The notes under the pieces are model-generated. The model saw only the letters and a program-made list of their open reading frames with translations, was not told the DNA's origin and searched no databases. Made by a program: the position numbers and the translations under genes. DNA of 64,000 nt from Streptomyces californicus (GTDB lineage: Bacteria; Actinomycetota; Actinomycetes; Streptomycetales; Streptomycetaceae), in the NCBI RefSeq assembly GCF_000717645.1, contig NZ_JNZZ01000003.1:310001-374000 (forward strand), given 5' to 3'. Below, one piece after another: positions 1 to 64,000 of the stretch. How positions within the stretch are numbered: position 1 is the stretch's first letter; the number at the start of each line of letters is the position of its first letter.

Positions 1-1837
1 GCAGGTCGCGCAGTTCCCGGGCGAGGCGGGCGAAGCGGACGCGGGCCTCGGCGGAGAACGGCAGCCCGTCGTCGGCCACGTCCCCCGCCACCAGGAAGGT
101 GTCCAGCGCGTCCGCGAGCGATATCACCTCGGCCGGGTCCGTCCCCTCGACGGCGTCCGCGAGCCGCTGGTCGGCGTCGGCGCCGTCCGCCTGGCCGGCC
201 CGGTGCACCAGGAGCCGGGCGCGGCGGCCGAGGAGCGCGAGGTCGCGGGGGCCGATGCGCCAGCGGGGCCCGGTGAGGAGGCGGACCAGGGACGCGTTGG
301 CCCCCGGGTCCTGGAGGACCTCGCAGACGGCGACCAGGTCGGCCACCTCGGGCAGGTGGAGCAGCCCGGCGAGGCCGACGACCTCGACCGGGATGTCCCG
401 GGCGACCAGGGCGGCCTGGATCTCGGGGAAGTCCCCGGCGGTACGGCACAGGACGGCGATCTCGCCCGGCGGGGTGCCGGTGCGGACCAGGTGGGCGAGG
501 GAGTCCGCGAGCCAGTCGATCTCCTCCGTGTGGGTGGGCAGCAGGGCGCAGCGGACCACGCCGTCGCGCTCGGCGCCGGGCGCGGGCCGCAGGGCCTCGA
601 CGCCTTCGTGCATCGCGCGCAGCGGTTCGGCGAGGCCGTTGGCGAGCTGGAGGAGCCGGCCACCGCTGCGCCGGTTCTCGCTGAGGCTGTAGCGGGTGGC
701 GGGGGCGCCGTCGGCGTGCGGGAAGTGCTCGGGGAAGTCGTCGAGGTTGGCGACGGACGCGCCGCGCCAGCCATAGATCGCCTGGCAGGGGTCGCCGACG
801 GCGGTCACCGCGTGGCCGGTGGGCGCGGGCCGGGGCACACCCGGCTCCGTACCGTCACCGCCTCCCCCGACGCCGCTGCCGCCACTGCCTCCGCCTGCCT
901 CGGTGCCCGCGCCGCCGGCCCCGCCGCTGCCACTGCCTCCGCCGAACAGGGCCGAGAGCAGCAGGCGCTGGGCGACCGACGTGTCCTGGTACTCGTCGAG
1001 GAGGACGACGCGGAACTCGTCCCGCAGGATCCGCCCGACCTCGGGCCGGGTCAGCGCCAGCTCGGCGGAGAGGGCGATCTGGTCGCCGAAGTCCAGCAGG
1101 TCGCGGGCGCGCTTGGCGGCCCGGTAGCGCTCGGTGAGGCCGAGGAGCGAGCGGCGGGCCTCGGCGGTCTCGGGGATCTTGCGCAGGTCGGCGTTGCTGA
1201 GCCTGGCGTCGGCCAGGTCCCGCAGCAGCTCGGTGTCGTACGCCTCCAGCGTCCCCGGCCTCACGAGGTGTTCGGACAGCTCCGCGTCGAGCGCCAGGAG
1301 GTCGCTGACCAGGGTGGAGAAGGAGCGGGTGAGCGCCGGATACGGGCCCGGGGCCTCGCGCAGCACCTTGGCCGCGAGCTGGTAGCGGGTGGCGTCGGCC
1401 AGCAGGCGGGTGGACGGTTCCAGGCCGATGCGCAGCCCGTGCTCGGTGAGGAGGCGGCCGGCGAACGCGTGGTACGTGGAGATGGTGGGCTCGCCCGGGG
1501 GGTTGTCCGGGTCGATGGCGTCGGGGTCGGTGACCCCGGCGGCGATCAGCGCCTTGCGGACGCGTTCGGCCAGCTCGCCGGCGGCCTTGTTGGTGAACGT
1601 GAGGCCGAGGACCTGCTCGGGGGCGACCTGTCCGGTGCCGACCAGCCAGACCACGCGGGCGGCCATCACCGTGGTCTTGCCCGACCCGGCCCCGGCCACG
1701 ATCACCTGCGGGGCGGGCGGCGCGATGATGCAGGCCGTCTGCTCCGGGGTGAACGGGATCCCGAGGAGCTCCTTGAGCTGCTCGGGATCGGTGATGCGCG
1801 GGGACACCCGGACAACGGTAACCGGGCGCGCCGACAT
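1..1837 (-). CDS. adnA: AdnA-like UvrD/REP helicase subunit (3' end outside window)
   Basis: Superfamily 1A DNA helicase, probably the AdnA subunit of the AdnAB motor-nuclease that resects double-strand breaks for recombination. No stop codon lies in the window, so only the first ~612 residues are seen. Visible motifs: Walker A AGAGSGKTT near residue 50, Walker B LLDEYQDT near 279, motif III GDPCQAIYGWRG near 343-354. The RecB-like nuclease domain expected at the C terminus lies outside. The start is an ATG at 1835-1837, giving MSARPVTVVRVSPRI. A Gly/Ser-rich stretch (about residues 294-331) is inserted between motifs II and III. It follows the second helicase gene on the same strand, as adnB-adnA do in mycobacteria. 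Alternative: a stand-alone UvrD/PcrA helicase, but the tandem arrangement favours AdnA. Confidence 0.85.
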   Translation of the reverse strand, partial: MSARPVTVVRVSPRITDPEQLKELLGIPFTPEQTACIIAPPAPQVIVAGAGSGKTTVMAARVVWLVGTGQVAPEQVLGLTFTNKAAGELAERVRKALIAAGVTDPDAIDPDNPPGEPTISTYHAFAGRLLTEHGLRIGLEPSTRLLADATRYQLAAKVLREAPGPYPALTRSFSTLVSDLLALDAELSEHLVRPGTLEAYDTELLRDLADARLSNADLRKIPETAEARRSLLGLTERYRAAKRARDLLDFGDQIALSAELALTRPEVGRILRDEFRVVLLDEYQDTSVAQRLLLSALFGGGSGSGGAGGAGTEAGGGSGGSGVGGGGDGTEPGVPRPAPTGHAVTAVGDPCQAIYGWRGASVANLDDFPEHFPHADGAPATRYSLSENRRSGGRLLQLANGLAEPLRAMHEGVEALRPAPGAERDGVVRCALLPTHTEEIDWLADSLAHLVRTGTPPGEIAVLCRTAGDFPEIQAALVARDIPVEVVGLAGLLHLPEVADLVAVCEVLQDPGANASLVRLLTGPRWRIGPRDLALLGRRARLLVHRAGQADGADADQRLADAVEGTDPAEVISLADALDTFLVAGDVADDGLPFSAEARVRFARLARELRDL

Positions 1838-1912
1838 CCCGGACGCACCGGGGCCCCGGACGGAAGCCGCAGCGGACGCCCCGGGATCCCGGACGGAAGC
1901 CGAAGCGGACAC
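1838..1912. repeat. Short tandem repeat between adnB and adnA
   Basis: Two full copies at 33-bp spacing plus a partial third of a unit beginning CCCGGACGGAAGCCG, directly upstream of the adnA start codon. It belongs to the family of intergenic minisatellites seen throughout the window. The 33-bp spacing is a multiple of three. Confidence 0.65.
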
Positions 1913-1948
1913 GGCGGCTGCTCCACGACCCGGTGCCGGAAGCGGCGG

Positions 1949-4900
1949 CTACTCCACCACCTGTCGGCCCTCCGGCTGGGCGCTGCACGACGCCCGGAAC
2001 GTGCAGTGGGCGCAGTGGGCGCCCACGGTGGGCGTGAACCGTTCGTCCAAGACCTTCCCGGCGGCGGTGGCGAGCAGGTCGGAGACCCACTCCCCCGCCA
2101 GGGGTTCCTGGGCCTGGACCTTGGGGAAGGCGTCGCCGCCCTCCTTCTTGGGCGCGGGCTGGCGAAGCTGGACCAGCTCGGCGCCGCCCGGCTCGGGCCG
2201 CCGGCCGTCGAAGACCTCGTCGACCGCGCCCTCGCGGACGGCGAGCTGGTAGACGGCGAGCTGGGGGTGGGCGGCGACCTCGTCCTTGGTGGGCGCGCCC
2301 TTGCCGGTCTTGAAGTCGACGACGTACGCCCGGCCGTCGGCGTCCTGCTCGACACGGTCCATGGAGCCCCGGATGCGGACGGCGTACTCCCCCGCCTCCA
2401 GGGTCACGTCGAAGTCGTGCTCGCTCGCGGCGGGGGTCCGGCCGGCCCGGTCCAGGACGTGCCAGTGCAGGAAGCGTTCCAGGGCGGCGCGGGCCTGGTC
2501 CTTCTCCTGGTCGGACTTCCAGGGGGCGTCGAAGGCGAGGCCGTTCCAGACGGAGTCCAGGCGCTCCATGAGGACGTCGAGATCGGCGGGGGTCCGGCCG
2601 GAGGCGACTTCGTCGGCGAGGACGTGGACGACGTTGCCGAACCCCTGCGCGGCGGTGGCCGGGGCGTCGGCCTTCACCTCGCGGCCCAGGAACCACTGGA
2701 GGGCGCACGTGTTGGCGAGCTGGTCCAGCGCGCTGCCGGAGAGGGTGACCGGCTGGTCGCGGTCGCGCAGCGGGACGGCGGACCGGGTCGGCTCCTCCAG
2801 GCCCCACCAGCGGTACGGATGGGCCGCGGGCACCAGCGGCTGCCCCTCGTCGTCGGTGAGCGCGGCGAGCCGGGCGAGGCGGCGGGCGGCCGCCTCGCGC
2901 AGCGCGTCGGAGGCGCCCGGGTCGACGGTGGTGGCGCGCAGCTCCGCGACGAGCGCGGCGACCGCGAGGGGCCGGCGCGGGCGGCCGGTGACGTCGCGGG
3001 GTTCGACGCCCAGTTCGGTCAGGAAGCGGGAGGGCTGGTCGCCGTCGTCGGCGGGGGCCTTCACCGCGGTGACGACCAGGCGGTCGCGGGCGCGGGTGGC
3101 CGCGACGTAGAAGAGGCGGCGCTCCTCGGCGAGGAGGGCGCCGGGCGTGAGGGGTTCGGCGAGTCCGTCGCGGCCGATCCGGTCCGCCTCCAGGAGGGAG
3201 CCCCGGCGGCGCAGGTCGGGCCAGACGCCTTCCTGCAGCCCGGCGACGACGACGAGCCGCCATTCCAGGCCCTTGGAGCGGTGGGCGGTCATCAGGCGTA
3301 CGGCGTCGGGGCGGGCGGTCCGCCGGGAGAGGGTGTCGGCGGCGATGTCCTGGGCGTCGACCTCCTCCAGGAAGTTGAGGGCCCCGCGCCCGCCGGTGCG
3401 CTCCTCGGCGCGCGTGGCCGTCTCGAACAGGGCGCACACCGCGTCGAGGTCGCGGTCGGCGTTGCGCCCGGCGGCGCCGCCGCGCAGGGCGGCCCGCTCC
3501 AGCCGGCCGGGCCAGGGGGTGCCGTTCCACAGGGTCCACAGGGCCTCCTCGGCGGTGCCGCCGCCTTCGAGGAGTTCCCGGGCCTTGCGCAGGAGCGCGC
3601 CGAGGCGCTGCGCACCGTGGGCGTACGCCGGATCGTGCGTGACGAGGCGTTCGGGCTCGGCGAGGGCGCGGGCGAGCAGGGCGTCGGAGGGGGCGGGGAC
3701 CCGGATTCCGGCGGCGCGCTCCTCGTCGCGCAGGGCCCGGCCGAGGCGGCGCAGGTCGGCGGCGTCCATGGAGCCGAGGGGGGAGGCGAGGAGGGTGAGG
3801 GCGGTCTCGGTGTCGAGCCAGGGCAGAGTGACGGGGCGGGGCGGGGCGTCGCCGGTCCCGTCGGTGCCGGACTCCTCGACGGGCCCATCGGGCTGCCCGA
3901 CCGCCTCACCGGACGGGTCGACCGCCTCTCCGGACCGCTCGGCCGGCTCCTCGGAACGGCCCGTACGCAGGGCCGCCTCGACCGCCCCATCGGACTCCTC
4001 GGCCTGCCCTGCCGCCTCACCGGACCGCTCAACCGTGTCGTCGGCCAGCCCTGCCGCTCCCTCCGACCGCTCGGCCGCCTCCTCGGACCGGCCCGTGTGC
4101 AGGGCCGCCCCGGCCACCGTCCGCAGCGCCGTCAGCAGCGGGGCGACGGCCGGTTCGTGGCGGAGCGCGACGTCGTCACCGTCGACCTCCAGCGGGACCC
4201 CGGCGGAGGTGAGGGCACGGCGTACGGCGGGCAGCGAGCGGCCCCCGGCCCGTACCAGCACGGCCATCTCCTGCCACGGCACCCCGTCCTCCAGATGGGC
4301 GCGGCGCAGGAGGTCCGCGATGTTCTCCAGCTCGGTGGAGGAGGTCGGATAGGTGTACGCCTCGACGCGGCCGCCCTCCCGGACCGCGGCCGGTTCGCGG
4401 TGGGCGCGGACCCGGTCGGCGGGCAGCCGGGTCAGCGGCATCCGGCGGGTCAGCAGCCGGGTCGCGGCGAGCAGGCCGGCCCCGGAGCGGCGCGAGGTGG
4501 TGAGGACGCCCACGGGCGCGGGGGTCCCGTCCGCGCGCCGGAAGGCGTCCGGGAAGTCGAGGATGCCGTTCACGTCGGCGCCCCGGAACGTGTAGATCGA
4601 CTGGTCGGGGTCGCCGAACGCGACCAGCGTCCGCCCGCCCCGGCCCTCCCGCGTACGCCCCCGGTCCGGGGTGGCTTCTCCGCGCCCCGGGTGTACGGCG
4701 CGCGCGCCGGGTGCGCGCCCCCGGTTCCCTGCCAGCGCGTGCAGCAGGCGCACCTGGGCCGGGTCGGTGTCCTGGTACTCGTCGACGTACACCGCGTCGT
4801 AGCGGTCGGCCAGTTCGGCCGCCACCTCGGGGCGCTCCGCGAGCAGCACCGCCCGGTGCACCAGCTCGGCGTAGTCCAGGACCCCCTGGGCGTCGAGGAT

Positions 4901-5578
4901 GTCGAGGTACTCCGCGAGGAACTGGGCCGCCGCCGACCAGTCCGGGCGGCCGGTGCGGCGGGCGAAGGCGGCCAGCGCGTCCGGGCCGAGCCCCAGCTCA
5001 CGGCTGCGGGCCAGCACGGCGCGCACCTCGTCCGCGAAGCCGCGGGTGGTCAGGCAGGCGCGCAGCTCGGCCGGCCAGCGGACATGGGCCAGGCCCTCCT
5101 TCTCCAGGTCGAGCTGGCCCGCGAGCAGTTCGCGGACGGTGACGTCCTGCTCGGGCCCGGAGAGCAGCCGCAGCGGGTCCGCGAAGAGGTCGGCGTCCTG
5201 GTGGGCCCGGACCAGGGCGTAGCAGTACGAGTGGAAGGTGGTGGCCTGCGGACCCCGGGCCGCCCCCAGCCGGGCGGCCATCCGGTCGCGCAGCTCGACG
5301 GCGGCCTTGCGGCTGAAGGTGAGGACGAGGATGCGGGCCGGGTCGCCGCCCCGCTCCACGCGGGCGGCGACGGATTCGACGAGGGTGGTGGTCTTGCCCG
5401 TGCCGGGTCCGGCGAGGACCAGCAGCGGCCCCTCGGTGTGATCAACCACCGCGCGCTGGCCTGCGTCCAGGAGAGGGGGTTCCACGGAACCGGGCGGCGT
5501 GCGCACCAGACGGTACGCACCCGTGGTCCGCTGCCGTGACGCACGGTGCGGACTGTGCCGGGTGGTGGAGGAGCTCAC
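1949..5578 (-). CDS. adnB: AdnB-like helicase-nuclease subunit
   Basis: ATP-dependent helicase and nuclease of the AdnAB complex, 1209 aa. An N-terminal UvrD-type motor carries Walker A GPGTGKTT (about residue 58), Walker B VDEYQDT (about 264) and GDPDQSIYTFRG (about 320). A C-terminal RecB-like nuclease carries GSMDR (about 1071) and VVDFKTGKG (about 1088). A cysteine near 957 (NTCALQW) plus CAHCTFRASC (about 1189-1198) fit the Fe-S cluster that staples such nuclease domains. The start is GTG at 5578 without a strong ribosome site. Unusual features are an insertion between motifs II and III, and a Glu/Ala/Ser-rich repetitive insertion at about residues 496-575, which makes it longer than the roughly 1050 aa I recall for mycobacterial AdnB. 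Nuclease residues look intact. Confidence 0.88.
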   Translation of the reverse strand: MSSSTTRHSPHRASRQRTTGAYRLVRTPPGSVEPPLLDAGQRAVVDHTEGPLLVLAGPGTGKTTTLVESVAARVERGGDPARILVLTFSRKAAVELRDRMAARLGAARGPQATTFHSYCYALVRAHQDADLFADPLRLLSGPEQDVTVRELLAGQLDLEKEGLAHVRWPAELRACLTTRGFADEVRAVLARSRELGLGPDALAAFARRTGRPDWSAAAQFLAEYLDILDAQGVLDYAELVHRAVLLAERPEVAAELADRYDAVYVDEYQDTDPAQVRLLHALAGNRGRAPGARAVHPGRGEATPDRGRTREGRGGRTLVAFGDPDQSIYTFRGADVNGILDFPDAFRRADGTPAPVGVLTTSRRSGAGLLAATRLLTRRMPLTRLPADRVRAHREPAAVREGGRVEAYTYPTSSTELENIADLLRRAHLEDGVPWQEMAVLVRAGGRSLPAVRRALTSAGVPLEVDGDDVALRHEPAVAPLLTALRTVAGAALHTGRSEEAAERSEGAAGLADDTVERSGEAAGQAEESDGAVEAALRTGRSEEPAERSGEAVDPSGEAVGQPDGPVEESGTDGTGDAPPRPVTLPWLDTETALTLLASPLGSMDAADLRRLGRALRDEERAAGIRVPAPSDALLARALAEPERLVTHDPAYAHGAQRLGALLRKARELLEGGGTAEEALWTLWNGTPWPGRLERAALRGGAAGRNADRDLDAVCALFETATRAEERTGGRGALNFLEEVDAQDIAADTLSRRTARPDAVRLMTAHRSKGLEWRLVVVAGLQEGVWPDLRRRGSLLEADRIGRDGLAEPLTPGALLAEERRLFYVAATRARDRLVVTAVKAPADDGDQPSRFLTELGVEPRDVTGRPRRPLAVAALVAELRATTVDPGASDALREAAARRLARLAALTDDEGQPLVPAAHPYRWWGLEEPTRSAVPLRDRDQPVTLSGSALDQLANTCALQWFLGREVKADAPATAAQGFGNVVHVLADEVASGRTPADLDVLMERLDSVWNGLAFDAPWKSDQEKDQARAALERFLHWHVLDRAGRTPAASEHDFDVTLEAGEYAVRIRGSMDRVEQDADGRAYVVDFKTGKGAPTKDEVAAHPQLAVYQLAVREGAVDEVFDGRRPEPGGAELVQLRQPAPKKEGGDAFPKVQAQEPLAGEWVSDLLATAAGKVLDERFTPTVGAHCAHCTFRASCSAQPEGRQVVE
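3855..4092 (-). repeat. In-frame repetitive insertion inside adnB
   Basis: The coding strand contains degenerate repeats encoding variants of GRSEEAAERSGEAA and ERSGEAVDPSGEAV. Reading frame is kept, and the segment is rich in Glu, Ala, Ser and Gly. It falls between conserved helicase motifs, is probably a disordered surface loop, and arose by local duplication. Confidence 0.6.
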
Positions 5579-5950
5579 GTGGATCGCCGGTCCTGGTGGG
5601 TGCGGTGCGGATGTACGGATGTGCGGTGCGGATCTGCTGATGTGCGGGTGTGCGGTGCGGATGTACGGGTGACGGTCGCGTGCTGGTCGTCGGCCGACGA
5701 CGGGGAGAGGAAGGGAGCGGAGCGTGCCGAGCGATGACGACGCTACGCCTGCGGAGGCGCGGAAGGCGGTGGCCGTACTGCGTCACTCGTCACGTCCGCC
5801 GCGCCCGTCCCCGGCCTGCCCGCCGCTCCCGGCCCCGTTCCCCCCGGGCGCCTCGCCCGATCGGCGGCCGGATTCCGCGTGCTCACGGGGCCTGCGCCCG
5901 GCTCCCCGCCGGGTCGGGCCGCCGCCACCGGGAGCCGATGGCGGAAGCTG
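5579..5950. other. Intergenic stretch with short GTGCGG-type repeats
   Basis: This 372-base gap lies between the adnB start and the end of the alkyltransferase-like gene. Bases 5598-5671 hold imperfect copies of a unit like GTGCGGTGCGGATGTACGG. The rest is GC-rich, without a convincing gene; one small plus-strand ORF at 5724-5960 is judged doubtful. The adnB promoter should lie here but no clear -35/-10 pair is visible. Confidence 0.5.
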
Positions 5951-6391
5951 TCAGGTGTGAGCTTCCTCGCCCTCGCCGCCGGCCCCTCCGGCGCCCTCCA
6001 CGCCCCGTCCGTCCCAGCGGGCACGGCGCATGTCGAGCTTCGGGATGTGCCCCTCCGCCTGCCGCGACGCCTCGCGGAGCGGGGTGCCCTCGGCGCGGTA
6101 GTGCTCCAGCGCCCGCAGTTCGTGGGAGGGCAGCAGCGTCCCGTCGGAGCGGACCACGCGCCACCACGGCACGGCCGATCCGTACAGCGCCATGGCCCGG
6201 CCCACCTGGCGCGGGCCGCCGTCGCCGAGCCACTCCGCGACGTCTCCGTACGTCATCACCCGGCCGGGCGGGATGAGATCGGCCACGTCGAGGACGCGCT
6301 CCGCGTAGGCGGGCAGCTCCGCGTACTCCGGCGGTCCGCCGCCGGCCGGGGCGGTGCCGGGGCCGCCCCCGCCCGTCTGGTCCTGGCTCAT
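5951..6391 (-). CDS. Alkyltransferase-like (ATL / MGMT-family) DNA-binding protein
   Basis: This protein of about 146 aa has the DNA-binding fold of O6-alkylguanine-DNA methyltransferase: PPGRVMTYGDVAEWLG, then RQVGRAM, then the active-site region PWWRVVRSDG. True methyltransferases have PCHRV with an acceptor cysteine; here that cysteine is tryptophan. It should therefore bind alkylated bases without repairing them and flag them for nucleotide excision repair, as known for ATL proteins. The ATG at 6391 (MSQDQTGGG) is preferred; upstream in-frame ATGs at 6400 and 6415 are possible. The position beside adnB matches the mycobacterial order (Rv3202c, Rv3204). Confidence 0.85.
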   Translation of the reverse strand: MSQDQTGGGGPGTAPAGGGPPEYAELPAYAERVLDVADLIPPGRVMTYGDVAEWLGDGGPRQVGRAMALYGSAVPWWRVVRSDGTLLPSHELRALEHYRAEGTPLREASRQAEGHIPKLDMRRARWDGRGVEGAGGAGGEGEEAHT

Positions 6392-6612
6392 CCGTCCCAT
6401 CCTGCCGTACGCCACCGACAGCCCTACCGGAACGGTTCACGTCCCGGTACACAGTGTGCGCCCGGGGGCAAAGGAGCGTATGTTGCGCATCCCGCGCGCG
6501 TGCGGCGCACCCTGATGCCTCCCCCGGGCCGAAGGCCGTGCCACCATCATGCGAGCGGTGACCGGTGATACCAGAACACGAAGACGAACCAGAGGCGACG
6601 AAGGAGCAGGGC

Positions 6613-9561
6613 GTGCAGCCACCGAAGGCGGCGGACGCCTCCGATGCCGGGGAGCGCCCGCAGGGTGCTTCCGAGACCCCCGTGCGCTCCGACCTCCCGG
6701 TGGCCTCCGCACCTCCCGCCGCTTCCGGACCCCCGGTGACCTCGGCGTCCGCCGCGGACCCCGGTTCCGCCGTGCCCGTCGTGTCCGGTGCCGGACACGG
6801 TCCGCTCCGCCCCGACGGGCCCACCGTGTCCGGCACCGGGCACCTGGCGGGTTCGACGCTCGCCTCGGCCGACGCCGCGCACTCCGACCGGGTCTCCGGG
6901 GACGAGCCGCTGCTCCCCGCCCGGGTGCACCGCCCCTCCGACCTGATGCGGCTGCTCATCGGGGTCCTCGCGATCGCGGTCCTGTTCACGATCGCCGCGT
7001 TCGCCCAGGGCACCACCACCGGCCTTGAGGACGACATCTCCAAGGGCACCGAGCAGGCCCCCGACCTGCTGATCAAGCTCGCCGGTCTGGTGTCCAGCAT
7101 CGCGGTGCTGCTGGTCCCGGTCGCCTTCGCCATCGAACGCCTCATCAAACGCGACGGGCTGCGCATCGCGGACGGCGTCCTCGCCGCCGTGCTCGCCCAC
7201 GGCGTGACGCTCGCCACCGACCTGTGGGTGTCGCAGGCCGCGCCCCGCACCATCCAGGACGCGCTGACCCAGCAGGCGACGACCGGCGGGCTGACCGACC
7301 CGGTGCACGGCTACCTCGCACCGGTCATCGCGTACATGACGGCGGTCGGGATGGCCCGGCGGCCGCGCTGGCGCGTGGTGCTGTGGGTGGTGCTGCTGCT
7401 CGACGCGTTCGCGATGCTGGTCGGCGGGTACACCACACCGTTCTCGATCATCCTCACCGTGCTGATCGGCTGGACCGTCGCGTACGGCACGCTGTACGCG
7501 GTCGGCTCGCCCAACGTCCGGCCCACCGGCCAGCACCTGATGGCGGGCCTGCGGCACGTGGGCTTCCACCCGGTCGCGGCGATGCGCGCCGACGACGTAC
7601 CGGACAAGGACAACGCCGACCAGGGCGACCGGGGGCGGCGCTACCTGGTCACGCTGGAGGACGGGCCGCCGCTGGACGTCACCGTCGTCGACCGGGAGCA
7701 GCAGGCGCAGGGGTTCTTCTACCGGGCCTGGCGGCGGCTGACGCTGCGCACGCTCACCCAGCGGCGCTCCATCCAGTCGTTGCGCCAGGCGCTGGAGCAG
7801 GAGGCGCTGCTGGCGTACGCGGCCATCGCCGCCGGGGCGAACGCCCCCAAGCTGATCGCCACGTCGGAGCTGGGCCCGGACGCGGTGATGCTGGTCTACG
7901 AGCACATCGGCGGCCGGTCGCTGGATCAGATGGAGGACGAGGAGATCACCGACGACCTGGTGCGCGGCGCCTGGCGTCAGGTGGAGGCGCTCCAGTCGCG
8001 GCGGATCGCGCACCGCAGGCTGACCGGTGACGCGATCCTGGTGGATCGTTCCGGCAGGGCGTTCGTGACGGATCTGCGCGGCGGCGAGATCGCCGCCGGG
8101 GATCTGGTGCTGCGGATGGACGTGGCCCAGCTGCTGACGACGCTGGGGCTGCGCGTGGGGGCCGAGCGGTCGGTGGCCGGGGCGCTGGCCGTGCTCGGGC
8201 CGGACGCGGTGGCGGACTGCCTGCCGCTGCTCCAGCCGATCGCGCTGAGCCGCTCGACCCGGGCGACGCTGCGCCGGATCGCCCGCGAGCGTTCGCAGCG
8301 CGAGCGGGACGCGGTGCTGGAGGCGTCCCAGGCGGCGAAGCAGGCCAGGGCCAGGGACGCGGCGGAGGCCGCGCCGGAGGAACGTGCGGGCTTGGGCGCG
8401 GACGCGGCGGCCGAACCGTCGAAGGCGCTGTCCAAGGCCGACGCCAAGGCGGATGCGAAGGCCGACGCCAAGGCCGAGCGCAAGACGCTGCGGAACGAGA
8501 AGCAGGCCGAGAAGCGGGCCATCGACGACGCGCTGGAGGAGGCCCGCGAGGAGGATCTGCTCGCCCAGATCCGCCGTCAGGTGCTGCTGATCCGCCCGCA
8601 GGCGCCGGTCGAGCCGGTCCGGCTGGAGCGGATCAAGGCGCGCACCCTGTTCAGCTTCATCGCCGGGGCCATCGCCGCGTACTTCCTCATCTCCCAGGTC
8701 ACCCAGGCCGACTTCACGGTCGTGGAACAGGCCCGGTGGGGCTGGGTGGCGGCCGCCCTGGGCTTCTCGGCGCTGAGCTACGTGGCGGCGGCGATGAGCC
8801 TGCTCGGCTTCGTACCGGAGCGGGTGTCGTTCCTGAAGACCGTGCAGGCGCAGGTGGCCGGGTCGTTCGTGAAGATCGTGGCGCCCGCCGCGGTCGGGGG
8901 CGTGGCGCTGAACACCCGGTTCCTCCAGCGCGCCGGAGTGCGCCCCGGTCTCGCGGTGGCGAGCGTCGGGGCCTCGCAGCTGTTTGGGCTCGGTGCCCAC
9001 ATCATGCTGCTGGCTCTGTTCGGCTACCTCACGGGGACGGAGAAGACCCCGGACTCGCTGACCCCGTCCCGTACGGTCATCGCCGGTCTGCTCACCGTCG
9101 CGGTGCTGGTGCTGGTGGTGACGGCGATCCCGTTCCTGCGGAAGTTCGTGGTGACCCGGGTGCGCTCGCTGTTCGCCGGGGTCGTGCCGCGCATGCTGGA
9201 CGTGGTGCAGCGGCCGCAGAAGCTGCTCACCGGCATCGGCGGCATGCTGCTGCTGACCAGCCTGTTCGTGCTCTGTCTGGACGCCTCGATCCGGGCGTTC
9301 AGCGGCCCGGACGTGCCGCAGCTGAGCTACGCGAGCATCGCGGTGGTCTTCCTGGCCGGGAACGCCCTCGGCTCGGCCGCCCCGACCCCCGGCGGCATGG
9401 GCGCGGTCGAGGGGGCCCTGACGCTGGGCCTGATCGCGGTCGGGCTGCCGAAGGAGGTCGCGGCGCCGGCGGTGCTGCTGTACCGCGTGATGACGCTGTG
9501 GCTGCCGGTGCTGCCGGGGTGGCTCGCCTTCAACCAGCTCACCCGCAAGGGCGAGCTGTGA
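6613..9561 (+). CDS. Large membrane protein: pseudokinase domain plus flippase-like (LPG synthase TM) domain
   Basis: Protein of 982 aa from a GTG at 6613, chosen because AAGGAG at 6601-6606 sits six bases upstream; an in-frame GTG at 6565 has no such site. Order of parts: a low-complexity N-terminal tail, about six membrane helices (about residues 115-310), a soluble kinase-like region (about 330-570), an Ala/Lys-rich charged linker with ADAKADAKADAK, and a C-terminal multi-helix domain (about 676-980) of the lysylphosphatidylglycerol-synthase TM/flippase superfamily. In the kinase-like part the catalytic loop reads AHRRLTGDAILV, so the usual HxD aspartate is missing, while TDLRGG stands at the DFG position. 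Substrate is unknown; lipid or polyprenyl-linked cargo movement is inference. Confidence 0.75.
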   Translation: MQPPKAADASDAGERPQGASETPVRSDLPVASAPPAASGPPVTSASAADPGSAVPVVSGAGHGPLRPDGPTVSGTGHLAGSTLASADAAHSDRVSGDEPLLPARVHRPSDLMRLLIGVLAIAVLFTIAAFAQGTTTGLEDDISKGTEQAPDLLIKLAGLVSSIAVLLVPVAFAIERLIKRDGLRIADGVLAAVLAHGVTLATDLWVSQAAPRTIQDALTQQATTGGLTDPVHGYLAPVIAYMTAVGMARRPRWRVVLWVVLLLDAFAMLVGGYTTPFSIILTVLIGWTVAYGTLYAVGSPNVRPTGQHLMAGLRHVGFHPVAAMRADDVPDKDNADQGDRGRRYLVTLEDGPPLDVTVVDREQQAQGFFYRAWRRLTLRTLTQRRSIQSLRQALEQEALLAYAAIAAGANAPKLIATSELGPDAVMLVYEHIGGRSLDQMEDEEITDDLVRGAWRQVEALQSRRIAHRRLTGDAILVDRSGRAFVTDLRGGEIAAGDLVLRMDVAQLLTTLGLRVGAERSVAGALAVLGPDAVADCLPLLQPIALSRSTRATLRRIARERSQRERDAVLEASQAAKQARARDAAEAAPEERAGLGADAAAEPSKALSKADAKADAKADAKAERKTLRNEKQAEKRAIDDALEEAREEDLLAQIRRQVLLIRPQAPVEPVRLERIKARTLFSFIAGAIAAYFLISQVTQADFTVVEQARWGWVAAALGFSALSYVAAAMSLLGFVPERVSFLKTVQAQVAGSFVKIVAPAAVGGVALNTRFLQRAGVRPGLAVASVGASQLFGLGAHIMLLALFGYLTGTEKTPDSLTPSRTVIAGLLTVAVLVLVVTAIPFLRKFVVTRVRSLFAGVVPRMLDVVQRPQKLLTGIGGMLLLTSLFVLCLDASIRAFSGPDVPQLSYASIAVVFLAGNALGSAAPTPGGMGAVEGALTLGLIAVGLPKEVAAPAVLLYRVMTLWLPVLPGWLAFNQLTRKGEL

Positions 9562-9591
9562 GCCGGGGCGGCGCGCGGGGGAGGTAGCGGC

Positions 9592-9767
9592 CCGCCCGGT
9601 TGCGCTGCCACCCGCACGGACCGCGCCCGGCCGCGGTGCCACCCGCAGGGACCCGCCCGGTTGCGCTGCCACCCGCAGGGACCCCGCCCGGTTGCGCTGC
9701 CACCCGCAGGGACCCCGCCCGGCCGCGTTGCCACCCGCATGGACCGCGCCCGGCCGCGCCGCCCGGC
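9592..9767. repeat. Tandem repeat, about 31 bp x 5
   Basis: Five imperfect copies, 30-31 bp each, of a unit containing GCCCGG, then TGCCACCCGCAGGGAC, fill the gap between the flippase-like gene and the aminopeptidase gene. The copies differ by a few substitutions and end about 20 bases before the next start codon, so they also cover its promoter region. Confidence 0.85.
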
Positions 9768-9788
9768 GGACCGCCCCACGATGGGGGC

Positions 9789-11381
9789 ATGAGGACTCCC
9801 CCCGCGCTGCGCTCCGCCGCCCTCGCCGCCACCGCCACCGTGCTGCTGCCGCTGGCCGCCTGTTCGGACGAGGGCGACGGGGGCGGTTCCTCGGCCCCGA
9901 CCGGGGCCTCGACCGCCTCCCCCACCGCCACCGCCGGCGATCTGGCCTCGCAGAAGCTCGACTGGTCCCGGTGCCCGCCTCCCAACGCCTCGCAGGGCGG
10001 CGGGGAGTCGCCGTCGCCCCTGCCGGGCGGGGCGGTCTGGGAGTGCGCCTTCATGAATGTGCCCCTCGACTACGCGAAGCCGGACGGCCGCACGATCGAG
10101 CTGGCCCTGGTCCGGGCGAAGGCCAAGGACCAGAAGCGGCGGATCGGCTCCCTGGTGTTCAACTTCGGCGGGCCCGGCGCCTCCGGCGTCGCCACGCTGC
10201 CCGCCTTCGGCACCGAGTACGACACACTCCGCACCCGGTACGACCTGGTGAGCTTCGACCCGCGCGGGGTGGGCCGGAGCGAGGGCGTGGAGTGCGCGGA
10301 CGACGCCCAGCTGGACGCCTTCTACCAGGAGGACTCCACCCCGGACGACGCGGCCGAGGAGAAGGAGTTCGTGCAGGGGCAGAAGGACTACATCGCCGAC
10401 TGCGAGGACAACTCCGGGGACGAACTCCCCTTCGTGGGCACGACGAACGCCGCCCGCGACATGGACCTGATGCGCACGGTGCTCGGCGACGACAAGCTGC
10501 ACTACTTCGGCATCTCGTACGGCACCGAGCTGGGCGGCGTGTACGCGCACCTCTTCCCGGACAAGGTCGGCCGGGCGGTCTTCGACGCGGTGGTCGACCC
10601 CACGAAGAACGCCGAGCAGTCCGCCCTGGGGCAGGCCGAGGGGTTCCAGCTCGCCCTGGACAACTTCACGAAGGACTGCGCGGAGCGCGACGACTGCGCC
10701 CTGTCCGGCGCCACCCAGCAGGAGGTCGAGCAGGGCATCGCCGATCTGCTGGACGCCCTGGAGGAGCAGCCCATCGACGGGCTGGGGGACCGGGCGCTGA
10801 CCCAGACCCTCGCCACCACCGGCATCGCGTCCGCGCTGTACTCGAAGGAGACCTGGCCGCTGCTGGAGCAGGGCCTGGACGAGGCGGGCGGCAAGAACGG
10901 CGGGCTGCTGCTGGCGCTGGCCGACTCGCTCAACGGCCGCTCCGAGGACGGGCGGTACGACAACTCCAACGCCGCCAACATCGCCATCAACTGCGCCGAC
11001 AGCAAGGAGCGGTTCTCACTCGAGCGGACGAAGGCGGCGCTGCCCGCGTTCCGCAAGGCGTCCCCGCTCTTCGGGGACTACCTGGGCTGGGGCCTGATGA
11101 GCTGCACCGGCTGGCCGGTCGCGGGCGCCTGGCAGACCCCGGACGTCACCGCGCCCGGCTCCGCCCCGATCCTGGTCATCGGCAACACCGGCGACCCGGC
11201 GACCCCGTACGCGGGCGCGAAGGCCATGGTGGAGAAGCTGGGCAAGGGCGTCGGTGTGGAGCTGACGTACAAGGGCGAGGGGCACGGGGCGTACAACAGC
11301 AAGGACGCCTGTGTGCAACGGAACGTGGACGGCTACCTGCTGGACGGGAAGGCGCCCGAGTCCGGGACGGTCTGCGGCTGA
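9789..11381 (+). CDS. Secreted alpha/beta-hydrolase lipoprotein, tripeptidyl aminopeptidase-like (S33)
   Basis: This 530-aa protein of the SlpD/Tap family removes tripeptides from peptides outside the cell (family knowledge). The N terminus MRTPPALRSAAL with lipobox LPLAAC marks a lipoprotein. The nucleophile is Ser in GISYGT (about residue 242), the acid is Asp in GNTGDPATPY (about 466) and the base is His in GEGHGAY (about 498). The C-terminal TAP-like domain ends with a conserved cysteine pair (DACVQRN and TVCG). The ATG at 9789 is chosen because it begins the signal peptide; the longer open frame upstream only reads through repeats. A strong terminator follows. Confidence 0.9.
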   Translation: MRTPPALRSAALAATATVLLPLAACSDEGDGGGSSAPTGASTASPTATAGDLASQKLDWSRCPPPNASQGGGESPSPLPGGAVWECAFMNVPLDYAKPDGRTIELALVRAKAKDQKRRIGSLVFNFGGPGASGVATLPAFGTEYDTLRTRYDLVSFDPRGVGRSEGVECADDAQLDAFYQEDSTPDDAAEEKEFVQGQKDYIADCEDNSGDELPFVGTTNAARDMDLMRTVLGDDKLHYFGISYGTELGGVYAHLFPDKVGRAVFDAVVDPTKNAEQSALGQAEGFQLALDNFTKDCAERDDCALSGATQQEVEQGIADLLDALEEQPIDGLGDRALTQTLATTGIASALYSKETWPLLEQGLDEAGGKNGGLLLALADSLNGRSEDGRYDNSNAANIAINCADSKERFSLERTKAALPAFRKASPLFGDYLGWGLMSCTGWPVAGAWQTPDVTAPGSAPILVIGNTGDPATPYAGAKAMVEKLGKGVGVELTYKGEGHGAYNSKDACVQRNVDGYLLDGKAPESGTVCG

Positions 11382-11474
11382 CGGGAACGCCCCGGAACAG
11401 ACAGGCAGGCACGAACCGCCACGGCCTGCGGCGGATGACGAGGGACGCCGAAGGGACCGGCGACGGGGAATGCC

Positions 11475-11513
11475 GAAGGGGGCCGGACCGCGCACCGCGG
11501 TCCGGCCCCCTTC
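11475..11513. terminator. Bidirectional terminator between aminopeptidase and moeZ
   Basis: A perfect 18-bp inverted repeat (GAAGGGGGCCGGACCGCG and its complement) with a three-base loop CAC. It lies between two convergent genes. As is usual in Streptomyces, there is no long T run, but the stem is very stable. Confidence 0.9.
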
Positions 11514-11531
11514 GTACGTCCTGCCGAGCGC

Positions 11532-12710
<1,179 letters not shown>

Positions 12711-12790
12711 AGGAACCTCAACAATGCAGGTGGTCGGAGTTTACGCGGACCGGCCTCTTACGGTCGGCTACGTACGGTTGTTCTCCTCGT

Positions 12791-12816
12791 AACACTGCCA
12801 CGCCCCTTCTCATTCC
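12791..12816 (-). promoter_or_regulatory. Sigma-R-type promoter for moeZ
   Basis: On the minus strand the sequence is GGAAT (12816-12812), 18 bases, GTT (12793-12791), an exact match to the known Streptomyces sigma-R consensus GGAAT-N18-GTT. It points at moeZ with an expected leader of about 75 bases and overlaps the stop codon of the upstream spherulin-like gene. From memory, the S. coelicolor moeB homologue is a listed sigma-R target. Confidence 0.8.
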
Positions 12817-13634
12817 GAGATACCGGGTCCGATCCGCGAGACGATTTCGTCCCAGTACCTGGGCAGGGTCGCGAAGGGATCGCTCTGCCCGTCCCGGTCG
12901 TCCCGGTCGGTGAAGAAGATCGTCCCCGCCCCCTGCCAGCGGGCGACGCGCATGGCCTCCTCCAGGTGGGTGCGCGGGACCCCGTGGACGAAGTGGGCGA
13001 ACCGCTCCGGCGGGTAGTCGGCGGTCCACTCGGCCACCTGCGACCAGCGGTAGTCGGTCCAGGGGCCCTGGAAGGTGACCAGTTGGTCGGCCGCCTCCGC
13101 GTAGCCGGGGTACGGCTGGAAGCCGTGGCCCAGCACCAGCCGGCCCCCGTCGTCCGCGCTGTCGCTCGCGGCGAGCAGCGCGTGGAGCGTGCCGGTGAGC
13201 CGACGGACGGCGGGCAGCCCGGAACGCTCTCCGGGGCAGCGGGCGAGATAGAAGCCGCCGACCCGGTACCAGTCGATGAACGACCGGGCGTCCGCGATCA
13301 GTTCGTCGAACGGCCGCTCGCCGTGGGCCAGGTCGAGGTGGCCGAGCAGCCTGCCGCCGGAGGCCCGGACGGCGTCGTCCGGGGCCTCCCCGCGCAGGGC
13401 CCGCTCACGGGCGTTGCGCAGCCGGCCCGCCGCCTCCAGGCAGTGCGGGTCGGGCCGGGCGCCGGGGCCGTTGGCGATGTTGAGGACGGCCCAGTGCAAC
13501 GGGGTGCCGGGGCGGGTCAGTTCGGCCCATTCGGCGGGGGCGAGCAGCGGGTGGGCGTAGCCGGGGACGCCGAAGCCGAGCTGCTCGCCGCTCGCGGTCC
13601 GGCAGGCGTCGGCGGGGGCGGTCAGATACGGCAC
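12810..13634 (-). CDS. Spherulin-4-like (GH135-type) TIM-barrel protein
   Basis: This 274-aa protein begins VPYLTAPADACRTASG from a GTG at 13634, with GGAGG four bases upstream. The start lies inside the end of the epimerase gene (13-base overlap), indicating translational coupling. Features of the spherulin-4 fold are seen: FGVPGYAHPLL near the start, NIANGPGARPDP, GGFYLARCPG, LGHGFQPYPGY and a final AGTIFFTDRDD. In Aspergillus the relative Sph3 (GH135) hydrolyses galactosaminogalactan, so a role in trimming an aminosugar polymer is plausible. There is no clear signal peptide. Neighbours are an epimerase and a glycosyltransferase remnant. Confidence 0.8.
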   Translation of the reverse strand: MPYLTAPADACRTASGEQLGFGVPGYAHPLLAPAEWAELTRPGTPLHWAVLNIANGPGARPDPHCLEAAGRLRNARERALRGEAPDDAVRASGGRLLGHLDLAHGERPFDELIADARSFIDWYRVGGFYLARCPGERSGLPAVRRLTGTLHALLAASDSADDGGRLVLGHGFQPYPGYAEAADQLVTFQGPWTDYRWSQVAEWTADYPPERFAHFVHGVPRTHLEEAMRVARWQGAGTIFFTDRDDRDGQSDPFATLPRYWDEIVSRIGPGISE

Positions 13635-14587
13635 GCCGCCTCCATCCAGATGTCCGCGAGGGACTCCTCCAGGTTGATCCGGGGCCGCCAGCCGAGCCGG
13701 TCCCGGGCGGTGCGCACATCGGCCTGCTGCCAGGCGCCGCAGCCGTCGGGGTACGGGGACGGGGTGGCGGAGAGGTGTTCCATGACGGACTCGGCGGAGG
13801 TGCGCGGGGCCCCGATGGGCAGGCGCGGAGGCGGCCCGTCCAGTTCGTGGAGCGCGCCCGCGTAGCCGGCGACCCGGGCCAGGACGGCGGCCGCGTCGCG
13901 GAGCCGGACGGCCCGCCCGGTACCGATGTTGACGACGCCCTGCGCGGCGGAGAGCGAAGCGGCGTGGACGGCCCGCGCCACGTCCCGTACGTCGACGAAG
14001 TCCCGCTGCACGCCGAGGCCGCTGAGCTTCAGCTCGCCGTCGCCCGCCTGCATGGCCCGGCGCATCGCCTCGGCGAGCCGGCCGAGCGGGGAGCCCGCGG
14101 GGGTGCCGGGGCCGACGGGTGAGAAGACCCGCAGCACGACGGCGTCGAGGCCGGAGCCGAGGACGAGTTCGGTGGCGGCGAGCTTGCTGACGCCGTACGG
14201 GCCGCCGGGGCGCGGGACGGCGTCCTCGGCGGTGGAGGAGCCGGGCTGCGATGGCCCGTACTCCGAGGCGCAGCCGACCTGGACGAGCCGGGCCCCGCAG
14301 CCGCTGCGGCGCAGGGCCTCGCAGACGGTGGCGACGGCGACGGTGTTGTGGCGGGTGAGGTCGCGGGCGCCGCCGCGGGTGGCGCCCGCGCAGTTGACGA
14401 CGACTCCGGGGTGGACGGCGTCCAGGAAGCGGGTGAGCGCCCCGGGGCTGCCGCCAGCGAGGTCGAACCGGACGTCGGCGTCGTCGCCGCGTCCGAGGGC
14501 CGTGAGGTGGACGGCGGGGTCGGCGAGCAGCCGGTCGGCGACGAAACGGCCGAGGAATCCGTTGGCTCCGAGCAGCAGCACCCTCAT
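13622..14587 (-). CDS. NAD-dependent epimerase/dehydratase (SDR family)
   Basis: Extended short-chain dehydrogenase of 321 aa. The Rossmann motif is GANGFLG at residues 8-14, the catalytic residues are Ser/Tyr/Lys in VGCASEYGP and PYGVSKLAA, and NIGTGRAVR is typical of nucleotide-sugar epimerases. It probably interconverts or dehydrates a nucleotide sugar for the adjacent polysaccharide genes; the exact sugar cannot be read from sequence. The start is ATG at 14587. Its last codons overlap the start of the spherulin-like gene. Confidence 0.88.
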   Translation of the reverse strand: MRVLLLGANGFLGRFVADRLLADPAVHLTALGRGDDADVRFDLAGGSPGALTRFLDAVHPGVVVNCAGATRGGARDLTRHNTVAVATVCEALRRSGCGARLVQVGCASEYGPSQPGSSTAEDAVPRPGGPYGVSKLAATELVLGSGLDAVVLRVFSPVGPGTPAGSPLGRLAEAMRRAMQAGDGELKLSGLGVQRDFVDVRDVARAVHAASLSAAQGVVNIGTGRAVRLRDAAAVLARVAGYAGALHELDGPPPRLPIGAPRTSAESVMEHLSATPSPYPDGCGAWQQADVRTARDRLGWRPRINLEESLADIWMEAACRI

Positions 14588-14824
14588 CGCGCACCGCCTC
14601 GGTGCCGACGACTCACTGCCGGTGCGGGGGATTGGGGGGTCATGGCGGGTTTCTCCTAGGTCACTCAGTGGTCGTACGTGCGGGGAGGCCCGCGGCGTCG
14701 GCTCCGCGGGAGTGGTGCGGGTGAAGCGGATGGTGCGGGTGGAGCGGTTCGTGAGGGGGGGTGGTGCGGGGGTCGTTCTCGTGGGGGGAAGTTCAGGGGG
14801 CCCGTATGCCGGTACGTCGGCGGC
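14588..14824. other. Intergenic gap of low complexity
   Basis: These 237 bases contain imperfect repeats of GGTGCGGGTGAAGCGG-like sequence (about 14712-14770) and no convincing gene or hairpin. It separates the epimerase from the upstream membrane protein gene, so the epimerase may have its own promoter. Confidence 0.4.
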
Positions 14825-15868
14825 TCAGGTCCGGGGGTGCGTGCGGGCGAGGGCCCGGGAGAGGGCGGAGGGGGCGTACAGCAGGAGGCCGAGCGCGGCC
14901 GTCCCGCAGGCGAGGGCGCCCACGGCGCCGGTCCCGCCCACTGAGACGAGGGCGTTCACGGGCTGGGCCACCGGTTCGAGTCCGGGCAGCCGGCCGGAGA
15001 GCGCGAGCGCCGGGGCGGCGGCCTCGACGGCACAGGCGGCGGCGAGCGCGACCGCGCCGGGCTCCGGCAGGCCGTGCGCGGCGAGCAGGCGGGCGAGGAA
15101 GAAGAGGAGCCCGAGGGCGACGGCCGCGAAGCTCGTGCCGCCCCCGCCGAGGGCCCGGTCGGCCAGGTGGAGCAGGGGCAGCAGTGCGCCGAGGAAGAGG
15201 GCGGCGGCGAGCAGGAGGGGGCGCACGCCCGCGCCGAACTCCTCCGGGGTGCGGCTGCCGGCCCGTTCGCGGTGCGCCCGGAGGGTGAAGAGGTGGGCGC
15301 ACCCGGCGGCCGGGGCGACGGCGACGGCGAGGCCGAGCAGCGGGGCCGGGTCGCCGCCCCACCACCCGTCCGGGCCGCCGGTCATGACCTGGTCGAGCAG
15401 GCCCTCGCCGTACACGGCGTAGCCCAGCAGCCAGCAGGCGTACAGACCTGCGCGGCCCGTTCCGCCGGGGGCGCGCAGGGGTCCGTGCGCCAGGCAGGCG
15501 CGCAGGGCCAGGCAGGCCAGCAGGGCGCCGACGACGGTGACGAGAGCCCGCGCCCCGTCGCCGAGGACGCCCTCGGTGATCCGGAGCGCCCCGGCGGTCG
15601 CCAGGCAGGCGGCTCCGGGGAGCAGCGCGAGCAGGGTCCAGGCGGCCCGCGCGGCGGTGTCGGGGTCGACGCCGGACGGGTCCACGGCCCGTTCGCGCGG
15701 GTCCCGGTGGTGGGGCGGCAGGGCCGTCACCGGGCCGGCCGGAACCCGACGGGCGGTGGCGGGACTCCGCCGCGCCGTGGCACGGGGCGCGATCCCGGCG
15801 GGCCGCTCGGGCGCTATCGCGGGCCGGTCGGGGACGGCGGGGATCGCCGGGTCGTCCGGACGGGTCAT
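14825..15868 (-). CDS. Multi-pass membrane protein of unknown family
   Basis: A product of 347 aa starts at an ATG at 15868 (MTRPDDPAIPAVPDRP), with GGAG about nine bases upstream. After a Pro/Arg-rich tail of ~90 residues it has about eight or nine hydrophobic segments, for example WTLLALLPGAACLATAG, LVTVVGALLACLALRACL and PLLLAAALFLGALLPLL. No family is recognised. The reading frame continues upstream without a stop into the degenerate glycosyltransferase segment (to 17002), so the real product could be a 725-aa fusion. The context suggests a role in export or assembly of a polysaccharide, but this is inference. Confidence 0.6.
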   Translation of the reverse strand: MTRPDDPAIPAVPDRPAIAPERPAGIAPRATARRSPATARRVPAGPVTALPPHHRDPRERAVDPSGVDPDTAARAAWTLLALLPGAACLATAGALRITEGVLGDGARALVTVVGALLACLALRACLAHGPLRAPGGTGRAGLYACWLLGYAVYGEGLLDQVMTGGPDGWWGGDPAPLLGLAVAVAPAAGCAHLFTLRAHRERAGSRTPEEFGAGVRPLLLAAALFLGALLPLLHLADRALGGGGTSFAAVALGLLFFLARLLAAHGLPEPGAVALAAACAVEAAAPALALSGRLPGLEPVAQPVNALVSVGGTGAVGALACGTAALGLLLYAPSALSRALARTHPRT

Positions 15869-17002
15869 CGAGCGGTCTCCGTGATCGGGGCGGGCCGTGC
15901 GGCGTCGGCGGGGTACGGGGGCGGGCTCCGAGCCCGAGAGAGCCACCGGGGCGGGGGCGGGCACGAGGGCCGAGCCCGGGGCGGCCGGGGCGGGCACCGA
16001 GCCCGGGGCGGCCGGGGCGGCCTCCGGGCCCGGGGCGACCACCAGGGACGAGCCCAGGGCGGCTGGGGCAGCCGCCGAGCCCGGGGCGACCACCAGGGCC
16101 GAGCCCGGGGCGACTGGGGCAGGCGTCGAGCCCAGGACAGCCACCGGAGCCGAACCCGGCGCGGCGGGGGCGGGCGTCGGGCCCTGGGCGGGCGCGGAAG
16201 CCGACTGCGGGACCGTCCCCAGGGGCAGAGGCGTCCCGGCGGGCACGACTTCCGCGCCGACCAGCCCGGTGGCCGGCACTGAGGCCGGGGCGGCCGGGGC
16301 CGGGGCAAGCGTCGAGCCCGGGGCGGCCACAAGGGCCGGGGCCGGGGCGGCCGGGGCAGGCGTCGAGCCCGGGACGACCACGAGGGCCGAGCCCGGAGCA
16401 GTCAGGGCAGGGGCGAGCTCCGAGACCGAGAAAGCCATCGGGGCGGGGGCGGCCCCCGAGCCCAGGACAGCCACCAGGGCCGGGGCAGGCGTCGAGCCCA
16501 GGACAGCCACCGGAGCCGGCCCCGGGGCGCCCCCCGAGTCCGTTGCGGCCGGGCCGGCTGAGGGCGGTGGGGTGCCGTACGCGTCCGTCGCGTACGCCTT
16601 CCGGTGCGCCGGGGCGTGCGCCATCGGCTCCCGGGGGACGCCACGACATGCCGCAAGGCCCTGTGCTACGGCGGAGCGTGTGCGTGCCGCCGCGCCCGGC
16701 CGGTCCTCGGCCGTCAGCGGCGCCCCGAAGAAGCGTTTGGCCAGCGGCCCCGGAAGGGCGGCCGCCCTTCCGGAGACCTCGTGGCGTCCACCGCCGCGCC
16801 GGTCCCGCTGCGGCACGGTGCGCATCCGGTTGACCCGGCGCGGCAGGGTGGCCCGGCCCCGGCTCTCCCGGTGGGCGGGGTGGCTCGGGACGGTGAAGGC
16901 GGACTCGCGTTGCGTCAGTCCGCGCACCAGTCGGCCGCGCCAGAGCCAGGACTCACCGGTCGCGTACGGGCGCGCACCCTCGGTGAGCAGTCCGATCCGC
17001 AC
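15869..17002 (-). pseudogene. Remnant of a PelF-like (DUF3492) GT4 glycosyltransferase
   Basis: The open frame begins MRIGLLTEGARPYATGE and continues RGRLVRGLTQRE. This matches the start of DUF3492/PelF glycosyltransferases, which read like LLEGTYPYVRGG then RGL. About 70 residues on, AAALPGPLAKRFFGAPL resembles the later PelF segment that precedes the TEHG motif, so roughly 150-200 residues of the N-terminal domain are missing. The nucleotide-sugar-binding C-terminal half is absent, replaced by a long Pro/Ala/Val low-complexity stretch from a minisatellite. It could not be a working transferase. The frame stays open into the membrane protein gene. It may be expressed as a long leader of that protein. 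Confidence 0.6.
15925..16545. repeat. Degenerate minisatellite in the glycosyltransferase remnant
   Basis: About 600 bases are built from imperfect copies of a 30-48-bp unit around GCCGAGCCCGGGGCGACCAC and GTCGAGCCCAGGACAGCCAC. On the minus strand they encode repeats like APGSALVVAPGS and PAPVAVLGSTPAPA. Frame is largely kept, suggesting expansion in steps of three. Confidence 0.75.
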
Positions 17003-17080
17003 GAGTACACCCCCGATCTCCCTTGTGGGCCGCCGCCTTCGACAGGGCGATACGCGGCGGGACGACCGTAAGCGGATCCA

Positions 17081-17118
17081 TCGGTGGTGCGACGGACGGT
17101 TGTCCGTCGCACCACCGA
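17081..17118. terminator. Terminator of the peptide ABC transporter operon
   Basis: A perfect 17-bp inverted repeat (TCGGTGGTGCGACGGAC and complement) with loop GGTT. It lies 75 bases beyond the stop codon of the last transporter gene and before the glycosyltransferase remnant. Confidence 0.85.
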
Positions 17119-17192
17119 AAGGGGTGAACCGTCGTAACTTTCCCGGGCCCGTCGCGTTCTGTCGCGATACGGCGGCCGGCCGTTACGGAGGG

Positions 17193-18926
17193 TCAGGCTC
17201 GGGCCAGCTCCCGCCGGGCCGCGCGGCGGGCCGCCGCAAGCCCGGGATCGAGGGCCGGCACGGCGGCCAGGAGCTGTCGGGTGTACGGGTCGCGGGGGTC
17301 CTCGTACACCGCGTCGGCCTCGCCCTGCTCGACGAGAACGCCCCGGCGCATCACCGCGACCCGGTCGCTGACCTGCCGGACAACGGCGAGGTCGTGGGCG
17401 ATGAAGACCAGGCCGATGCCCAACTCCCGCTGGAGTTCGGCGAGCAGTGCGACGACCTGGGCCTGTGTGGTGACGTCCAGGGCGGAGACCGGTTCGTCGC
17501 AGACGATCAGCTTCGGTTCGGCGGCCAGGGCGCGGGCGATCCCGACGCGCTGGCGCTGTCCGCCGCTGAACTCGTGCGGGTAGCGCTCGAAGTGCGCCGG
17601 TTCCAGTCCGACGCGCTCCAGGAGTGCGCCCACCCGATCCCGGATGCGCCCCTCGTCGCGTTCCCCGGCGGCCCGGAGCGGGTCGGCCACGGACTCCCCC
17701 ACCGAGCGGCGGGGGTTGAGGGAGGCCACGGGGTCCTGGAAGACCATCTGGAGCTCGCGGCGGAAAGGCCGCAGCTCCCTCTCCGGCAGGGCGCCGATCT
17801 CCCGGCCCCGGTAGCGAAGACGGCCCGACGTCGGGTCGAGCAGCCGGACCAGCATCCGGCCCAGAGTGGTCTTGCCGCTGCCGCTCTCGCCGACGATGCC
17901 CAGCGTCTCCCCGGCGCGCACGGTGAGCGAGACCCCGTCCACGGCGGCGACCCGCCCGCTCCCCCGCCCGAACGCCCGCCGCAGGTCCACGGCCTCGATC
18001 AGCGGCGCCGCGTCCTCCACTGCGGGCACGAGCGGCGCGCCCTCCACCGCGGATACGGACGCCGTCCGGCGCACTTCCAACCGCGGCACCGCCGCCAGCA
18101 GCTCCTTCGTGTACGGCTCGCGCGGCGCGCCCAGGACCCGGGCGACCGGCCCGCGTTCCACCTCCGCGCCCCGGCGCATCACCAGCACGTCGTCCACGCT
18201 CTCCGCCGCCACGCCCACGTCATGGGTGACCAGCAGCAGCCCCATGCCCGTCTCGTGGCGCAGATCGTGCAGCAGGTCGAGGATCTGCGCCTGCACGGTG
18301 ACGTCGAGCGCGGTCGTCGGCTCGTCCGCGACCAGCAGGCGCGGTTCGCAGGCCAGCGCCATTGCGATGAGGGCGCGCTGCCGCATGCCCCCGGAGAACT
18401 CGTGCGGGCGCAGCCGGGAGCGGCGGGCCGCGTCCGGGATGCCGACCCGGTCCAGCACCTCCACCGCGCGGGCGCGTGCGGCCCTGCGGTTGACGGGGCG
18501 GTGGACGCGGTACACCTCGGCGATCTGGTCGCCCACCGGGTAGTACGGGTCGAGCGAGGACAGCGGGTCCTGGAAGACCATGGCGGCCCGCGCGCCCCGC
18601 AGCGCCCGCAGCCCGCGCTCGTCGGCCGCGTTCACGTCCGTGCCGGCGACCAGGACGCTCCCGCCGACCCGGGCGCCGGTGCCCCGGTGGAGACCGAGCA
18701 GCGCGTAGGCGGCGGCGCTCTTCCCGGAGCCCGACTCCCCCACCACGCCGAGCGCGCCGCCGGGCTCCAGGGTGAAGGAGAGCCGGTCCACGGCCCGGAC
18801 CTCGCCGAAGTCGACGGTGAGGTCCGTGACCTCCACCAGGGGGTCGGCGGAGCCGGCCGCACCGCTCGACGACGTGCCGGAGCCGGTGGCCCCGGCGGGG
18901 CCGGTCAGGGGTTCGTGCGAGGTCAT
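17193..18926 (-). CDS. Fused dipeptide/oligopeptide ABC transporter ATPase (DppD-DppF type)
   Basis: One 577-aa chain contains two complete ABC ATPase domains, equivalent to DppD and DppF. Domain 1 has GVVGESGSGKS (about residue 64), signature SGGMRQR and VADEPTTALD. Domain 2 has GIVGESGSGKTT (about residue 345), SGGQRQR and VCDEPVSALD. Each is followed by the peptide-transporter C-terminal motif (EPYTKELLAAVP; DPYTRQLLAAVP). It powers the two permeases encoded just upstream. The start ATG at 18926 overlaps the preceding stop by ATGA. The long open frame beyond that start is an antisense shadow of the permease gene. Confidence 0.93.
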   Translation of the reverse strand: MTSHEPLTGPAGATGSGTSSSGAAGSADPLVEVTDLTVDFGEVRAVDRLSFTLEPGGALGVVGESGSGKSAAAYALLGLHRGTGARVGGSVLVAGTDVNAADERGLRALRGARAAMVFQDPLSSLDPYYPVGDQIAEVYRVHRPVNRRAARARAVEVLDRVGIPDAARRSRLRPHEFSGGMRQRALIAMALACEPRLLVADEPTTALDVTVQAQILDLLHDLRHETGMGLLLVTHDVGVAAESVDDVLVMRRGAEVERGPVARVLGAPREPYTKELLAAVPRLEVRRTASVSAVEGAPLVPAVEDAAPLIEAVDLRRAFGRGSGRVAAVDGVSLTVRAGETLGIVGESGSGKTTLGRMLVRLLDPTSGRLRYRGREIGALPERELRPFRRELQMVFQDPVASLNPRRSVGESVADPLRAAGERDEGRIRDRVGALLERVGLEPAHFERYPHEFSGGQRQRVGIARALAAEPKLIVCDEPVSALDVTTQAQVVALLAELQRELGIGLVFIAHDLAVVRQVSDRVAVMRRGVLVEQGEADAVYEDPRDPYTRQLLAAVPALDPGLAAARRAARRELARA

Positions 18927-19912
18927 GACAGGGCCACCCGTCGGTCGGCCAGCGCGTACAGCAGGTCCGCGACGGCGTTGGCGAGGACGACGAAGAACCC
19001 GGTCACCAGCACCATGCCGACCACGACGGGCAGGTCGACGACCTTGACCGCGTGGACGAGTTCGCGCCCGATGCCGGGGATGCCGAAGAGGGACTCGGTG
19101 AGCACCGCGCCGCCGAACATCGTCCCGAAGTCCAGGGCGCTGAGGGCGATGACGGGGGCCACCGCGCCCCGGAGCGCGTGCCGTCCGATGACGGCCCGCT
19201 CGCCGACCCCGTACGCGCGGAAGGTGCGCACATGGTCCTCGGCGAGGGTCTCCAGCATGGCGCTGCGGGTGAGCCGGGCGTACTTGGCGGACTCGATGAG
19301 CGCCAGGGACGTCCAGGGCAGCAGCAGCCCCCAGGCCCACTGTTCGGGGTCCTCGGTGAAGGGGACGTAGGAGGGGGCGGGCAGCCACTGGAGGGTGGAG
19401 CAGAACAGGATGATGAGCAGCAGCCCGATGACGAAGACGGGGGTGGCGGAGCCGGCCAGGGTCAGCCAGGTCAGGACGCGTTCGGTGAGCCGGCCGCGCC
19501 GCCAGGCGGAGAGCACGCCGGTGCCGACGCCGAGCACCAGCCAGCCCGCGAACGCGCCGATCACCAGGGAGCCGGTCACCGGGAGCTTGGCCAGGATGAG
19601 CTGGGTGACCTGCTGGTCGGACTGGTAGGAGACGCCGAGGCAGGGCATCGCGCAGTGTTCGGCGCCGGTGCCGGTGGAGAAGTCCCGGCCGGCGACGATG
19701 CCCTGGAGGAAGTGCGCGTACTGCACGTACACCGGGTCGTCCAGCCGCAGTTGCTCGGTGACCTGGGCGACCTGGGCGGGCGAGCAGCGCGGTCCGCAGG
19801 CGATCTGGGCGACGTCGCCGGGGGCCACGTAGAAGACCGCGTAGAGGACGACGGTGAGGGCGAGCAGGACGAGGACGGCCCCGCCGAGCCGCCGGAGCAG
19901 GAAGCCGGTCAT
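18923..19912 (-). CDS. Peptide ABC transporter permease, DppB type
   Basis: Inner-membrane permease of 329 aa. MTGFLLRRLGGAVLVLLALT starts the first helix and the EAA loop region reads DHVRTFRAYGVGERAV. It has about six membrane helices and an extracytoplasmic loop with four cysteines (IACGPRCS and EHCAMPC), which is unusual for DppB and might form disulfides. The start ATG at 19912 overlaps the stop of the other permease (ATGA), and its own stop overlaps the ATPase start, so the set is translationally coupled. Confidence 0.9.
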   Translation of the reverse strand: MTGFLLRRLGGAVLVLLALTVVLYAVFYVAPGDVAQIACGPRCSPAQVAQVTEQLRLDDPVYVQYAHFLQGIVAGRDFSTGTGAEHCAMPCLGVSYQSDQQVTQLILAKLPVTGSLVIGAFAGWLVLGVGTGVLSAWRRGRLTERVLTWLTLAGSATPVFVIGLLLIILFCSTLQWLPAPSYVPFTEDPEQWAWGLLLPWTSLALIESAKYARLTRSAMLETLAEDHVRTFRAYGVGERAVIGRHALRGAVAPVIALSALDFGTMFGGAVLTESLFGIPGIGRELVHAVKVVDLPVVVGMVLVTGFFVVLANAVADLLYALADRRVALS

Positions 19913-20901
19913 GCGCTCTCCTCCTTGCCGCCGGTACGGGTGCCCACCCGGAGCCGGGAGGCGGCGCGCGGGTCGAGCGCGGTGCGCACGCCCTCGCCGA
20001 GGACGGTGAGCGCGAGGACGGTGACGAAGAGGAGCCCGGCGGGGATCAGGAGATACGTCGGGGCCGCCTGGTACCAGGTGTCGGCCTCGGTGAGCATCTG
20101 GCCCCAGGACGGGGTGGGCGGTTTGATGCCGACGCCGAGGAAGGACAGGGCCGCCTCGACGATGATGTTGGTGGGGAAGGCGAGGGCCGCGTACGTGATG
20201 ACGGGCGCGGCGAGCGAGGGCAGGAGTTCGCGGCGGGCGACGGACCACGTTCCGCGCCCGCTGAGCCGGGCCGCGGCGACGAAGTCGAGGGACTTCAGGG
20301 TGAGTGCCTGGGCCCGCACGATCTTTGACATGCCGGACCAGCCGATGCCGCCGATGACCAGGGCGATCAGGACGGGCCGGGGGAAGGCCGCGGGGACGAT
20401 CGCCAGGAGCGCCAGGGCGATGACCATGACCGGCAGGGCGACGTTGATGTCGGTGATCCGGCCGAGGAGTTGGTCGAGCCATCGGCTGCCGAGCGCGGCG
20501 GCGAGCCCGATGACCAGGCCGAGGGCGATCTGGAGGGCGGTGGCGACGAGGGCGACGCCGAGCGAGACCCGGGCGCCGTACACGATCCGGGCGAACAGGT
20601 CGCGGCCGGTCTGCGGTTCGACGCCGAGCCAGTGCTCGCCGCTGACGCCGCCGAAGGAGCCGATGGGGACGCCGCCGGCCGCCGAGTCGACGAGGTCGGG
20701 GTGGTAGGTGTTCGGGTCCTGGCCCGCCAGCGCGGTGAGCAGCGGCGCGGCGAGGGCGGTCAGGACGAGCAGGAGGACGACGAGGGCCGCGGCGGAGGCG
20801 GCGCGCTGGGCACGCAGCCTCCGCCAGAACGACCGGGCCCCGGAGGCGGGGGCGACGGCCGGCGCCGCTCCCGCCTCCTGGACCAGCAGTGCTTCGGACA
20901 T
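19909..20901 (-). CDS. Peptide ABC transporter permease, DppC type
   Basis: Second permease, 330 aa, with an N-terminal cytoplasmic tail, the first helix AALVVLLLVLTALAAPLL, the periplasmic motif HWLGVEPQTGRDLFARIVYGARVSL typical of OppC/DppC, and a C-terminal EAA region (AARLSGRGTWSVARRELLPS). It pairs with the DppB-type permease. The start is ATG at 20901, directly after the stop of the binding-protein gene (20904). Confidence 0.92.
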   Translation of the reverse strand: MSEALLVQEAGAAPAVAPASGARSFWRRLRAQRAASAAALVVLLLVLTALAAPLLTALAGQDPNTYHPDLVDSAAGGVPIGSFGGVSGEHWLGVEPQTGRDLFARIVYGARVSLGVALVATALQIALGLVIGLAAALGSRWLDQLLGRITDINVALPVMVIALALLAIVPAAFPRPVLIALVIGGIGWSGMSKIVRAQALTLKSLDFVAAARLSGRGTWSVARRELLPSLAAPVITYAALAFPTNIIVEAALSFLGVGIKPPTPSWGQMLTEADTWYQAAPTYLLIPAGLLFVTVLALTVLGEGVRTALDPRAASRLRVGTRTGGKEESA

Positions 20902-20903
20902 GG

Positions 20904-22628
20904 TTACTTGACCGCGATCTGGGAGACGTCGAGGACACCGGTCCAGTCGCTGATGACGACGTTCTTGACGTCCTCGCCGTACAGCCGCTTGTAGACCGGG
21001 TGGAAGAGCGGGACGGTCAGGGCCTGTTCGCCGATCTTCTTGTCGAGCGCGCCCCAGCGGGCGGCGGCGGCCTCAAGGTCGGTGATCTTGTTGATCTCGT
21101 CGATCTCCCGGTTGACCTCGGGGTCGTTCAGGAAGCCGGAGTTGAAGTTGGCGCCGTCCCGGACGATCTGCCGGCCGTCGAAGATCGGGGCGAGGAAGGG
21201 GCCGCCGGAGGGCCAGTCGGCTCCCCAGTGGGAGAGGAAGAAACCCGGTTCCTTCTTCGCGCTGCGGATGGTGTCGGAGTAGTCGTTGCTCTCCAGGCCC
21301 TGGAGCTCGACCGTGATGCCGGCCTTCTTCAGCGCGGCCTGGATCGCGGTGGCGATCTCCGGGCTGGTCTCGAAGTCCTTGTCATTGGAGTGGGTGAGGG
21401 TGACGGTCAGCCCCTTGCCGTGCCCGGCCTCCTTCAGCAGTTCCTTCGCCTTGGCCGGGTCGCCCGTCCTCCCGGCCGGGAAGTGGTCGTAGGGGACGTG
21501 CCCGAAGGAGTCCCGTTCGGGCAGGAAGGTGGTCGCGGGTTCGGCGAGGGAGGAGCCGCCCGCCGCGTTGACGACCGAGGTGCGGTCGATGGCGTACGAG
21601 ATCGCCTGGCGGACCTTCGGGTCGTCGAAGGGCTTCACCTTCGGGTTGAAGGCGATGTAGTTGGTGTAGCCGAAGTGGCCGGTGCCGACGCGGGCGGCGA
21701 GCTTCTTGTCGTTGCCGACCTTGGCGAGTTCGGCGGGGCCGAGGTTGGTGTCGGTGGTGACGGCGGCGGCGTCCGCGCCCTGGGAGGCGGAGAGGCGCTG
21801 GTTGATGACGGCGGCGTCGAGGCCGGAGCGGACGTCGATCCGGTCGGGGTACGCCTTGCGCTCCTCGTCGGTCGCGGCCGACCAGTGCGGGTTGCGCTCC
21901 AGGACGAGGCGCTCGCCGTCGTTCTCGTTGGAGACGACCTTGTACGGGCCCGAGGAGACCGGGTGCTCCTCGTACTTCGTGCCGGTGTCCTTGGCCTGCG
22001 GCACCGGGGTGGTCTGCGTCTGGGTGGCCAGATAGGGGAACTCGCCCTCGGGCTTGTTCAGGCGGAAGACGATGGTCCGGTCGTCCGGCGTCTCGATGGA
22101 GTCGAGGCCCTTCTCGTCCTTGTACGGGCCCTGGTAGTCGGCCCCGCCGATCAGCCAGTCCCGCAGGTAGGGGGCGCCGCCGGAGAGTTCGGCGGCGAAC
22201 GAGCGCTCGATGCCGTACTTGATGTCGGCCGAGGTGATCGCGGTGCCGTCCTCGTACTTCTGCCCCTCCTTGAGGGTGTACGTCCACACCGTGGCGTTCT
22301 CGCTGGGCGTGCCGAGGTCGGTGGCGAGGTCGGGGACGACCTTCGCGCCCTCGGCCCCGTCCTCGCGGTTGCGGGTGGTGAGGGTGCGGAAGACGAGGGA
22401 GGGGACGTTGCCGCCGCCGGAGGTGTAGAGCCGGGCGGGGTCGAAGTCCTGCTGCGGATTGCTGTTGAGGACGGTGAGGGTGCCGCCCTTCTTCGGCTCG
22501 CCTGCGGCCCCGGAGCCGGCGGCGGCGCTCTTGGTGTCCTCGGGGCCGCAGGCCGCGAGACCCGCGACGAGGGCGAGAAGCGCGGTGGACGCGGCCACGC
22601 GGCGGGATATGACGGACGGTTGACGCAT
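20904..22628 (-). CDS. Peptide ABC transporter substrate-binding lipoprotein
   Basis: Extracellular solute-binding protein family 5, 574 aa. The signal peptide MRQPSVISRRVAASTALLAL ends in lipobox GLAAC, so it is lipid-anchored. Family 5 features include GGTLTVLNSNPQQDFDPARL at the mature N terminus and AISYAIDRTSVVNAAGG in the middle. It captures oligopeptides for the permease-ATPase genes downstream. A 31-codon leader ORF with a consensus promoter lies upstream and probably controls the operon. Confidence 0.92.
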   Translation of the reverse strand: MRQPSVISRRVAASTALLALVAGLAACGPEDTKSAAAGSGAAGEPKKGGTLTVLNSNPQQDFDPARLYTSGGGNVPSLVFRTLTTRNREDGAEGAKVVPDLATDLGTPSENATVWTYTLKEGQKYEDGTAITSADIKYGIERSFAAELSGGAPYLRDWLIGGADYQGPYKDEKGLDSIETPDDRTIVFRLNKPEGEFPYLATQTQTTPVPQAKDTGTKYEEHPVSSGPYKVVSNENDGERLVLERNPHWSAATDEERKAYPDRIDVRSGLDAAVINQRLSASQGADAAAVTTDTNLGPAELAKVGNDKKLAARVGTGHFGYTNYIAFNPKVKPFDDPKVRQAISYAIDRTSVVNAAGGSSLAEPATTFLPERDSFGHVPYDHFPAGRTGDPAKAKELLKEAGHGKGLTVTLTHSNDKDFETSPEIATAIQAALKKAGITVELQGLESNDYSDTIRSAKKEPGFFLSHWGADWPSGGPFLAPIFDGRQIVRDGANFNSGFLNDPEVNREIDEINKITDLEAAAARWGALDKKIGEQALTVPLFHPVYKRLYGEDVKNVVISDWTGVLDVSQIAVK

Positions 22629-22912
22629 CGGAAGACGACCTCTCGGGGTACGGCGTGCGAGGAATGCGGAGAAAACGATGTCCGCGCGGGCGACGACCGA
22701 CCGGGTCGCGACTCGACGCCCCCGCGACCGAGAGCGGAAACCGTGGACGGAGACCGGAAACGGGGGCCGGGGCGGCAGCCGGGAAAGGAAAAGGCCGCGC
22801 CTGCGAACGGAATGCGTCCGGGCGCGGCGGTCAACGGCCCACCGGAGCCGGAAAAGGGCTCACGGGGAGAGGAAAGAAGAGAAAAAGGGGCCGACGCGCG
22901 CTCGGACAGGCG
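22629..22912. other. Long untranslated leader of the peptide transporter operon
   Basis: These 284 bases lie between the leader ORF stop and the binding-protein start. The stretch is unusually purine-rich on the plus strand (for example GGAAAGAAGAGAAAAAGGGG near 22872). A small inverted repeat GGTCGCG/CGCGACC (22704-22710 and 22723-22729) is visible. No other gene is seen. An attenuator could lie here but no strong terminator-like stem is evident. Confidence 0.4.
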
Positions 22913-23008
22913 TCAGCTACAGAGAACGTCGGCGACGCAGTGCCCGGTCACGCCGAAAAGCGCCAGCTCAAGGGCGGCGATCTCGGAGGGTGCGGGGCTG
23001 CGCGACAT
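22913..23008 (-). CDS. 31-aa leader peptide of the peptide transporter operon
   Basis: A small ORF starting MSRSPAPSEIAALELALFG and ending in a cysteine-containing tail (HCVADVLCS). It begins with ATG at 23008, seven bases downstream of a promoter -10 element, so its transcript should be leaderless. It has no Shine-Dalgarno sequence. Third codon positions are mostly G or C (about 26 of 31), as in real genes here. It lies on the same strand as the transporter operon, 284 bases before the binding-protein gene. It may sense translation (for instance cysteine supply) or simply be a small protein. Function is inferred only. Confidence 0.6.
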   Translation of the reverse strand: MSRSPAPSEIAALELALFGVTGHCVADVLCS

Positions 23009-23015
23009 GCCGAGA

Positions 23016-23045
23016 AATATGAACGACCGCCCCGACCACTGTCAA
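23016..23045 (-). promoter_or_regulatory. Vegetative-type promoter of the leader ORF and transporter operon
   Basis: On the minus strand a perfect -35 TTGACA (23045-23040), an 18-base spacer and -10 CATATT (23021-23016) precede the leader ORF ATG by seven bases. It fits the principal sigma factor HrdB and would give a leaderless message. Confidence 0.7.
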
Positions 23046-23087
23046 AGCGGAATGGGACGGCCGTCTCATCATGCGGACCGGCTCAGC

Positions 23088-24539
23088 TCAACCCTTCGGA
23101 TACACCCAGGGGTTGGGCTTGCACGTGATGCCTTCCAGCTCAACGGTCTTGGTCTGCTGCTGCATCACCGGGGCGAGCGCGCCCGGAGTGCGGCAGCTCA
23201 CATGGTTGTGGCCGAGCCGGTGGCCGACCTCGTGGTTGATGAGCATCTGACGGTACGGCAGCATTTTGTCCGCGCCGAATGTGACCGCGCCCTGCGCCCA
23301 GCGATAGGCGTTGATCATCACGCGGTCGGTCGCGGCGGAATCGCAGGAGACGTTGTCGATCGTGGTGTCCAGACCGGATTTGGCGCACCATTCGCCGGTG
23401 GTTCCGGGGCTGGCGAGCGTGATCACGAATTCCGGATCGCCCGAGGAGACGCGCTCGAAGGTCATCGCCCCGTTGTGCGCCCAACTCCGGTCGTCGTTGA
23501 GCGTCTTCTGCACGGCTTCGGCGAACAGCCCGGCGTCGAGGCCGAGTCCCTTCTCCACGTCGATCCGGTAGGTGTGCTTCTGGCCCTTTCCGGGGGCCTT
23601 CGCCATCCCGGGAACCGCCTCGAACTCGCCGCTCCCCTTGAGGTCGGCGGCCAGCGGGAACGGCTGCGCCATCTTGGCCGCGTACGAGAGGGGCTTCACC
23701 TCGGACTTCGGCGAGGCGTTGTGCGGGGTCGGGCGGCTGTCCGAGCGGGACGCCTCCGCGTCCTGGCCCTGCCGCTCCGCGTCGGCGGCGCGCGCGGCGG
23801 CGGTGCGGTCGCCGGAGTCCTCCGCGACCTGTCCCGCCACCACGACGGCGAGGACCGCGGTCACCGTGGCGGCGGCGATCCCGGTGCAGGTCCGCGCCCG
23901 GTTGCCGCGGCGCGCGGGGCGTTCGTCCGGCTCCGGGGCCTGCGCCCCGGTCTCGCCCTCGGGCTCCGCAGCCGCGGGCGGCGGCCCGGCGGGCGCGTCC
24001 GCCTGGGTCTCGGCGTCGAAGGCCTCCAGGAACTCCCGGCGCGGGCCCGGCACGGGGGGCCCGTCCGGCGTCGGCCGCTGCGCCGCCCGCCCGTCCGCGG
24101 CGCGCTGGGCCGCGCGCTGCGCGGAGACCTGGCGGGCGACGGCCTGCTTACGGGCGTCGGCGTCCCGCGCCCCGGGGCCGCCGGGATGCGGGCGGTCATC
24201 GGCGGACCGCTGCTCCGGGCCGGAGTGCGGGCGGGGCGGGTGGGCGTGCGGCGCGGGGGCGTCGTACGCCCGGCCGGGATGGGCCGGGCCGGCTCCCCAG
24301 CCGCCGCCGGGCTCGCGCTGTTCGGGGTGGCCGCCGCGCACCTGCGGGGCGTCGGCGGTGAACGGTCCCCGCCCGTCACCGGCCAGCGGGGAGAACACGT
24401 CCCGCCGGTCTCCGTCCGGCGCGTTCCGCCGGCGCCGGCCGGTTCCGGACGCGGTGTCCGCCGCGACGTGCTCGCCGCCCGCTCGCGCCGCCTCGTCCGG
24501 GCGGATCGCCGCGGAGCCCTTTCGACTGTGTCGTCCCAC
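23088..24539 (-). CDS. DUF3152 membrane-anchored metzincin-like protein
   Basis: This 483-aa protein has a long charged, Pro/Arg-rich N-terminal region, one membrane helix near residues 216-236 (IAAATVTAVLAVVVAGQVA) and an extracytoplasmic DUF3152 domain. It carries the full zinc motif HEVGHRLGHNH (about residue 434), i.e. HExxHxxGxxH as in metzincin peptidases. Four cysteines in the last third may form disulfides. The start is uncertain: the GTG at 24539, eight bases after the hydrolase stop, is the first plausible one in frame. Mycobacteria have the homologue Rv3207c next to moeZ and a TetR gene. The substrate is unknown. Confidence 0.82.
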   Translation of the reverse strand: MGRHSRKGSAAIRPDEAARAGGEHVAADTASGTGRRRRNAPDGDRRDVFSPLAGDGRGPFTADAPQVRGGHPEQREPGGGWGAGPAHPGRAYDAPAPHAHPPRPHSGPEQRSADDRPHPGGPGARDADARKQAVARQVSAQRAAQRAADGRAAQRPTPDGPPVPGPRREFLEAFDAETQADAPAGPPPAAAEPEGETGAQAPEPDERPARRGNRARTCTGIAAATVTAVLAVVVAGQVAEDSGDRTAAARAADAERQGQDAEASRSDSRPTPHNASPKSEVKPLSYAAKMAQPFPLAADLKGSGEFEAVPGMAKAPGKGQKHTYRIDVEKGLGLDAGLFAEAVQKTLNDDRSWAHNGAMTFERVSSGDPEFVITLASPGTTGEWCAKSGLDTTIDNVSCDSAATDRVMINAYRWAQGAVTFGADKMLPYRQMLINHEVGHRLGHNHVSCRTPGALAPVMQQQTKTVELEGITCKPNPWVYPKG

Positions 24540-24547
24540 GCCCCGGA

Positions 24548-25513
24548 TCAGCTCCCGCCGCTCTCGTCCAGCAGTTCCCGGAACGCCTGGGCGACCGCCT
24601 CCGGGTACTCCATCATCGCCACGTGCCCGGCGTCGGGCAGCGTCAGCAGCCGGGCGCCGCGGAAGGCCGCGGACGCCCTGCGCGCCATCCGGTACGAGAC
24701 GAGCCGGTCCCGTCCGCCGTACACGAGCTGGGTCGGTGCGAGCACCCGCTCGGCCTGGCGCCACAGTCCCTGCTGGCCGCCCAGGGTGTACGCGTCCACG
24801 ATGCCCCGGGCCGAACGCGTCATCGCGTCCCAGAAGTACGGCAGTTCCAGCCGGCGCTCCATCTCGGCCACCGCGTGGCGGAAGGCTTCCTCGGAGACCC
24901 GTGCCGGATCGCCGTAACAGAGTGCCATGACTCCGCGCGTCCGCTGTTCCGCCGTCCAGCCCTTCGTCAGCCGGGCGAACAGGGTGGCGACGCCCGGCAC
25001 CGCCAGCAGGCCGGTCGGAATGGCGGGGCGCTGCACCCGCCACTCCGGCAGCGCGGGCGAGACCAGGGTGAGCGTGCGCACCAGGTCGGGGCGGACGGCG
25101 GCGACCCGGGTGGCGACCGCGCCGCCCAGCGAGTTGCCGAACAGGTGGACGGGGCCGCGCTCCTCCGCGTCGAGCAGCCGGATCACCGCGCGGGCGTGCC
25201 CGGTCACCGAGTAGTCGCCGTCGTCCGGCGGCGGCGAGTCCCCGAATCCGGGCAGGTCGACGGCTTCCCCGTCGACCACGTCGGACAGCAGGGGCATCAG
25301 CGCGGACCAGTTCTGCGACGAACCGCCGAGGCCGTGCACGTACAGCGCGGGAGGCAGTCCGGCGCGGTCGCCCGGCCGGCAGCGGACGGTCAGACCGATC
25401 CCCGGCAGGGAGACGGTGCGCAGCCGTTCACCGTCGGCGACCCGGACGGCACTGACGGTGGGGGCCAGTGCCGCGGCGGCGGCCTGGACACCCGGCAGCT
25501 CGGTCGAAGACAT
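24548..25513 (-). CDS. Alpha/beta-fold hydrolase
   Basis: A 321-aa hydrolase with oxyanion-hole motif HGLGGSS, nucleophile elbow GNSLGG (about residue 126), acid Asp in GGRDRLV and base His in DAGHVAMME. A cap domain of about 90 residues follows the nucleophile. It probably cleaves esters or thioesters; the substrate is unknown. The ATG at 25513 gives MSSTELPGVQ. It is followed eight bases later by the DUF3152 gene and lies divergent from a small acidic protein gene. Confidence 0.88.
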   Translation of the reverse strand: MSSTELPGVQAAAAALAPTVSAVRVADGERLRTVSLPGIGLTVRCRPGDRAGLPPALYVHGLGGSSQNWSALMPLLSDVVDGEAVDLPGFGDSPPPDDGDYSVTGHARAVIRLLDAEERGPVHLFGNSLGGAVATRVAAVRPDLVRTLTLVSPALPEWRVQRPAIPTGLLAVPGVATLFARLTKGWTAEQRTRGVMALCYGDPARVSEEAFRHAVAEMERRLELPYFWDAMTRSARGIVDAYTLGGQQGLWRQAERVLAPTQLVYGGRDRLVSYRMARRASAAFRGARLLTLPDAGHVAMMEYPEAVAQAFRELLDESGGS

Positions 25514-25631
25514 GCGCCAATGTTACGAGACGATCACGCCATGAATCATGTGTTCGCCGTCACAAGGCCGGATCGCGGGGTAGACGGGTAACTCCTACGC
25601 TGCATGGGGAACGACAGGAAGGGAGCGGCAC

Positions 25632-25847
25632 ATGACGGTCGACCCGAGCGACCCGGACACCTTCGAGGGCGTCGAGCAGGACGGACCGGGCCCCGAGGCC
25701 CCGGAGGCCGACGCCGCCGAACAGCGCGCGGACGTCCGCCCCCAGGACGACGAAGGGGCCGGTGACGTCGACCCGGCCACCGCCAACGAGGCGGATGTGG
25801 CGGAACAGCGCCGGGTGATCCCGCTGGACGAGGACGATTACCGGTAG
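25632..25847 (+). CDS. Small acidic protein of unknown function
   Basis: This 71-aa protein is very rich in Asp, Glu, Ala and Pro, with no membrane segment. It ends EADVAEQRRVIPLDEDDYR, a tail I recognise from conserved small Streptomyces proteins of unknown function. The first half repeats the AEQRADV-like motif that reappears as VAEQRRV near the end. The ATG at 25632 is preceded by GGAAGGGAG. It is probably disordered. Confidence 0.75.
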   Translation: MTVDPSDPDTFEGVEQDGPGPEAPEADAAEQRADVRPQDDEGAGDVDPATANEADVAEQRRVIPLDEDDYR

Positions 25848-26014
25848 TACGCCCTGGTTTGCGCGCGACCGGGGAGAACTGTGGGTTCCGCACGCGTCCG
25901 GTACGTGAAATTCTGCGTCCGCGCCGCGCACACCCGGGTTACCCGAAAGTACGATGGCTGGGCGGCGCAGCGTGCACGGACCGGCTGTGCTGGAACACAT
26001 ATTTGGGAGGCGGC

Positions 26015-26656
26015 GTGACAGCCATCGAGCAGACAGAGGCGGCGCGCCCGCGGGGCACCCGCCTGCCCCGCCGCGCCCGACGCAATCAGCTGCTGGGCGC
26101 CGCGCAGGAGGTCTTCGTCGCTCAGGGGTACCACTCCGCCGCGATGGACGACATCGCCGAGCGGGCCGGGGTCAGCAAGCCGGTGCTCTACCAGCACTTC
26201 CCCGGGAAGCTGGAGCTCTACCTGGCCCTGCTCGACCAGCACTGCGAGTCGCTGCTCCAGGCCGTGCGCACGGCGCTGGCCTCGACGACCGACAACAAGC
26301 TGCGGGTCGAGGCGACCATGGACGCCTACTTCGCGTACGTGCAGGACGAGGGCGGCGCGTTCCGGCTGGTCTTCGAGTCCGACCTCACCAACGAGCCCGC
26401 CGTGCGCGAGCGGGTCGACCGGGTCTCCCTCCAGTGCGCCGAGGCCATCTCCGACGTGATCGCCGGGGACACGGGCCTCTCCAAGGACGAGTCCATGCTG
26501 CTCGCGGTGGGGCTCGGGGGCGTCTCGCAGGTGGTGGCGCGCTACTGGCTCTCCAGCCAGTCCACGGTCCCCCGCGACACCGCCGTCCAGCTCCTCACCT
26601 CGCTGGCCTGGCGGGGCATCGCGGGCTTCCCGCTGCACGGCGTCGAGCAGCACTGA
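26015..26656 (+). CDS. TetR-family transcriptional regulator
   Basis: This 213-aa regulator has an N-terminal helix-turn-helix: RRNQLLGAAQEVFVAQGYHS then AAMDDIAERAGVSKPVLYQHF. The C-terminal ligand domain is of the TetR type with FPLHGVEQH at the end. Start is GTG at 26015 because GGGAGG at 26005-26010 lies four bases upstream; the open frame before it is non-coding. It stands before DUF3107, the same pair as Rv3208-Rv3208A. The ligand and targets are unknown. Confidence 0.92.
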   Translation: MTAIEQTEAARPRGTRLPRRARRNQLLGAAQEVFVAQGYHSAAMDDIAERAGVSKPVLYQHFPGKLELYLALLDQHCESLLQAVRTALASTTDNKLRVEATMDAYFAYVQDEGGAFRLVFESDLTNEPAVRERVDRVSLQCAEAISDVIAGDTGLSKDESMLLAVGLGGVSQVVARYWLSSQSTVPRDTAVQLLTSLAWRGIAGFPLHGVEQH

Positions 26657-26861
26657 CGCCCGCGAGCGGCGTCCGGCGGACCGTGACCGGGCCCGCCGCC
26701 CGCCCGTCCCGGTCCGCCGGGCGGCCCCGCGCGGCCAACGCCCCGCACGTGTTCGCTGCGGGCGTTGCCGGTCGAGCCCTGAGCGCCCCCTCCGCCGGGC
26801 TAATGTGGCTGCGTACGGCGCGGTTCGCCGCGCAAGGACTGACCGTCGGAGGGACATAGCC
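26657..26861. other. Gap between TetR and DUF3107 genes
   Basis: This 205-base GC-rich gap has an imperfect inverted repeat around 26737-26772 (CCAACGCCCCGCA against TGCGGGCGTTG), which may act as a weak terminator. A TAATGT hexamer at about 26800-26805 could be a -10 element for the DUF3107 gene. Confidence 0.3.
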
Positions 26862-27089
26862 GTGGAGGTCAAGATCGGGGTGCAGCACACGCCCCGCGAG
26901 ATCGTTCTGGAGAGCGGGCTTTCCGCCGAGGACGTCGAGAGCGCGGTCGCCGCGGCGCTGGGCGGCAAGGCGGAGCTGCTCAGCCTCACGGACGACAAGG
27001 GCCGCAAGGTCCTGGTGCCGGCCGACCGCATCGCGTATGTGGAGATCGGTGAGCCGACCACCCGGCGGGTGGGGTTCGGGACGCTGTAG
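26862..27089 (+). CDS. DUF3107 family protein
   Basis: This 75-aa protein starts VEVKIGVQHTPREIVLESG. Start is GTG at 26862, with GGAGGG at 26848-26853. It is the usual length of DUF3107, a conserved actinobacterial family (mycobacterial Rv3208A/TB9.4) of unknown biochemical role. The sequence alternates strand and helix, ending in PADRIAYVEIGEPTTRRVGF, which suggests a small alpha/beta fold. A perfect terminator hairpin follows. Confidence 0.9.
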   Translation: MEVKIGVQHTPREIVLESGLSAEDVESAVAAALGGKAELLSLTDDKGRKVLVPADRIAYVEIGEPTTRRVGFGTL

Positions 27090-27112
27090 TCCACGGACGC
27101 GACGACCACGGG

Positions 27113-27148
27113 AGCGGCCCGGCGGGAATTCCTTCCCGCCGGGCCGCT
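27113..27148. terminator. Terminator after DUF3107 gene
   Basis: A perfect 16-bp inverted repeat, AGCGGCCCGGCGGGAA with its complement, loop TTCC, 24 bases after the stop codon. A short T-containing stretch follows. Confidence 0.88.
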
Positions 27149-27149
27149 T

Positions 27150-27453
27150 CTGTGCTGGGCGGGCGCGTTCACGTCTGTGCTGGGCGGGCGCGTTCATGCC
27201 CGTGCTGTTGCGCACGCCTCTCCGCACCCCCGCTCACGCCCGTGTGCGCGGGCGCGGCGCACCCGTGCGAGCGTCCGCCGTCGCGCGCTGAGCGGTCCGC
27301 ACGGGCGGGAGGGGGCCGGCGGTCCCGTCGCAGGTCGGGGCCGGATCCCGTACGGGTCGTGGTGGGCGCGGGAGGGTTGCGCGGCATGGGCGGAGGGTAG
27401 GACGGCCTACGACCGTTTTGCCCGCCCCGCACACCCCCGCGAGGTGATCCTCT
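27150..27453. other. Intergenic region with a 25-bp direct repeat
   Basis: Two near-identical 25-bp copies of TGTGCTGGGCGGGCGCGTTC-type sequence (27150-27199) follow the terminator. The rest to 27453 is GC-rich with a run of CGGGAG-like motifs. No gene is convincing. The promoter of the small membrane protein gene should lie near the right end. Confidence 0.5.
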
Positions 27454-27726
27454 GTGATCTGGGAATCCATCGGCGCCGCCGTACTCGGACTGGCCCTCTC
27501 CTGGGCCGCGCTGCGATCACTGGCCGGCCGGCTCCCGTCCGGCCGCGTGGTCGTTCCGACCGGGGCGCTGGGCGCCCTGTTCGGGGCGTGCCTGACGCAC
27601 GCCGCCCTGGGGTCCGGCCATCTCCTGGCGACGCTGGTCGGCGCCGCATCCGTCGGCGCGGTGACGCTGTCGCTCCTGATCCGGCCGCGTGGCCGCCGCC
27701 TCACACGGTCGGCGGCGGCCCAGTAG
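27454..27726 (+). CDS. Small membrane protein
   Basis: This 90-aa protein has about three hydrophobic segments (IGAAVLGLALSWAALRSL, VVPTGALGALFGACLTHAAL, LLATLVGAASVGAVTLSLLI) and a basic C-terminal tail (RPRGRRLTRSAA). The GTG at 27454 has GAGGTG seven bases upstream. No family is recognised. It is convergent with the ferritin-like gene, with only nine bases between the two stops. Confidence 0.78.
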   Translation: MIWESIGAAVLGLALSWAALRSLAGRLPSGRVVVPTGALGALFGACLTHAALGSGHLLATLVGAASVGAVTLSLLIRPRGRRLTRSAAAQ

Positions 27727-27735
27727 TCGCAGCGG

Positions 27736-28482
27736 TTACGCGGCCAGCCCCAGCGCGGCCATGCGCTTGGTGTGGGCCTCGGTGATCCGGGAGAACATCC
27801 GGCCCACCTCGGCCAGGTCGAAGCCGTCCGCGACGCCGCCGACGAGCATCGTCGAGAGGGCGTCGCGGTCGGCGACCACCCGCTGGGCCTGCGAGAGCGC
27901 CTCGCCCATCAGCCGGCGCGCCCAGAGCGCGAGGCGGCCGCCGACCCGTGGATCGGCCTCGATGGCGGCGCGCACCTTCTCCACGGCGAAGTTCCCGTGG
28001 CCCGTGTCGTCCAGCACGGACAGCACGAGGGCCCGGGTGTCGGTGTCCAGCCGGGCCGCGACCTCGCGGTAGAAGTCGCTCGCGATCGAGTCGCCGACGT
28101 ACGCCTTGACCAGGCCCTCCAGCCAGTCGGACGGGGCGGTCTGGCGGTGGAAGTCGTCCAGCGCCTTGGCGAAGGGCTCCATCGCGGCGGTGGGGTCCTC
28201 CTCGACGGCGGTCAGCCGGTCGCTGAGCTGCTCGAAGTGGTGGAACTCGGCGGCGGCCATCTTCGCCAGCTCCGCCTTGTCCCCGAGGGTCGGGGCGAGC
28301 TTCGCGTCCTCCGCCAGCCGCTCGAAGGCCGCCAGCTCTCCGTAGGCGAGGGCGCCCAGCAGGTCCACGACGGCGGCGCGGTACTGCGGGTCGGCGGCCG
28401 CGGTGGCCCAGTCCTGAGCGGCGATCCCGGTGGCTTCGGCCGGGTCTGCGGGGGTTTCGGTGGCGTGGTCTGGCGTCTCCAT
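27736..28482 (-). CDS. Ferritin-like fold protein (MiaE-2-like)
   Basis: This 248-aa, mostly helical protein has ferritin-like metal-site candidates: GELAAFERLAED, then AAEFHHFEQL (an ExxH-type pair), then DDTGHGNF. These fit the 'ferritin-like fold-containing protein' family found beside RhlE-type helicases in actinobacteria (mycobacterial Rv3210c). Whether it is a diiron oxygenase, such as a tRNA hydroxylase, is not proved. The start ATG at 28482 has no clear Shine-Dalgarno. Confidence 0.8.
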   Translation of the reverse strand: METPDHATETPADPAEATGIAAQDWATAAADPQYRAAVVDLLGALAYGELAAFERLAEDAKLAPTLGDKAELAKMAAAEFHHFEQLSDRLTAVEEDPTAAMEPFAKALDDFHRQTAPSDWLEGLVKAYVGDSIASDFYREVAARLDTDTRALVLSVLDDTGHGNFAVEKVRAAIEADPRVGGRLALWARRLMGEALSQAQRVVADRDALSTMLVGGVADGFDLAEVGRMFSRITEAHTKRMAALGLAA

Positions 28483-28796
28483 GAACGGAACGATAGCCCT
28501 CCCGGCGAACGGCGGAAGGGCCTGGTCAGCCAGGGCCGCCCCACCGTTCCGACGAATTCGTCCAACACATATGCGCGAATCCGGGGTACAGTGGTAATGC
28601 GCTTACTGAGCACTCTGCTGTGCCCAGGGCGCACCCTTGAATGAGGATGCCCGGTCGGTGGCCCGATCGGCTCCGACCCGACAGCCCTCCACGCGGTGCG
28701 TACGCCACGTACGACTGCAGATGAGGGGCCCCCTCAGCGGCACGAGCGCTCGAGCGACGGCAGTGGTCCCGCGCCACCCGGCCCATCCACGGCCGG
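28483..28796. other. Divergent promoter region, ferritin-like gene and RNA helicase gene
   Basis: This 314-base gap is less GC-rich than its surroundings near 28550-28610. A TACAGT hexamer at about 28587-28592 could be a -10 element toward the helicase, giving a leader of more than 200 bases. No ORF looks real. Long leaders are common for cold-regulated DEAD-box genes, but no specific element is recognised. Confidence 0.35.
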
Positions 28797-31349
28797 ATGA
28801 CCAACCCGGCACGGTACGACCCCCAGCGTTCGCCTCGGACCGCGTTTCACAGAAGAGGCAGCACCCTGACTACGTTCCGAGACCTCGGCATTCTTTCCGA
28901 GACGGCCGAAGCCCTTGAGGCGGTCGGCATCACGTCCCCCTTCCCCATCCAGGAGCTGACGCTCCCCGTAGCCCTCTCCGGCTCCGACGTCATCGGCCAG
29001 GCCAAGACCGGCACCGGCAAGACGCTCGGCTTCGGTCTCCCGCTCCTGGAGCGCGTGACCGTCCCCGCCGACGTCGAGGCCGGGCGCGCCAAGCCCGAGG
29101 AGCTGACCGACGCCCCGCAGGCGCTCGTCGTCGTTCCCACCCGCGAGCTGTGCACCCAGGTCACCAACGACCTGCTCACCGCCGGCAAGGTCCGCAACGT
29201 CCGCGTTCTCGCGATCTACGGCGGCCGGGCGTACGAGCCCCAGGTCGAGGCCCTGAAGAAGGGCGTCGACGTGATCGTCGGCACCCCGGGCCGCCTGCTG
29301 GACCTCGCGGGCCAGCGCAAGCTCGACCTCTCCCACATCCGCGGGCTCGTCCTCGACGAGGCCGACGAGATGCTGGACCTGGGCTTCCTGCCCGACGTCG
29401 AGCGCATCATCACGATGCTGCCGGCCAAGCGCCAGACGATGCTGTTCTCGGCGACCATGCCCGGCGCCGTCATCAGCCTGGCGCGGCGGTACATGTCGCA
29501 GCCGACGCACATCAACGCCACGTCGCCCGACGACGAGGGCACGACCGTCAAGAACACGGTCCAGCACGTCTACCGCGCCCACAACATGGACAAGCCGGAG
29601 ATGCTCGCCCGCATCCTCCAGGCCGAGGGCCGCGGGCTCGCGATGATCTTCTGCCGCACCAAGCGCACGGCGGCCGACATCGCCGAGCAGCTGGAGAAGC
29701 GCGGCTTCGCCTCCGGCGCGGTCCACGGCGACCTCGGCCAGGGCGCCCGCGAGCAGGCGCTGCGCGCCTTCCGCAACGGCAAGGTCGACGTCCTGGTCTG
29801 CACCGACGTCGCCGCGCGCGGCATCGACGTCGAGGGTGTGACCCACGTCGTGAACTACCAGTCGCCGGAGGACGAGAAGACCTACCTCCACCGCATCGGC
29901 CGGACCGGCCGCGCGGGCGCCAAGGGCATCGCGATCACGCTGGTCGACTGGGACGACATCCCGCGCTGGCAGCTGATCAACAAGGCGCTGGACCTGAAGT
30001 TCCCGGACCCGCCGGAGACGTACTCCACCTCGCCGCACCTCTACGAGGAGCTGGGCATCCCGGCCGGCACCAAGGGCGTGCTGCCGCGCGCCGACCGGAC
30101 CCGTGCCGGTCTGCGGGCCGAGGAGGTCGAGGACCTCGGCGAGACCGGCGGCCGCGGCCGCAAGGCCGCCGCCCCCGCCCCGGCGCGCGAGGAGCGCGAG
30201 CCCCGCACCCGTACGCCGCGCCAGCGCCGCCGCACCCGTGGCGGAGCCGCGGCGGAGGCGGGCGCCGCGACGGTGCCCGCGCCCGCCAAGGAGACCGCGC
30301 CGGCCGGGCCGGCGGCCGAGGGCGACGCGTCGTCCGACGCGCCGCGCACCCCGCGCCGTCGCCGCCGTACCCGCGTCAGCAACCCCGCCGAGGCGTCCGT
30401 GGCGGTCGCCGAGGCCCCGGCGGTCCCCGCCCCGGTGGCCGAGGCCGAGGCCGAGCCCGTCGCGCAGCCGGTGGCCGAGGCCACTCCGGTCGCACAGCCG
30501 GTGTCCGCTCCGGTCGCACAGCCGGTGGCCGAGGACGTCGCGGAGACGAAGCCGCGCCGCCGTCGCGGCCGTGCCGCGAAGCCGGTGACGGAGGAGACCG
30601 CCGCACCCGCCGCCGCACCGGCCGCTTCGGCCCCGGTCGCTTCGGCCCCGGCCGAGTTCCAGACCGTGGCGGTCGCCGCGGGCATCACGGAGCCGGCCCC
30701 GGAGCCGAAGGCGCGTCCGCGCCGCCGCGCCCGGGTCGTGAAGCCTGCCGACGAGGTCGACTTCCAGATCGCCCCGGCCGCCGAGCCGGAGCCCGAGACG
30801 AAGACGCGCCGCCGCCCGGCACGCGCCACGTCGAAGCCGAAGACCGAGGCGAAGGCGAAGGCCGAGGCCCCGGTGGAGGCCGAGCCCGCGGCCGAGTCGA
30901 AGCCGAAGACCCGGACCCGGAAGAAGGCCGAGGCCGTGACTTCCGAGGCCGTGACCGCCGAGTCCGCCGCGGCCGAGACGAAGACCCGGGCGACCCGGGC
31001 GACGAAGTCGCGCGCGAAGGCGGAGACGGCTTCGGAGCCCGCGGAGAAGGCGACCGAGAAGGCCGCTGCGAAGAAGGCCCCGTCGAAGGCCGCCGCCAAG
31101 GCCACGGCCACGACGGTCGCCGCCGAGCAGCCCGGGACGGAGGCCCCGGCCGCCGAGGCGGAGGCCAGGCCGCGCCGCCGTCGGGCCACCCGCCCGGCCG
31201 GCGCCGCCACCGCGACCGCGACTCCGGAGGCCGCCGTGGTCTCCGCGGCCGAGGCCGTGGTGAGCGAGGCCGCCGCCGCGCCGAAGACGCGCCGTCGCCG
31301 GGCCACCCGCCCGGCCGGTGCCGCGACGGTGACGGCGACCGAGAGCTGA
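28797..31349 (+). CDS. DEAD-box RNA helicase with long basic disordered tail (RhlE/CsdA type)
   Basis: ATP-dependent RNA helicase for RNA remodelling or ribosome assembly. The core contains the Q-motif region (GITSPFPIQE), Walker A AKTGTGKT, DEAD in LDEADEMLD, FSATMPG and HRIGRTGR, all intact. From about residue 425 a long low-complexity tail alternates acidic Ala/Pro/Val/Glu stretches with basic patches such as RRRRRTRV and PRRRRATRPAGAAT; the last motif occurs twice near the C terminus. The ATG at 28797 lacks a ribosome site. A CTG at 28866, with AGAAGAGG seven bases upstream, would give LTTFRDLG and may be the real start. Syntenic with Rv3211. Confidence 0.93.
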   Translation: MTNPARYDPQRSPRTAFHRRGSTLTTFRDLGILSETAEALEAVGITSPFPIQELTLPVALSGSDVIGQAKTGTGKTLGFGLPLLERVTVPADVEAGRAKPEELTDAPQALVVVPTRELCTQVTNDLLTAGKVRNVRVLAIYGGRAYEPQVEALKKGVDVIVGTPGRLLDLAGQRKLDLSHIRGLVLDEADEMLDLGFLPDVERIITMLPAKRQTMLFSATMPGAVISLARRYMSQPTHINATSPDDEGTTVKNTVQHVYRAHNMDKPEMLARILQAEGRGLAMIFCRTKRTAADIAEQLEKRGFASGAVHGDLGQGAREQALRAFRNGKVDVLVCTDVAARGIDVEGVTHVVNYQSPEDEKTYLHRIGRTGRAGAKGIAITLVDWDDIPRWQLINKALDLKFPDPPETYSTSPHLYEELGIPAGTKGVLPRADRTRAGLRAEEVEDLGETGGRGRKAAAPAPAREEREPRTRTPRQRRRTRGGAAAEAGAATVPAPAKETAPAGPAAEGDASSDAPRTPRRRRRTRVSNPAEASVAVAEAPAVPAPVAEAEAEPVAQPVAEATPVAQPVSAPVAQPVAEDVAETKPRRRRGRAAKPVTEETAAPAAAPAASAPVASAPAEFQTVAVAAGITEPAPEPKARPRRRARVVKPADEVDFQIAPAAEPEPETKTRRRPARATSKPKTEAKAKAEAPVEAEPAAESKPKTRTRKKAEAVTSEAVTAESAAAETKTRATRATKSRAKAETASEPAEKATEKAAAKKAPSKAAAKATATTVAAEQPGTEAPAAEAEARPRRRRATRPAGAATATATPEAAVVSAAEAVVSEAAAAPKTRRRRATRPAGAATVTATES

Positions 31350-31373
31350 CGCTCCCGGCGACACCGCACGACG

Positions 31374-31413
31374 AACGGCCCCGGCCCCCGCACCCGCGGG
31401 GGCCGGGGCCGTT
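31374..31413. terminator. Terminator of the RNA helicase gene
   Basis: A perfect 18-bp inverted repeat (AACGGCCCCGGCCCCCGC and complement) with loop ACCC, ending in TTT, 25 bases after the stop codon. Confidence 0.9.
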
Positions 31414-31522
31414 TCGCTGCCCCTGCGGGGTGTCCGGCGCAGCAGGCGCGGACCCGCCGGGCCCGTCCTTCACGCCCCGGCCGGTGGCGGCGGCCCCGGG
31501 GTGGCGGCGATAGCCTCGCCGT

Positions 31523-32380
31523 ATGAGTCGTCCGCCCACCTTCGCCCCGCCGCCCTGCGCCCGCTCCCGTGTCCTGCCCACGGAGCGCGGTGACTTCGCC
31601 GTCCTGGACGCCGTACCGCGTACGCCGGAACGGGCCACCGCCCTGCTGCTGCCCGGGTACACCGGCAGCAAGGAGGACTTCGTCGCCCTGCTCGAACCGC
31701 TGTGCGCGGCCGGCTACCGGGTGGTCGCCGTGGACGGCCGGGGGCAGTACGAGTCGAAGGGGACGGGCCGCCAGGAGGACTACGCCCGGGCGGAGTCGGC
31801 CCGGGACGTGCTCGCCCAGGCGGCGGCGCTGGGGACGGGCCCGGGAGAGCTGCACCTGCTCGGGCACTCGCTCGGCGGCCAGATCGCGCGCGCCGCCGTC
31901 CTGCTGGACGCCGCCCCGTTCCGTTCGCTGACGCTGATGTCCTCGGGTCCGGCCGAGGTGGTCGCCGCCCAGCGGGAGAAGGTGAAGATGCTGGGCGACG
32001 CGCTGGCCGTGCTGTCGATGGACGAGGTGTGGGAGGCGATGCGGGCGCTGGACCCGCCGCAGGACGCGGACACCGGTGACGGCGCGGACCTGCGCCGCCG
32101 CTGGCTCGCCCACGACCCGGCCCAGCTCATCGCCACCGGAGCCCAGTTGGCCACCGAGCCGGACCGGGTGGACGAGCTGGCGGCCGTGGGGCTCCCCGTC
32201 CACGTGCTGTCCGGGGAGCGCGACGACGTCTGGCCGGTGGAGCTGTTCGACTCCATGGCGCGGCGCCTCGGCGCCCACCGCACGACGATCGCCGGGGCCG
32301 AGCACTCCCCCAACACCGCCCGCCCCCGGGAGACCGCGCAGGCGCTGGCCGCGTTCTGGGACGGTCCGGCCCCCGTCTGA
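31523..32380 (+). CDS. Alpha/beta-fold hydrolase
   Basis: This 285-aa hydrolase has oxyanion motif LPGYTGSKEDF, nucleophile GHSLGG (about residue 116), acid Asp in SGERDDVWP and base His in GAEHSPN. GRGQYESKG after the third strand is conserved in this subgroup. It is probably a cytoplasmic esterase of unknown substrate. The ATG at 31523 is the first start after the terminator. Its 3' end, including the TGA stop, is copied in a 27-bp tandem repeat. Confidence 0.87.
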   Translation: MSRPPTFAPPPCARSRVLPTERGDFAVLDAVPRTPERATALLLPGYTGSKEDFVALLEPLCAAGYRVVAVDGRGQYESKGTGRQEDYARAESARDVLAQAAALGTGPGELHLLGHSLGGQIARAAVLLDAAPFRSLTLMSSGPAEVVAAQREKVKMLGDALAVLSMDEVWEAMRALDPPQDADTGDGADLRRRWLAHDPAQLIATGAQLATEPDRVDELAAVGLPVHVLSGERDDVWPVELFDSMARRLGAHRTTIAGAEHSPNTARPRETAQALAAFWDGPAPV

Positions 32381-32448
32381 CGGGGCGTCCGTCCGGCTCC
32401 CCTCTGACGGGGCGTCCGTCCGGCCCCCGGCTGACGGCGCGTCCCACC
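32368..32448. repeat. 27-bp x 3 tandem repeat spanning the hydrolase stop codon
   Basis: Three copies at exactly 27-bp spacing, beginning 32368, 32395 and 32422. Copy 1 contains the last codons and TGA of the hydrolase, and the other two repeat them downstream, each keeping TGACGG. The period is nine codons. Confidence 0.85.
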
Positions 32449-32468
32449 AGGCGCGGCCCCGGCCCCGC

Positions 32469-33380
32469 TCAGTACTGCGCCTGGAGGTGCTGCCAGAAGC
32501 CGTCGCGGAGCGCCCGCCGCAGGTGGGCGTGGCCGCGCAGCGAGCACTGGAGCAGCCGTTCCGCCTCGACCAGGAGGTCCTGGTCGGTGGAGCCCGGCAG
32601 ATAGGGCCGGCCGGGCAGCAGGTCGGCCAGGGAGTCGCGGCCCCGGGCGGCGAGCCAGGCGGCGGCGACCTGGGCGCCAACGAAGCGGACGTCCTCCCGG
32701 GAGGGGGCCGGTGTGTCGTCCTCGTACGTGGTGACGGGGCGCCGCGTGACGTAGGGGCGGCAGAAGTCGAGGTCGAAGGTGCGCTGGCTGTCGACCTCCC
32801 ACAGCAGCGGTTCGGCCTGGTTGCGGCCGTCCGCGGCCTCGATGCCCCACAGGTGCACGCGGGCCCCGTACCCCTGGGCCGCCTCCACCGCCGAGACCAG
32901 GTCCTCGTCGCCGCCGACGAGGGCCGCGTCGCTGATGGCGCGGTGGCGGGCGAGGGATTCGAGGTCGGTGCGGATGAGGGAGTCGACGCCCTTCTGCTGG
33001 TTGTTGGCGTTGAGGTTGCCCAGCCGCACCTTGACGTCGGGCAGTTCGGCGATGGCCTGCTGCTCGGCGGTGTGGATGCGGCGGCGGGCCCCGTCGTACC
33101 AGTAGACGCGCAGCAGCCTGCTGTCCGCGAAGATCGTGCGCGCCTTGTCGATGAAGGCGTCGATCAGCCCCTCGGCGTCGAGGTCGAAGGAGCGCCGGTC
33201 CTCGGTGCCGGTGACGAGCAGCCCGGCCGCCGCGTACACGTACCCGGCGTCCACGAAGATGGCGTGCGTCGACGGCGTCTTGGCGACCTCGACGAGCATG
33301 CGCTGGAGCAGCTCGTTGGTGCGGTCCAGGCGGGCGGCGAGACCGGTGCCCGCGCCGAGCTGCGGGTCCCCCTCGTTCAT
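32469..33380 (-). CDS. NYN/PIN-fold ribonuclease-like protein
   Basis: This 303-aa protein has an NYN domain, a PIN-like metal-dependent RNase fold. Acidic metal ligands are seen in HAIFVDAGYVY (about residue 44), QQKGVDSLIRTD and VGGDEDLV, in the correct order. The C-terminal ~90 residues are helical with no recognised family. It probably processes or degrades RNA. The ATG at 33380 has GAGG five bases upstream. It is divergent from the sigma-R-type promoter of the 50-codon gene. Confidence 0.85.
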   Translation of the reverse strand: MNEGDPQLGAGTGLAARLDRTNELLQRMLVEVAKTPSTHAIFVDAGYVYAAAGLLVTGTEDRRSFDLDAEGLIDAFIDKARTIFADSRLLRVYWYDGARRRIHTAEQQAIAELPDVKVRLGNLNANNQQKGVDSLIRTDLESLARHRAISDAALVGGDEDLVSAVEAAQGYGARVHLWGIEAADGRNQAEPLLWEVDSQRTFDLDFCRPYVTRRPVTTYEDDTPAPSREDVRFVGAQVAAAWLAARGRDSLADLLPGRPYLPGSTDQDLLVEAERLLQCSLRGHAHLRRALRDGFWQHLQAQY

Positions 33381-33452
33381 GCGAACCTCGTGGTCTGTGG
33401 TGCTGCGGTTACCAACGGGTACTTAGACATCCAAAAAATTTCCTTAGCGTAG

Positions 33453-33478
33453 GGAATGTTTGCAGAGGGCATCTCGTT
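33453..33478 (+). promoter_or_regulatory. Sigma-R-type promoter of the 50-aa protein gene
   Basis: GGAAT (33453-33457), 18 bases, GTT (33476-33478), exactly the sigma-R consensus, in the AT-rich gap between the NYN gene and the small gene. Transcription would begin near 33484 and give a leader of about 100 bases with two stem-loops. Confidence 0.75.
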
Positions 33479-33489
33479 GTAACCGGTGT

Positions 33490-33544
33490 GGAACGCGAGG
33501 GAAGCCTCGCGTTCCTAGTCTTGCCGGTGGGACGCCCCACCGGC
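33490..33544 (+). promoter_or_regulatory. Two stem-loops in the 5' leader of the 50-aa protein gene
   Basis: Stem 1 is GGAACGCGAGG/CCTCGCGTTCC with a GNRA-type loop GAAG (33490-33515). Stem 2 is GCCGGTGGG/CCCACCGGC with loop ACGC (33523-33544). Both are perfect and lie between the predicted transcription start and the ribosome site. They may stabilise the message or regulate it. Confidence 0.55.
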
Positions 33545-33587
33545 GCCAGTAGTTCTCCAGCAGGAGGATCAGACGAAGGGAAGCCCT

Positions 33588-33740
33588 ATGCGCTTCGAGA
33601 TCATGCGCCTCGACGACGTCGACGGTACCGCCGTGGACAGCACCGTCGTGGACGCCGCCTCCGTCAACCGGATCGTGCAGCAGGCCGCGGCGACGGGCCA
33701 GCGCATCTACATCCGGCCGGCCGACAGTACGGCCTCGTAA
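33588..33740 (+). CDS. Conserved 50-aa protein
   Basis: A short gene beginning MRFEIMRLDDVDGTAVDSTV and ending IYIRPADSTAS. AAGGGAAG lies four bases before the ATG and codon usage is typical. I recognise this small Streptomyces family but know no function. It has no membrane segment or cysteine. The pattern of a strand, a helix (AASVNRIVQQAA) and a strand (QRIYIRP) suggests a small alpha/beta fold. A strong terminator follows, so it is a single-gene unit. The sigma-R-type promoter suggests a role in thiol-oxidative stress, which is inference. Confidence 0.82.
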   Translation: MRFEIMRLDDVDGTAVDSTVVDAASVNRIVQQAAATGQRIYIRPADSTAS

Positions 33741-33807
33741 CCGCTCGACGGTCAGGTGACGTCCGATGAGGCCACGGGTCTCGCCGCATCGCGCCGCTGA
33801 AGAGGAA

Positions 33808-33840
33808 GCGCCCCCGCACGGAACGTCCGTGCGGGGGCGC
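33808..33840. terminator. Terminator after the 50-aa protein gene
   Basis: A perfect 15-bp inverted repeat GCGCCCCCGCACGGA with loop ACG. It serves the small gene and the convergent MarC gene. Confidence 0.9.
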
Positions 33841-33922
33841 AGTGCTGTACGGAGGAGGGCACGGGGCCGACGGGCCCCTGCGCGAGGAGCCGCCGGGCGG
33901 AGCGCCCGCGCCGTCCGGCCGG

Positions 33923-34528
33923 TCAGGAGTCCTGGATGACCTGGGTGACGCCGTTGATGATCTGCTGGACGGCGATGGCGGAGAGCATCATGCCGGCGAG
34001 ACGGGTCACCAGCACCACACCGCCGTCCTTGATCACGCGGATGATGACGAGCGAGTAGCGCATGGCCAGCCAGAGCACCACGTGCATGGCGGCGATCGCG
34101 GACCACACGGAGAGCTGGCCGCCGAGACCGTCGGCGTGCTGCACGGCGAGGATGACCGAGACGATGGCGCCGGGCCCGGCGAGCAGCGGCATGCCCAGCG
34201 GTACGAGCGCCACGTTGACGTCCTTGGTCTGCGTCGGCTCGTCCGTCTTGCCGGTCAGCAGGTCGAGCGCGATGAGCAGCAGGAGGAGTCCGCCCGCGAT
34301 CATCAGGGCGGGTACGGAGACATGCAGATAGTCGAGGATCTGCTGGCCGAGCACGCCGAACACGGCGATCACGCCGAAGGCGACCATGACCGCCTGGAGC
34401 GCCATCCTGCGCTGCACCTTGGCGGGGCGGCCCGCCGTGAGGGCGAGGAAGATCGGGGTGATCCCGGGCGGGTCCATGATCACGAACAGGGTGAGGAAGA
34501 GGGATCCGAAGACAGCGACGTCGAACAC
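33923..34528 (-). CDS. MarC-family integral membrane protein
   Basis: This 201-aa protein has six predicted helices, with the family signature FVIMDPPGITPIFLALT after helix 1 and LVPLGMPLLAGPGAIVSVIL in the middle. MarC (UPF0056) proteins have no settled function; the old link to multiple antibiotic resistance was withdrawn. The GTG at 34528 (VFDVAVFGSL) gives the normal family length and has AAGG six bases upstream; longer in-frame starts to 34606 add a non-conserved tail. Confidence 0.9.
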   Translation of the reverse strand: MFDVAVFGSLFLTLFVIMDPPGITPIFLALTAGRPAKVQRRMALQAVMVAFGVIAVFGVLGQQILDYLHVSVPALMIAGGLLLLLIALDLLTGKTDEPTQTKDVNVALVPLGMPLLAGPGAIVSVILAVQHADGLGGQLSVWSAIAAMHVVLWLAMRYSLVIIRVIKDGGVVLVTRLAGMMLSAIAVQQIINGVTQVIQDS

Positions 34529-34660
34529 AGTGAGCCTTGCGAGAGATGAGCGGGCGGTACGGGGCGGCGCGGAGCCGGGCAGCGGGCGTCGCGGTGCGTC
34601 GGGCACGCGACGGTACGCACGGGGGCGCGCGGAAAGAGGACGGGTGGTGCGGCAGGTCGG

Positions 34661-35527
34661 CTAGCGGCGGACGGCTCCGCCGGCGCCCGGCACGGGGAAG
34701 GCCCCCGTGGCGCGCCGGGTGATCTCGCCGTAGACCTCGGGGTCGGTGGTGCACGCGCCGAGTTCGATGGGCTTGCGGCTGCCGTGGTAATCGCTGGAGC
34801 CGGTGGTCAGCAGGTCCAGTTCGCGGGCGAGGCCGCGCAGCCGGGCCCGGGCGGGCGCGTCGTGGTCGAGGTGGTCGACCTCGATGCCGTCGAGTCCGGC
34901 GGCGGCGAGCGCCGCGATGGTGGACTCGGGGACCACGGCGCCGCGTTTCACGGCGGCGGGGTGGGCGAAGACGGTCACCCCGCCCGCGGCCTTCACCAGC
35001 CGGACGGCGTCGAAGGGGTCGAGCTCGTGCTTCGCCGCGGACGCCCGTCCCCCGTGGCCCAGCCACTCGGGCGTGAAGGCGTCGGAGACGGTGGGGACGA
35101 CGCCGAGCTCGACGAGGGCGGCGGCGACGTGCGGGCGGCCGACCGAACCGTCGCCGGCGATGCGGGCGACCTGTTCCCAGGTGACGGGGACGTCGAGGGC
35201 GCGCAGCTTGCGGATCATCTCCCGGGCGCGCGGCACCCGGTCGTCGCGGACGCGCTCCCGGGCCTGCGCCAGCTCGGCGTCGGCCGGGTCGAAGAGGTAC
35301 GCGAGCAGGTGCATGCTCACGCCGTCCACCCGGCAGGACAGCTCGGCCCCGGTGACGAGCGTGAGGCCCTCGGGCAGTGCGTCGACGGCCTCACGGTGTC
35401 CGCCGACGGTGTCGTGGTCGGTGAGCGCGACGACGTCCAGGCCCGCGGCGACGGCGTTGGCCACCAGCTCGGCGGGGGTGTCCGTGCCGTCCGAAGCGGT
35501 GGAGTGGGTGTGCAGATCGATGCGCAC
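34661..35527 (-). CDS. PHP-domain phosphoesterase
   Basis: This 288-aa protein has the PHP metal-binding motifs in order: DLHTHSTASDG, ALTDHDT, GAELSC, VFAHP and SSDYHG. These match the TrpH/YciV group, which dephosphorylates 3',5'-nucleotide bisphosphates or trims RNA 5' ends. The substrate here is not proved. Start is ATG at 35527 (MRIDLHTHS). It is in the same direction as MarC and DUF6758, with gaps of just over 100 bases. Confidence 0.9.
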   Translation of the reverse strand: MRIDLHTHSTASDGTDTPAELVANAVAAGLDVVALTDHDTVGGHREAVDALPEGLTLVTGAELSCRVDGVSMHLLAYLFDPADAELAQARERVRDDRVPRAREMIRKLRALDVPVTWEQVARIAGDGSVGRPHVAAALVELGVVPTVSDAFTPEWLGHGGRASAAKHELDPFDAVRLVKAAGGVTVFAHPAAVKRGAVVPESTIAALAAAGLDGIEVDHLDHDAPARARLRGLARELDLLTTGSSDYHGSRKPIELGACTTDPEVYGEITRRATGAFPVPGAGGAVRR

Positions 35528-35587
35528 GACGCGTGACTCCGGGGCTCGCGGGCGGACGGGGGACCGCTCAAGGATAACCGCAGCCCA

Positions 35588-35676
35588 GCGCTCCCCCGCC
35601 GCCCGTCGCTCCCCGCCGTCCGCCGCTCCCCCGCCGCCTGTCGCTCCCCGCCGCCTACCGCTCCCCCGCCGCCTGT
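35588..35676. repeat. 17-18-bp tandem repeat spanning the DUF6758 stop codon
   Basis: About five copies of CGCTCCCCCGCCGCCTG-like sequence run from the gap into the last codons of the DUF6758 gene (stop at 35655-35657). They repeat its terminal codons RQAAGER and lie immediately downstream of the gene. Confidence 0.75.
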
Positions 35677-36332
35677 CGCGGCGGCGTCTCGGGGCGGGCG
35701 AGCAGCCGGGGGCTGAGCGCGCCGCAGGGGACCAGGTCCACCTCTCCCCCGGCGTCCCGGAGGTCGGTCAGGACCAGTTCGTCGTACATCAGGAGCCCCG
35801 ACTGCTCCGGCCACAGGATCGCCCAGAGCCAGAGCCCGCGCGCCTCGCCGGCGAAGACGGCCCGGTCCTCCGGGGCGTTCTTGACGTGCCAGAGCGGGGT
35901 GGGGCGGCCGGCGGCGTGGACCTTGGCGTCGGGGGCGGCGTCGACGTTCAGATGGGGGCCGGGGTCCAGTCCCTCGATCCCCGCGTACCGGGCGCCGAGG
36001 CCGACGCCCAGCTCCTCGGCGACCAGCAGCAGCTCTCCCATACCGCCCAGGGGGCCGGGCCCGGAGCAGGCCACGGCGCTCGCGCGTCCGCCGCTGCGGT
36101 CGTCGCCCGCGCCGGCGACGCCGGTGAACAGCCAGCCCACGGGGAGCGGCCAGGGCATCCAGACGGGGACCCGGGCGCGGTGCACCACGACGCCGAGCGC
36201 TTCGACGCTCGGCGGGACGACCGGCTGCAGCGGCTGGACCGGGCCGTGCGCGGCGCACTGCCAGGCGTCGGCGAAGAGGCCGGGCGCCCTGACCCGGCCA
36301 CCGCACTTCGGGCAACTGGGTTCGCCCCTCAT
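35655..36332 (-). CDS. DUF6758 family protein with N-terminal zinc ribbon
   Basis: This 225-aa protein starts MRGEPSCPKCGGRVRAPG. The CPKC pair and the later WQCAAHG suggest a small zinc-binding knuckle. The rest is a conserved Streptomyces family (DUF6758) with SVEALGVVVHRARVPVWMP and RSGGRASAVACSGPGPLGG. No catalytic motif or signal is seen, and the function is unknown. The ATG at 36332 is immediately at the conserved N terminus. The 3' end takes part in a tandem repeat. Confidence 0.88.
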   Translation of the reverse strand: MRGEPSCPKCGGRVRAPGLFADAWQCAAHGPVQPLQPVVPPSVEALGVVVHRARVPVWMPWPLPVGWLFTGVAGAGDDRSGGRASAVACSGPGPLGGMGELLLVAEELGVGLGARYAGIEGLDPGPHLNVDAAPDAKVHAAGRPTPLWHVKNAPEDRAVFAGEARGLWLWAILWPEQSGLLMYDELVLTDLRDAGGEVDLVPCGALSPRLLARPETPPRQAAGER

Positions 36333-36420
36333 AACCCCCCACCGTCCTCCCCGCCGGACGTCCCGTCAAGGACGATCACCCGTCCGCAGCGTGGCTCTGA
36401 CCGGGGAAAATAGGTGTAGC

Positions 36421-36449
36421 TTGCATTTATTAGTTTGTCTAACTTATCC
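36421..36449 (+). promoter_or_regulatory. Promoter with embedded palindromic operator upstream of MFS gene
   Basis: An AT-rich island in a GC-rich genome. TTGCAT (36421-36426) and TTATCC (36444-36449) are spaced by 17 bases, and between them lies a dyad with half-sites TTAG (36430-36433) and CTAA (36439-36442). A MarR- or TetR-type repressor binding here would block RNA polymerase. No regulator gene is adjacent. Confidence 0.45.
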
Positions 36450-36500
36450 TGTGCATAACGCATCGATCCGGCGAGGCCGAAGGAGAGAGGGAGAGAGCCC

Positions 36501-37739
36501 ATGCAGGGAGAGGATCCGTTCGACGAGGGGGCGACGGGGGCCGGGCTCCTGCGCCAGCCGAAGGCCGTCTGGGCCACGGCGGGCGCATCGGTGGTGGCCT
36601 TCATGGGGATCGGACTGGTGGACCCGATCCTCCCGTCCATCGCCAAGGGACTGGAAGCGTCGCCGAGCCAGGTGTCGCTGCTGTTCACCTCGTACTTCCT
36701 GATCACCGCGTTCGCGATGCTGGTCACCGGCTTCGTCTCCAGCCGCATCGGCGGCCGCAAGACCCTGCTGGCCGGCCTCGCGCTCGTGATCGTCTTCGCC
36801 GCCCTCTCCGGCACCTCGTCCTCGGTCGGCGAACTGGTCGGTTTCCGGGCCGGCTGGGGCCTGGGCAACGCCCTGTTCGTCTCCACCGCCCTCGCGGTGA
36901 TCGTCGGAGCGGCGGCGGGCGGCAGCGCGGCGGCGATCCTGCTGTACGAGTCGGCGCTCGGCCTCGGCATGGCGTGCGGGCCGCTGCTCGGCGCGCTGCT
37001 GGGCGACGCGAGCTGGCGCTACCCGTTCTTCGGGACGGCGGCGCTGATGGCGGTCGGCTTCCTCTGCATCGCGGCATTCCTCAAGGAGCAGCCGAAGCCG
37101 GCCCGCAGGACGTCCCTGCTCGATCCGGTGAAGGCGCTGGGCCACGGCGGACTCGCCTCGGTGGCGGCGTCGGCGTTCTTCTACAACTACGCCTTCTTCA
37201 CGATCCTGGCGTTCACGCCGTTCGTGCTGGACATGACCCCGTACAAGTCGGGCGCGGTCTTCTTCGCCTGGGGTCTGCTGCTCGCCGTCTTCTCCGTGCT
37301 GGTCGCCCCGCGCCTCCAGCGCCGCTTCGGCTCGCTCAAGGTGCTCGGCGCCTCACTGGTGCTGCTCGCGGCCGACCTGCTGGTCCTCGGATACGGCGGC
37401 CACACCACGGCGGTCGTCGCCACGATCGTCTCCGGCGCGTTCATCGGCATGAACAACACCGTCTACACCGAGCTGGCCCTCGGCGTCTCGGACGCGCCGC
37501 GGCCGGTGGCGAGCGCCGGGTACAACTTCGTCCGCTGGTTCGCCGCGGCGGCCGCCCCCTTCCTGGCCCCGAAGATCGAGGAGTGGACCGATGTCCACAT
37601 CCCGTTCGTCGTGGCCGCGCTCGCCGCCGTCGTCGGAGCGGTCGTCGTGGGCGTCCGGCGTACGGCGCTGACCCACGAGGCGCAGGAACTGGAGCCGGTC
37701 CACGCCATGGAGGACGGCGTCACGGCCTTCGCCGACTGA
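36501..37739 (+). CDS. MFS transporter (drug-efflux type)
   Basis: Major facilitator protein, 412 aa, with 12 predicted helices. Motif A-like GFVSSRIGGRKTLL follows helix 2, the N-terminal helix 1 ends in GLVDPILPSIAKGL, and helix 5 has GMACGPLLGALLG, typical of drug:H+ antiporters (motif C-like). It probably exports small toxic compounds. The ATG at 36501 has GGGAGAGAG upstream. Expression is probably controlled by the AT-rich palindromic promoter. Confidence 0.9.
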   Translation: MQGEDPFDEGATGAGLLRQPKAVWATAGASVVAFMGIGLVDPILPSIAKGLEASPSQVSLLFTSYFLITAFAMLVTGFVSSRIGGRKTLLAGLALVIVFAALSGTSSSVGELVGFRAGWGLGNALFVSTALAVIVGAAAGGSAAAILLYESALGLGMACGPLLGALLGDASWRYPFFGTAALMAVGFLCIAAFLKEQPKPARRTSLLDPVKALGHGGLASVAASAFFYNYAFFTILAFTPFVLDMTPYKSGAVFFAWGLLLAVFSVLVAPRLQRRFGSLKVLGASLVLLAADLLVLGYGGHTTAVVATIVSGAFIGMNNTVYTELALGVSDAPRPVASAGYNFVRWFAAAAAPFLAPKIEEWTDVHIPFVVAALAAVVGAVVVGVRRTALTHEAQELEPVHAMEDGVTAFAD

Positions 37740-37831
37740 CCCTCCGTGGACCCGGCCGGGCCCGGTCCGGCGGCGCGCCCGACGCACCGCCCGGATCCGG
37801 CCCGGCCGACGTACCGGTGACGGCCGGGGGG

Positions 37832-37957
37832 CTCAGTCCAGCGGTACGTCCCGGTGGCGGCCGACCGGACTCCGAACAGCGGTGGGTCCCGCCGGTCCCA
37901 GTCCAGCGGTAGGCCCAGGTGGCGGCCGGTCGGTCTCAGTCCAGCGGTACGGACGTG
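37832..37957. repeat. Repeat array copied from the 3' end of the SUFU gene
   Basis: Copies of CTCAGTCCAGCGGTACG start at 37832, 37897 (one change) and 37935, with GGTGGCGGCCG-type sequence between. The third copy is the true end of the SUFU-domain gene (codons for VPLD and stop), so the others are duplications of the gene tail. Confidence 0.75.
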
Positions 37958-38520
37958 CGCAGCGGATCGCGTACGTCCGTACCGTGCGTCAGCCACCGCT
38001 CCTGGAGCTCCTGCGCCCCGCGCACCCGCTTCCAGGCGGCCTCGTTGGGCGTCATCGGCAGCAGCGGCAGGAAGCGCACCGGCTCCATCGGCTCGTCCAG
38101 CTCCAGGTCCTCCACCAGGCCGCCGGACTCCGCGACCAGGACGGACGTGAACGGCGCCCCGGGCCACAGCGGTTCGCCCAGGTCCAGCGAGGCGCCCGGG
38201 GCCACGATCACCCCCTCGACCTGCGGGGAGGTGGCCAGCACGGCGAGCGGGCGCAACACCTGGTCGGTGTCGGCGAGTCCGCCCCGTACGGAGAGGACCA
38301 GCTCGGCGCGCGGACCCTTCACCGGATCGGCGAGCGGGGAGGTCGGATCGGCCATCGGCGCGCCCGACATGCCGAGCGTCGCGTACCGCACGATGTCGCC
38401 GTCGAGGAAGCGCAGCACCTGGACGCGGTCCGTGCCGAGGAACGTCACATCGGCGCGTGCGTCCGGCTCCCCGAGGGCGGAGACGAGCCGCGCCTCGACC
38501 AGCGCGAGAATTTCTGCCAT
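37936..38520 (-). CDS. Suppressor-of-fused (SUFU) domain protein
   Basis: This 194-aa protein is a single bacterial SUFU domain: VTFLGTDRVQVLRFLDGD, then ATLGMSGAPMADP, then PRAELVLSVRGGLADTD, and the family's FLPLLPMTPNEAAWKR near the C terminus. The bacterial role is unknown; some relatives are immunity proteins in toxin systems, but no toxin gene is nearby. The ATG at 38520 (MAEILALVEARL) begins the conserved region. It is divergent from the corA leader. Confidence 0.87.
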   Translation of the reverse strand: MAEILALVEARLVSALGEPDARADVTFLGTDRVQVLRFLDGDIVRYATLGMSGAPMADPTSPLADPVKGPRAELVLSVRGGLADTDQVLRPLAVLATSPQVEGVIVAPGASLDLGEPLWPGAPFTSVLVAESGGLVEDLELDEPMEPVRFLPLLPMTPNEAAWKRVRGAQELQERWLTHGTDVRDPLRTSVPLD

Positions 38521-38595
38521 GCCGCGAGCATAGATCGCGTAGTGAATGGGCAAAGTACGGGATTGGCCCTGGGACGGCTGATAGCCTGGCCGCCG

Positions 38596-38661
38596 GTCGG
38601 GACAGCGCGCAGAAGCGTCGCTCTTCTTCGTCCCGACGACACGTCGTCCCCCACGGGGGAC
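38596..38661 (+). promoter_or_regulatory. Structured 5' leader upstream of the corA leader ORF
   Basis: Two stem-loops stand in series. GTCGGGAC (38596-38603) pairs with GTCCCGAC (38630-38637), enclosing AGAAG/CTTCT. GTCCCCC (38646-38652) pairs with GGGGGAC (38655-38661) around a two-base loop. They lie just upstream of GGAGGAGG. TAGCCT (about 38582-38587) may be the -10 element. This is not a recognised riboswitch. Confidence 0.45.
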
Positions 38662-38685
38662 CGGCCGGAGGAGGTGGGGACTGCC

Positions 38686-38745
38686 ATGGATCCAAGTCGA
38701 CCGTGCAGTACCGACCGCTCTTCCGCGCCTCGCCTTTCCCGTTGA
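38686..38745 (+). CDS. 19-aa putative leader peptide of corA
   Basis: The tiny ORF MDPSRPCSTDRSSAPRLSR is preceded by the very strong GGAGGAGGTGGGG (38667-38679). Its make-up (acidic-Pro start, many Pro, Ser and Arg) recalls the enterobacterial MgtL leader peptide [17 protein letters not shown], which controls a magnesium transporter by ribosome behaviour in low Mg2+. Codon third positions are not GC-biased, unlike normal genes here. It ends 240 bases before corA. It could be a regulatory leader or chance. Confidence 0.4.
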   Translation: MDPSRPCSTDRSSAPRLSR

Positions 38746-38839
38746 TCCGACGCCTCGTCGGTCGTCCGGTGCCGGCCCCTCCGTCACCGCAGGACGCCTC
38801 CCCGACGGCGGTTCGCGTGACGGAAGAGCTCTTCGTTCC

Positions 38840-38876
38840 TGCCTGCCTGTAACGAGTTTTGCCTGTCTGTAGCGAA
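38840..38876. repeat. Imperfect direct repeat in the corA leader
   Basis: Two adjacent copies of TGCCTGyCTGTArCGA (y, r mark differences) lie about 19 bases apart between the leader ORF and corA. They might be regulator half-sites. Confidence 0.4.
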
Positions 38877-38913
38877 CGCCGTCATCGCGCCCGCGCGGTG
38901 GAGCCCGCTTTGC

Positions 38914-38931
38914 GGACGTGAGCTCACGTCC
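38914..38931. promoter_or_regulatory. Perfect 18-bp palindrome upstream of corA
   Basis: GGACGTGAGCTCACGTCC is a perfect palindrome ending 54 bases before the corA ATG. It could be a dimeric-repressor operator or an RNA hairpin with a 7-bp stem and loop AGCT. Confidence 0.5.
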
Positions 38932-38985
38932 CCATTCCGGGCTGTTCCACGCCCTCGCCGACGGCCCTCCGTGAAGGAGCCAGCC

Positions 38986-40119
38986 ATGTCGATGATCCGT
39001 GACCTGCGCGCCGCCGTGCGCCCCTCCCTGCGACCGCCCTTCCGCAAGAACAGCGGCACCGCCCCGTACAGCGCGTACGACGCCACCCGCGACCCGTCCG
39101 CCTCCAGCGCCGTCGTCGACTGCGCCGTCTACCGCGACGGCCGCCGGGTCGCCGCGCCCTCCGCCCCCACGCCGCACGAGGCCATGCTCCAGGTGCGGGA
39201 GGAGGGCGGCTTCGCGTGGATCGGCCTGCACGAGCCGACCGACGCCGAATTCGCGGGCATCGCGAGGGAGTTCGGGCTGCACCCGCTGGCGGTGGAGGAC
39301 GCCGTCCACGCCCACCAGCGGCCCAAGCTGGAGCGGTACGACGACACGCTGTTCACCGTCTTCAAGACCATCCACTACGTGGAGCACGCCGAACTGACCG
39401 CGACCAGCGAGGTCGTGGAGACCGGCGAGGTCATGTGCTTCACCGGCCGGGACTTCGTCATCACCGTCCGGCACGGCGGCAAGGGCTCCCTGCGCGCCCT
39501 GCGCCACCGCCTCCAGGACGACCCCGAACTGCTGGCCAAGGGCCCCTCCGCCGTACTGCACGCCATCGCCGACCACGTCGTCGACGGGTACATCGCGGTG
39601 GCCGAGGCGGTGCAGGACGATATCGACGAGGTGGAGATCGACGTCTTCTCCTCCCCGGCCAAGGGCGGCCGGCGCGGCTCGGACGCGGGCCGGATCTACC
39701 AGCTCAAGCGCGAGGTCCTGGAGTTCAAGCGGGCCGTCTCCCCGCTGCTGCGCCCCATGCAGCTGCTGAGCGAGCGCCCGATGCGGCTGATCGACCCCGA
39801 CATCCAGAAGTACTTCCGCGACGTCGCCGACCACCTCGCCCGGGTCCAGGAGGAGGTCCTCGGCTTCGACGAACTGCTGAACTCGATCCTCCAGGCGAAC
39901 CTGGCGCAGGCGACGGTCACGCAGAACGAGGACATGCGCAAGATCACCTCATGGGCGGCGATCATCGCCGTGCCGACGATGATCTGCGGGGTCTACGGCA
40001 TGAACTTCGACTACATGCCGGAGCTGGAGTGGAAGTACGGCTATCCGCTGGTGCTCGGCGTGATCGGGGCGGTCTGCTTCTCGATCCACCGCATCCTCAA
40101 GCGCAACGGCTGGCTGTAG
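38986..40119 (+). CDS. corA: CorA-type magnesium/cobalt channel
   Basis: This 377-aa protein imports Mg2+ as a pentamer. The large N-terminal cytoplasmic domain is followed by two membrane helices, the first ending in the signature YGMNFDYMPE (GMN at about residue 339). The helical stalk has KREVLEFKRAVSPLLRPM. The short basic end KRNGWL is cytoplasmic. The ATG at 38986 has AAGGAG six bases upstream; the earlier GTG at 38971 has none. The long upstream leader with an ORF and palindromes suggests RNA-level control. Confidence 0.95.
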   Translation: MSMIRDLRAAVRPSLRPPFRKNSGTAPYSAYDATRDPSASSAVVDCAVYRDGRRVAAPSAPTPHEAMLQVREEGGFAWIGLHEPTDAEFAGIAREFGLHPLAVEDAVHAHQRPKLERYDDTLFTVFKTIHYVEHAELTATSEVVETGEVMCFTGRDFVITVRHGGKGSLRALRHRLQDDPELLAKGPSAVLHAIADHVVDGYIAVAEAVQDDIDEVEIDVFSSPAKGGRRGSDAGRIYQLKREVLEFKRAVSPLLRPMQLLSERPMRLIDPDIQKYFRDVADHLARVQEEVLGFDELLNSILQANLAQATVTQNEDMRKITSWAAIIAVPTMICGVYGMNFDYMPELEWKYGYPLVLGVIGAVCFSIHRILKRNGWL

Positions 40120-40276
40120 CCCCGCGCCCGCTCGGCGGAACCCGGCCCGGGCCCCTGCCCTGCCCTGCCCGGGCCCATGCCCTGCCCGCCGGAGCCCCGC
40201 CCGGCCCCACGCCCCGCGCACCGGACCCCGCCCGGGCCCGCACCCGGAAGCTCCGCGCCCGTCTAAGCTCACGCCC
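40120..40276. other. Low-complexity gap after corA
   Basis: This 157-base gap consists of imperfect repeats around GCCCGGGCCC and GCCCTGCCCTGCC. It is very C-rich on the plus strand. It has no gene; a promoter for the next gene is not visible. Confidence 0.5.
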
Positions 40277-40798
40277 ATGACTGACGCTTGTGCCGAGCTG
40301 CTGGACAGGGCCCTCGCCGAGGAGGCCACGAAGAAGTCCGGCCTCGTCTGGGTCCGGGCCTCCGGGCCCGCCCGCGCCGTCTGGCACGTCTGGCACGAGG
40401 GCGCGGCGCTCCTGGTCGGCGGCGGCCCCGGTGAGCAGCCGCTGCCGGAGGGCCTGGCCGACGGGGGCCGCGCCGAGGTGACCGTACGCAGCAAGGACAA
40501 GGGCGGCCGGATCGTCGCCTGGAGCGCGGCCGTACGGTTCCTGGCGCCGCGCTCCGAGGAGTGGGAGGCGGCCGTCGCCGAGCTGAAGGGCAAGCGGCTG
40601 AACGCGCCGGACGCCGAGGCGATGCCCGAGCGGTGGGCGCGCACGTGCACGGTGGCGCGGCTGACGCCCGAGGCGGTCAGCACCGCGCTCCCGGACACCT
40701 CCCTGGCGGCCGCCCCGCTGCCGACGCCGGCCACCACCCGCGAGCCCGTTCCGCCGGCGCTCCCCCGGCTGCTGCTGAAGCGCCGCCGGAAGGGCTGA
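40277..40798 (+). CDS. Conserved hypothetical protein, possible split-barrel fold
   Basis: This 173-aa protein begins MTDACAELLDRALAEEATKK. The pattern of strands SGLVWVRA, AVWHVWHEGAALLVGGG, AEVTVRSKDKGGRIVAWSA and AAVRFLAPRSEEWEAAV resembles small split-barrel (pyridoxamine-phosphate-oxidase-like) proteins, but no cofactor motif is certain. The C-terminal tail is Pro-rich and ends LLLKRRRKG. Start is ATG at 40277. It is convergent with the lipoprotein gene, 14 bases apart. Confidence 0.75.
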   Translation: MTDACAELLDRALAEEATKKSGLVWVRASGPARAVWHVWHEGAALLVGGGPGEQPLPEGLADGGRAEVTVRSKDKGGRIVAWSAAVRFLAPRSEEWEAAVAELKGKRLNAPDAEAMPERWARTCTVARLTPEAVSTALPDTSLAAAPLPTPATTREPVPPALPRLLLKRRRKG

Positions 40799-40812
40799 CC
40801 CGTCCGCCGCCG

Positions 40813-41580
40813 TCAGCCGGCGGACTTGGGGAGCTGGCCGCCGTAGTCGACCGTGTCGTCCTCGTCGGGCGCCTCCAGCGGGAAGGTCTGCCCCCAGTCG
40901 GCGAGCGTGACCGTGCCGGCGCCGCCGCCCCGGGCCACCCGGAGCGGGTACGGCTCGTCCTCCAGGGAGACGTCGAAGGCCCCGCCCTCGCCCTTGCCGC
41001 CCAGCACCTGGATGGTGCGGTGTCCGCCGACCGTGTCCCGGTCGCCCTTGTTGACGGTGCCGTGCAGCGCGAGGAGCCCGTCGAGCAGGACGTCCTTGTC
41101 GGTGAAGCCGCGCAGCCTCTTGTAGCTGGGGTCGCCCTGGGGGACCTTGACGTACTTGCCGCCCAGCTTGTCGGCGGCCGCCACATCGCCGGCCTCGCCC
41201 TGCCGCGCGCTGTCCTCATGGGTCCAGAACTCGGCGGGCGCCTTCAGGTACAGCTCGTCGTCGATCCGCAGCAGCGCGAAGCTCTGCTCCTTCGAACTCA
41301 CCGAGCCCATGCCGCCCTGCGCGGTGAGCTTCATGTCGAGCCGGTAGGTGCCGCCCTTGCTGACCAGCGTGCCCGACAGCCGTACCGCGCTCGCCGCGTC
41401 CGCCGCCGCCCTGGCCTTCTCGTCGATCTCGGCGGCGCTGAGTCTGGCGACGCCGTTGGTCCCCTTGTCCGGGTCCTCCTCGGTGCCGCAGGCGGCCAGG
41501 GCCGCGGTCAGCCCTCCGCACAGCACCAGGGCGAGGGCGGTCCGGCGGCGGTTGCGCACGGCCGGGGCAAAAGAGGTCAC
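40813..41580 (-). CDS. Lipoprotein, LppX/LprG-like in outline
   Basis: This 255-aa exported protein has basic MTSFAPAVRNRRRTA, a hydrophobic run and lipobox LAACG. The mature part has AVRLSGTLVSKGGTYRLDMKLTAQGG, a beta-rich pattern like LppX/LprAFG lipid-binding lipoproteins, then ELYLKAPAEFW. Family assignment is tentative. Its function would be outside the membrane. Start ATG at 41580. It is divergent from the MgtE-N/CBS gene. Confidence 0.75.
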   Translation of the reverse strand: MTSFAPAVRNRRRTALALVLCGGLTAALAACGTEEDPDKGTNGVARLSAAEIDEKARAAADAASAVRLSGTLVSKGGTYRLDMKLTAQGGMGSVSSKEQSFALLRIDDELYLKAPAEFWTHEDSARQGEAGDVAAADKLGGKYVKVPQGDPSYKRLRGFTDKDVLLDGLLALHGTVNKGDRDTVGGHRTIQVLGGKGEGGAFDVSLEDEPYPLRVARGGGAGTVTLADWGQTFPLEAPDEDDTVDYGGQLPKSAG

Positions 41581-41847
41581 GGGCGTACTGCCTCTCCACT
41601 GCGATCGGGGGTAGCAGACGGCAGCGTACCCGGGGCGCGGGCACCGCCCGGCAGCCAGCCGTACGGACGGGTCCGCCGGGGCGGGGAGCGGTGGTACGGG
41701 CTAGCCTGATCACGGCGTACCGGCGAAACGCGCTGGTCGGCGCGGCCGGCTGGTACGGATGCCTGAGCGGATACCGGGCAGGTGGACCGGCACGGGCGCC
41801 TCGACGGGCGGACCGGCAGGGACACGGACGGACGAAGGAGGCGGCGG

Positions 41848-43146
41848 ATGGCTGCGGTCACGCACAGGGTCTTCGTCTCCCATCTGTCCGGGGTGCCCGT
41901 CTTCGACCCGAACGGCGACCAGGTCGGCCGGGTCCGCGATCTGGTGGCGATGCTGCGGGTCGGCGGACGGCCGCCGCGCATCCTGGGCCTGGTGGTCGAG
42001 GTGATCAGCCGGCGGCGGATCTTCCTGCCGATGACCCGGGTGACGGGCGTCGAGTCCGGCCAGGTCATCACCACCGGCGTGGTCAACATGCGGCGCTTCG
42101 AGCAGCGGCCCACCGAACGGCTCGTCCTCGGCGAGTTCCTGGACCGCCGGGTGCGGCTGGTGGACGGCCACGACCAGGAGGGCGAGGAGGTCACCGTCCT
42201 GGACGTGGCGATCCAGCAGTTGCCCGCCCGCCGCGACTGGGAGATCGACAAGTACTTCGTCCGCAAGGGGCGCGGCGGGGCGCTGCGCCGCAAGGGCGAG
42301 ACGTTGACGGTGGAGTGGTCGGCGGTCAGCGGCTTCTCGCTGGACGAGCACGGCCAGGGCGCGGAGAACCTGGTCGCCACGTTCGAGCGGCTGCGCCCCA
42401 CCGACGTGGCCAACGCCCTGCACCACCTCTCGCCCAAGCGCCGGGCGGAGGTCGCGGCGGCCCTGGACGACGACCGGCTGGCGGACGTCCTTGAGGAGCT
42501 GCCCGAGGACGACCAGGTGGAGATCATTGGCAAGCTCGCCGAGGAGCGGGCCGCCGACGTCCTGGAGGCGATGGACCCGGACGACGCGGCCGACCTGCTC
42601 TCCGAGCTGCCGGAGGAGGACAAGGAACGCCTCCTGGAGCTGATGCGGCCCGACGACGCGGCCGACGTGCGCCGGCTGCTGTCGTACGAGGAGCGCACGG
42701 CGGGCGGTCTGATGACGACCGAACCGATCGTGCTGCGGCCGGACGCCACGGTGGCCGACGCGCTGGCCCGGGTGCGCCAGCAGGACCTGTCGCCGGCGCT
42801 GGCCGCGCAGGTGTACGTGTGCCGCTCCCCCGACGAGACCCCCACGGGCAAGTACCTGGGCACCGTGCACTTCCAGCGGCTGCTGCGCGATCCGCCGTTC
42901 ACCCTGGTCAGCTCGATCGTCGACAGCGATCTGGTGCCGCTGCCGCCGGACACCCCGCTGCCGCTGGTCACCAGCTATCTGGCCGCGTACAACATGGTCT
43001 CGGCCCCGGTGGTGGACGAGAGCGGTTCGCTGCTGGGCGCGGTGACGGTGGACGACGTGCTGGACCACCTGCTGCCGGACGACTGGCGCGAGACGGACCT
43101 GACGGATCTGCACGGGGAGGAGGGGATCGGACGTGGCGGGCGATGA
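41848..43146 (+). CDS. MgtE-N / CBS-domain protein with PRC-barrel start
   Basis: This 432-aa soluble protein has an N-terminal PRC-barrel-like part (VFVSHLSGVPVFDPNGDQVG then RRRIFLPMTRV), a helical MgtE-N superhelix (VANALHHLSPKRRAEV then ADLLSELPEEDKERLLEL) and a CBS pair (MTTEPIVLRPDATVADAL; VVDESGSLLGAVTVDD). These are the magnesium-sensing parts of MgtE channels without the membrane channel. The ATG at 41848 has GAAGGAGG six bases upstream. It overlaps the DUF1003 gene by 14 bases. The pair is conserved in mycobacteria (Rv1232c-Rv1231c, from memory). Confidence 0.9.
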   Translation: MAAVTHRVFVSHLSGVPVFDPNGDQVGRVRDLVAMLRVGGRPPRILGLVVEVISRRRIFLPMTRVTGVESGQVITTGVVNMRRFEQRPTERLVLGEFLDRRVRLVDGHDQEGEEVTVLDVAIQQLPARRDWEIDKYFVRKGRGGALRRKGETLTVEWSAVSGFSLDEHGQGAENLVATFERLRPTDVANALHHLSPKRRAEVAAALDDDRLADVLEELPEDDQVEIIGKLAEERAADVLEAMDPDDAADLLSELPEEDKERLLELMRPDDAADVRRLLSYEERTAGGLMTTEPIVLRPDATVADALARVRQQDLSPALAAQVYVCRSPDETPTGKYLGTVHFQRLLRDPPFTLVSSIVDSDLVPLPPDTPLPLVTSYLAAYNMVSAPVVDESGSLLGAVTVDDVLDHLLPDDWRETDLTDLHGEEGIGRGGR

Positions 43147-43711
43147 GCGGGCGAAGGCGTCCTCGACCGGCTCCTCGGGGCTGATGCGGCCCCCGCGCAC
43201 CCGGCTGGACCAGCCGAGGGCCCCGCGCCGGCGGCTGCTGCCGGAGTACGACCCGGAGGCGTTCGGCCGGTTCTCCGAGCGGATCGCTCGGTTCCTGGGG
43301 ACCGGGCGGTTCATCGTCTGGATGACGCTGATCATCATCGTCTGGGTGCTGTGGAACATCTTCGCGCCCGAGCACCTGCGGTTCGACCAGTACCCGTTCA
43401 TCTTCCTGACGCTGATGCTGTCGCTCCAGGCGTCGTACGCCGCTCCGCTGATCCTCCTCGCGCAGAACCGGCAGGACGACCGCGACCGGGTCACCCACGA
43501 GCAGGACCGCAAGCAGAACGAGCGCTCCATCGCCGACACCGAGTACCTGACGCGGGAGATCGCGGCGCTGCGCATGGGCCTGGGCGAGGTCGCCACCCGG
43601 GACTGGATCCGCTCGGAGCTCCAGGACATGGTGAAGGACATGGAGGAGCGCCGGACGGCCTTCCCGGACGAGAGTGACGAAGGCGACCGGGGAAGCGCTA
43701 CCCGCGCGTAG
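43133..43711 (+). CDS. DUF1003 membrane protein
   Basis: This 192-aa protein has two membrane helices (FIVWMTLIIIVWVLWNIF and YPFIFLTLMLSLQASYAAPL) and the DUF1003 signature AAPLILLAQNRQDDRDR. A helical charged tail follows. Function is unknown. The GTG at 43133 has GGAGGAGGGG upstream and lies inside the end of the MgtE-N/CBS gene, so the two are translationally coupled, suggesting partnership in ion homeostasis. Confidence 0.92.
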   Translation: MAGDERAKASSTGSSGLMRPPRTRLDQPRAPRRRLLPEYDPEAFGRFSERIARFLGTGRFIVWMTLIIIVWVLWNIFAPEHLRFDQYPFIFLTLMLSLQASYAAPLILLAQNRQDDRDRVTHEQDRKQNERSIADTEYLTREIAALRMGLGEVATRDWIRSELQDMVKDMEERRTAFPDESDEGDRGSATRA

Positions 43712-43736
43712 CCCCCAGCGCCGTAACATCGTCCGT

Positions 43737-44870
43737 ATGGCTACGGAAGACGCGGTGCTTGAGGCACTGTCGACAGTGAACGACCCGGAGATCCACCGCC
43801 CGATCACCGAGCTGGGCATGGTGAAATCGGTCGAGATCGATCCTGACGGTGCAGTGGCTGTCACGGTGTACCTCACGGTCTCCGGCTGCCCGATGCGCGA
43901 CACCATCACCCGGAACGTGACCGACGCGGTCTCCCGGGTCGAGGGCGTCTCGCGGGTCGATGTAACCCTGGACGTGATGAGCGACGAGCAGCGCAAGGAG
44001 CTCGCGAGCTCGCTGCGCGGCTCCAACGCCGAGCGGGAGGTGCCCTTCGCCCAGCCCGGTTCGCTGACCCGGGTGTACGCGGTCGCCTCCGGCAAGGGCG
44101 GCGTCGGCAAGTCCTCGGTGACGGTGAACCTCGCCGCGGCGATGGCAGCGGACGGGCTGAAGGTCGGCGTCGTGGACGCGGACATCTACGGGCACAGCGT
44201 GCCCCGGATGCTCGGCGCGGACGGCAAGCCCACCCAGGTCGAGAACATGATCATGCCGCCGTCCTCGCACGGCGTGAAGGTCATCTCCATCGGCATGTTC
44301 ACCCCGGGCAACGCGCCCGTGGTGTGGCGCGGCCCGATGCTGCACCGGGCGCTCCAGCAGTTCCTCGCCGACGTGTACTGGGGCGACCTGGACGTCCTGC
44401 TGCTGGACCTGCCGCCGGGCACGGGCGACATCGCGATCTCGGTTGCGCAGCTCGTCCCGAACGCGGAGATCCTGGTCGTCACGACCCCGCAGCAGGCGGC
44501 GGCCGAGGTGGCGGAGCGGGCCGGTTCGATCGCCGTGCAGACCCACCAGAAGATCGTGGGCGTGGTGGAGAACATGTCGGGCATGCCGTGCCCGCACTGC
44601 GACGAGATGGTCGACGTGTTCGGCTCGGGCGGCGGCGCGCGGGTCGCCGAGGGGCTGACGCGCACGGTCGGCGCCGAGGTGCCGGTGCTCGGCGCGATCC
44701 CGATCGACGTACGGCTGCGCGAGGGCGGTGACGAGGGCAAGCCGGTCGTCCTCTCCGACCCCGACTCCCCGGCCGGCGGCGCGCTGCGGGAGATCGCGCG
44801 GAAGCTGGGCGGCCGTCAGCGCGGCCTGTCCGGCATGTCGCTGGGGATCACCCCGCGCAACAAGTTCTGA
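43737..44870 (+). CDS. mrp: Mrp/NBP35-type Fe-S cluster carrier ATPase
   Basis: This 377-aa protein assembles or carries Fe-S clusters. The N-terminal DUF59/MIP18-like domain has NDPEIHRPITELGMV and TVSGCPMRD, and the P-loop domain has SGKGGVGKSS (about residue 119) and the C-terminal CxxC motif MPCPHCDE (about 284) that binds the cluster between subunits. Start is ATG at 43737, with no Shine-Dalgarno; a TAACAT hexamer ends eight bases before it, so the message may be leaderless. Upstream in-frame starts overlap the DUF1003 gene. Confidence 0.95.
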   Translation: MATEDAVLEALSTVNDPEIHRPITELGMVKSVEIDPDGAVAVTVYLTVSGCPMRDTITRNVTDAVSRVEGVSRVDVTLDVMSDEQRKELASSLRGSNAEREVPFAQPGSLTRVYAVASGKGGVGKSSVTVNLAAAMAADGLKVGVVDADIYGHSVPRMLGADGKPTQVENMIMPPSSHGVKVISIGMFTPGNAPVVWRGPMLHRALQQFLADVYWGDLDVLLLDLPPGTGDIAISVAQLVPNAEILVVTTPQQAAAEVAERAGSIAVQTHQKIVGVVENMSGMPCPHCDEMVDVFGSGGGARVAEGLTRTVGAEVPVLGAIPIDVRLREGGDEGKPVVLSDPDSPAGGALREIARKLGGRQRGLSGMSLGITPRNKF

Positions 44871-44908
44871 CGCGTCCTCGCGGGCGGGAACGCGCCCGAG
44901 GGCGACGG

Positions 44909-44953
44909 ACACGACGGGGCGGGCCGGTGGTCATCCGGCCCGCCCCGTCGTGT
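44909..44953. terminator. Terminator after mrp
   Basis: A perfect 19-bp inverted repeat (ACACGACGGGGCGGGCCGG and complement) with a 7-base loop, 39 bases after the mrp stop, between convergent genes. Confidence 0.9.
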
Positions 44954-45032
44954 CGTTCCGCCCCGGGCCGCGCACGTCGCCCGCCCGGCCCCTCCTCGTC
45001 GTGCGCGCGCCGTCGTGCCGCGTGGGCGGCCG

Positions 45033-45707
45033 CTACGCGTAGGTCTCGATGTCCTTGATGGCCGCGAAGCCGAGACCGTACGCGCTCATCCCCCGCCCGT
45101 ACGCCCCGATGTGGACGCCCTCGTGGGCGGAGCCGGCGAGGACCCACCCGAACTCGGACTCCCGGTAGTGGAACGTGACGGGGACCCCGTCCACCGGCAG
45201 CGAGAGCGTCGTCCAGGGCGCGCTGCCGAGGTCGTCGGCGAGGGTGAACGCCGTCTCGGTCTGCTGGTCCAGCCAGTCGTCGCGCAGGGTGTGGTCCATC
45301 TGGGCCGGCCAGGTGTACGCGAGCAGACCGGAGCCCGCGAGCCAGGCGGCCGAGGACACCGTGGTGGCGTCCAGCACGCCGGTGCCGTCGCCGCTGCGCC
45401 GTACGGGGCTGGCGGCCACGGTGATGACCGCCGCGAACCGCTCCTTGTCGGCCGAGGCCCCGTCCGTCTTCACCGACGGCTCGTCCCCGTGCCCCGTCGC
45501 ACCGTGCTGCACCGTGCCGTCCGCCGCGGTGCCGACCTGCATCAGCCAGCGCGGCCCGGTGAATGCCTCGTCCAGCCCGTACCAGGGGAAGGCCGCCTTC
45601 AGATAGCCGTCGACGTCCCGCCGGGCGGCCGCCGCCCCCCGTGGCGTCTCCTCCGCCGTGGCCGTGCCCGGGACACCGTCCGTATCAATCCGACTCGTCG
45701 TCTCCAT
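45033..45707 (-). CDS. Conserved hypothetical protein
   Basis: This 224-aa protein has no signal peptide or membrane segment. Noticeable stretches are DVDGYLKAAFPWYGLDEAFTG, WPAQMDHTLRDDWLDQQTE and a C-terminal FGWVLAGSAHEGVHIGAYG then GRGMSAYGLGFAAIKDIETY. It looks like a conserved Streptomyces family without known function. Start is ATG at 45707. It lies between the convergent mrp gene and tatB, in the direction of tatB. Confidence 0.75.
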   Translation of the reverse strand: METTSRIDTDGVPGTATAEETPRGAAAARRDVDGYLKAAFPWYGLDEAFTGPRWLMQVGTAADGTVQHGATGHGDEPSVKTDGASADKERFAAVITVAASPVRRSGDGTGVLDATTVSSAAWLAGSGLLAYTWPAQMDHTLRDDWLDQQTETAFTLADDLGSAPWTTLSLPVDGVPVTFHYRESEFGWVLAGSAHEGVHIGAYGRGMSAYGLGFAAIKDIETYA

Positions 45708-45830
45708 CTGCGCGGCCGCCTCCTCGATCAGTCATGATCCGGAGCGGCCCGCCCCCCGCGGGCTCGGGTCCTCGCAACCGGACAGATGGAGAATAGCCAT
45801 ACCGTCCGGACGAGCCGGGATTGACCGGGG

Positions 45831-46322
45831 TCAGGTGGCGTCTGCGTCGAACGGCGGGCGCTCGGGCCGGTCCTGCCGCGGTGCCTTCTTCAGCAGGTCA
45901 GGAGTGGTGTCGCCGGTCTTGGTGAGGCTGGTGGAGCCGCTGCCGGAGGCCGCGCCGTCCGCCGCACTGTTGGCGGTATCGGAGGCGGCCGGGGTGCGCC
46001 CGTTGACCGCGTCGGTGACCTCGGCGAGGTCCTTGCGCAGGTCGAAGCTCTCACGGATCTCCTTGAGCCCCAGGTCGTCGTTGCCGTCCATGAGCTGCTT
46101 GCGGACGAACGTCTTGGGGTTGAGGTCCTCGAACTCGAAGTCCTTGAACTGCGGACCCAGCTCGGAGCGGATGTCTTCCTTGGCGCTGTCCGAGAACTCG
46201 CGGATCTTGCGGATGGTGCGGGTGACGTCCTGGATCAGCTTGGGCAGCTTGTCGGGGCCGAAGACCAGCACGGCCAGCACTCCGAGCGTCAGCAGCTCCA
46301 GCGCGCCGATGTCATTGAACAC
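45831..46322 (-). CDS. tatB: Sec-independent translocase subunit TatB
   Basis: This 163-aa protein has one N-terminal helix (LELLTLGVLAVLVFG), the TatA/B hinge FGPDKLPKLIQDV and an amphipathic helix, followed by a long hydrophilic tail rich in Ala, Asp, Ser and Thr. The glutamate in IGALELLTLG matches TatB. It recognises twin-arginine signal peptides with TatC. The start is GTG at 46322. It follows the HtrA protease gene, as in mycobacteria (htrA-tatB). Confidence 0.92.
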   Translation of the reverse strand: MFNDIGALELLTLGVLAVLVFGPDKLPKLIQDVTRTIRKIREFSDSAKEDIRSELGPQFKDFEFEDLNPKTFVRKQLMDGNDDLGLKEIRESFDLRKDLAEVTDAVNGRTPAASDTANSAADGAASGSGSTSLTKTGDTTPDLLKKAPRQDRPERPPFDADAT

Positions 46323-46474
46323 CTAGTCGCTCCTCGTGTTCTCCGCGTGTTCTCCGTGCGATCACGGCCGGGCTCCCCGCCGCCCGGACCGCTCAAAGGT
46401 ACCTGTCCAAGGTGTCCGGGCGGTACCTCGCGGTGGACGTCAGGGGCCGGTCCGGCCGGATCGGCCCGTCATCG
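46323..46474. other. Gap between htrA and tatB
   Basis: This 152-base stretch holds an imperfect repeat CTCCGCGTGTTCTCCGTGCG near 46335-46360. No hairpin of note is present, so tatB may be co-transcribed with htrA. Confidence 0.3.
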
Positions 46475-48433
46475 TCACGCACCGCTCGCGGAGCCGAGCT
46501 TCAGGGTCACGGTCCGTTCCGCGCCGCCCCGGGTCAGCTTCAGCTCCAGCGCGTCGCCGGGGCGGTGGGCGCGGATCTTCACGATCAGCTCCTCTCCGCT
46601 GTGCACGCGCTGCCCCTCGACGTGGGTGATGACGTCGCCGGACCGGATGCCCGCCTTCGCCGCCGGGCCGTCCGCGGCGACGGCCGGCCCGCCCTCGGCG
46701 TCCTTGGCGCCGACCTTGGCCCCGTCGCCGGTGTACTTCATGTCCAGCGTGACGCCGATGACCGGGTGGGTGGCCCGGCCGGTGCTGATCAGCTCCTCGG
46801 CGACGCGCTTGCCCTGGTTGATCGGGATGGCGAAGCCGAGGCCGATGGAGCCGGACTGGCCGCCGGACTCGGGGCCCCGTCCGCTGTCGGCCGCCCGGAT
46901 GGCGCTGTTGATGCCGATGACGTGGGCGCGGGTGTCGACCAGCGGGCCGCCGGAGTTGCCCGGGTTGATGGGGGCGTCGGTCTGGAGGGCGTCGACGTAG
47001 CTGATGTCGCTGCCGTCGCCCTTCTCGCCGCCCGCGGTGATCGGCCGCTGCTTGGCGCTGATGATCCCGGAGGTCACGGTGTTGGAGAGGTCGAAGGGCG
47101 CGCCGATGGCCACGACGGGGTCGCCGACCTGGACGTTGTCGGAGTTGCCCAGGGGCAGGGGCTTGAGCCCGGAGACCCCGCGCACCTTGACGACCGCGAG
47201 GTCGTAGCCGCTGTCCTTGCCGACGAGTTCGGCGGAGGCCGTCTCGCCGGTGCTGAACGTCACGGTGATGTCCCCGCCGCTTCCGGCCGGGGCGACGACG
47301 TGGTTGTTGGTCAGGATGTGGCCCTGGCCGTCGAGGACGAAGCCGGTGCCCGTGCCGGACTCGGCGGCGCCGCTGACGTGCAGGGTGACCACGCTGGGCA
47401 GGGCGCTGGCGGCGATGCCCGCGACGCTCTCGGGGGCCCGGCCGCCGTTGTCGCGGTCCGCCTGCGGCAGTTCGACGGTGGTCAGGCCGCCGTTGCGCTC
47501 GACGTACGCGCCGACTCCGCCGCCGATGCCGCCGGCGACCAGGGCCAGCAGGAGCGCCCCCATGAACGCCCCGCCGCGCCGCTTCTTCCGCCGCCCGGGG
47601 TCCCCGCCCTCGGGTCCCGGCCGGGTCAGCGGCTCGCCCGGGGCGCCCCAGGGGTCGTACTGGAGCCACTGCGTCTGGGGCTGCGTGTGCGTCTGCGTCT
47701 GCTGCGGGGGCGGCGCCGGTGCCGGATGGGGCGCCGGGTGCTCGGGGGCATTGTGCGGCGGCTGCGGGGCGTGGGCCTGGGGCTGCGGGGGCGGCAGCGG
47801 GAAGCCGTCGGCGGCGGTGGACGCGGGTACGGGGGGCGGGGTGACGCCGCCGCCCGGCGCGGCATAGCGCGGCGCGGGGCCACCGGCCCCCGGGGGTACG
47901 ACGGTGCCGTGCGCGGGGGTGGGCCGCTGCACGGGCGGGGCGGGCGCCCATGGACCGGGGTCGCCGTAGGGCGGGGTGCGGTACTCGTCGGGCTCGTGCA
48001 ACGGCTGCCCGGCCGCCCGGGGCCGGGGGACGTCGGTGCCGGGCTCGGGCGGGTGCGCGGCCGACTCCCGGTCCTCGGGAACGGCGGGCGCGGGAACCGC
48101 CGGGGCCTCGCTCGGGGCGGCGGGCGCGGGGGCGACCGGGGGCTTGCTCGGGGCGGCGGGCGCGGAAACCGCTGGGGACTCGCTCGGGGCGGCAGGCGCG
48201 GGGGCCGCCGGGGGCCTGCTCGGGGCGGCGGGCTCCCGGGCCTCCGGGGCGGCGGGCGCGGGGGCCGCCGGCCCGGAGCGGGCGTCACGCGCCCCGGTCT
48301 CGTCCGACGGCACCGGCTCCGGGGTCCCTGCCTCCGGGCCCGGGGCGGCCTCCCGCCCGGGGTGGTCGGCGCGCCGCGCCGCGGGGCGGCTCCACCACTT
48401 CGCCTGCGGCCCGGTGGGCTTCCCGTCGTCCAT
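46475..48433 (-). CDS. htrA: HtrA-type serine protease (S1C) with PDZ domain
   Basis: Membrane-anchored envelope protease, 652 aa. A long Pro/Ala-rich cytoplasmic tail containing repeated APAAPSEPPAV-like motifs precedes one membrane helix (about residues 281-303). The protease domain has catalytic His in ILTNNHVVAP, Asp in SGYDLAVVKV and Ser in PGNSGGPLV. A C-terminal PDZ domain contains AAKAGIRSGDVITHVEGQRV. It degrades misfolded exported proteins. The ATG at 48433 has GGGGAGAG directly upstream. It lies downstream of sigma and anti-sigma genes of the same stress unit. Confidence 0.93.
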   Translation of the reverse strand: MDDGKPTGPQAKWWSRPAARRADHPGREAAPGPEAGTPEPVPSDETGARDARSGPAAPAPAAPEAREPAAPSRPPAAPAPAAPSESPAVSAPAAPSKPPVAPAPAAPSEAPAVPAPAVPEDRESAAHPPEPGTDVPRPRAAGQPLHEPDEYRTPPYGDPGPWAPAPPVQRPTPAHGTVVPPGAGGPAPRYAAPGGGVTPPPVPASTAADGFPLPPPQPQAHAPQPPHNAPEHPAPHPAPAPPPQQTQTHTQPQTQWLQYDPWGAPGEPLTRPGPEGGDPGRRKKRRGGAFMGALLLALVAGGIGGGVGAYVERNGGLTTVELPQADRDNGGRAPESVAGIAASALPSVVTLHVSGAAESGTGTGFVLDGQGHILTNNHVVAPAGSGGDITVTFSTGETASAELVGKDSGYDLAVVKVRGVSGLKPLPLGNSDNVQVGDPVVAIGAPFDLSNTVTSGIISAKQRPITAGGEKGDGSDISYVDALQTDAPINPGNSGGPLVDTRAHVIGINSAIRAADSGRGPESGGQSGSIGLGFAIPINQGKRVAEELISTGRATHPVIGVTLDMKYTGDGAKVGAKDAEGGPAVAADGPAAKAGIRSGDVITHVEGQRVHSGEELIVKIRAHRPGDALELKLTRGGAERTVTLKLGSASGA

Positions 48434-48522
48434 GCTCTCCCCGCAACTGGCCGCTGTACGCCCTCCAGGGGCGTCCCTCGGCGGAATTCAACCAGGTTTG
48501 CGAATCTCCGCGCAGGGTCCGG

Positions 48523-49575
48523 TCAGGGACGGGGCGACAGCGGGCTCGCCAGATCGTTGGCGGGCACGCCCGGAAGGGGCACCGAGGGGGCCGCCTTCGG
48601 CTTGGCGCCGCTGCCGAGCGCCACCGGCAACGGGGTACCGGGGGCGGCCGGGCGGACCAGCGGCGGCACGGTCACGTTCAGCACGGGGAGCACGAAGGGG
48701 TGCCCGGCCGGGACCTGGCCGGCGAACAGGCGAGGCGTGGTCGGCGGTGCCTTCCGGTTCACCGGAGGGGTGACGGCCGGGGCCGTCGGAGCCTTCCCGG
48801 TGAGCGCCGGAGGCACGCTGTTCGTGCCGGAGGGGGCCGTGCCGGAGGGCTGTGCCGGCGAGAGGAGGCCCTCGTCGGAGGCGGTGAGAGCGCCGCCGCC
48901 CCGACGGCTGACCGCCTTGGCGCCGTTCTCCGCGCGGGTCTCCGCGTCGAGCGGCGAAACGTTGTTCCCGGCGCCCTCGGCCCGGAGCGAGGGTTCGGGG
49001 CCGGAGTCGAGCGGCAGCGTGCCGCCCAGCGCGATGGCCGCGAGCGAGACGGCGCCGGCCGCCGCGAAGGCGAAGCGCCGGCCGCGCCAGGGCGAGCGGT
49101 CCGCGTCGCGGGCCACGTCGTGTATGCGGAAGACGGAGCCGCCGGGCCCGCCGGGCAGCACGGCGGTGGAGCCGTGCGCGGCGGGAACGTATCCGAAGCC
49201 GTCCAGCGGGGAGGGCGCCGGGTCGGCGTGGGCGGCGGAGCCGGTGGGCCGCGGCCCGGGGAAGAACTCCTCGGCGAAGGGTCCGCCGCCACCGAACGGC
49301 GCGCCGGAACCGGGCCCGTCGCCGCCAGGACCCCCGGGGAGGCCCTGGAGACGGGCCAGGAACCCCTCGGAGGGCGACGGTGAGGCGGACATGGCGAAGG
49401 CGCTCTTCAGACGGCGCTGGGCGTCGGCCTCGGCCTTGCACTTGGCGCAGGTCGCCAGATGGGCCAGGACCCGCTCGCGGGCGTCGTGCTTCAGCTCGCC
49501 GTCGACCAGCGCGGCGAGCCGGTCCCCCAGGTGCGCTTCGGCAGGGGTGGGACCGGTCGGACCTGTGCCACTCAC
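48523..49575 (-). CDS. Zinc-binding anti-sigma factor (RseA-type)
   Basis: This 350-aa protein binds the sigma factor encoded just upstream. The N-terminal ZAS domain reads [17 protein letters not shown] then [11 protein letters not shown], giving the Hx3Cx2C zinc signature. A membrane helix lies near residues 170-188 ([18 protein letters not shown]), followed by an extracytoplasmic, Pro/Thr/Ala-rich domain. The start GTG overlaps the sigma gene stop (GTGA, 49572-49575), so the partners are translationally coupled. A long Gly/Pro-rich linker separates the ZAS domain from the helix. Homologue by order: mycobacterial RseA (Rv1222), which lacks this long tail. Confidence 0.88.
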
Positions 49576-50333
49576 GCCAGCCCGACCTCCTCCGCCAGGA
49601 TCGCGTCCGCCAGGGAGCGCTGCTCGGCGCGGGCCTCGGGCGAACGGTGCTTGAGGGCCTTGCGCAGGTGCGATCGGCCGCGGTGGATACGGCTGCGGAC
49701 GGTGCCGAGCTTCACCCCGAGGGTCGCGGCGATCTCCTCGTAGCTGAGGCCCTCGATGTCGCAGAGGACGACGGCCGCGCGGAACTCGGGCGCGAGGGTG
49801 TCCAGCGCCTGCTGCACGTCGGCGTCGAAGTGCGTGTCGTTGAAGACCTGCTGCGGGGACGGCTCACGGCTGGGCAGCCGCTCCGCCGCGTCGTCGCCGA
49901 GCGAGTCGAAGCGGATGCGCTGCTTGCGCCGGACCATGTCCAGGAAGAGGTTCGTCGTGATGCGGTGCAGCCAGCCCTCGAAGGTGCCGGGCGTGTACGT
50001 CGACAGCGAGCGGAACACCCGGACGAAGACCTCCTGGGTCAGGTCCTCGGCGTCGTGCTGGTTTCCCGTCAGGCGGTAGGCGAGGCGGTACACGCGACCG
50101 CTGTGCGTGCTGACGATCTCTTCCCATGAGGGCGGGGTCCACGCCTGGGCATCCGCATCGGAGGCGAAGGTCGCGGTCGGTGCGGAGGCTTCGGAAGAAC
50201 GGTCAGCAATGTCGGTCACGGATTTCGGCTCACCGGCCGACCTGAGAAGGCGCCGCAGCTTCCCTCCCCGGTCCACAGGCGCAGCCGCACCTCCCCTATC
50301 GGCTCTGGTGGTGTCCAGTGGAGCCCCTACCAT
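49572..50333 (-). CDS. sigE: ECF RNA polymerase sigma factor, SigE-like
   Basis: This 253-aa extracytoplasmic-function sigma factor has region 2 ([20 protein letters not shown] then [20 protein letters not shown]) and region 4 ([20 protein letters not shown] then [20 protein letters not shown]). The N-terminal extension of ~80 residues is low complexity. The ATG at 50333 ([12 protein letters not shown]) has GAGGTGG close upstream and gives a length near mycobacterial SigE; the longer frame to 50462 runs over the promoter. The gene set matches mycobacterial Rv1220c-Rv1224, so a role in envelope stress is likely. Streptomyces sigE naming differs, so the symbol refers to the mycobacterial orthologue. 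Confidence 0.88.
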
Positions 50334-50460
50334 AGCCACCTCGCCCGTTAGCTCCGGATAAGCCTTTTCCCTGATGGGGCCGGGCGTCGCCCGGTTCTTC
50401 GGCCCAGCTCGGCGGCCCGCTCCGCGGTCCCGGTCGCTGCGCTCTCCCCACTCCCTGCAC

Positions 50461-50486
50461 AACGCCCGGTCCCATCTGCGGGTTCC
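50461..50486 (-). promoter_or_regulatory. ECF-type promoter upstream of the sigE-like gene
   Basis: On the minus strand GGAAC (50486-50482), 17 bases, CGTT (50464-50461). This resembles promoters read by SigE-type ECF factors (GGAAC-N16/17-CGTT) and suggests autoregulation. The expected leader is about 120 bases. It partly faces the methyltransferase promoter on the other strand. Confidence 0.5.
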
Positions 50487-50510
50487 CGGGTCCAGCGGAT
50501 ACAGTCACCG

Positions 50511-51176
50511 TTGCGCCAACTACGGGGACAGGAGAGGGTCATTACCGCCAACCGGCAGACGAGCTGGGCGTTCGCCGACGCCTTTGTCGCCGAGGACGAA
50601 GCACTGCACGTGGCCCGGGAGCGGGCTCACGAGCTGGGGCTTCGCCCGGTGTCACCGGGCACCGGCGCCGCGCTGCGCCTGCTGGCGGCCGCCGCGGACG
50701 CCAAAGCGGTGGCCGAGATCGGCACGGGCACGGGCGTGTCCGGCATGTATCTCCTGCACGGGATGCGGCCGGACGGCGTACTGACCACCGTGGACCCCGA
50801 GCCCGAGCGCCAGCAGTTCGCCCGGGAGGCGTTCCGCCAGGCGGGCTTCGCCACCAACCGGGCCCGGTTCATCCCCGGCCGCGCCCTGGACGTCCTGCCC
50901 CGGCTCGCGGACGGCGGGTACGACCTCGTCTTCTGCGACGGCGACCGCCTGGAGAGCCTCGGTGTGCTCGCTGAATCGTTGCGCCTGCTGCGCCCCGGCG
51001 GCCTGGTCTGCTTCGAGGGCGTCTTCGCGGACGGCCGTACGGTCGACTCCGCCGCCCAGCCGGCCGAGGTGCTGCGGGTGCGGGAGCTGCTGCGCGCGGT
51101 GCGCGAGAGCCAGGAGCTGATGTCGACCCTGCTGCCGGTCGGCGACGGCCTGCTCTGCGCGGTCCGCCGCGGCTGA
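50511..51176 (+). CDS. SAM-dependent O-methyltransferase
   Basis: A class I methyltransferase of up to 221 aa, family 3 (catechol/caffeoyl-CoA type). SAM-binding motif is VAEIGTGTGVSGMYLLHGM, later VDPEPERQQFA, metal/loop region VFCDGD and LRPGGLVCFEGV. It is the neighbour of sigE in mycobacteria too (Rv1220c). The start is unclear: TTG at 50511 is five bases after a TACAGT -10-like hexamer, while ATT at 50541 (ITANRQTSW) has AGGAGAGGG just upstream and fits the conserved N terminus. The substrate is unknown. Confidence 0.88.
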   Translation: MRQLRGQERVITANRQTSWAFADAFVAEDEALHVARERAHELGLRPVSPGTGAALRLLAAAADAKAVAEIGTGTGVSGMYLLHGMRPDGVLTTVDPEPERQQFAREAFRQAGFATNRARFIPGRALDVLPRLADGGYDLVFCDGDRLESLGVLAESLRLLRPGGLVCFEGVFADGRTVDSAAQPAEVLRVRELLRAVRESQELMSTLLPVGDGLLCAVRRG

Positions 51177-51384
51177 CCGCCTACGGCGACCGGGACACAC
51201 GCGATCCGGCGCGACTGACTGCCCCCGTACGGCGACCGGGACGCACACGGCCCGGCGCCCGGCCGGCCCCGTACAGCGGCTGGGACACACACGGCCCGAC
51301 GCGGCTGACCTCCGTACGGCGTCCGGCGCGGCTGACCTCCGTACGGCGTCCGGCGCCGCTGACCTCCGTACGGCGTCCGGCGCG
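51169..51384. repeat. Tandem repeat array starting at the methyltransferase stop codon
   Basis: Three near-perfect 27-bp copies (51304-51330, 51331-51357, 51358-51384) of GCTGACCTCCGTACGGCGTC-type sequence follow older, longer diverged copies from 51169. The first copy includes the gene's last codons and TGA. A terminator follows directly. Confidence 0.85.
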
Positions 51385-51395
51385 CGGCCCGGACG

Positions 51396-51437
51396 CACCG
51401 CTGCCCCGGTACGGAGGTCCGTACCGGGGCAGCGGTG
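51396..51437. terminator. Terminator between methyltransferase and DUF3117 genes
   Basis: A near-perfect palindrome: CACCGCTGCCCCGGTACGGA pairs with its complement around two bases, a 20-bp stem. It lies between two convergent genes. Confidence 0.92.
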
Positions 51438-51457
51438 AAGGTGATGGGCTATCCGCG

Positions 51458-51625
51458 TCAGCCGACGACCTTCTTCAGCGCGTCGCCGAGGGCATCGGCC
51501 TCGTCCGGAGTCAGCTCGACAACGAGTCGACCGCCGCCTTCGAGCGGAACCCGCATGACGATGCCCCGCCCCTCCTTGGTCACCTCGAGCGGGCCGTCGC
51601 CCGTCCGCGGCTTCATGGCCGCCAT
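51458..51625 (-). CDS. DUF3117 family protein
   Basis: This 55-aa protein starts MAAMKPRTGDGPLEVTKEGR and contains VMRVPLEGGGRLVVELTPDE, the full DUF3117 domain, conserved in actinobacteria (mycobacterial Rv1211) with unknown function. Start ATG at 51625 is chosen because GGAAGGGG lies seven bases upstream; ATG at 51616 is possible. The predicted fold is a few strands and one helix. Confidence 0.92.
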   Translation of the reverse strand: MAAMKPRTGDGPLEVTKEGRGIVMRVPLEGGGRLVVELTPDEADALGDALKKVVG

Positions 51626-51941
51626 GCTCGTTCCCCTTCCTGAAACCAGCTCAATCGCAACCGGCGGCCCCATGACAGGCGCTGCCTCACCGGCATCGAA
51701 CAGATTGCTTCTTCGCCATTATCCCGCATCAATGACCCCGATGACCAACATCGGTCTGCATCGCTTGCGCAACGCGCTCTCGCAAAACCACCCAATTCGG
51801 CGATCCGGCTGCGATACTGCGCCGCCCCGGGCCCCCGGGTGAGCGCCGATCGTTAGACGCAGGTCACATATCTGCCCCGCGCCGGATCGGCCATGCTTGC
51901 CTCCAGTGGCAACGATGCCCGAGCAGCGAGGGGATACCGGA
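51626..51941. other. Divergent promoter region, DUF3117 and enoyl-CoA hydratase
   Basis: This 316-base region is lower in GC around 51720-51830, as for promoter regions here. No small gene is convincing on either strand, and no clear repeat is seen. A specific promoter pair cannot be assigned with confidence. Confidence 0.35.
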
Positions 51942-52754
51942 ATGGCCGACGAGCCGGCGAACACCGTCCTGTACGACGTGAGCGAGGGGCTCGCGACGAT
52001 CACGATCAACCGACCCGACGCGATGAACGCGATGAACACCGCGGCGAAGGTCGCGCTCCGGGACGCGCTGCTCGCCGCGGGGGCGGACGCGGGCGTCCGG
52101 GCGGTCCTGCTCACGGCCACCGGGCGCGCCTTCTGCGTCGGCCAGGACCTGAAGGAGCACGTCGCCACCCTGCGGGCCACCCGCGAGGCGGGCGGCGGGA
52201 ACGCGCTGAGCACGGTCCAGGAGCACTACAACCCGATCGTGCGGGCGATCACGGAGATGGCGAAGCCGGTCGTGGCCGGAGTGAACGGGGTCGCGGCCGG
52301 GGCCGGATTCGGGTTCGCGCTGGCGGCGGACTACCGCGTGGTCGCCGACACCGCCTCCTTCAACACGTCCTTCGCGGGCGTCGCCCTCACCGCCGACTCG
52401 GGCGTGTCCTGGACCCTGCCCCGGCTGATCGGGCAGAGCCGCGCCGCCGATCTGCTCTTCTTCCCGCGGTCGGTCTCCGCGCAGGACGCCCTGGAGCTGG
52501 GCATCGTCAACCGGGTCGTCCCGGCGGCGGAGCTGGCCGAGCAGGCGGCAGCGGTGGCCCGCACCCTGGCCGCCGGCCCCACGGTGGCGTACGCGGCGCT
52601 GAAGGAGTCCATGGCGTACGGCGCCGGGCACACGCTCGCCGAGGCGCTGGAGAAGGAGGACGAGCTCCAGACCCGGGCGGGCGCGTCGCAGGACCACACC
52701 ATCGCGGTGGAGGCGTTCCTCGCCAAGGAGAAGCCGGTCTACCTCGGCAAGTAG
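51942..52754 (+). CDS. Enoyl-CoA hydratase/isomerase (crotonase family, PaaG-like)
   Basis: This 270-aa protein of the crotonase fold hydrates or isomerises acyl-CoA. The oxyanion hole is formed by GRAFCVGQDLKEH and GVNGVAAGAGFGFALAADY. The catalytic region reads TADSGVSWTLPRLIG, with an aspartate as in PaaG isomerases rather than the glutamate pair of true hydratases. The ATG at 51942 (MADEPANTV) follows GAGGGG by eight bases; upstream in-frame ATGs lack a site. The 3' end, with its TAG, is copied in a 48-bp repeat. Confidence 0.88.
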   Translation: MADEPANTVLYDVSEGLATITINRPDAMNAMNTAAKVALRDALLAAGADAGVRAVLLTATGRAFCVGQDLKEHVATLRATREAGGGNALSTVQEHYNPIVRAITEMAKPVVAGVNGVAAGAGFGFALAADYRVVADTASFNTSFAGVALTADSGVSWTLPRLIGQSRAADLLFFPRSVSAQDALELGIVNRVVPAAELAEQAAAVARTLAAGPTVAYAALKESMAYGAGHTLAEALEKEDELQTRAGASQDHTIAVEAFLAKEKPVYLGK

Positions 52755-52930
52755 CGGATCGGCGGAGCGTGCCGCGGCCGGCCGGACTGCCTCGGGAAGC
52801 AGCGGATCAGCGGGGCGGGCCGCCGCCGACTGGGCTGCCTCGGGAAGCAGCGGATCAGCGGGGCGTGCCGCCGCCGATCCGGTCCGCCTCGGGAGGAGCC
52901 GCTCAGCCGGGCGTGCCGCCGCCGCGTGCC
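52742..52930. repeat. 48-bp x 4 tandem repeat joining two gene ends
   Basis: Four copies at 48-49-bp spacing start at 52742, 52790, 52838 and 52887. Copy 1 contains the last codons and TAG of the enoyl-CoA hydratase. Copy 4 contains the end and stop of the convergent Tag gene. Copies 2 and 3 are near identical to each other. Confidence 0.88.
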
Positions 52931-53496
52931 ACGCAGTCCGCGAGGTGGTCGTCGACCAGTCCGCACGCCTGCATCAGCGCGTAGGCGGTGGTGGGGCCGA
53001 CGAAGCGGATCGAGCGCTTCTTCAGCTCCTTGGCCAGCGCTGTGGACTCGGGGGTGACCGCCGGGACGTCGGCGAGGGTGCGCGGGGCGGGCCGGGTGGC
53101 GGGGTCGGGGGCGTAGGACCAGATCAGCTCGTCGAGCTGCCCGGCCGGCCACCCGGCGAGCACCTTCGCGTTGGCGAGGGTCGCGTCGACCTTGGCCTTG
53201 TTCCGGATGATGCCCGGGTCGGCCAGGAGGCGCTCCCGGTCGGCGTCGGTGAACTTCGCGACGGCCTCGATCCGGAATCCCTCGAAGGCGGTACGGAAGG
53301 TCGCGCGGCGGCGCAGGATCGTGAGCCAGGAGAGCCCGGACTGGAACGCCTCCAGGCAGAGCCGTTCGAACAGGGCGTCGTCCCCGTGGACGGCCCGGCC
53401 CCACTCGGTGTCGTGGTAGGCGAGGTAGTCCTCGGTGGACAGGCCCCACGGGCAGCGTGGGCGCCCATCGGGGGCGGCCACGGCTCCGCCGCTCAT
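52903..53496 (-). CDS. tag: DNA-3-methyladenine glycosylase I (Tag)
   Basis: This 197-aa enzyme excises 3-methyladenine from DNA for base-excision repair. Motifs are RCPWGLSTEDYLAYHDTEWG at the start, LCLEAFQSGLSWLTILRRR, and zinc ligands Cys (RCPW), His (AYHD), His and Cys (DDHLADC). The C terminus is short and ends GGGTPG. The ATG at 53496 overlaps the stop of the DivIVA-domain gene (ATGA), so both are translationally coupled. The same pair occurs in mycobacteria (Rv1209-Rv1210). Confidence 0.93.
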   Translation of the reverse strand: MSGGAVAAPDGRPRCPWGLSTEDYLAYHDTEWGRAVHGDDALFERLCLEAFQSGLSWLTILRRRATFRTAFEGFRIEAVAKFTDADRERLLADPGIIRNKAKVDATLANAKVLAGWPAGQLDELIWSYAPDPATRPAPRTLADVPAVTPESTALAKELKKRSIRFVGPTTAYALMQACGLVDDHLADCVARGGGTPG

Positions 53497-53987
53497 CGGC
53501 CGTCCTCCTCGGTGCGGTCCCGGCCGTCCGTACGGTCGCCGGGCTCGGCGAGGCGGTGCTCCGGCCCGCCGGGCCGCTCACCGGGGTCGAGGGAGCCGTA
53601 CCCGGGCCCGAGTGGCGGCTCACCGGGGTCGGCCGGCCGGTCGCCGGGGGGCTCGAACAGCTCGGTGCCCGTCGTCACCGCCGCCGCCCGGTCTCCGGCC
53701 AGGGTGGACTCCAGCTCCGCGATCCGGGCGTCGCGCTCGGCCAGCTCCGCGCCGAGCCGGGACAGCGCATCGTCGACGTCGGCCATCCGGTAGCCGCGCA
53801 GGGCCATCGGCAGGCGCAGCGCGTCGATGTCCGCCCGGCCGACGGGGCGGGCCGCGGGGAGCGGGTCGGTCAACCGCTCGGGCGGCACGTCCTGGAGCAC
53901 CGCGCTCCCGCCGCCGCCGACCACCGCGAGGGTGACCGCGGTGACGACCACGACCATCGTGAGCAGCAAGAACCAGAACACGCGCAT
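53493..53987 (-). CDS. DivIVA-domain membrane protein
   Basis: This 164-aa protein has one N-terminal helix (FWFLLLTMVVVVTAVTLAVV), then a DivIVA-type sequence IDALRLPMALRGYRMADVDD and a short coiled coil (LSRLGAELAERDARIAELES). The tail is Pro/Gly/Asp-rich. It probably locates to curved or growing membrane sites; the role is not shown. The ATG at 53987 begins the membrane helix; longer starts lie in the gap upstream. It is transcribed with tag. Confidence 0.82.
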   Translation of the reverse strand: MRVFWFLLLTMVVVVTAVTLAVVGGGGSAVLQDVPPERLTDPLPAARPVGRADIDALRLPMALRGYRMADVDDALSRLGAELAERDARIAELESTLAGDRAAAVTTGTELFEPPGDRPADPGEPPLGPGYGSLDPGERPGGPEHRLAEPGDRTDGRDRTEEDGR

Positions 53988-54106
53988 CTCCCCGGGGGCG
54001 GCAAACCTCGTCCGGCTCCGATCGTGCCATGCGGCGCCGACAAAGTCGGGGCCGCCCACGAAAGGCCGTAGGGTCGCAGCCGGACTATCTGAGAAGGAGA
54101 GACGGG

Positions 54107-54979
54107 ATGCCGAGCGGTGCACTGAGGCTGGGGCGGCGGGAATTCGGTCCGCACGAGCCGGTGGTCATGGCGATCGTGAACCGGACCCCGGACTCCTTCT
54201 ACGACAAGGGCGCCACCTTCCGCGACGAGCCGGCGCTCGCCCGGGTCGAGCAGGCGGTGGCGGAGGGCGCGGCGATCATCGACATCGGCGGGGTGAAGGC
54301 CGGCCCCGGCGACGAGGTGACCGCCGAGGAGGAGGCGCGCCGCACGGTCGGTTTCGTCGCCGAGGTCCGCCGCCGCCACCCGGACGTGGTGATCAGTGTG
54401 GACACCTGGCGGCACGAGGTGGGCGAGGCGGTCTGCGAGGCCGGGGCGGACCTGCTGAACGACGCGTGGGGCGGGGTCGACCCGAAGCTGGCGGAGGTCG
54501 CCGCCCGGTACGGGGCGGGGCTGGTCTGCACGCACGCGGGCGGCGCGGAGCCGCGCACCCGCCCGCACCGGATCGCGTACGAGGACGTGATGGCGGACAT
54601 CCTGCGGGTCACGCTGGGGCTGGCCGAGCGGGCGGTGGAGCTGGGGGTGCGGCCGGACGGGATCATGATCGACCCGGGCCACGACTTCGGGAAGAACACC
54701 CGGCACTCCCTGGAGGCGACGCGCCGGCTGGAGGAGATGGCGGAGACGGGGTGGCCGGTGCTGGTGTCCCTGTCCAACAAGGACTTCGTCGGGGAGACGC
54801 TGGACCGGCCCGTGAAGGAGCGGGTCATCGGCACGCTGGCGACGACGGCGGTCTCGGCGTGGCTGGGGGCGCGGGTGTACCGGGTGCACGAGGTCGCGGA
54901 GACGCGGCAGGTGCTGGACATGGTGGCGTCGATCGCCGGGCACCGGGCGCCCGCGGTGGCGCGGCGCGGGCTGGCGTAG
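54107..54979 (+). CDS. folP2: Dihydropteroate synthase paralogue (FolP2-like)
   Basis: This 290-aa TIM-barrel protein resembles dihydropteroate synthase: MAIVNRTPDSFYDKGATF, VVISVDTWRHEV, LLNDAWGG, IMIDPGHDFGKN. The loop that binds pterin and pABA in true enzymes (SxTRPG) is replaced by GGVKAGPGDEV, so Thr and Arg are missing. Mycobacterial FolP2 (Rv1207) has the same change and is reported to lack synthase activity. A catalytic role in folate synthesis is therefore doubtful. The ATG at 54107 has AAGGAG seven bases upstream. It is convergent with the LOG gene. Confidence 0.87.
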   Translation: MPSGALRLGRREFGPHEPVVMAIVNRTPDSFYDKGATFRDEPALARVEQAVAEGAAIIDIGGVKAGPGDEVTAEEEARRTVGFVAEVRRRHPDVVISVDTWRHEVGEAVCEAGADLLNDAWGGVDPKLAEVAARYGAGLVCTHAGGAEPRTRPHRIAYEDVMADILRVTLGLAERAVELGVRPDGIMIDPGHDFGKNTRHSLEATRRLEEMAETGWPVLVSLSNKDFVGETLDRPVKERVIGTLATTAVSAWLGARVYRVHEVAETRQVLDMVASIAGHRAPAVARRGLA

Positions 54980-54986
54980 TCCCGCC

Positions 54987-55036
54987 GTCCGGCGCGTGAG
55001 GGGCGGGGCCGGGGCGCTGCCCCTCACGCGCCGGAC
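54987..55036. terminator. Terminator after folP2
   Basis: A perfect 17-bp inverted repeat GTCCGGCGCGTGAGGGG with a 16-base loop, seven bases after the stop codon. A partial extra copy of the right arm follows at about 55038-55049. Confidence 0.85.
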
Positions 55037-55086
55037 AGCCCCTCACGCGCGGCGGCGTGCGGAGCCCGGCTCGAAGAGGCCGCGTC

Positions 55087-55872
55087 CTACCGGCCGACCT
55101 CCTTCGTCACCAGTCTCACCGCCTCCTCCACGTCGTCCGTGACGTGGAACAGCAGCAGGTCCTTCTCCGACGCCTTGCCGCCGGCCACCACCTTCTCGCG
55201 GAGCCAGTCGATCAGTCCGCCCCAGTAGTCCGTGCCGAACAGGACGATCGGGAAGCGGGTGACCTTGCCGGTCTGGACGAGGGTCAGCGCCTCGAAGAGC
55301 TCGTCGAGGGTGCCGAGTCCGCCGGGCAGGACCACGAAGCCCTGGGCGTACTTCACGAACATCGTCTTGCGGACGAAGAAGTAGCGGAAGTTGACGCCGA
55401 TGTCGACGTGCGGGTTGAGGCCCGACTCGAAGGGCAGCTCGATGCCGAGGCCGACCGAGACGCCCTTGGCGTCCCGGGCGCCCTTGTTGGCGGCCTCCAT
55501 CGCGCCCGGCCCGCCTCCGGTGATCACCGCGAAGCCGGCCTCGACCAGCGCCTTGCCGATCGCCACCCCGGCTTCGTACTCGGCGGATCCGGCCGGGGTG
55601 CGGGCCGAGCCGAAGACGCTGATCGCGCTCGGCAGTTCGGCGAGCGCGCCGAAGCCCTCGACGAACTCCGACTGGATGCGCATCACCCGCCAGGGGTCGG
55701 TGTGCACCCACTCGGAGTCGCCCTCGGAGTCCAGCAGCCGCTGGTCGGTCGTGCCGGGCTGGACCTGCTCCCTGCGGCGCAGGACCGGGCCCAGCCACTG
55801 TTCCTCGGGGCCGACCGCGCCCTCGGGGACCTCCGCGCCTTCGGGAATCCGTGCGTCCTCGGCGTTGCCCAT
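55087..55872 (-). CDS. LOG-family protein (TIGR00730 Rossmann fold)
   Basis: This 261-aa protein belongs to the lysine-decarboxylase-like LOG family, with ISVFGSART, ITGGGPGAMEAANKGA and the signature PGGLGTLDE (about residues 182-190). Relatives are cytokinin-activating phosphoribohydrolases (mycobacterial Rv1205) that release the base from nucleoside monophosphates. The N-terminal ~70 residues are a charged extension. The ATG at 55872 gives MGNAEDARIPEG. It follows dapE on the same strand. Confidence 0.9.
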   Translation of the reverse strand: MGNAEDARIPEGAEVPEGAVGPEEQWLGPVLRRREQVQPGTTDQRLLDSEGDSEWVHTDPWRVMRIQSEFVEGFGALAELPSAISVFGSARTPAGSAEYEAGVAIGKALVEAGFAVITGGGPGAMEAANKGARDAKGVSVGLGIELPFESGLNPHVDIGVNFRYFFVRKTMFVKYAQGFVVLPGGLGTLDELFEALTLVQTGKVTRFPIVLFGTDYWGGLIDWLREKVVAGGKASEKDLLLFHVTDDVEEAVRLVTKEVGR

Positions 55873-55975
55873 GTTGCGCTCCCTCCACCGACCTGCGTCG
55901 TGCTGGGTCGTACGTGTCGTGCTGCGTACGGCCAGCGTAGATCGGCGGAGGTTACGTACGGGGGAATGCCGTGCG

Positions 55976-57055
55976 TCAGCCGGTGAGCCAGGAGCGGAGG
56001 CGGTCCTCGCAGTGGGTGATCCGCTCGACGGCCACGTGCTCGTCGCGCTTGTGGGCGTACATGGGGTCGCCGGGGCCGTAGTTCACGGCGGGGACGCCGA
56101 GGGCGCCGAAGCGGGAGACGTCGGTCCAGCCGAACTTGGGCCGGGCCGCGCCGCCGACGGCGGTCATGAACGCCTGGGCGGCGGGGTGGGAGAGGCCGGG
56201 CATGGCGGCGCCGGAGTGGTCGTCGACGATCATCTCGTCGATCCCGCAGTCCGCGAAGACCTCGCGGACGTGGGCGACCGCCTCGTCCTCGGTGCGGTCG
56301 GGTGAGTAGCGGTAGTTGACGACGACGGTGCAGGCGTCCGGGATGACGTTGGTGGCGACGCCGCCCTCGATGCCCACCGCGTTGAGGCCCTCGCGGTATT
56401 CGAGGCCGTCGATGACCGGGCGGCGCGGTTCGTACGCGGCGAGCCTCGCCAGGATCGGGGCGGCGGCGTGGACGGCGTTGGACCCCATCCAGCCGCGCGC
56501 CGAGTGGGCCCGTTCGCCGGTCGTGCGCAGGTGGACCCGGAGCGTGCCCTGGCAGCCGCCCTCGACCTCGCCGTCGGAGGGCTCCAGCAGGACGGCGAAG
56601 TCCCCGGCGAGCCAGTCGGGGTGGGCCTCGGCGATGTGGCCGAGGCCGTTGAGGTGCGCGGCGACCTCCTCGTTGTCGTAGAAGACGAAGGTGAGGTCGC
56701 GGTTGGGGGCGGGGACCGTGGCGGCGATCCGGAGCTGGACGGCGACGCCGGACTTCATGTCGGAGGTGCCGCAGCCCCAGAGGATCCCGTCGGCGTCGAG
56801 GCGGGAGGGGACGTTGTCGGCGATCGGCACGGTGTCGATGTGGCCGGCGAGGACGACGCGCTCGGCGCGGCCGAGGTTCGTGCGGGCGACGACGTTGTTG
56901 CCGTGGCGGTCGACGGTGAGGTGGGGCAGGGCGCGCAGGGCCTCCTCGATCGCGTCGGCGAGGGCCTTCTCCTCCCCGCTGACCGAGGGGAAGTCGACGA
57001 GCCGGGCGGTGAGCGCCGGCCCGTCCAGGGTGAGGTCAAGGGTGCTGTCGGCCAT
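55976..57055 (-). CDS. dapE: Succinyl-diaminopimelate desuccinylase
   Basis: This 359-aa M20-family zinc enzyme makes LL-diaminopimelate for lysine and peptidoglycan. Metal ligands are seen in AGHIDTVP, GCGTSDMKSG, YDNEEV (catalytic Glu pair), LLEPSDG and MYAHKRDEH. ERAHSARGWMG lies in the dimer domain. Start is ATG at 57055. It belongs with the DapC gene 2 kb away. The neighbour order matches mycobacterial Rv1202-Rv1205. Confidence 0.94.
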   Translation of the reverse strand: MADSTLDLTLDGPALTARLVDFPSVSGEEKALADAIEEALRALPHLTVDRHGNNVVARTNLGRAERVVLAGHIDTVPIADNVPSRLDADGILWGCGTSDMKSGVAVQLRIAATVPAPNRDLTFVFYDNEEVAAHLNGLGHIAEAHPDWLAGDFAVLLEPSDGEVEGGCQGTLRVHLRTTGERAHSARGWMGSNAVHAAAPILARLAAYEPRRPVIDGLEYREGLNAVGIEGGVATNVIPDACTVVVNYRYSPDRTEDEAVAHVREVFADCGIDEMIVDDHSGAAMPGLSHPAAQAFMTAVGGAARPKFGWTDVSRFGALGVPAVNYGPGDPMYAHKRDEHVAVERITHCEDRLRSWLTG

Positions 57056-57185
57056 GACGACGACCCTAAGGGACGGGAGGTCGCGGCCGGGCGGGGGCCG
57101 GGGGCGAAGCGGGGAGGGCTTGGGGCGTCGGAGCGGGGAGGGCTGGGGTATCGGCCCCGCCCGTACCCTCCAGTACGGTGGGCGC

Positions 57186-58112
57186 GTGCCCAGGACAGCC
57201 AGCCCTCGCCGACGACGCCTCCTCCGCTACGGGGCCGCCCTCGCCGTGCTCGCGGCGCTCGGCGGCTATCTGGCCGTGCAGTACGACTCCTCCGGTACGA
57301 AGAGTCCGCCGCGCTGTGTGGTGGAGGCGAAGGACGGGGACGACGGCGGGGCCCAGCGGTACGAGATGAGCCTCGCCCAGGCCGTGAACGCGGCGACGAT
57401 CTCCGCGGTGGGCACGACCCGGGGCATGCCGGAGCGGGCGGTCACGATCGCGCTGGCCACCGCGCTCCAGGAGTCCACGCTCCGCAACATCGACTACGGC
57501 GACCGGGACTCGGTGGGCCTGTTCCAGCAGCGGCCCTCGCAGGGCTGGGGCAGCGTGGAGCAGATCATGGACCCGGTGTACTCGTCCGGGAAGTTCTACG
57601 AGGGTCTGGCCGAGGTCCCCGGCTACTCGCGGCTGCCGCTGACCGAGGCCGCGCAGCGCGTGCAGCGCAGCGGGTTCCCGCAGGCGTACGCGAAGCACGA
57701 GCCGGACGCCGCCCTGCTGGCGGCCGCGCTGACCGGGCGCCGGCCCGCCGCGCTGAACTGCACCCCCGCCACCGCCACGGCAAAGGGCCCGGGGGACGCC
57801 GGGCGGGTGCGCGCCGAGCTGGTGCGCGCCTTCGGCAAGGAGGTGCTGCCGACCGCGACGGCCGCGGGCGCCTCCGCCGCCTCGACCGTCGCCGTGCCCG
57901 TCCCGGCGACCTCCGCGCAGGCCGAGGACGAGGGCGTGCCGCAGCGCGGCTGGGAGCTGGCGCACTGGGCGGTGGCGCAGTCCGAGGCGCTGCGGATCGA
58001 GCGCGTGAGCTACGCGGACCGCGTCTGGGAGGCGGGCCGGGGCTGGCGGACAGACAGCGCGAAGGGTTCGGAAACGGGCACGGCGACGGTCGGCATCCGG
58101 GTCGCTCAGTAG
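57186..58112 (+). CDS. Exported lysozyme-like (transglycosylase-fold) protein
   Basis: This 308-aa protein has a basic N terminus and one hydrophobic segment (YGAALAVLAALGGYLAVQY). The extracytoplasmic domain ALATALQESTLRNIDYGDRD then SVGLFQQRPSQGWG looks like lytic transglycosylase-type folds, with Glu in QES as possible catalytic acid. Streptomyces versions are often named only 'hypothetical' or 'heavy metal transporter', which the sequence does not support. The GTG at 57186 lies six bases after TACGGT, a -10-like hexamer, so the message may be leaderless. It is divergent from dapE. Confidence 0.75.
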   Translation: MPRTASPRRRRLLRYGAALAVLAALGGYLAVQYDSSGTKSPPRCVVEAKDGDDGGAQRYEMSLAQAVNAATISAVGTTRGMPERAVTIALATALQESTLRNIDYGDRDSVGLFQQRPSQGWGSVEQIMDPVYSSGKFYEGLAEVPGYSRLPLTEAAQRVQRSGFPQAYAKHEPDAALLAAALTGRRPAALNCTPATATAKGPGDAGRVRAELVRAFGKEVLPTATAAGASAASTVAVPVPATSAQAEDEGVPQRGWELAHWAVAQSEALRIERVSYADRVWEAGRGWRTDSAKGSETGTATVGIRVAQ

Positions 58113-58404
58113 TACGCCCCGTCCCTCGTACGGGCCCCGGCGGCTTCGGCCCCGGACACCTTCCGCGCCGATCGCCATGAGGGGGCACCGCTCCCCCGAT
58201 TCCCTTGTCGCACTTGAGAAGTGACGGTTCCTCGGGGCGCGACGGTATGGATTGTTTGCCCGGGTTGCATCCCTGCGGATAATCGGACGCATTACTCACT
58301 CTTTACCTTTGCGGACCGCAACCTCCCCTGCCCCCGCAGCGGTTGATCAGTGCGTCCGGACCACCGGACGGACGCATTCGTGCACAACCCGCTGAAGGAG
58401 CATC
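58113..58404. other. Promoter region and leader of the small secreted protein gene
   Basis: This 292-base gap is AT-richer near 58200-58310. The promoter candidate at 58256-58283 is listed separately. An inverted repeat TGCGTCCG/CGGACGCA (58351-58358 and 58369-58376) is in the predicted leader just upstream of the ribosome site. No other gene is seen. Confidence 0.45.
58256..58283 (+). promoter_or_regulatory. Candidate promoter of the small secreted protein gene
   Basis: TTGCCC (58256-58261), 16 bases, GATAAT (58278-58283). It resembles the principal sigma consensus in four of six and five of six positions. The leader would be about 115 bases. Confidence 0.45.
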
Positions 58405-58845
58405 ATGTCCCTCCCCCTGACCCGTCGGATCGCTCGTGCCGCGCTGCTGATCGCCGCAGGCGCGGCCCCCGTGGTCGGTGCGGCCGGCGCCGCGAGCGCC
58501 GCAGAGCTCCCGCAGACCACGGACCTGGGCGGCCTGACCTCCCTGGACGGCGCGAGCGTCGGCAACACCCTCGACAGCACCGCCCGCCAGGGCACCGAGG
58601 CGGCCGGCCAGACCGGCGGCCGCCTCGTGGGCACCGCGCTCCCGGCCGCCGGCGAGACCCTCGGCCGCTCCGCCAAGGTGGCCGTCCCGGCCGTCCAGGA
58701 GACCGCCGGGCACACCGCGGGCAGCGCGGGCGAGGCCGTGGGCGGGGTGGCCGAGGCCGCCGGCAAGGGCCTGCCCACCGACTCCCTCACCCAGGGCGGC
58801 CTGCCCACCGACGCCCTGCCGCTGAACGGCCTGCCGATCGGCTGA
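58405..58845 (+). CDS. Small secreted Ala/Gly-rich protein
   Basis: This 146-aa protein has a clear signal peptide (MSLPLTRRIARAALLIAAG) with probable cleavage after GAASA. The mature part is low in aromatic residues, rich in Ala, Gly, Thr and Leu, and has repeated helical segments such as TARQGTEAAGQTGG and VGGVAEAAGKGLPTD. It ends with LPTDSLTQGG / LPTDALPLNG duplications. It is probably a surface or matrix protein; no family is known. The ATG at 58405 has AAGGAG six bases upstream. A terminator follows. Confidence 0.82.
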   Translation: MSLPLTRRIARAALLIAAGAAPVVGAAGAASAAELPQTTDLGGLTSLDGASVGNTLDSTARQGTEAAGQTGGRLVGTALPAAGETLGRSAKVAVPAVQETAGHTAGSAGEAVGGVAEAAGKGLPTDSLTQGGLPTDALPLNGLPIG

Positions 58846-58859
58846 CCGCCGCCCCCACA

Positions 58860-58905
58860 CGCGCGGGAGGCCCGAGGAGTGCGCACTCCTCGGGCCTCCC
58901 GCGCG
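58860..58905. terminator. 46-bp perfect palindrome terminator
   Basis: CGCGCGGGAGGCCCGAGGAG then TGC meets its exact complement with no spacer (58860-58882 and 58883-58905). This long stem lies between the small secreted protein and dapC genes, which converge. A partial copy of its right arm (GCCTCCCGCGCGTTC) recurs at 58931-58945. Confidence 0.92.
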
Positions 58906-58957
58906 TTCCGGTCCCTCTTGCGCGTTCCGGGCCTCCCGCGCGTTCGGGCGCGGCGGG

Positions 58958-60052
58958 TCAGGACAGGCGCTTGACCGCCGCCGCCACCCGCTCGTCGGTC
59001 GCGGTGAACGCCACCCGGACGAAGCGCTCGCCCGCCGGACCGTAGAAGTCGCCGGGCGCGACGAGGATGCCCCGCTCCGCGAGGTACGCGACGGTGTCCC
59101 AGCACGGTTCGTCGCGGGTCGCCCACAGGTAGAGGCTGGCCTCGCTGTGCTCGATCCGGAAGCCGTGCCCCTCCAGGGCCGCGCGCAGGGCCAGGCGACG
59201 GTCGGCGTACCGGACCCGCTGCTCGGACACGTGCGCGTCGTCGCCGAGGGCGGCGACGGTGGCGGCCTGGACGGGGGCGGCCGTCATCATCCCGCCGTGC
59301 TTGCGGATCAGCAGCAGCTCCCCGAGGACGGCCGCGTCGCCCGCGATGAAGGCGGCCCGGTAGCCGGCCAGGTTGGAGCGCTTGGACAGGGAGTGGACCG
59401 CGACGACGCCCTCGTAGTGCCCGCCGCAGACGTCCGGGTGGAGCACCGAGACGGGGTCGGCGTCCCAGCCCAGCTCCAGGTAGCACTCGTCGCTGAAGAC
59501 CAGGACCCCGTGCTCGCGCGCCCACGCGACGATCCGGGTCAGCTCCTCCTTGGAGAGCACCTTGCCGGTCGGGTTGGAGGGCGAGTTGAGCCAGAGCAGC
59601 TTCAGCCCGGCCGGGTCCAGCTCGGTCGGGTCGTCGTAGACGACGGGCTCCGCGCCGCAGAGCCGCGCGCCGACCTCGTACGTCGGGTAGGCGAGCCGGG
59701 GGTAGGCCACCCTGTCACCCGCGCCGAGCCCGAGCTGGGTCGGCAGCCAGGCCACCAGCTCCTTGGAGCCGACGACCGGCAGCACGTTGGCGTGGGTGAC
59801 GCCGACCGCGCCGAGCCGCCGCTCGACCCAGCCGGTGAGCGCGTCCCGCAGCTCCTCGGTGCCCCACACCGTGGGGTAGCCGGGGCTGTCTGCGGCCTCC
59901 ACCAGCGCCCGCCGGATCAGCTCGGGGACCGGGTCGACCGGCGTGCCGACGGAGAGGTCCACGATGCCGTCCGGGTGGGCCTGGGCCGTCGACTTGTAGG
60001 GCGCGAGCCTGTCCCAGGGGAAGACCGGGAGGCGGGAGGAGACTGCGGACAC
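58958..60052 (-). CDS. dapC: Succinyldiaminopimelate transaminase DapC
   Basis: PLP-dependent class I aminotransferase, 364 aa, converting N-succinyl-2-amino-6-ketopimelate in lysine synthesis. Motifs are DLSVGTPVDPVPELIRRAL, LWLNSPSNPTGKVL, FSDECYLELGW and the PLP lysine in VHSLSKRSNLAGYR (about residue 222). Start is GTG at 60052 (VSAVSSRLPVFPWD). It follows the ferredoxin gene, as in mycobacteria (fdxC-Rv1178). The open frame beyond the start is an antisense shadow. Confidence 0.92.
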   Translation of the reverse strand: MSAVSSRLPVFPWDRLAPYKSTAQAHPDGIVDLSVGTPVDPVPELIRRALVEAADSPGYPTVWGTEELRDALTGWVERRLGAVGVTHANVLPVVGSKELVAWLPTQLGLGAGDRVAYPRLAYPTYEVGARLCGAEPVVYDDPTELDPAGLKLLWLNSPSNPTGKVLSKEELTRIVAWAREHGVLVFSDECYLELGWDADPVSVLHPDVCGGHYEGVVAVHSLSKRSNLAGYRAAFIAGDAAVLGELLLIRKHGGMMTAAPVQAATVAALGDDAHVSEQRVRYADRRLALRAALEGHGFRIEHSEASLYLWATRDEPCWDTVAYLAERGILVAPGDFYGPAGERFVRVAFTATDERVAAAVKRLS

Positions 60053-60192
60053 GGGGCTCTGCTTTCTCGTGCTGGTCGTGTACGGACCAGGGCACGCCCT
60101 GGGCGCGTACGGGGTGTTCCGGTGCGGGAAACGCCTCGGTCCCGCACGGGGACGAGCCGTACGGGACCGGGCTGTGCGCGTGGTGCCGCCGC

Positions 60193-60513
60193 TTACTGGT
60201 TCTGCGGGGGCAGTCCGGCGATGAACGCGTGGTCGCGCTCGATGAGACCGAGCTTGGAAGCACCGCCGGGCGAGCCGAGGTCGTCGAAGAACTCGACGTT
60301 CGCCTTGTAGTAGTCCTTCCACTCCTCCGGAGTGTCGTCCTCGTAGAAGATGGCCTCGACCGGGCAGACCGGCTCACAGGCTCCGCAGTCGACACACTCG
60401 TCCGGGTGGATGTACAAGGACCGCTGGCCCTCGTAGATGCAGTCGACGGGGCACTCTTCGATGCAGGCCTTGTCCTTCACGTCGACACAAGGCTGCGCGA
60501 TGACGTAGGTCAC
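60193..60513 (-). CDS. fdxA: Seven-iron ferredoxin (FdxA/FdxC type)
   Basis: This 106-aa electron carrier has cysteines in PCVDVKDKACIEECPVDC and CVDCGACEPVCPVEAIF, giving one 3Fe-4S and one 4Fe-4S cluster, as in actinobacterial FdxA. Start GTG at 60513 follows GAGGAGGAACGACAGC. It reads MTYVIAQPCVD. A C-terminal DDLGSPGGASKLG tail is typical. It is divergent from the GNAT gene and lies 141 bases before dapC. Confidence 0.95.
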   Translation of the reverse strand: MTYVIAQPCVDVKDKACIEECPVDCIYEGQRSLYIHPDECVDCGACEPVCPVEAIFYEDDTPEEWKDYYKANVEFFDDLGSPGGASKLGLIERDHAFIAGLPPQNQ

Positions 60514-60630
60514 GCTGTCGTTCCTCCTCGGTAGGGCGTTGGCTCTCGCGCGGGAGCGCGGCGTCGTCGATGCCCACCCCTAGTATCTCCGTTCTCGGGC
60601 ACGATCCGAACAGGAGGGGCGGACAGACCT

Positions 60631-61632
60631 GTGGAATTCACCATCGGCGGACGGCTGGACGTCCGCATCACCCCCGCTGACGTGGGCAAACGCGTCTCCG
60701 TGCGCTGCCGGACGGAGAGCGGCGGCGCGGGCGCGGAGTTCACCGACACGGTCGGAGTGCTCACATCCTGGGACCGCGGTGTGCTCTCCATCACACGAAA
60801 GAGCGGGGAGGCGGTCCACATCGTGGAATCCTCCCTCGTCGCCGGGAAGACCGTGCCCGCCGCCCCGGCCCGCCGGCGCGGCCCCGCCGCCTCCTTCGAG
60901 GAACTGGCCGCCGTCACCGCGCGCGCCTGGCAGCCCGTGGAGAGCGAGCCGCTCGGCGACTGGCGGCTGCGCGCCGCGGGCGGCTTCACCCGGCGCGCCA
61001 ACTCCGCGCTGCCGCTCGGCGATCCGGGGCTGCCGGCCGGCGAGGCGCTCGACCGGGTGCGCGCCTGGTACGCGGAGCGGGACCTGCCTCCGTACGTCCA
61101 GACGGCGACCGGGGCCGCCGGCACGCAGGAGCTCCTGTGCGCGGAGCTGGAGCGGCACGGGTGGCGGCGCGAGGTGACGGCGCAGGTGCGGATCGCCGCG
61201 CTGGCGCCGGTCGGTGACAGTGCGGCGGACGTCGCGGCGGTTCGGCTGACCCGTGCGCCGGACGCGGCCTGGCTCGCCCGCTACCAGCGGTTCTCCACCC
61301 CGGGCCCGCACGTGCTGCGGGTGCTGGAAAGCGGTCCTTCGGTCTGGTTCGCCACGGTCGCGGGGGACGGCGGTGCTCCGGACGCGATCGGGCGGTGCGT
61401 GGTGGACGGCCGGTGGGCGGGGTTCATGGCCGTCGAGGTCGCCCCGGAACGGCGGCGGCGCGGACTGGCCACCACCGTCATGACCGCGCTGGCCCGCCGC
61501 GCCCTGGACGAGGGCGCGTCGGCGGCCTGGCTCCAGGTCGAGGAGGAGAACGAGGGGGCGCGGGCGCTGTACGACGGCATGGGCTTCGCGCTCCACCACA
61601 GCTACCACCACTACCGCCCGTCCCCGGCGTGA
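60631..61632 (+). CDS. GNAT-family N-acetyltransferase with N-terminal beta domain
   Basis: This 333-aa protein has about 80 N-terminal residues (VEFTIGGRLDVRITPADVGK then RVSVRCRTES) that look like a small beta-barrel, followed by a GNAT domain. Its acetyl-CoA site is VEVAPERRRRGLATTVM and the end is EENEGARALYDGMGFALHHS. The substrate is unknown. The GTG at 60631 has AGGAGGGG about 12 bases upstream. It is syntenic with the ferredoxin gene. Confidence 0.87.
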   Translation: MEFTIGGRLDVRITPADVGKRVSVRCRTESGGAGAEFTDTVGVLTSWDRGVLSITRKSGEAVHIVESSLVAGKTVPAAPARRRGPAASFEELAAVTARAWQPVESEPLGDWRLRAAGGFTRRANSALPLGDPGLPAGEALDRVRAWYAERDLPPYVQTATGAAGTQELLCAELERHGWRREVTAQVRIAALAPVGDSAADVAAVRLTRAPDAAWLARYQRFSTPGPHVLRVLESGPSVWFATVAGDGGAPDAIGRCVVDGRWAGFMAVEVAPERRRRGLATTVMTALARRALDEGASAAWLQVEEENEGARALYDGMGFALHHSYHHYRPSPA

Positions 61633-61725
61633 CCGGGAGCGGGCGGGCGCGCCGGCGGGTGGATCGGCGCGGTTGAGCGGGGACATGGGCGGGGACGGGC
61701 GAACGGCCGGGAACGGGGGCAGGGG

Positions 61726-62607
61726 ATGAGCGGGCTGGATTCCGGGGCGGCGGAACGGCGGCGGCAGTTCGCCGAGGAGGCCCGCTCAAAGCGGCCGGAC
61801 CTCGCCCTGCTCTGCCTGCTGCTGGGCGCGGAGGCCGGACCGGTCGGCCCGGCCGAGGTCCGCCCGGTGGTGCCGGGGGAGACCGACCCGGACCCGTACG
61901 GCATCGACGCCGCGCAGATCGAGCTGGACCGGCTGGCGGGGCTGCTGCCGTACGGACCCCGCTCCCCCGCCGGCTGGGCCTCGGCCCTGGCGGAACTGCT
62001 GGGCGGGCGGTGCGGGTTCGGCGGCTCGGCGGCCGACTACCAGCGGCTGGACTCTTCCTGCCTCCAGCAGGTGCTGCGCCGCCGCCGCGGGCTGCCGATC
62101 CTGCTGTCCGTCGTCTGGATCGAGGTCGCGCGCAGGGCCGGCGCGCCGGTGTACGGGGTGGCGCTGCCCGGTCACTTCGTGGTCGGCTTCGGCGATCCGG
62201 ACCACCTGGTGCTGGCCGACCCGTTCGCCGGGGGCGCGCCGCTGACCGGGGCGGACGCGGAACTCCTGGTCACCTCGAAGACCGGGGCGCCGCCCGATCC
62301 GTCGATGACGAGGCCCGCGCGCCCGCTGGAGATCGTGCTGCGCGTCCTGAACAACATCCGGGCGTGGGCGGCGACCCGCCCGGAGCGCACCGATGTGGCG
62401 CTGTGGGCGGTGGAGCTGTCGCTGCTGCTGCCCTCGCATCCGGCGCGGCTGCGCTACGAGCACGCCGAGCTCCTGGTTCAGCGCGGGGAGTTCCTGCGCG
62501 GGGCGGCGGAGATGGAGGAGTACGCGGACGTCATGGCCGGCATCGAGCCGACGGCGGCCGAGAACATCCGGCGCAAGGCCCGAGCGGCGCGCGCCCTGCT
62601 CAACTGA
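61726..62607 (+). CDS. SirB1-type transglutaminase-like protein with TPR region
   Basis: This 293-aa protein has a SirB1 N-terminal transglutaminase-like fold: LAGLLPYGP, CGFGGSAADYQRLDSSCLQQ, RRRGLPILLSVVWIEVARR and LPGHFVVGF. The C-terminal ~90 residues form TPR-like helices (RYEHAELLVQRGEFLRGAAE). Members are thought to be non-enzymatic or proteolytic; the function is unknown. The ATG at 61726 has AGGGG upstream. Confidence 0.85.
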   Translation: MSGLDSGAAERRRQFAEEARSKRPDLALLCLLLGAEAGPVGPAEVRPVVPGETDPDPYGIDAAQIELDRLAGLLPYGPRSPAGWASALAELLGGRCGFGGSAADYQRLDSSCLQQVLRRRRGLPILLSVVWIEVARRAGAPVYGVALPGHFVVGFGDPDHLVLADPFAGGAPLTGADAELLVTSKTGAPPDPSMTRPARPLEIVLRVLNNIRAWAATRPERTDVALWAVELSLLLPSHPARLRYEHAELLVQRGEFLRGAAEMEEYADVMAGIEPTAAENIRRKARAARALLN

Positions 62608-62897
62608 ACCACCCAGAACCGGCCATTCGGCGAGCTTTCCGCGCCACCCAGGCGGACGGCAAACGCCTACGTGTGCCCGAGTACCCAGGAAACAGCGAGA
62701 CGGATGGGTCCGTGAGGGCTGTGCGCTCCCGGTTTACATCCGAACGCCCCCTTCCGCGCCCAACGGGCGCACTATTCGGCCCGTTTGTCGGCGTACGTGG
62801 AGGCCCATGCGCTCAACTGGAGTTCCGTCACCGGACGCGTACAGCCCGTCGCGTTCCGCGCTGGACGGACCGGATGAGAGAACCTGAGGGCAGAGTG
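62608..62897. other. Gap upstream of the response regulator
   Basis: This 290-base region has moderate GC and no clear gene; its frames lack codon bias. It should hold the response-regulator promoter, but no consensus pair could be assigned. Confidence 0.35.
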
Positions 62898-63503
62898 ATG
62901 ACAACCGTGCTGCTGGTCCACACCGTGCCGTTGTGGCGCGCTTCGCTGGCATCGCTGCTCTGCGCGGGGCCGGACATAGAGGTCCGGACCGCCGAACACG
63001 GCGCGATACGCGACGCCCTGGGCGGGCCGGCTCCGGACGTGCTCCTCACCGATCTCGACTGTCCGGGCGCGCTGGACGTCCTCGACGAGGTCAAGACGGT
63101 GACCGCGCCGCACGGCGGTCCGTACCCGCTGGCCGTGCTCACGCGCAGCGACCGGCCGCGCGGTCTGCGCCGGGCGTACGAGGCGGGGGCGCTCGGCTAC
63201 ATCGACAAGTACCGGCCGGTGGACGACCTGTCGGAGGTGATGCACAAGCTGGCGGACGGCGGGCGGCACATCGACGAGTCGCTGGCGTTCAGTCTGCTGC
63301 AGGTGGCGGACATGCCGTTATCTCCCCGGGAGTTGAGCGTGCTGTCGCTGGCCGAGGGCGGCGACACGGTGGCCGGGATCGCGGCCCGGCTCCATCTGAC
63401 GCCGGGCACCGTGCGCAACTACCTGGCCGCCGCCATCCGCAAGTCCGGGGCGCGCAACCGCCTGGACGCGATCAGACGGGCGAAGGAGGCGGGCTGGATC
63501 TGA
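62898..63503 (+). CDS. Atypical LuxR/NarL-type response regulator
   Basis: This 201-aa orphan regulator has a receiver-like domain and a C-terminal LuxR-type DNA-binding domain ([20 protein letters not shown] then [16 protein letters not shown]). The receiver begins [16 protein letters not shown], so the acidic pair that binds Mg2+ is missing, although a candidate phospho-acceptor ([10 protein letters not shown]) and the lysine (GYIDKYRP) are present. Phosphorylation is therefore unlikely or unusual. There is no adjacent kinase. Start is ATG at 62898 with GAGGG seven bases upstream; GTG at 62895 is possible. The 3' end overlaps the ABC transporter gene on the other strand by 32 bases. Confidence 0.87.
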
Positions 63504-64000
63504 CGCCCCGCTCCTCGTCCTCGTCCCCGGAACCGATCGACGCGTCCTGACCGGTACCGACCGTCCCGAGCCGACCGGCGACGGCCGCCGCGTCCTGTGC
63601 GTCCGGTACGAGGCCACCGCCCCACGCGTCCGCGTCCTCCGGCTCCCAGAGGCCGGCCAGGTCGCGGTAGAGGGCGCTGGAGCGCAGGAGTTGTGCGGGG
63701 GTTCCGCACCGGGTGCGCGGACCGTCCATCACCAGGGTCCGCCCGGCGCGGCGGGCCGAGCTGAGCCGGTGGGCGACGACGACGAGCGCACCCGGCAGGG
63801 CGGCGCACGCCAGCTCGGCCCGGGTCTCCGCCGCCGGGTCGAGCCTGCTGGTCGCCTCGTCGAGGATCAGCAGGGGCGGCGCGGCGAGGTAGGCCCGGCC
63901 CAGGGCGACGAGCTGCCGTTCGCCCTGGGAGAGCCGGTCCGGCACGACGTCCGCGTCCAGGGAGCCGAGCCGGGAGAGCAGCGGCTCCAGCCCGATCGCC
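63472..64000 (-). CDS. ABC exporter ATPase, C-terminal part (5' end outside window)
   Basis: The window contains the last ~175 residues of an ABC protein: [20 protein letters not shown], signature [17 protein letters not shown], Walker [13 protein letters not shown] and the switch histidine in VVAHRLSS. The order and the RLS signature (LSQGE) match exporter-type (ABCB/MsbA) fused permease-ATPases. The tail is acidic and Pro/Ser-rich. The substrate cannot be inferred. It converges on, and slightly overlaps, the response regulator. Confidence 0.88.

Follow-up and report, generated by a model that had tools for sequence, protein, structure and literature searches.

Gene stops are not targeted by the tandem arrays that lie between the genes of this 73% GC Streptomyces, and gene starts are avoided. 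The arrays are probably ordinary minisatellites, which arise by neutral tandem duplication and slippage, are tolerated behind genes and are purged at their starts. For a GC-rich bacterium this amounts to a rule that minisatellites almost never lie over a start and lie over stops about as freely as elsewhere in a gap. It also cautions against reading a function into repeats that merely contain stop codons.

Sample and methods

The analysis covered 1.96 of the 7.78 Mb of the genome (contigs C3, C4 and C5 whole, 540 of the 587 kb of C1 and 400 of the 575 kb of C2) and includes the window, the whole stretch of 64,000 nucleotides analysed here. One genome per species was used, and the comparison with two relatives, G005 and G019, was confined to contig C3, with 209 and 181 orthologous gaps respectively. 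Where both genomes carry an array, the units were compared by eye, for the gaps of the window only. Tandem arrays were called with TRF, and rows with a period below 10, a score below 50 or an overlap with another row were discarded before counting; gap type could not be assigned for one of the 311 intergenic arrays. Copies of gene tails were also sought by a TRF-independent copy search; the counts of gene ends with tail copies leave out gaps shorter than 25 nt and genes shorter than 240 nt. The genes are those of a self-trained gene caller and not of an annotation; their starts are approximate and some small genes are missed, such as the DUF3117 gene at 51458-51625.

Arrays avoid gene starts

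Among the 311 intergenic arrays, 42 lie over a stop and 3 over a start. Arrays placed at random in gaps of matching kind would give 50±6 and 35±5 respectively: at least 42 stop-covering arrays were reached in 186 of 200 permutations and as few as 3 start-covering ones in none of 200. Placement within the same gap gives a similar expectation (54.6±5.7 over stops and 29.4±4.8 over starts). The counts vary little over four gene-calling thresholds (40-42 stop-covering versus 2-3 start-covering) and become 34 versus 1 when only strong genes are used. The relatives also carry more arrays over stops than over starts (10 versus 2 of 42 intergenic arrays in G005, 11 versus 0 of 37 in G019). Per kb of gap, array density is 1.60 in convergent, 1.18 in tandem and 0.54 in divergent gaps.

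The asymmetry between stops and starts that the initial annotation had proposed to look for is therefore real, at 42 versus 3 in 1.96 Mb. The deficit at starts without an excess at stops means that the arrays are no class aimed at stop codons.

The pattern is probably produced as follows. Arrays would arise locally in gaps by tandem duplication and slippage. A duplication reaching back over a stop would not alter the protein, since translation still terminates in the first copy, and would disturb no promoter, so that arrays behind genes could survive for a while and drift. The same event upstream of a gene would shift or copy a promoter, a ribosome site or a start, and would be removed by selection. 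Both the slippage and the selective purging at starts are what we infer. Slippage had been named earlier as a possible source of tail duplication, and it is this reading that the start deficit, the species-private arrays and the lack of frame bias favour.

Arrays at gene ends in the window

Five places had been described as arrays each holding the tail and stop of an adjacent gene (first five rows of Table 1). This holds for three of them, where TRF arrays cover a stop (32364-32444, 35578-35679 and 52733-52924); that at 51182-51384 begins just past the stop, and 37832-37957 consists of dispersed copies where TRF reports no array. Three further places, at 1838, 9592 and 27150, had been taken to be related arrays, and none of the three covers a stop. 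Pfam gave a family match for all ten genes checked, nine of which adjoin the five places or share the stretch. Three of the 42 stop-covering intergenic arrays fall in the window, about 1.4 being expected per 64 kb, and the window is thus not clearly enriched in them.

Table 1. Arrays and tail copies over or near gene ends in the window, with the state of the corresponding gap in two relatives
Positions	Strand	Repeat	Neighbouring genes and stops	Relatives	Source
32364..32444	+	27-bp x 3.0 array	covers stop 32378-32380; convergent gap between alpha/beta-hydrolase gene 31523-32380 (+) and NYN-domain gene 32469-33380 (-)	gap 4 bp (G005), 58 bp (G019); no array in either	TRF
35578..35679	-	35-bp x 2.9 array (18-bp half-units)	covers minus-strand stop 35655-35657 of DUF6758 gene 35655-36332	array absent in both	TRF
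37832..37957	-	dispersed tail copies, not tandem	SUFU-family gene 37936-38553		copy search
51182..51384	+	44-bp array 51182-51310 and 27-bp array 51296-51384	directly 3′ of O-methyltransferase gene 50649-51176; five bases separate stop 51174-51176 from array	different tail duplication, 32-bp x 2.0 (G005); no array (G019)	TRF
52733..52924		48-bp x 4.0 array	fills convergent gap; covers both stops, of enoyl-CoA hydratase gene (+, 52752-52754) and methyladenine glycosylase gene (-, 52903-52905)	gap 4 bp (G005), 42 bp (G019); no array in either	TRF
1840..1910		33-bp x 2.2 intergenic array	contains neither a stop nor a start; nearest stop 38 bases away	array absent in both	TRF
9591..9763		31/61-bp intergenic array	starts 30 bp downstream of the stop of gene 6613-9561	other arrays; gap limits there differ by a start call	TRF
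27149..27207		25-bp x 2.4 intergenic array	60 bp after stop of gene 26862-27089; directly behind a hairpin	hairpin kept in both, array absent in both	TRF

The fate of the stop varies from one place to the next. At 32364-32444 the TGA recurs in two further copies, both in frame, while at 35578-35679 the position of the stop reads CAG, CGG, CGG and TGG in the four scored copies. The copies at 37832-37957 stand at displacements of 38 (stop changed to TGG) and 103 (TGA kept), with a weak one at 174. One tail copy at 51182-51384 (displacement 42, score 19/27) keeps its TGA in frame, and in both scored copies at 52733-52924 TAG has become CAG and TGA is kept.

Gene tails are copied into gaps

Copying of tails is a phenomenon beyond chance: a tail copy is present in the following gap at 31 of 1116 gene ends. 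Control segments that lie 24-200 nt further into the gene have 1-3 such copies, two shuffles of the gaps give 1 and 0, and gene starts give 3 of 1178. The corresponding counts are 5/227 ends versus 0/250 starts in G005 and 3/247 versus 1/257 in G019. The gap behind 32380 was surveyed singly across species (51 gaps, fixed threshold 14/18). On the A side two loci pass, one being the window itself and the other weak, and on the B side one locus passes (L146, 17/18); shuffles gave 0.25 and 0 and control segments 1 and 0 for the two sides. Frequent recurrence of tail copies in this gap was an impression gained by eye which fails at the fixed threshold.

Copied stops show no frame preference

The initial annotation had also raised a read-through buffer, in which tail copies supply backup stops in frame. 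Some copies do place such stops (32380, 51176 and 52903). Under the most stringent copy threshold, 15 of 27 share the frame of the gene (p 0.023), but these copies are correlated, and counting once per gene leaves 8 of 18 (p 0.33). Backup stops in frame are not supported: periods divisible by three are not unusually common (15 of 42 stop-covering arrays, p 0.75), and of all copies 34 of 88 are in frame. The stop itself is kept about as its neighbours are: a leave-one-out count finds it in 38/88 copies (43%), versus 40/72 (56%) for the triplet before and 34/81 (42%) for the triplet after, and a stop is present in 16 of 34 in-frame and 23 of 54 out-of-frame copies (p 0.83). A lower conservation of the stop than of its neighbours (43% versus 62% and 52%) was discarded, the copies having been chosen on those neighbours. 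In a published survey of eubacteria, selection for extra stops was not found (PMC6764699). No trace of selection in favour of in-frame stops is seen in the arrays; the buffer is largely refuted and must be considered extremely improbable.

Hairpins and repeat families

It is also improbable, if slightly less so, that the arrays are terminators or other RNA or DNA structures repeated for their function. The 3′ halves of gaps do hold terminator-like hairpins (380 of 947 versus 113 when shuffled) and arrays contain somewhat more than their mono-nucleotide shuffles (32 versus 20.5 of 266). However, the enrichment of strong hairpins over comparable gap DNA that would mark intrinsic terminators is absent, hairpins being no commoner in arrays (32/266) than in size-matched array-free gap segments (216/1330). 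Rfam searches of the window at gathering cut-offs gave no match, and the arrays are mostly not retained in relatives.

A dispersed repeat family was considered and rejected, since the 164 units yield 25 similar pairs at a score of 80 or more, versus 22-32 in five shuffles. Some window arrays match weakly elsewhere in the sample; of the arrays outside the repeat-rich stretch 15997-16538, those at 35578, 40162 and 51296 have up to 11 matches at E 0.01, in a search without a shuffled control.

Turnover and the zone behind stops

Arrays are mostly species-private. Of the array-bearing orthologous gaps of contig C3, 34 of 43 are without an array in G005 and 29 of 36 in G019, which argues against a conserved spacer function; nine and seven respectively have an array in the relative too. 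This suggests that the length of convergent gaps is in part short-lived repeat growth.

Passive tolerance alone may be insufficient to account for the uneven coverage away from starts. Gene 3′ ends could be true birthplaces of minisatellites, the duplication rate being raised within about 150 bp behind the stop by fork encounters, by stalling of the polymerase or by the termination of transcription, a reading that we regard as possible but rather unlikely. Array coverage does peak 30-100 bp after stops (0.14-0.22). Among tandem gaps, the 144 that reach 300 bp or more have a coverage of 0.18-0.20 between 40 and 100 bp behind the stop and of 0.06 between 200 and 300 bp. For a given array-subtracted gap length, the odds of carrying an array increase with every 3′ end (+0.86 logits in tandem and +1.61 in convergent gaps). 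Of the 112 arrays in tandem gaps that hold a hairpin, 37 are placed between it and the stop, where 26.3 would be expected at random. Yet among convergent gaps the 22 of 300 bp or more are without a peak (coverage 0.03-0.06 at every distance), arrays at the stop itself are not above random placement, and a similar pattern could result from constraint within long gaps. The lengths of ancestral gaps, as estimated from the relatives, proved unreliable: convergent gaps differ between relatives by a median of 27-45 bp even without arrays, so that births per ancestral base are untrustworthy. It is only tentatively that we consider the zone some 30-150 bp behind the stop as a birthplace from which tails are copied outwards, with gaps growing and turning over from their 3′ ends. 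Were the excess behind stops mutational, it would tie the ends of transcription to local duplication.

Comparison with known systems

The arrays resemble bacterial minisatellites (VNTR) in that their units, of about 15-60 bp, follow one another head to tail, mostly in 2-5 imperfect copies, and vary between species. Head-to-tail units of 10-100 bp are found by TRF throughout, except at the dispersed 37832-37957. Arrays inside coding sequence have a period divisible by three in 345 of 385 cases, as is also reported for the satellites of prokaryotes (PMC6749651). They differ from bacterial minisatellites in that many intergenic arrays are built from the tail of the adjoining gene and in that they avoid gene starts.

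Mycobacterial interspersed repetitive units (MIRU) share with the arrays an actinomycete host, a tandem arrangement and a place at the boundaries of genes. MIRU form one dispersed family, whereas the units here are without family resemblance (25 similar pairs, 22-32 in shuffles). Like additional (fail-safe) stop codons, the arrays place further stops behind the primary one, here without frame preference or special retention of the stop. Finally, when protein C-termini arise de novo by a shift of the stop codon, sequence is likewise exchanged between a gene end and the gap behind it (PMC4494051). In the present case the end of the protein stays where it is, and what enters the gap is a copy of its tail.

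Sample and detection of arrays

The window corresponds to bases 310001–374000 of contig C3, in a draft genome of 7.78 Mb and 104 contigs. A sample of 1.96 Mb of this genome, put together from neighbouring stretches, was analysed with a hexamer gene caller trained on the same sample (1581 genes) and with TRF, retaining non-redundant arrays with a period of at least 10 and a score of at least 50. Arrays were also counted in 400 kb of each of two relatives, G005 and G019. Pfam families were found for 10/10 proteins tested, all from genes beside or near arrays.

Arrays at gene ends and gene starts

Arrays strongly avoid gene starts, and their frequency over stop codons equals the random expectation or lies slightly below it. 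Among 702 non-redundant arrays (311 mainly intergenic, 385 wholly coding), 45 include a stop and 8 include a start codon. The asymmetry that the initial annotation wanted checked is present in the intergenic set (42 stops vs 3 starts), but it stems from a deficit at starts and not from an excess at stops: 200 rounds of random placement of 310 of these 311 arrays, each in a gap of matching type, give 50±6 over stops and 35±5 over starts, or 54.6±5.7 and 29.4±4.8 when arrays are kept in their own gap. For scores of at least 80, stops are covered by 29 arrays (33±5 expected) and starts by 2 (22±4); for scores of at least 100 the values are 21 (23±4) and 2 (15±3). The gene-calling threshold hardly matters (40–42 stop-covering and 2–3 start-covering arrays in four settings), and strong genes alone give 34 and 1. 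Stops and starts are covered by 10 and 2 of 42 intergenic arrays in G005, and by 11 and 0 of 37 in G019.

Array density per kb of gap decreases from convergent (1.60) through tandem (1.18) to divergent gaps (0.54). Coverage peaks 30–100 bp after stops (0.14–0.22), with no peak at the stop itself (0.06–0.07 over the initial 15 bp). The peak remains in tandem gaps of 300 bp or more (n = 144), where coverage is 0.18–0.20 at 40–100 bp and 0.06 at 200–300 bp after the stop; the 22 convergent gaps of this size show no peak (0.03–0.06). At equal array-subtracted gap length, array odds rise with each 3′ end, by +0.86 logits in tandem (bootstrap 95% 0.42 to 1.33) and +1.61 in convergent gaps (1.01 to 2.08). 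Both a mutational hotspot behind genes and constraint inside long gaps fit the coverage peak and the 3′-end effect, which do not tell the two apart.

Copying of gene tails

Tail copying can also be detected without TRF. The last 24 nt of a gene, including the stop, were compared with the following gap (match of at least 18/24), and copies were found at 31 of 1116 gene ends (convergent 17/454, tandem 14/662). Since control segments ending 24–200 nt inside the gene gave only 1–3 matches, copying above background is limited to approximately these last 24 nt. Shuffled gaps gave 1 and 0 matches, and gene starts 3/1178. Copies occur at 5/227 ends vs 0/250 starts in G005 and at 3/247 vs 1/257 in G019, with none in either for segments 24–96 nt inside the gene.

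Features of the window

The initial annotation had placed the stop of an adjacent gene within arrays at five sites. This holds for three (Table) and fails for the array at 51182 and for 37832–37957. None of the arrays at 1840, 9591 and 27149, considered related, covers a stop.

Table. Coordinates of arrays, genes and other features in the window.
Feature	Position	Strand	Remarks
Stop-covering TRF array	32364–32444		
Stop-covering TRF array	35578–35679		
Stop-covering TRF array	52733–52924		
Array	from 51182		5 bases between stop and array; one recognisable tail copy, displacement 42
Dispersed tail copies	37832–37957		no TRF array
DUF3117 gene	51458–51625	-	small; Pfam E 5.9e-29; missed by hexamer gene caller
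Strong hairpin	51396–51437		between O-methyltransferase and DUF3117 genes; also in G005 and G019
Open frame, 725 aa	14825–17002	-	24–51 bp repeats at 15942–16538; no Pfam match at E 0.001; gene caller kept C-terminal part alone (14825–15868)
DEAD-box helicase gene	28797–31349		last third (30443–31278) packed with imperfect repeats, nearly all periods three-divisible
tRNA-Ala call (ARAGORN)	29041–29124	-	inside helicase frame
19-bp array	58891–58949		copies of 3′ arm of adjoining hairpin; G005 and G019 keep hairpin, lack array

The DUF3117 gene makes the gap behind the O-methyltransferase gene convergent. The tRNA-Ala call is probably false, since Rfam at gathering cut-offs finds no RNA there.

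Turnover between species

Arrays are frequently absent from the orthologous gaps of relatives: 34/43 array-bearing gaps of C3 lack one in G005 and 29/36 in G019 (median ortholog identity 91% and 88%). The gap at 32381 measures 4 bp in G005 and 58 bp in G019, that at 52755 4 and 42 bp, all without array. In the gap at 51177, no array is present in G019, and in G005 the same stop is spanned by another tail duplication (32 bp x 2.0) that appears to have arisen independently. The gap of the 31523/32469 gene pair ranges from -16 to 1013 bp (83 distinct loci).

The pattern is real, measurable and mostly ordinary: minisatellites would arise locally; those behind genes would be tolerated and those at gene starts purged. 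A title search found no description of gene-tail minisatellites in Streptomyces, a weak guide to novelty as subscription journals lie mostly outside it.

Possible functions

Arrays are not hairpin-rich elements: 32/266 contain hairpins vs 216/1330 size-matched gap segments, slightly above plain shuffles (20.5 of 266). Nor do their units form one repeat family (25 similar pairs among 164 units vs 22–32 in five shuffles). Rfam at gathering cut-offs gave no match within the window.

Tail copies had also been proposed to provide in-frame backup stops. The period is a multiple of three in 15/42 stop-covering intergenic arrays and in 345/385 coding arrays. Among intergenic arrays touching neither stop nor start (1.96 Mb sample) the figure is 122/266, above one third, an excess probably due to some missed coding or pseudogene sequence. 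Copies matching at least 19/27 flanking positions occur behind 61 genes vs 12.4 in shuffles; 34 of these 88 copies are in frame with the gene. When each triplet is dropped in turn from copy selection, the stop is unchanged in 38/88, the preceding triplet in 40/72 and the following one in 34/81. A stop is present in 16/34 in-frame vs 23/54 out-of-frame copies (p 0.83). With the strictest threshold, 15/27 copies are in frame (p 0.023), or 8/18 when counted once per gene (p 0.33). The 30 codons behind 769 stops hold 235 further stops in the frame of the gene, and the two alternative frames hold 225 and 308. The period, frame and stop-retention counts thus provide no support for a read-through buffer, and a eubacterial survey takes the same view (PMC6764699).
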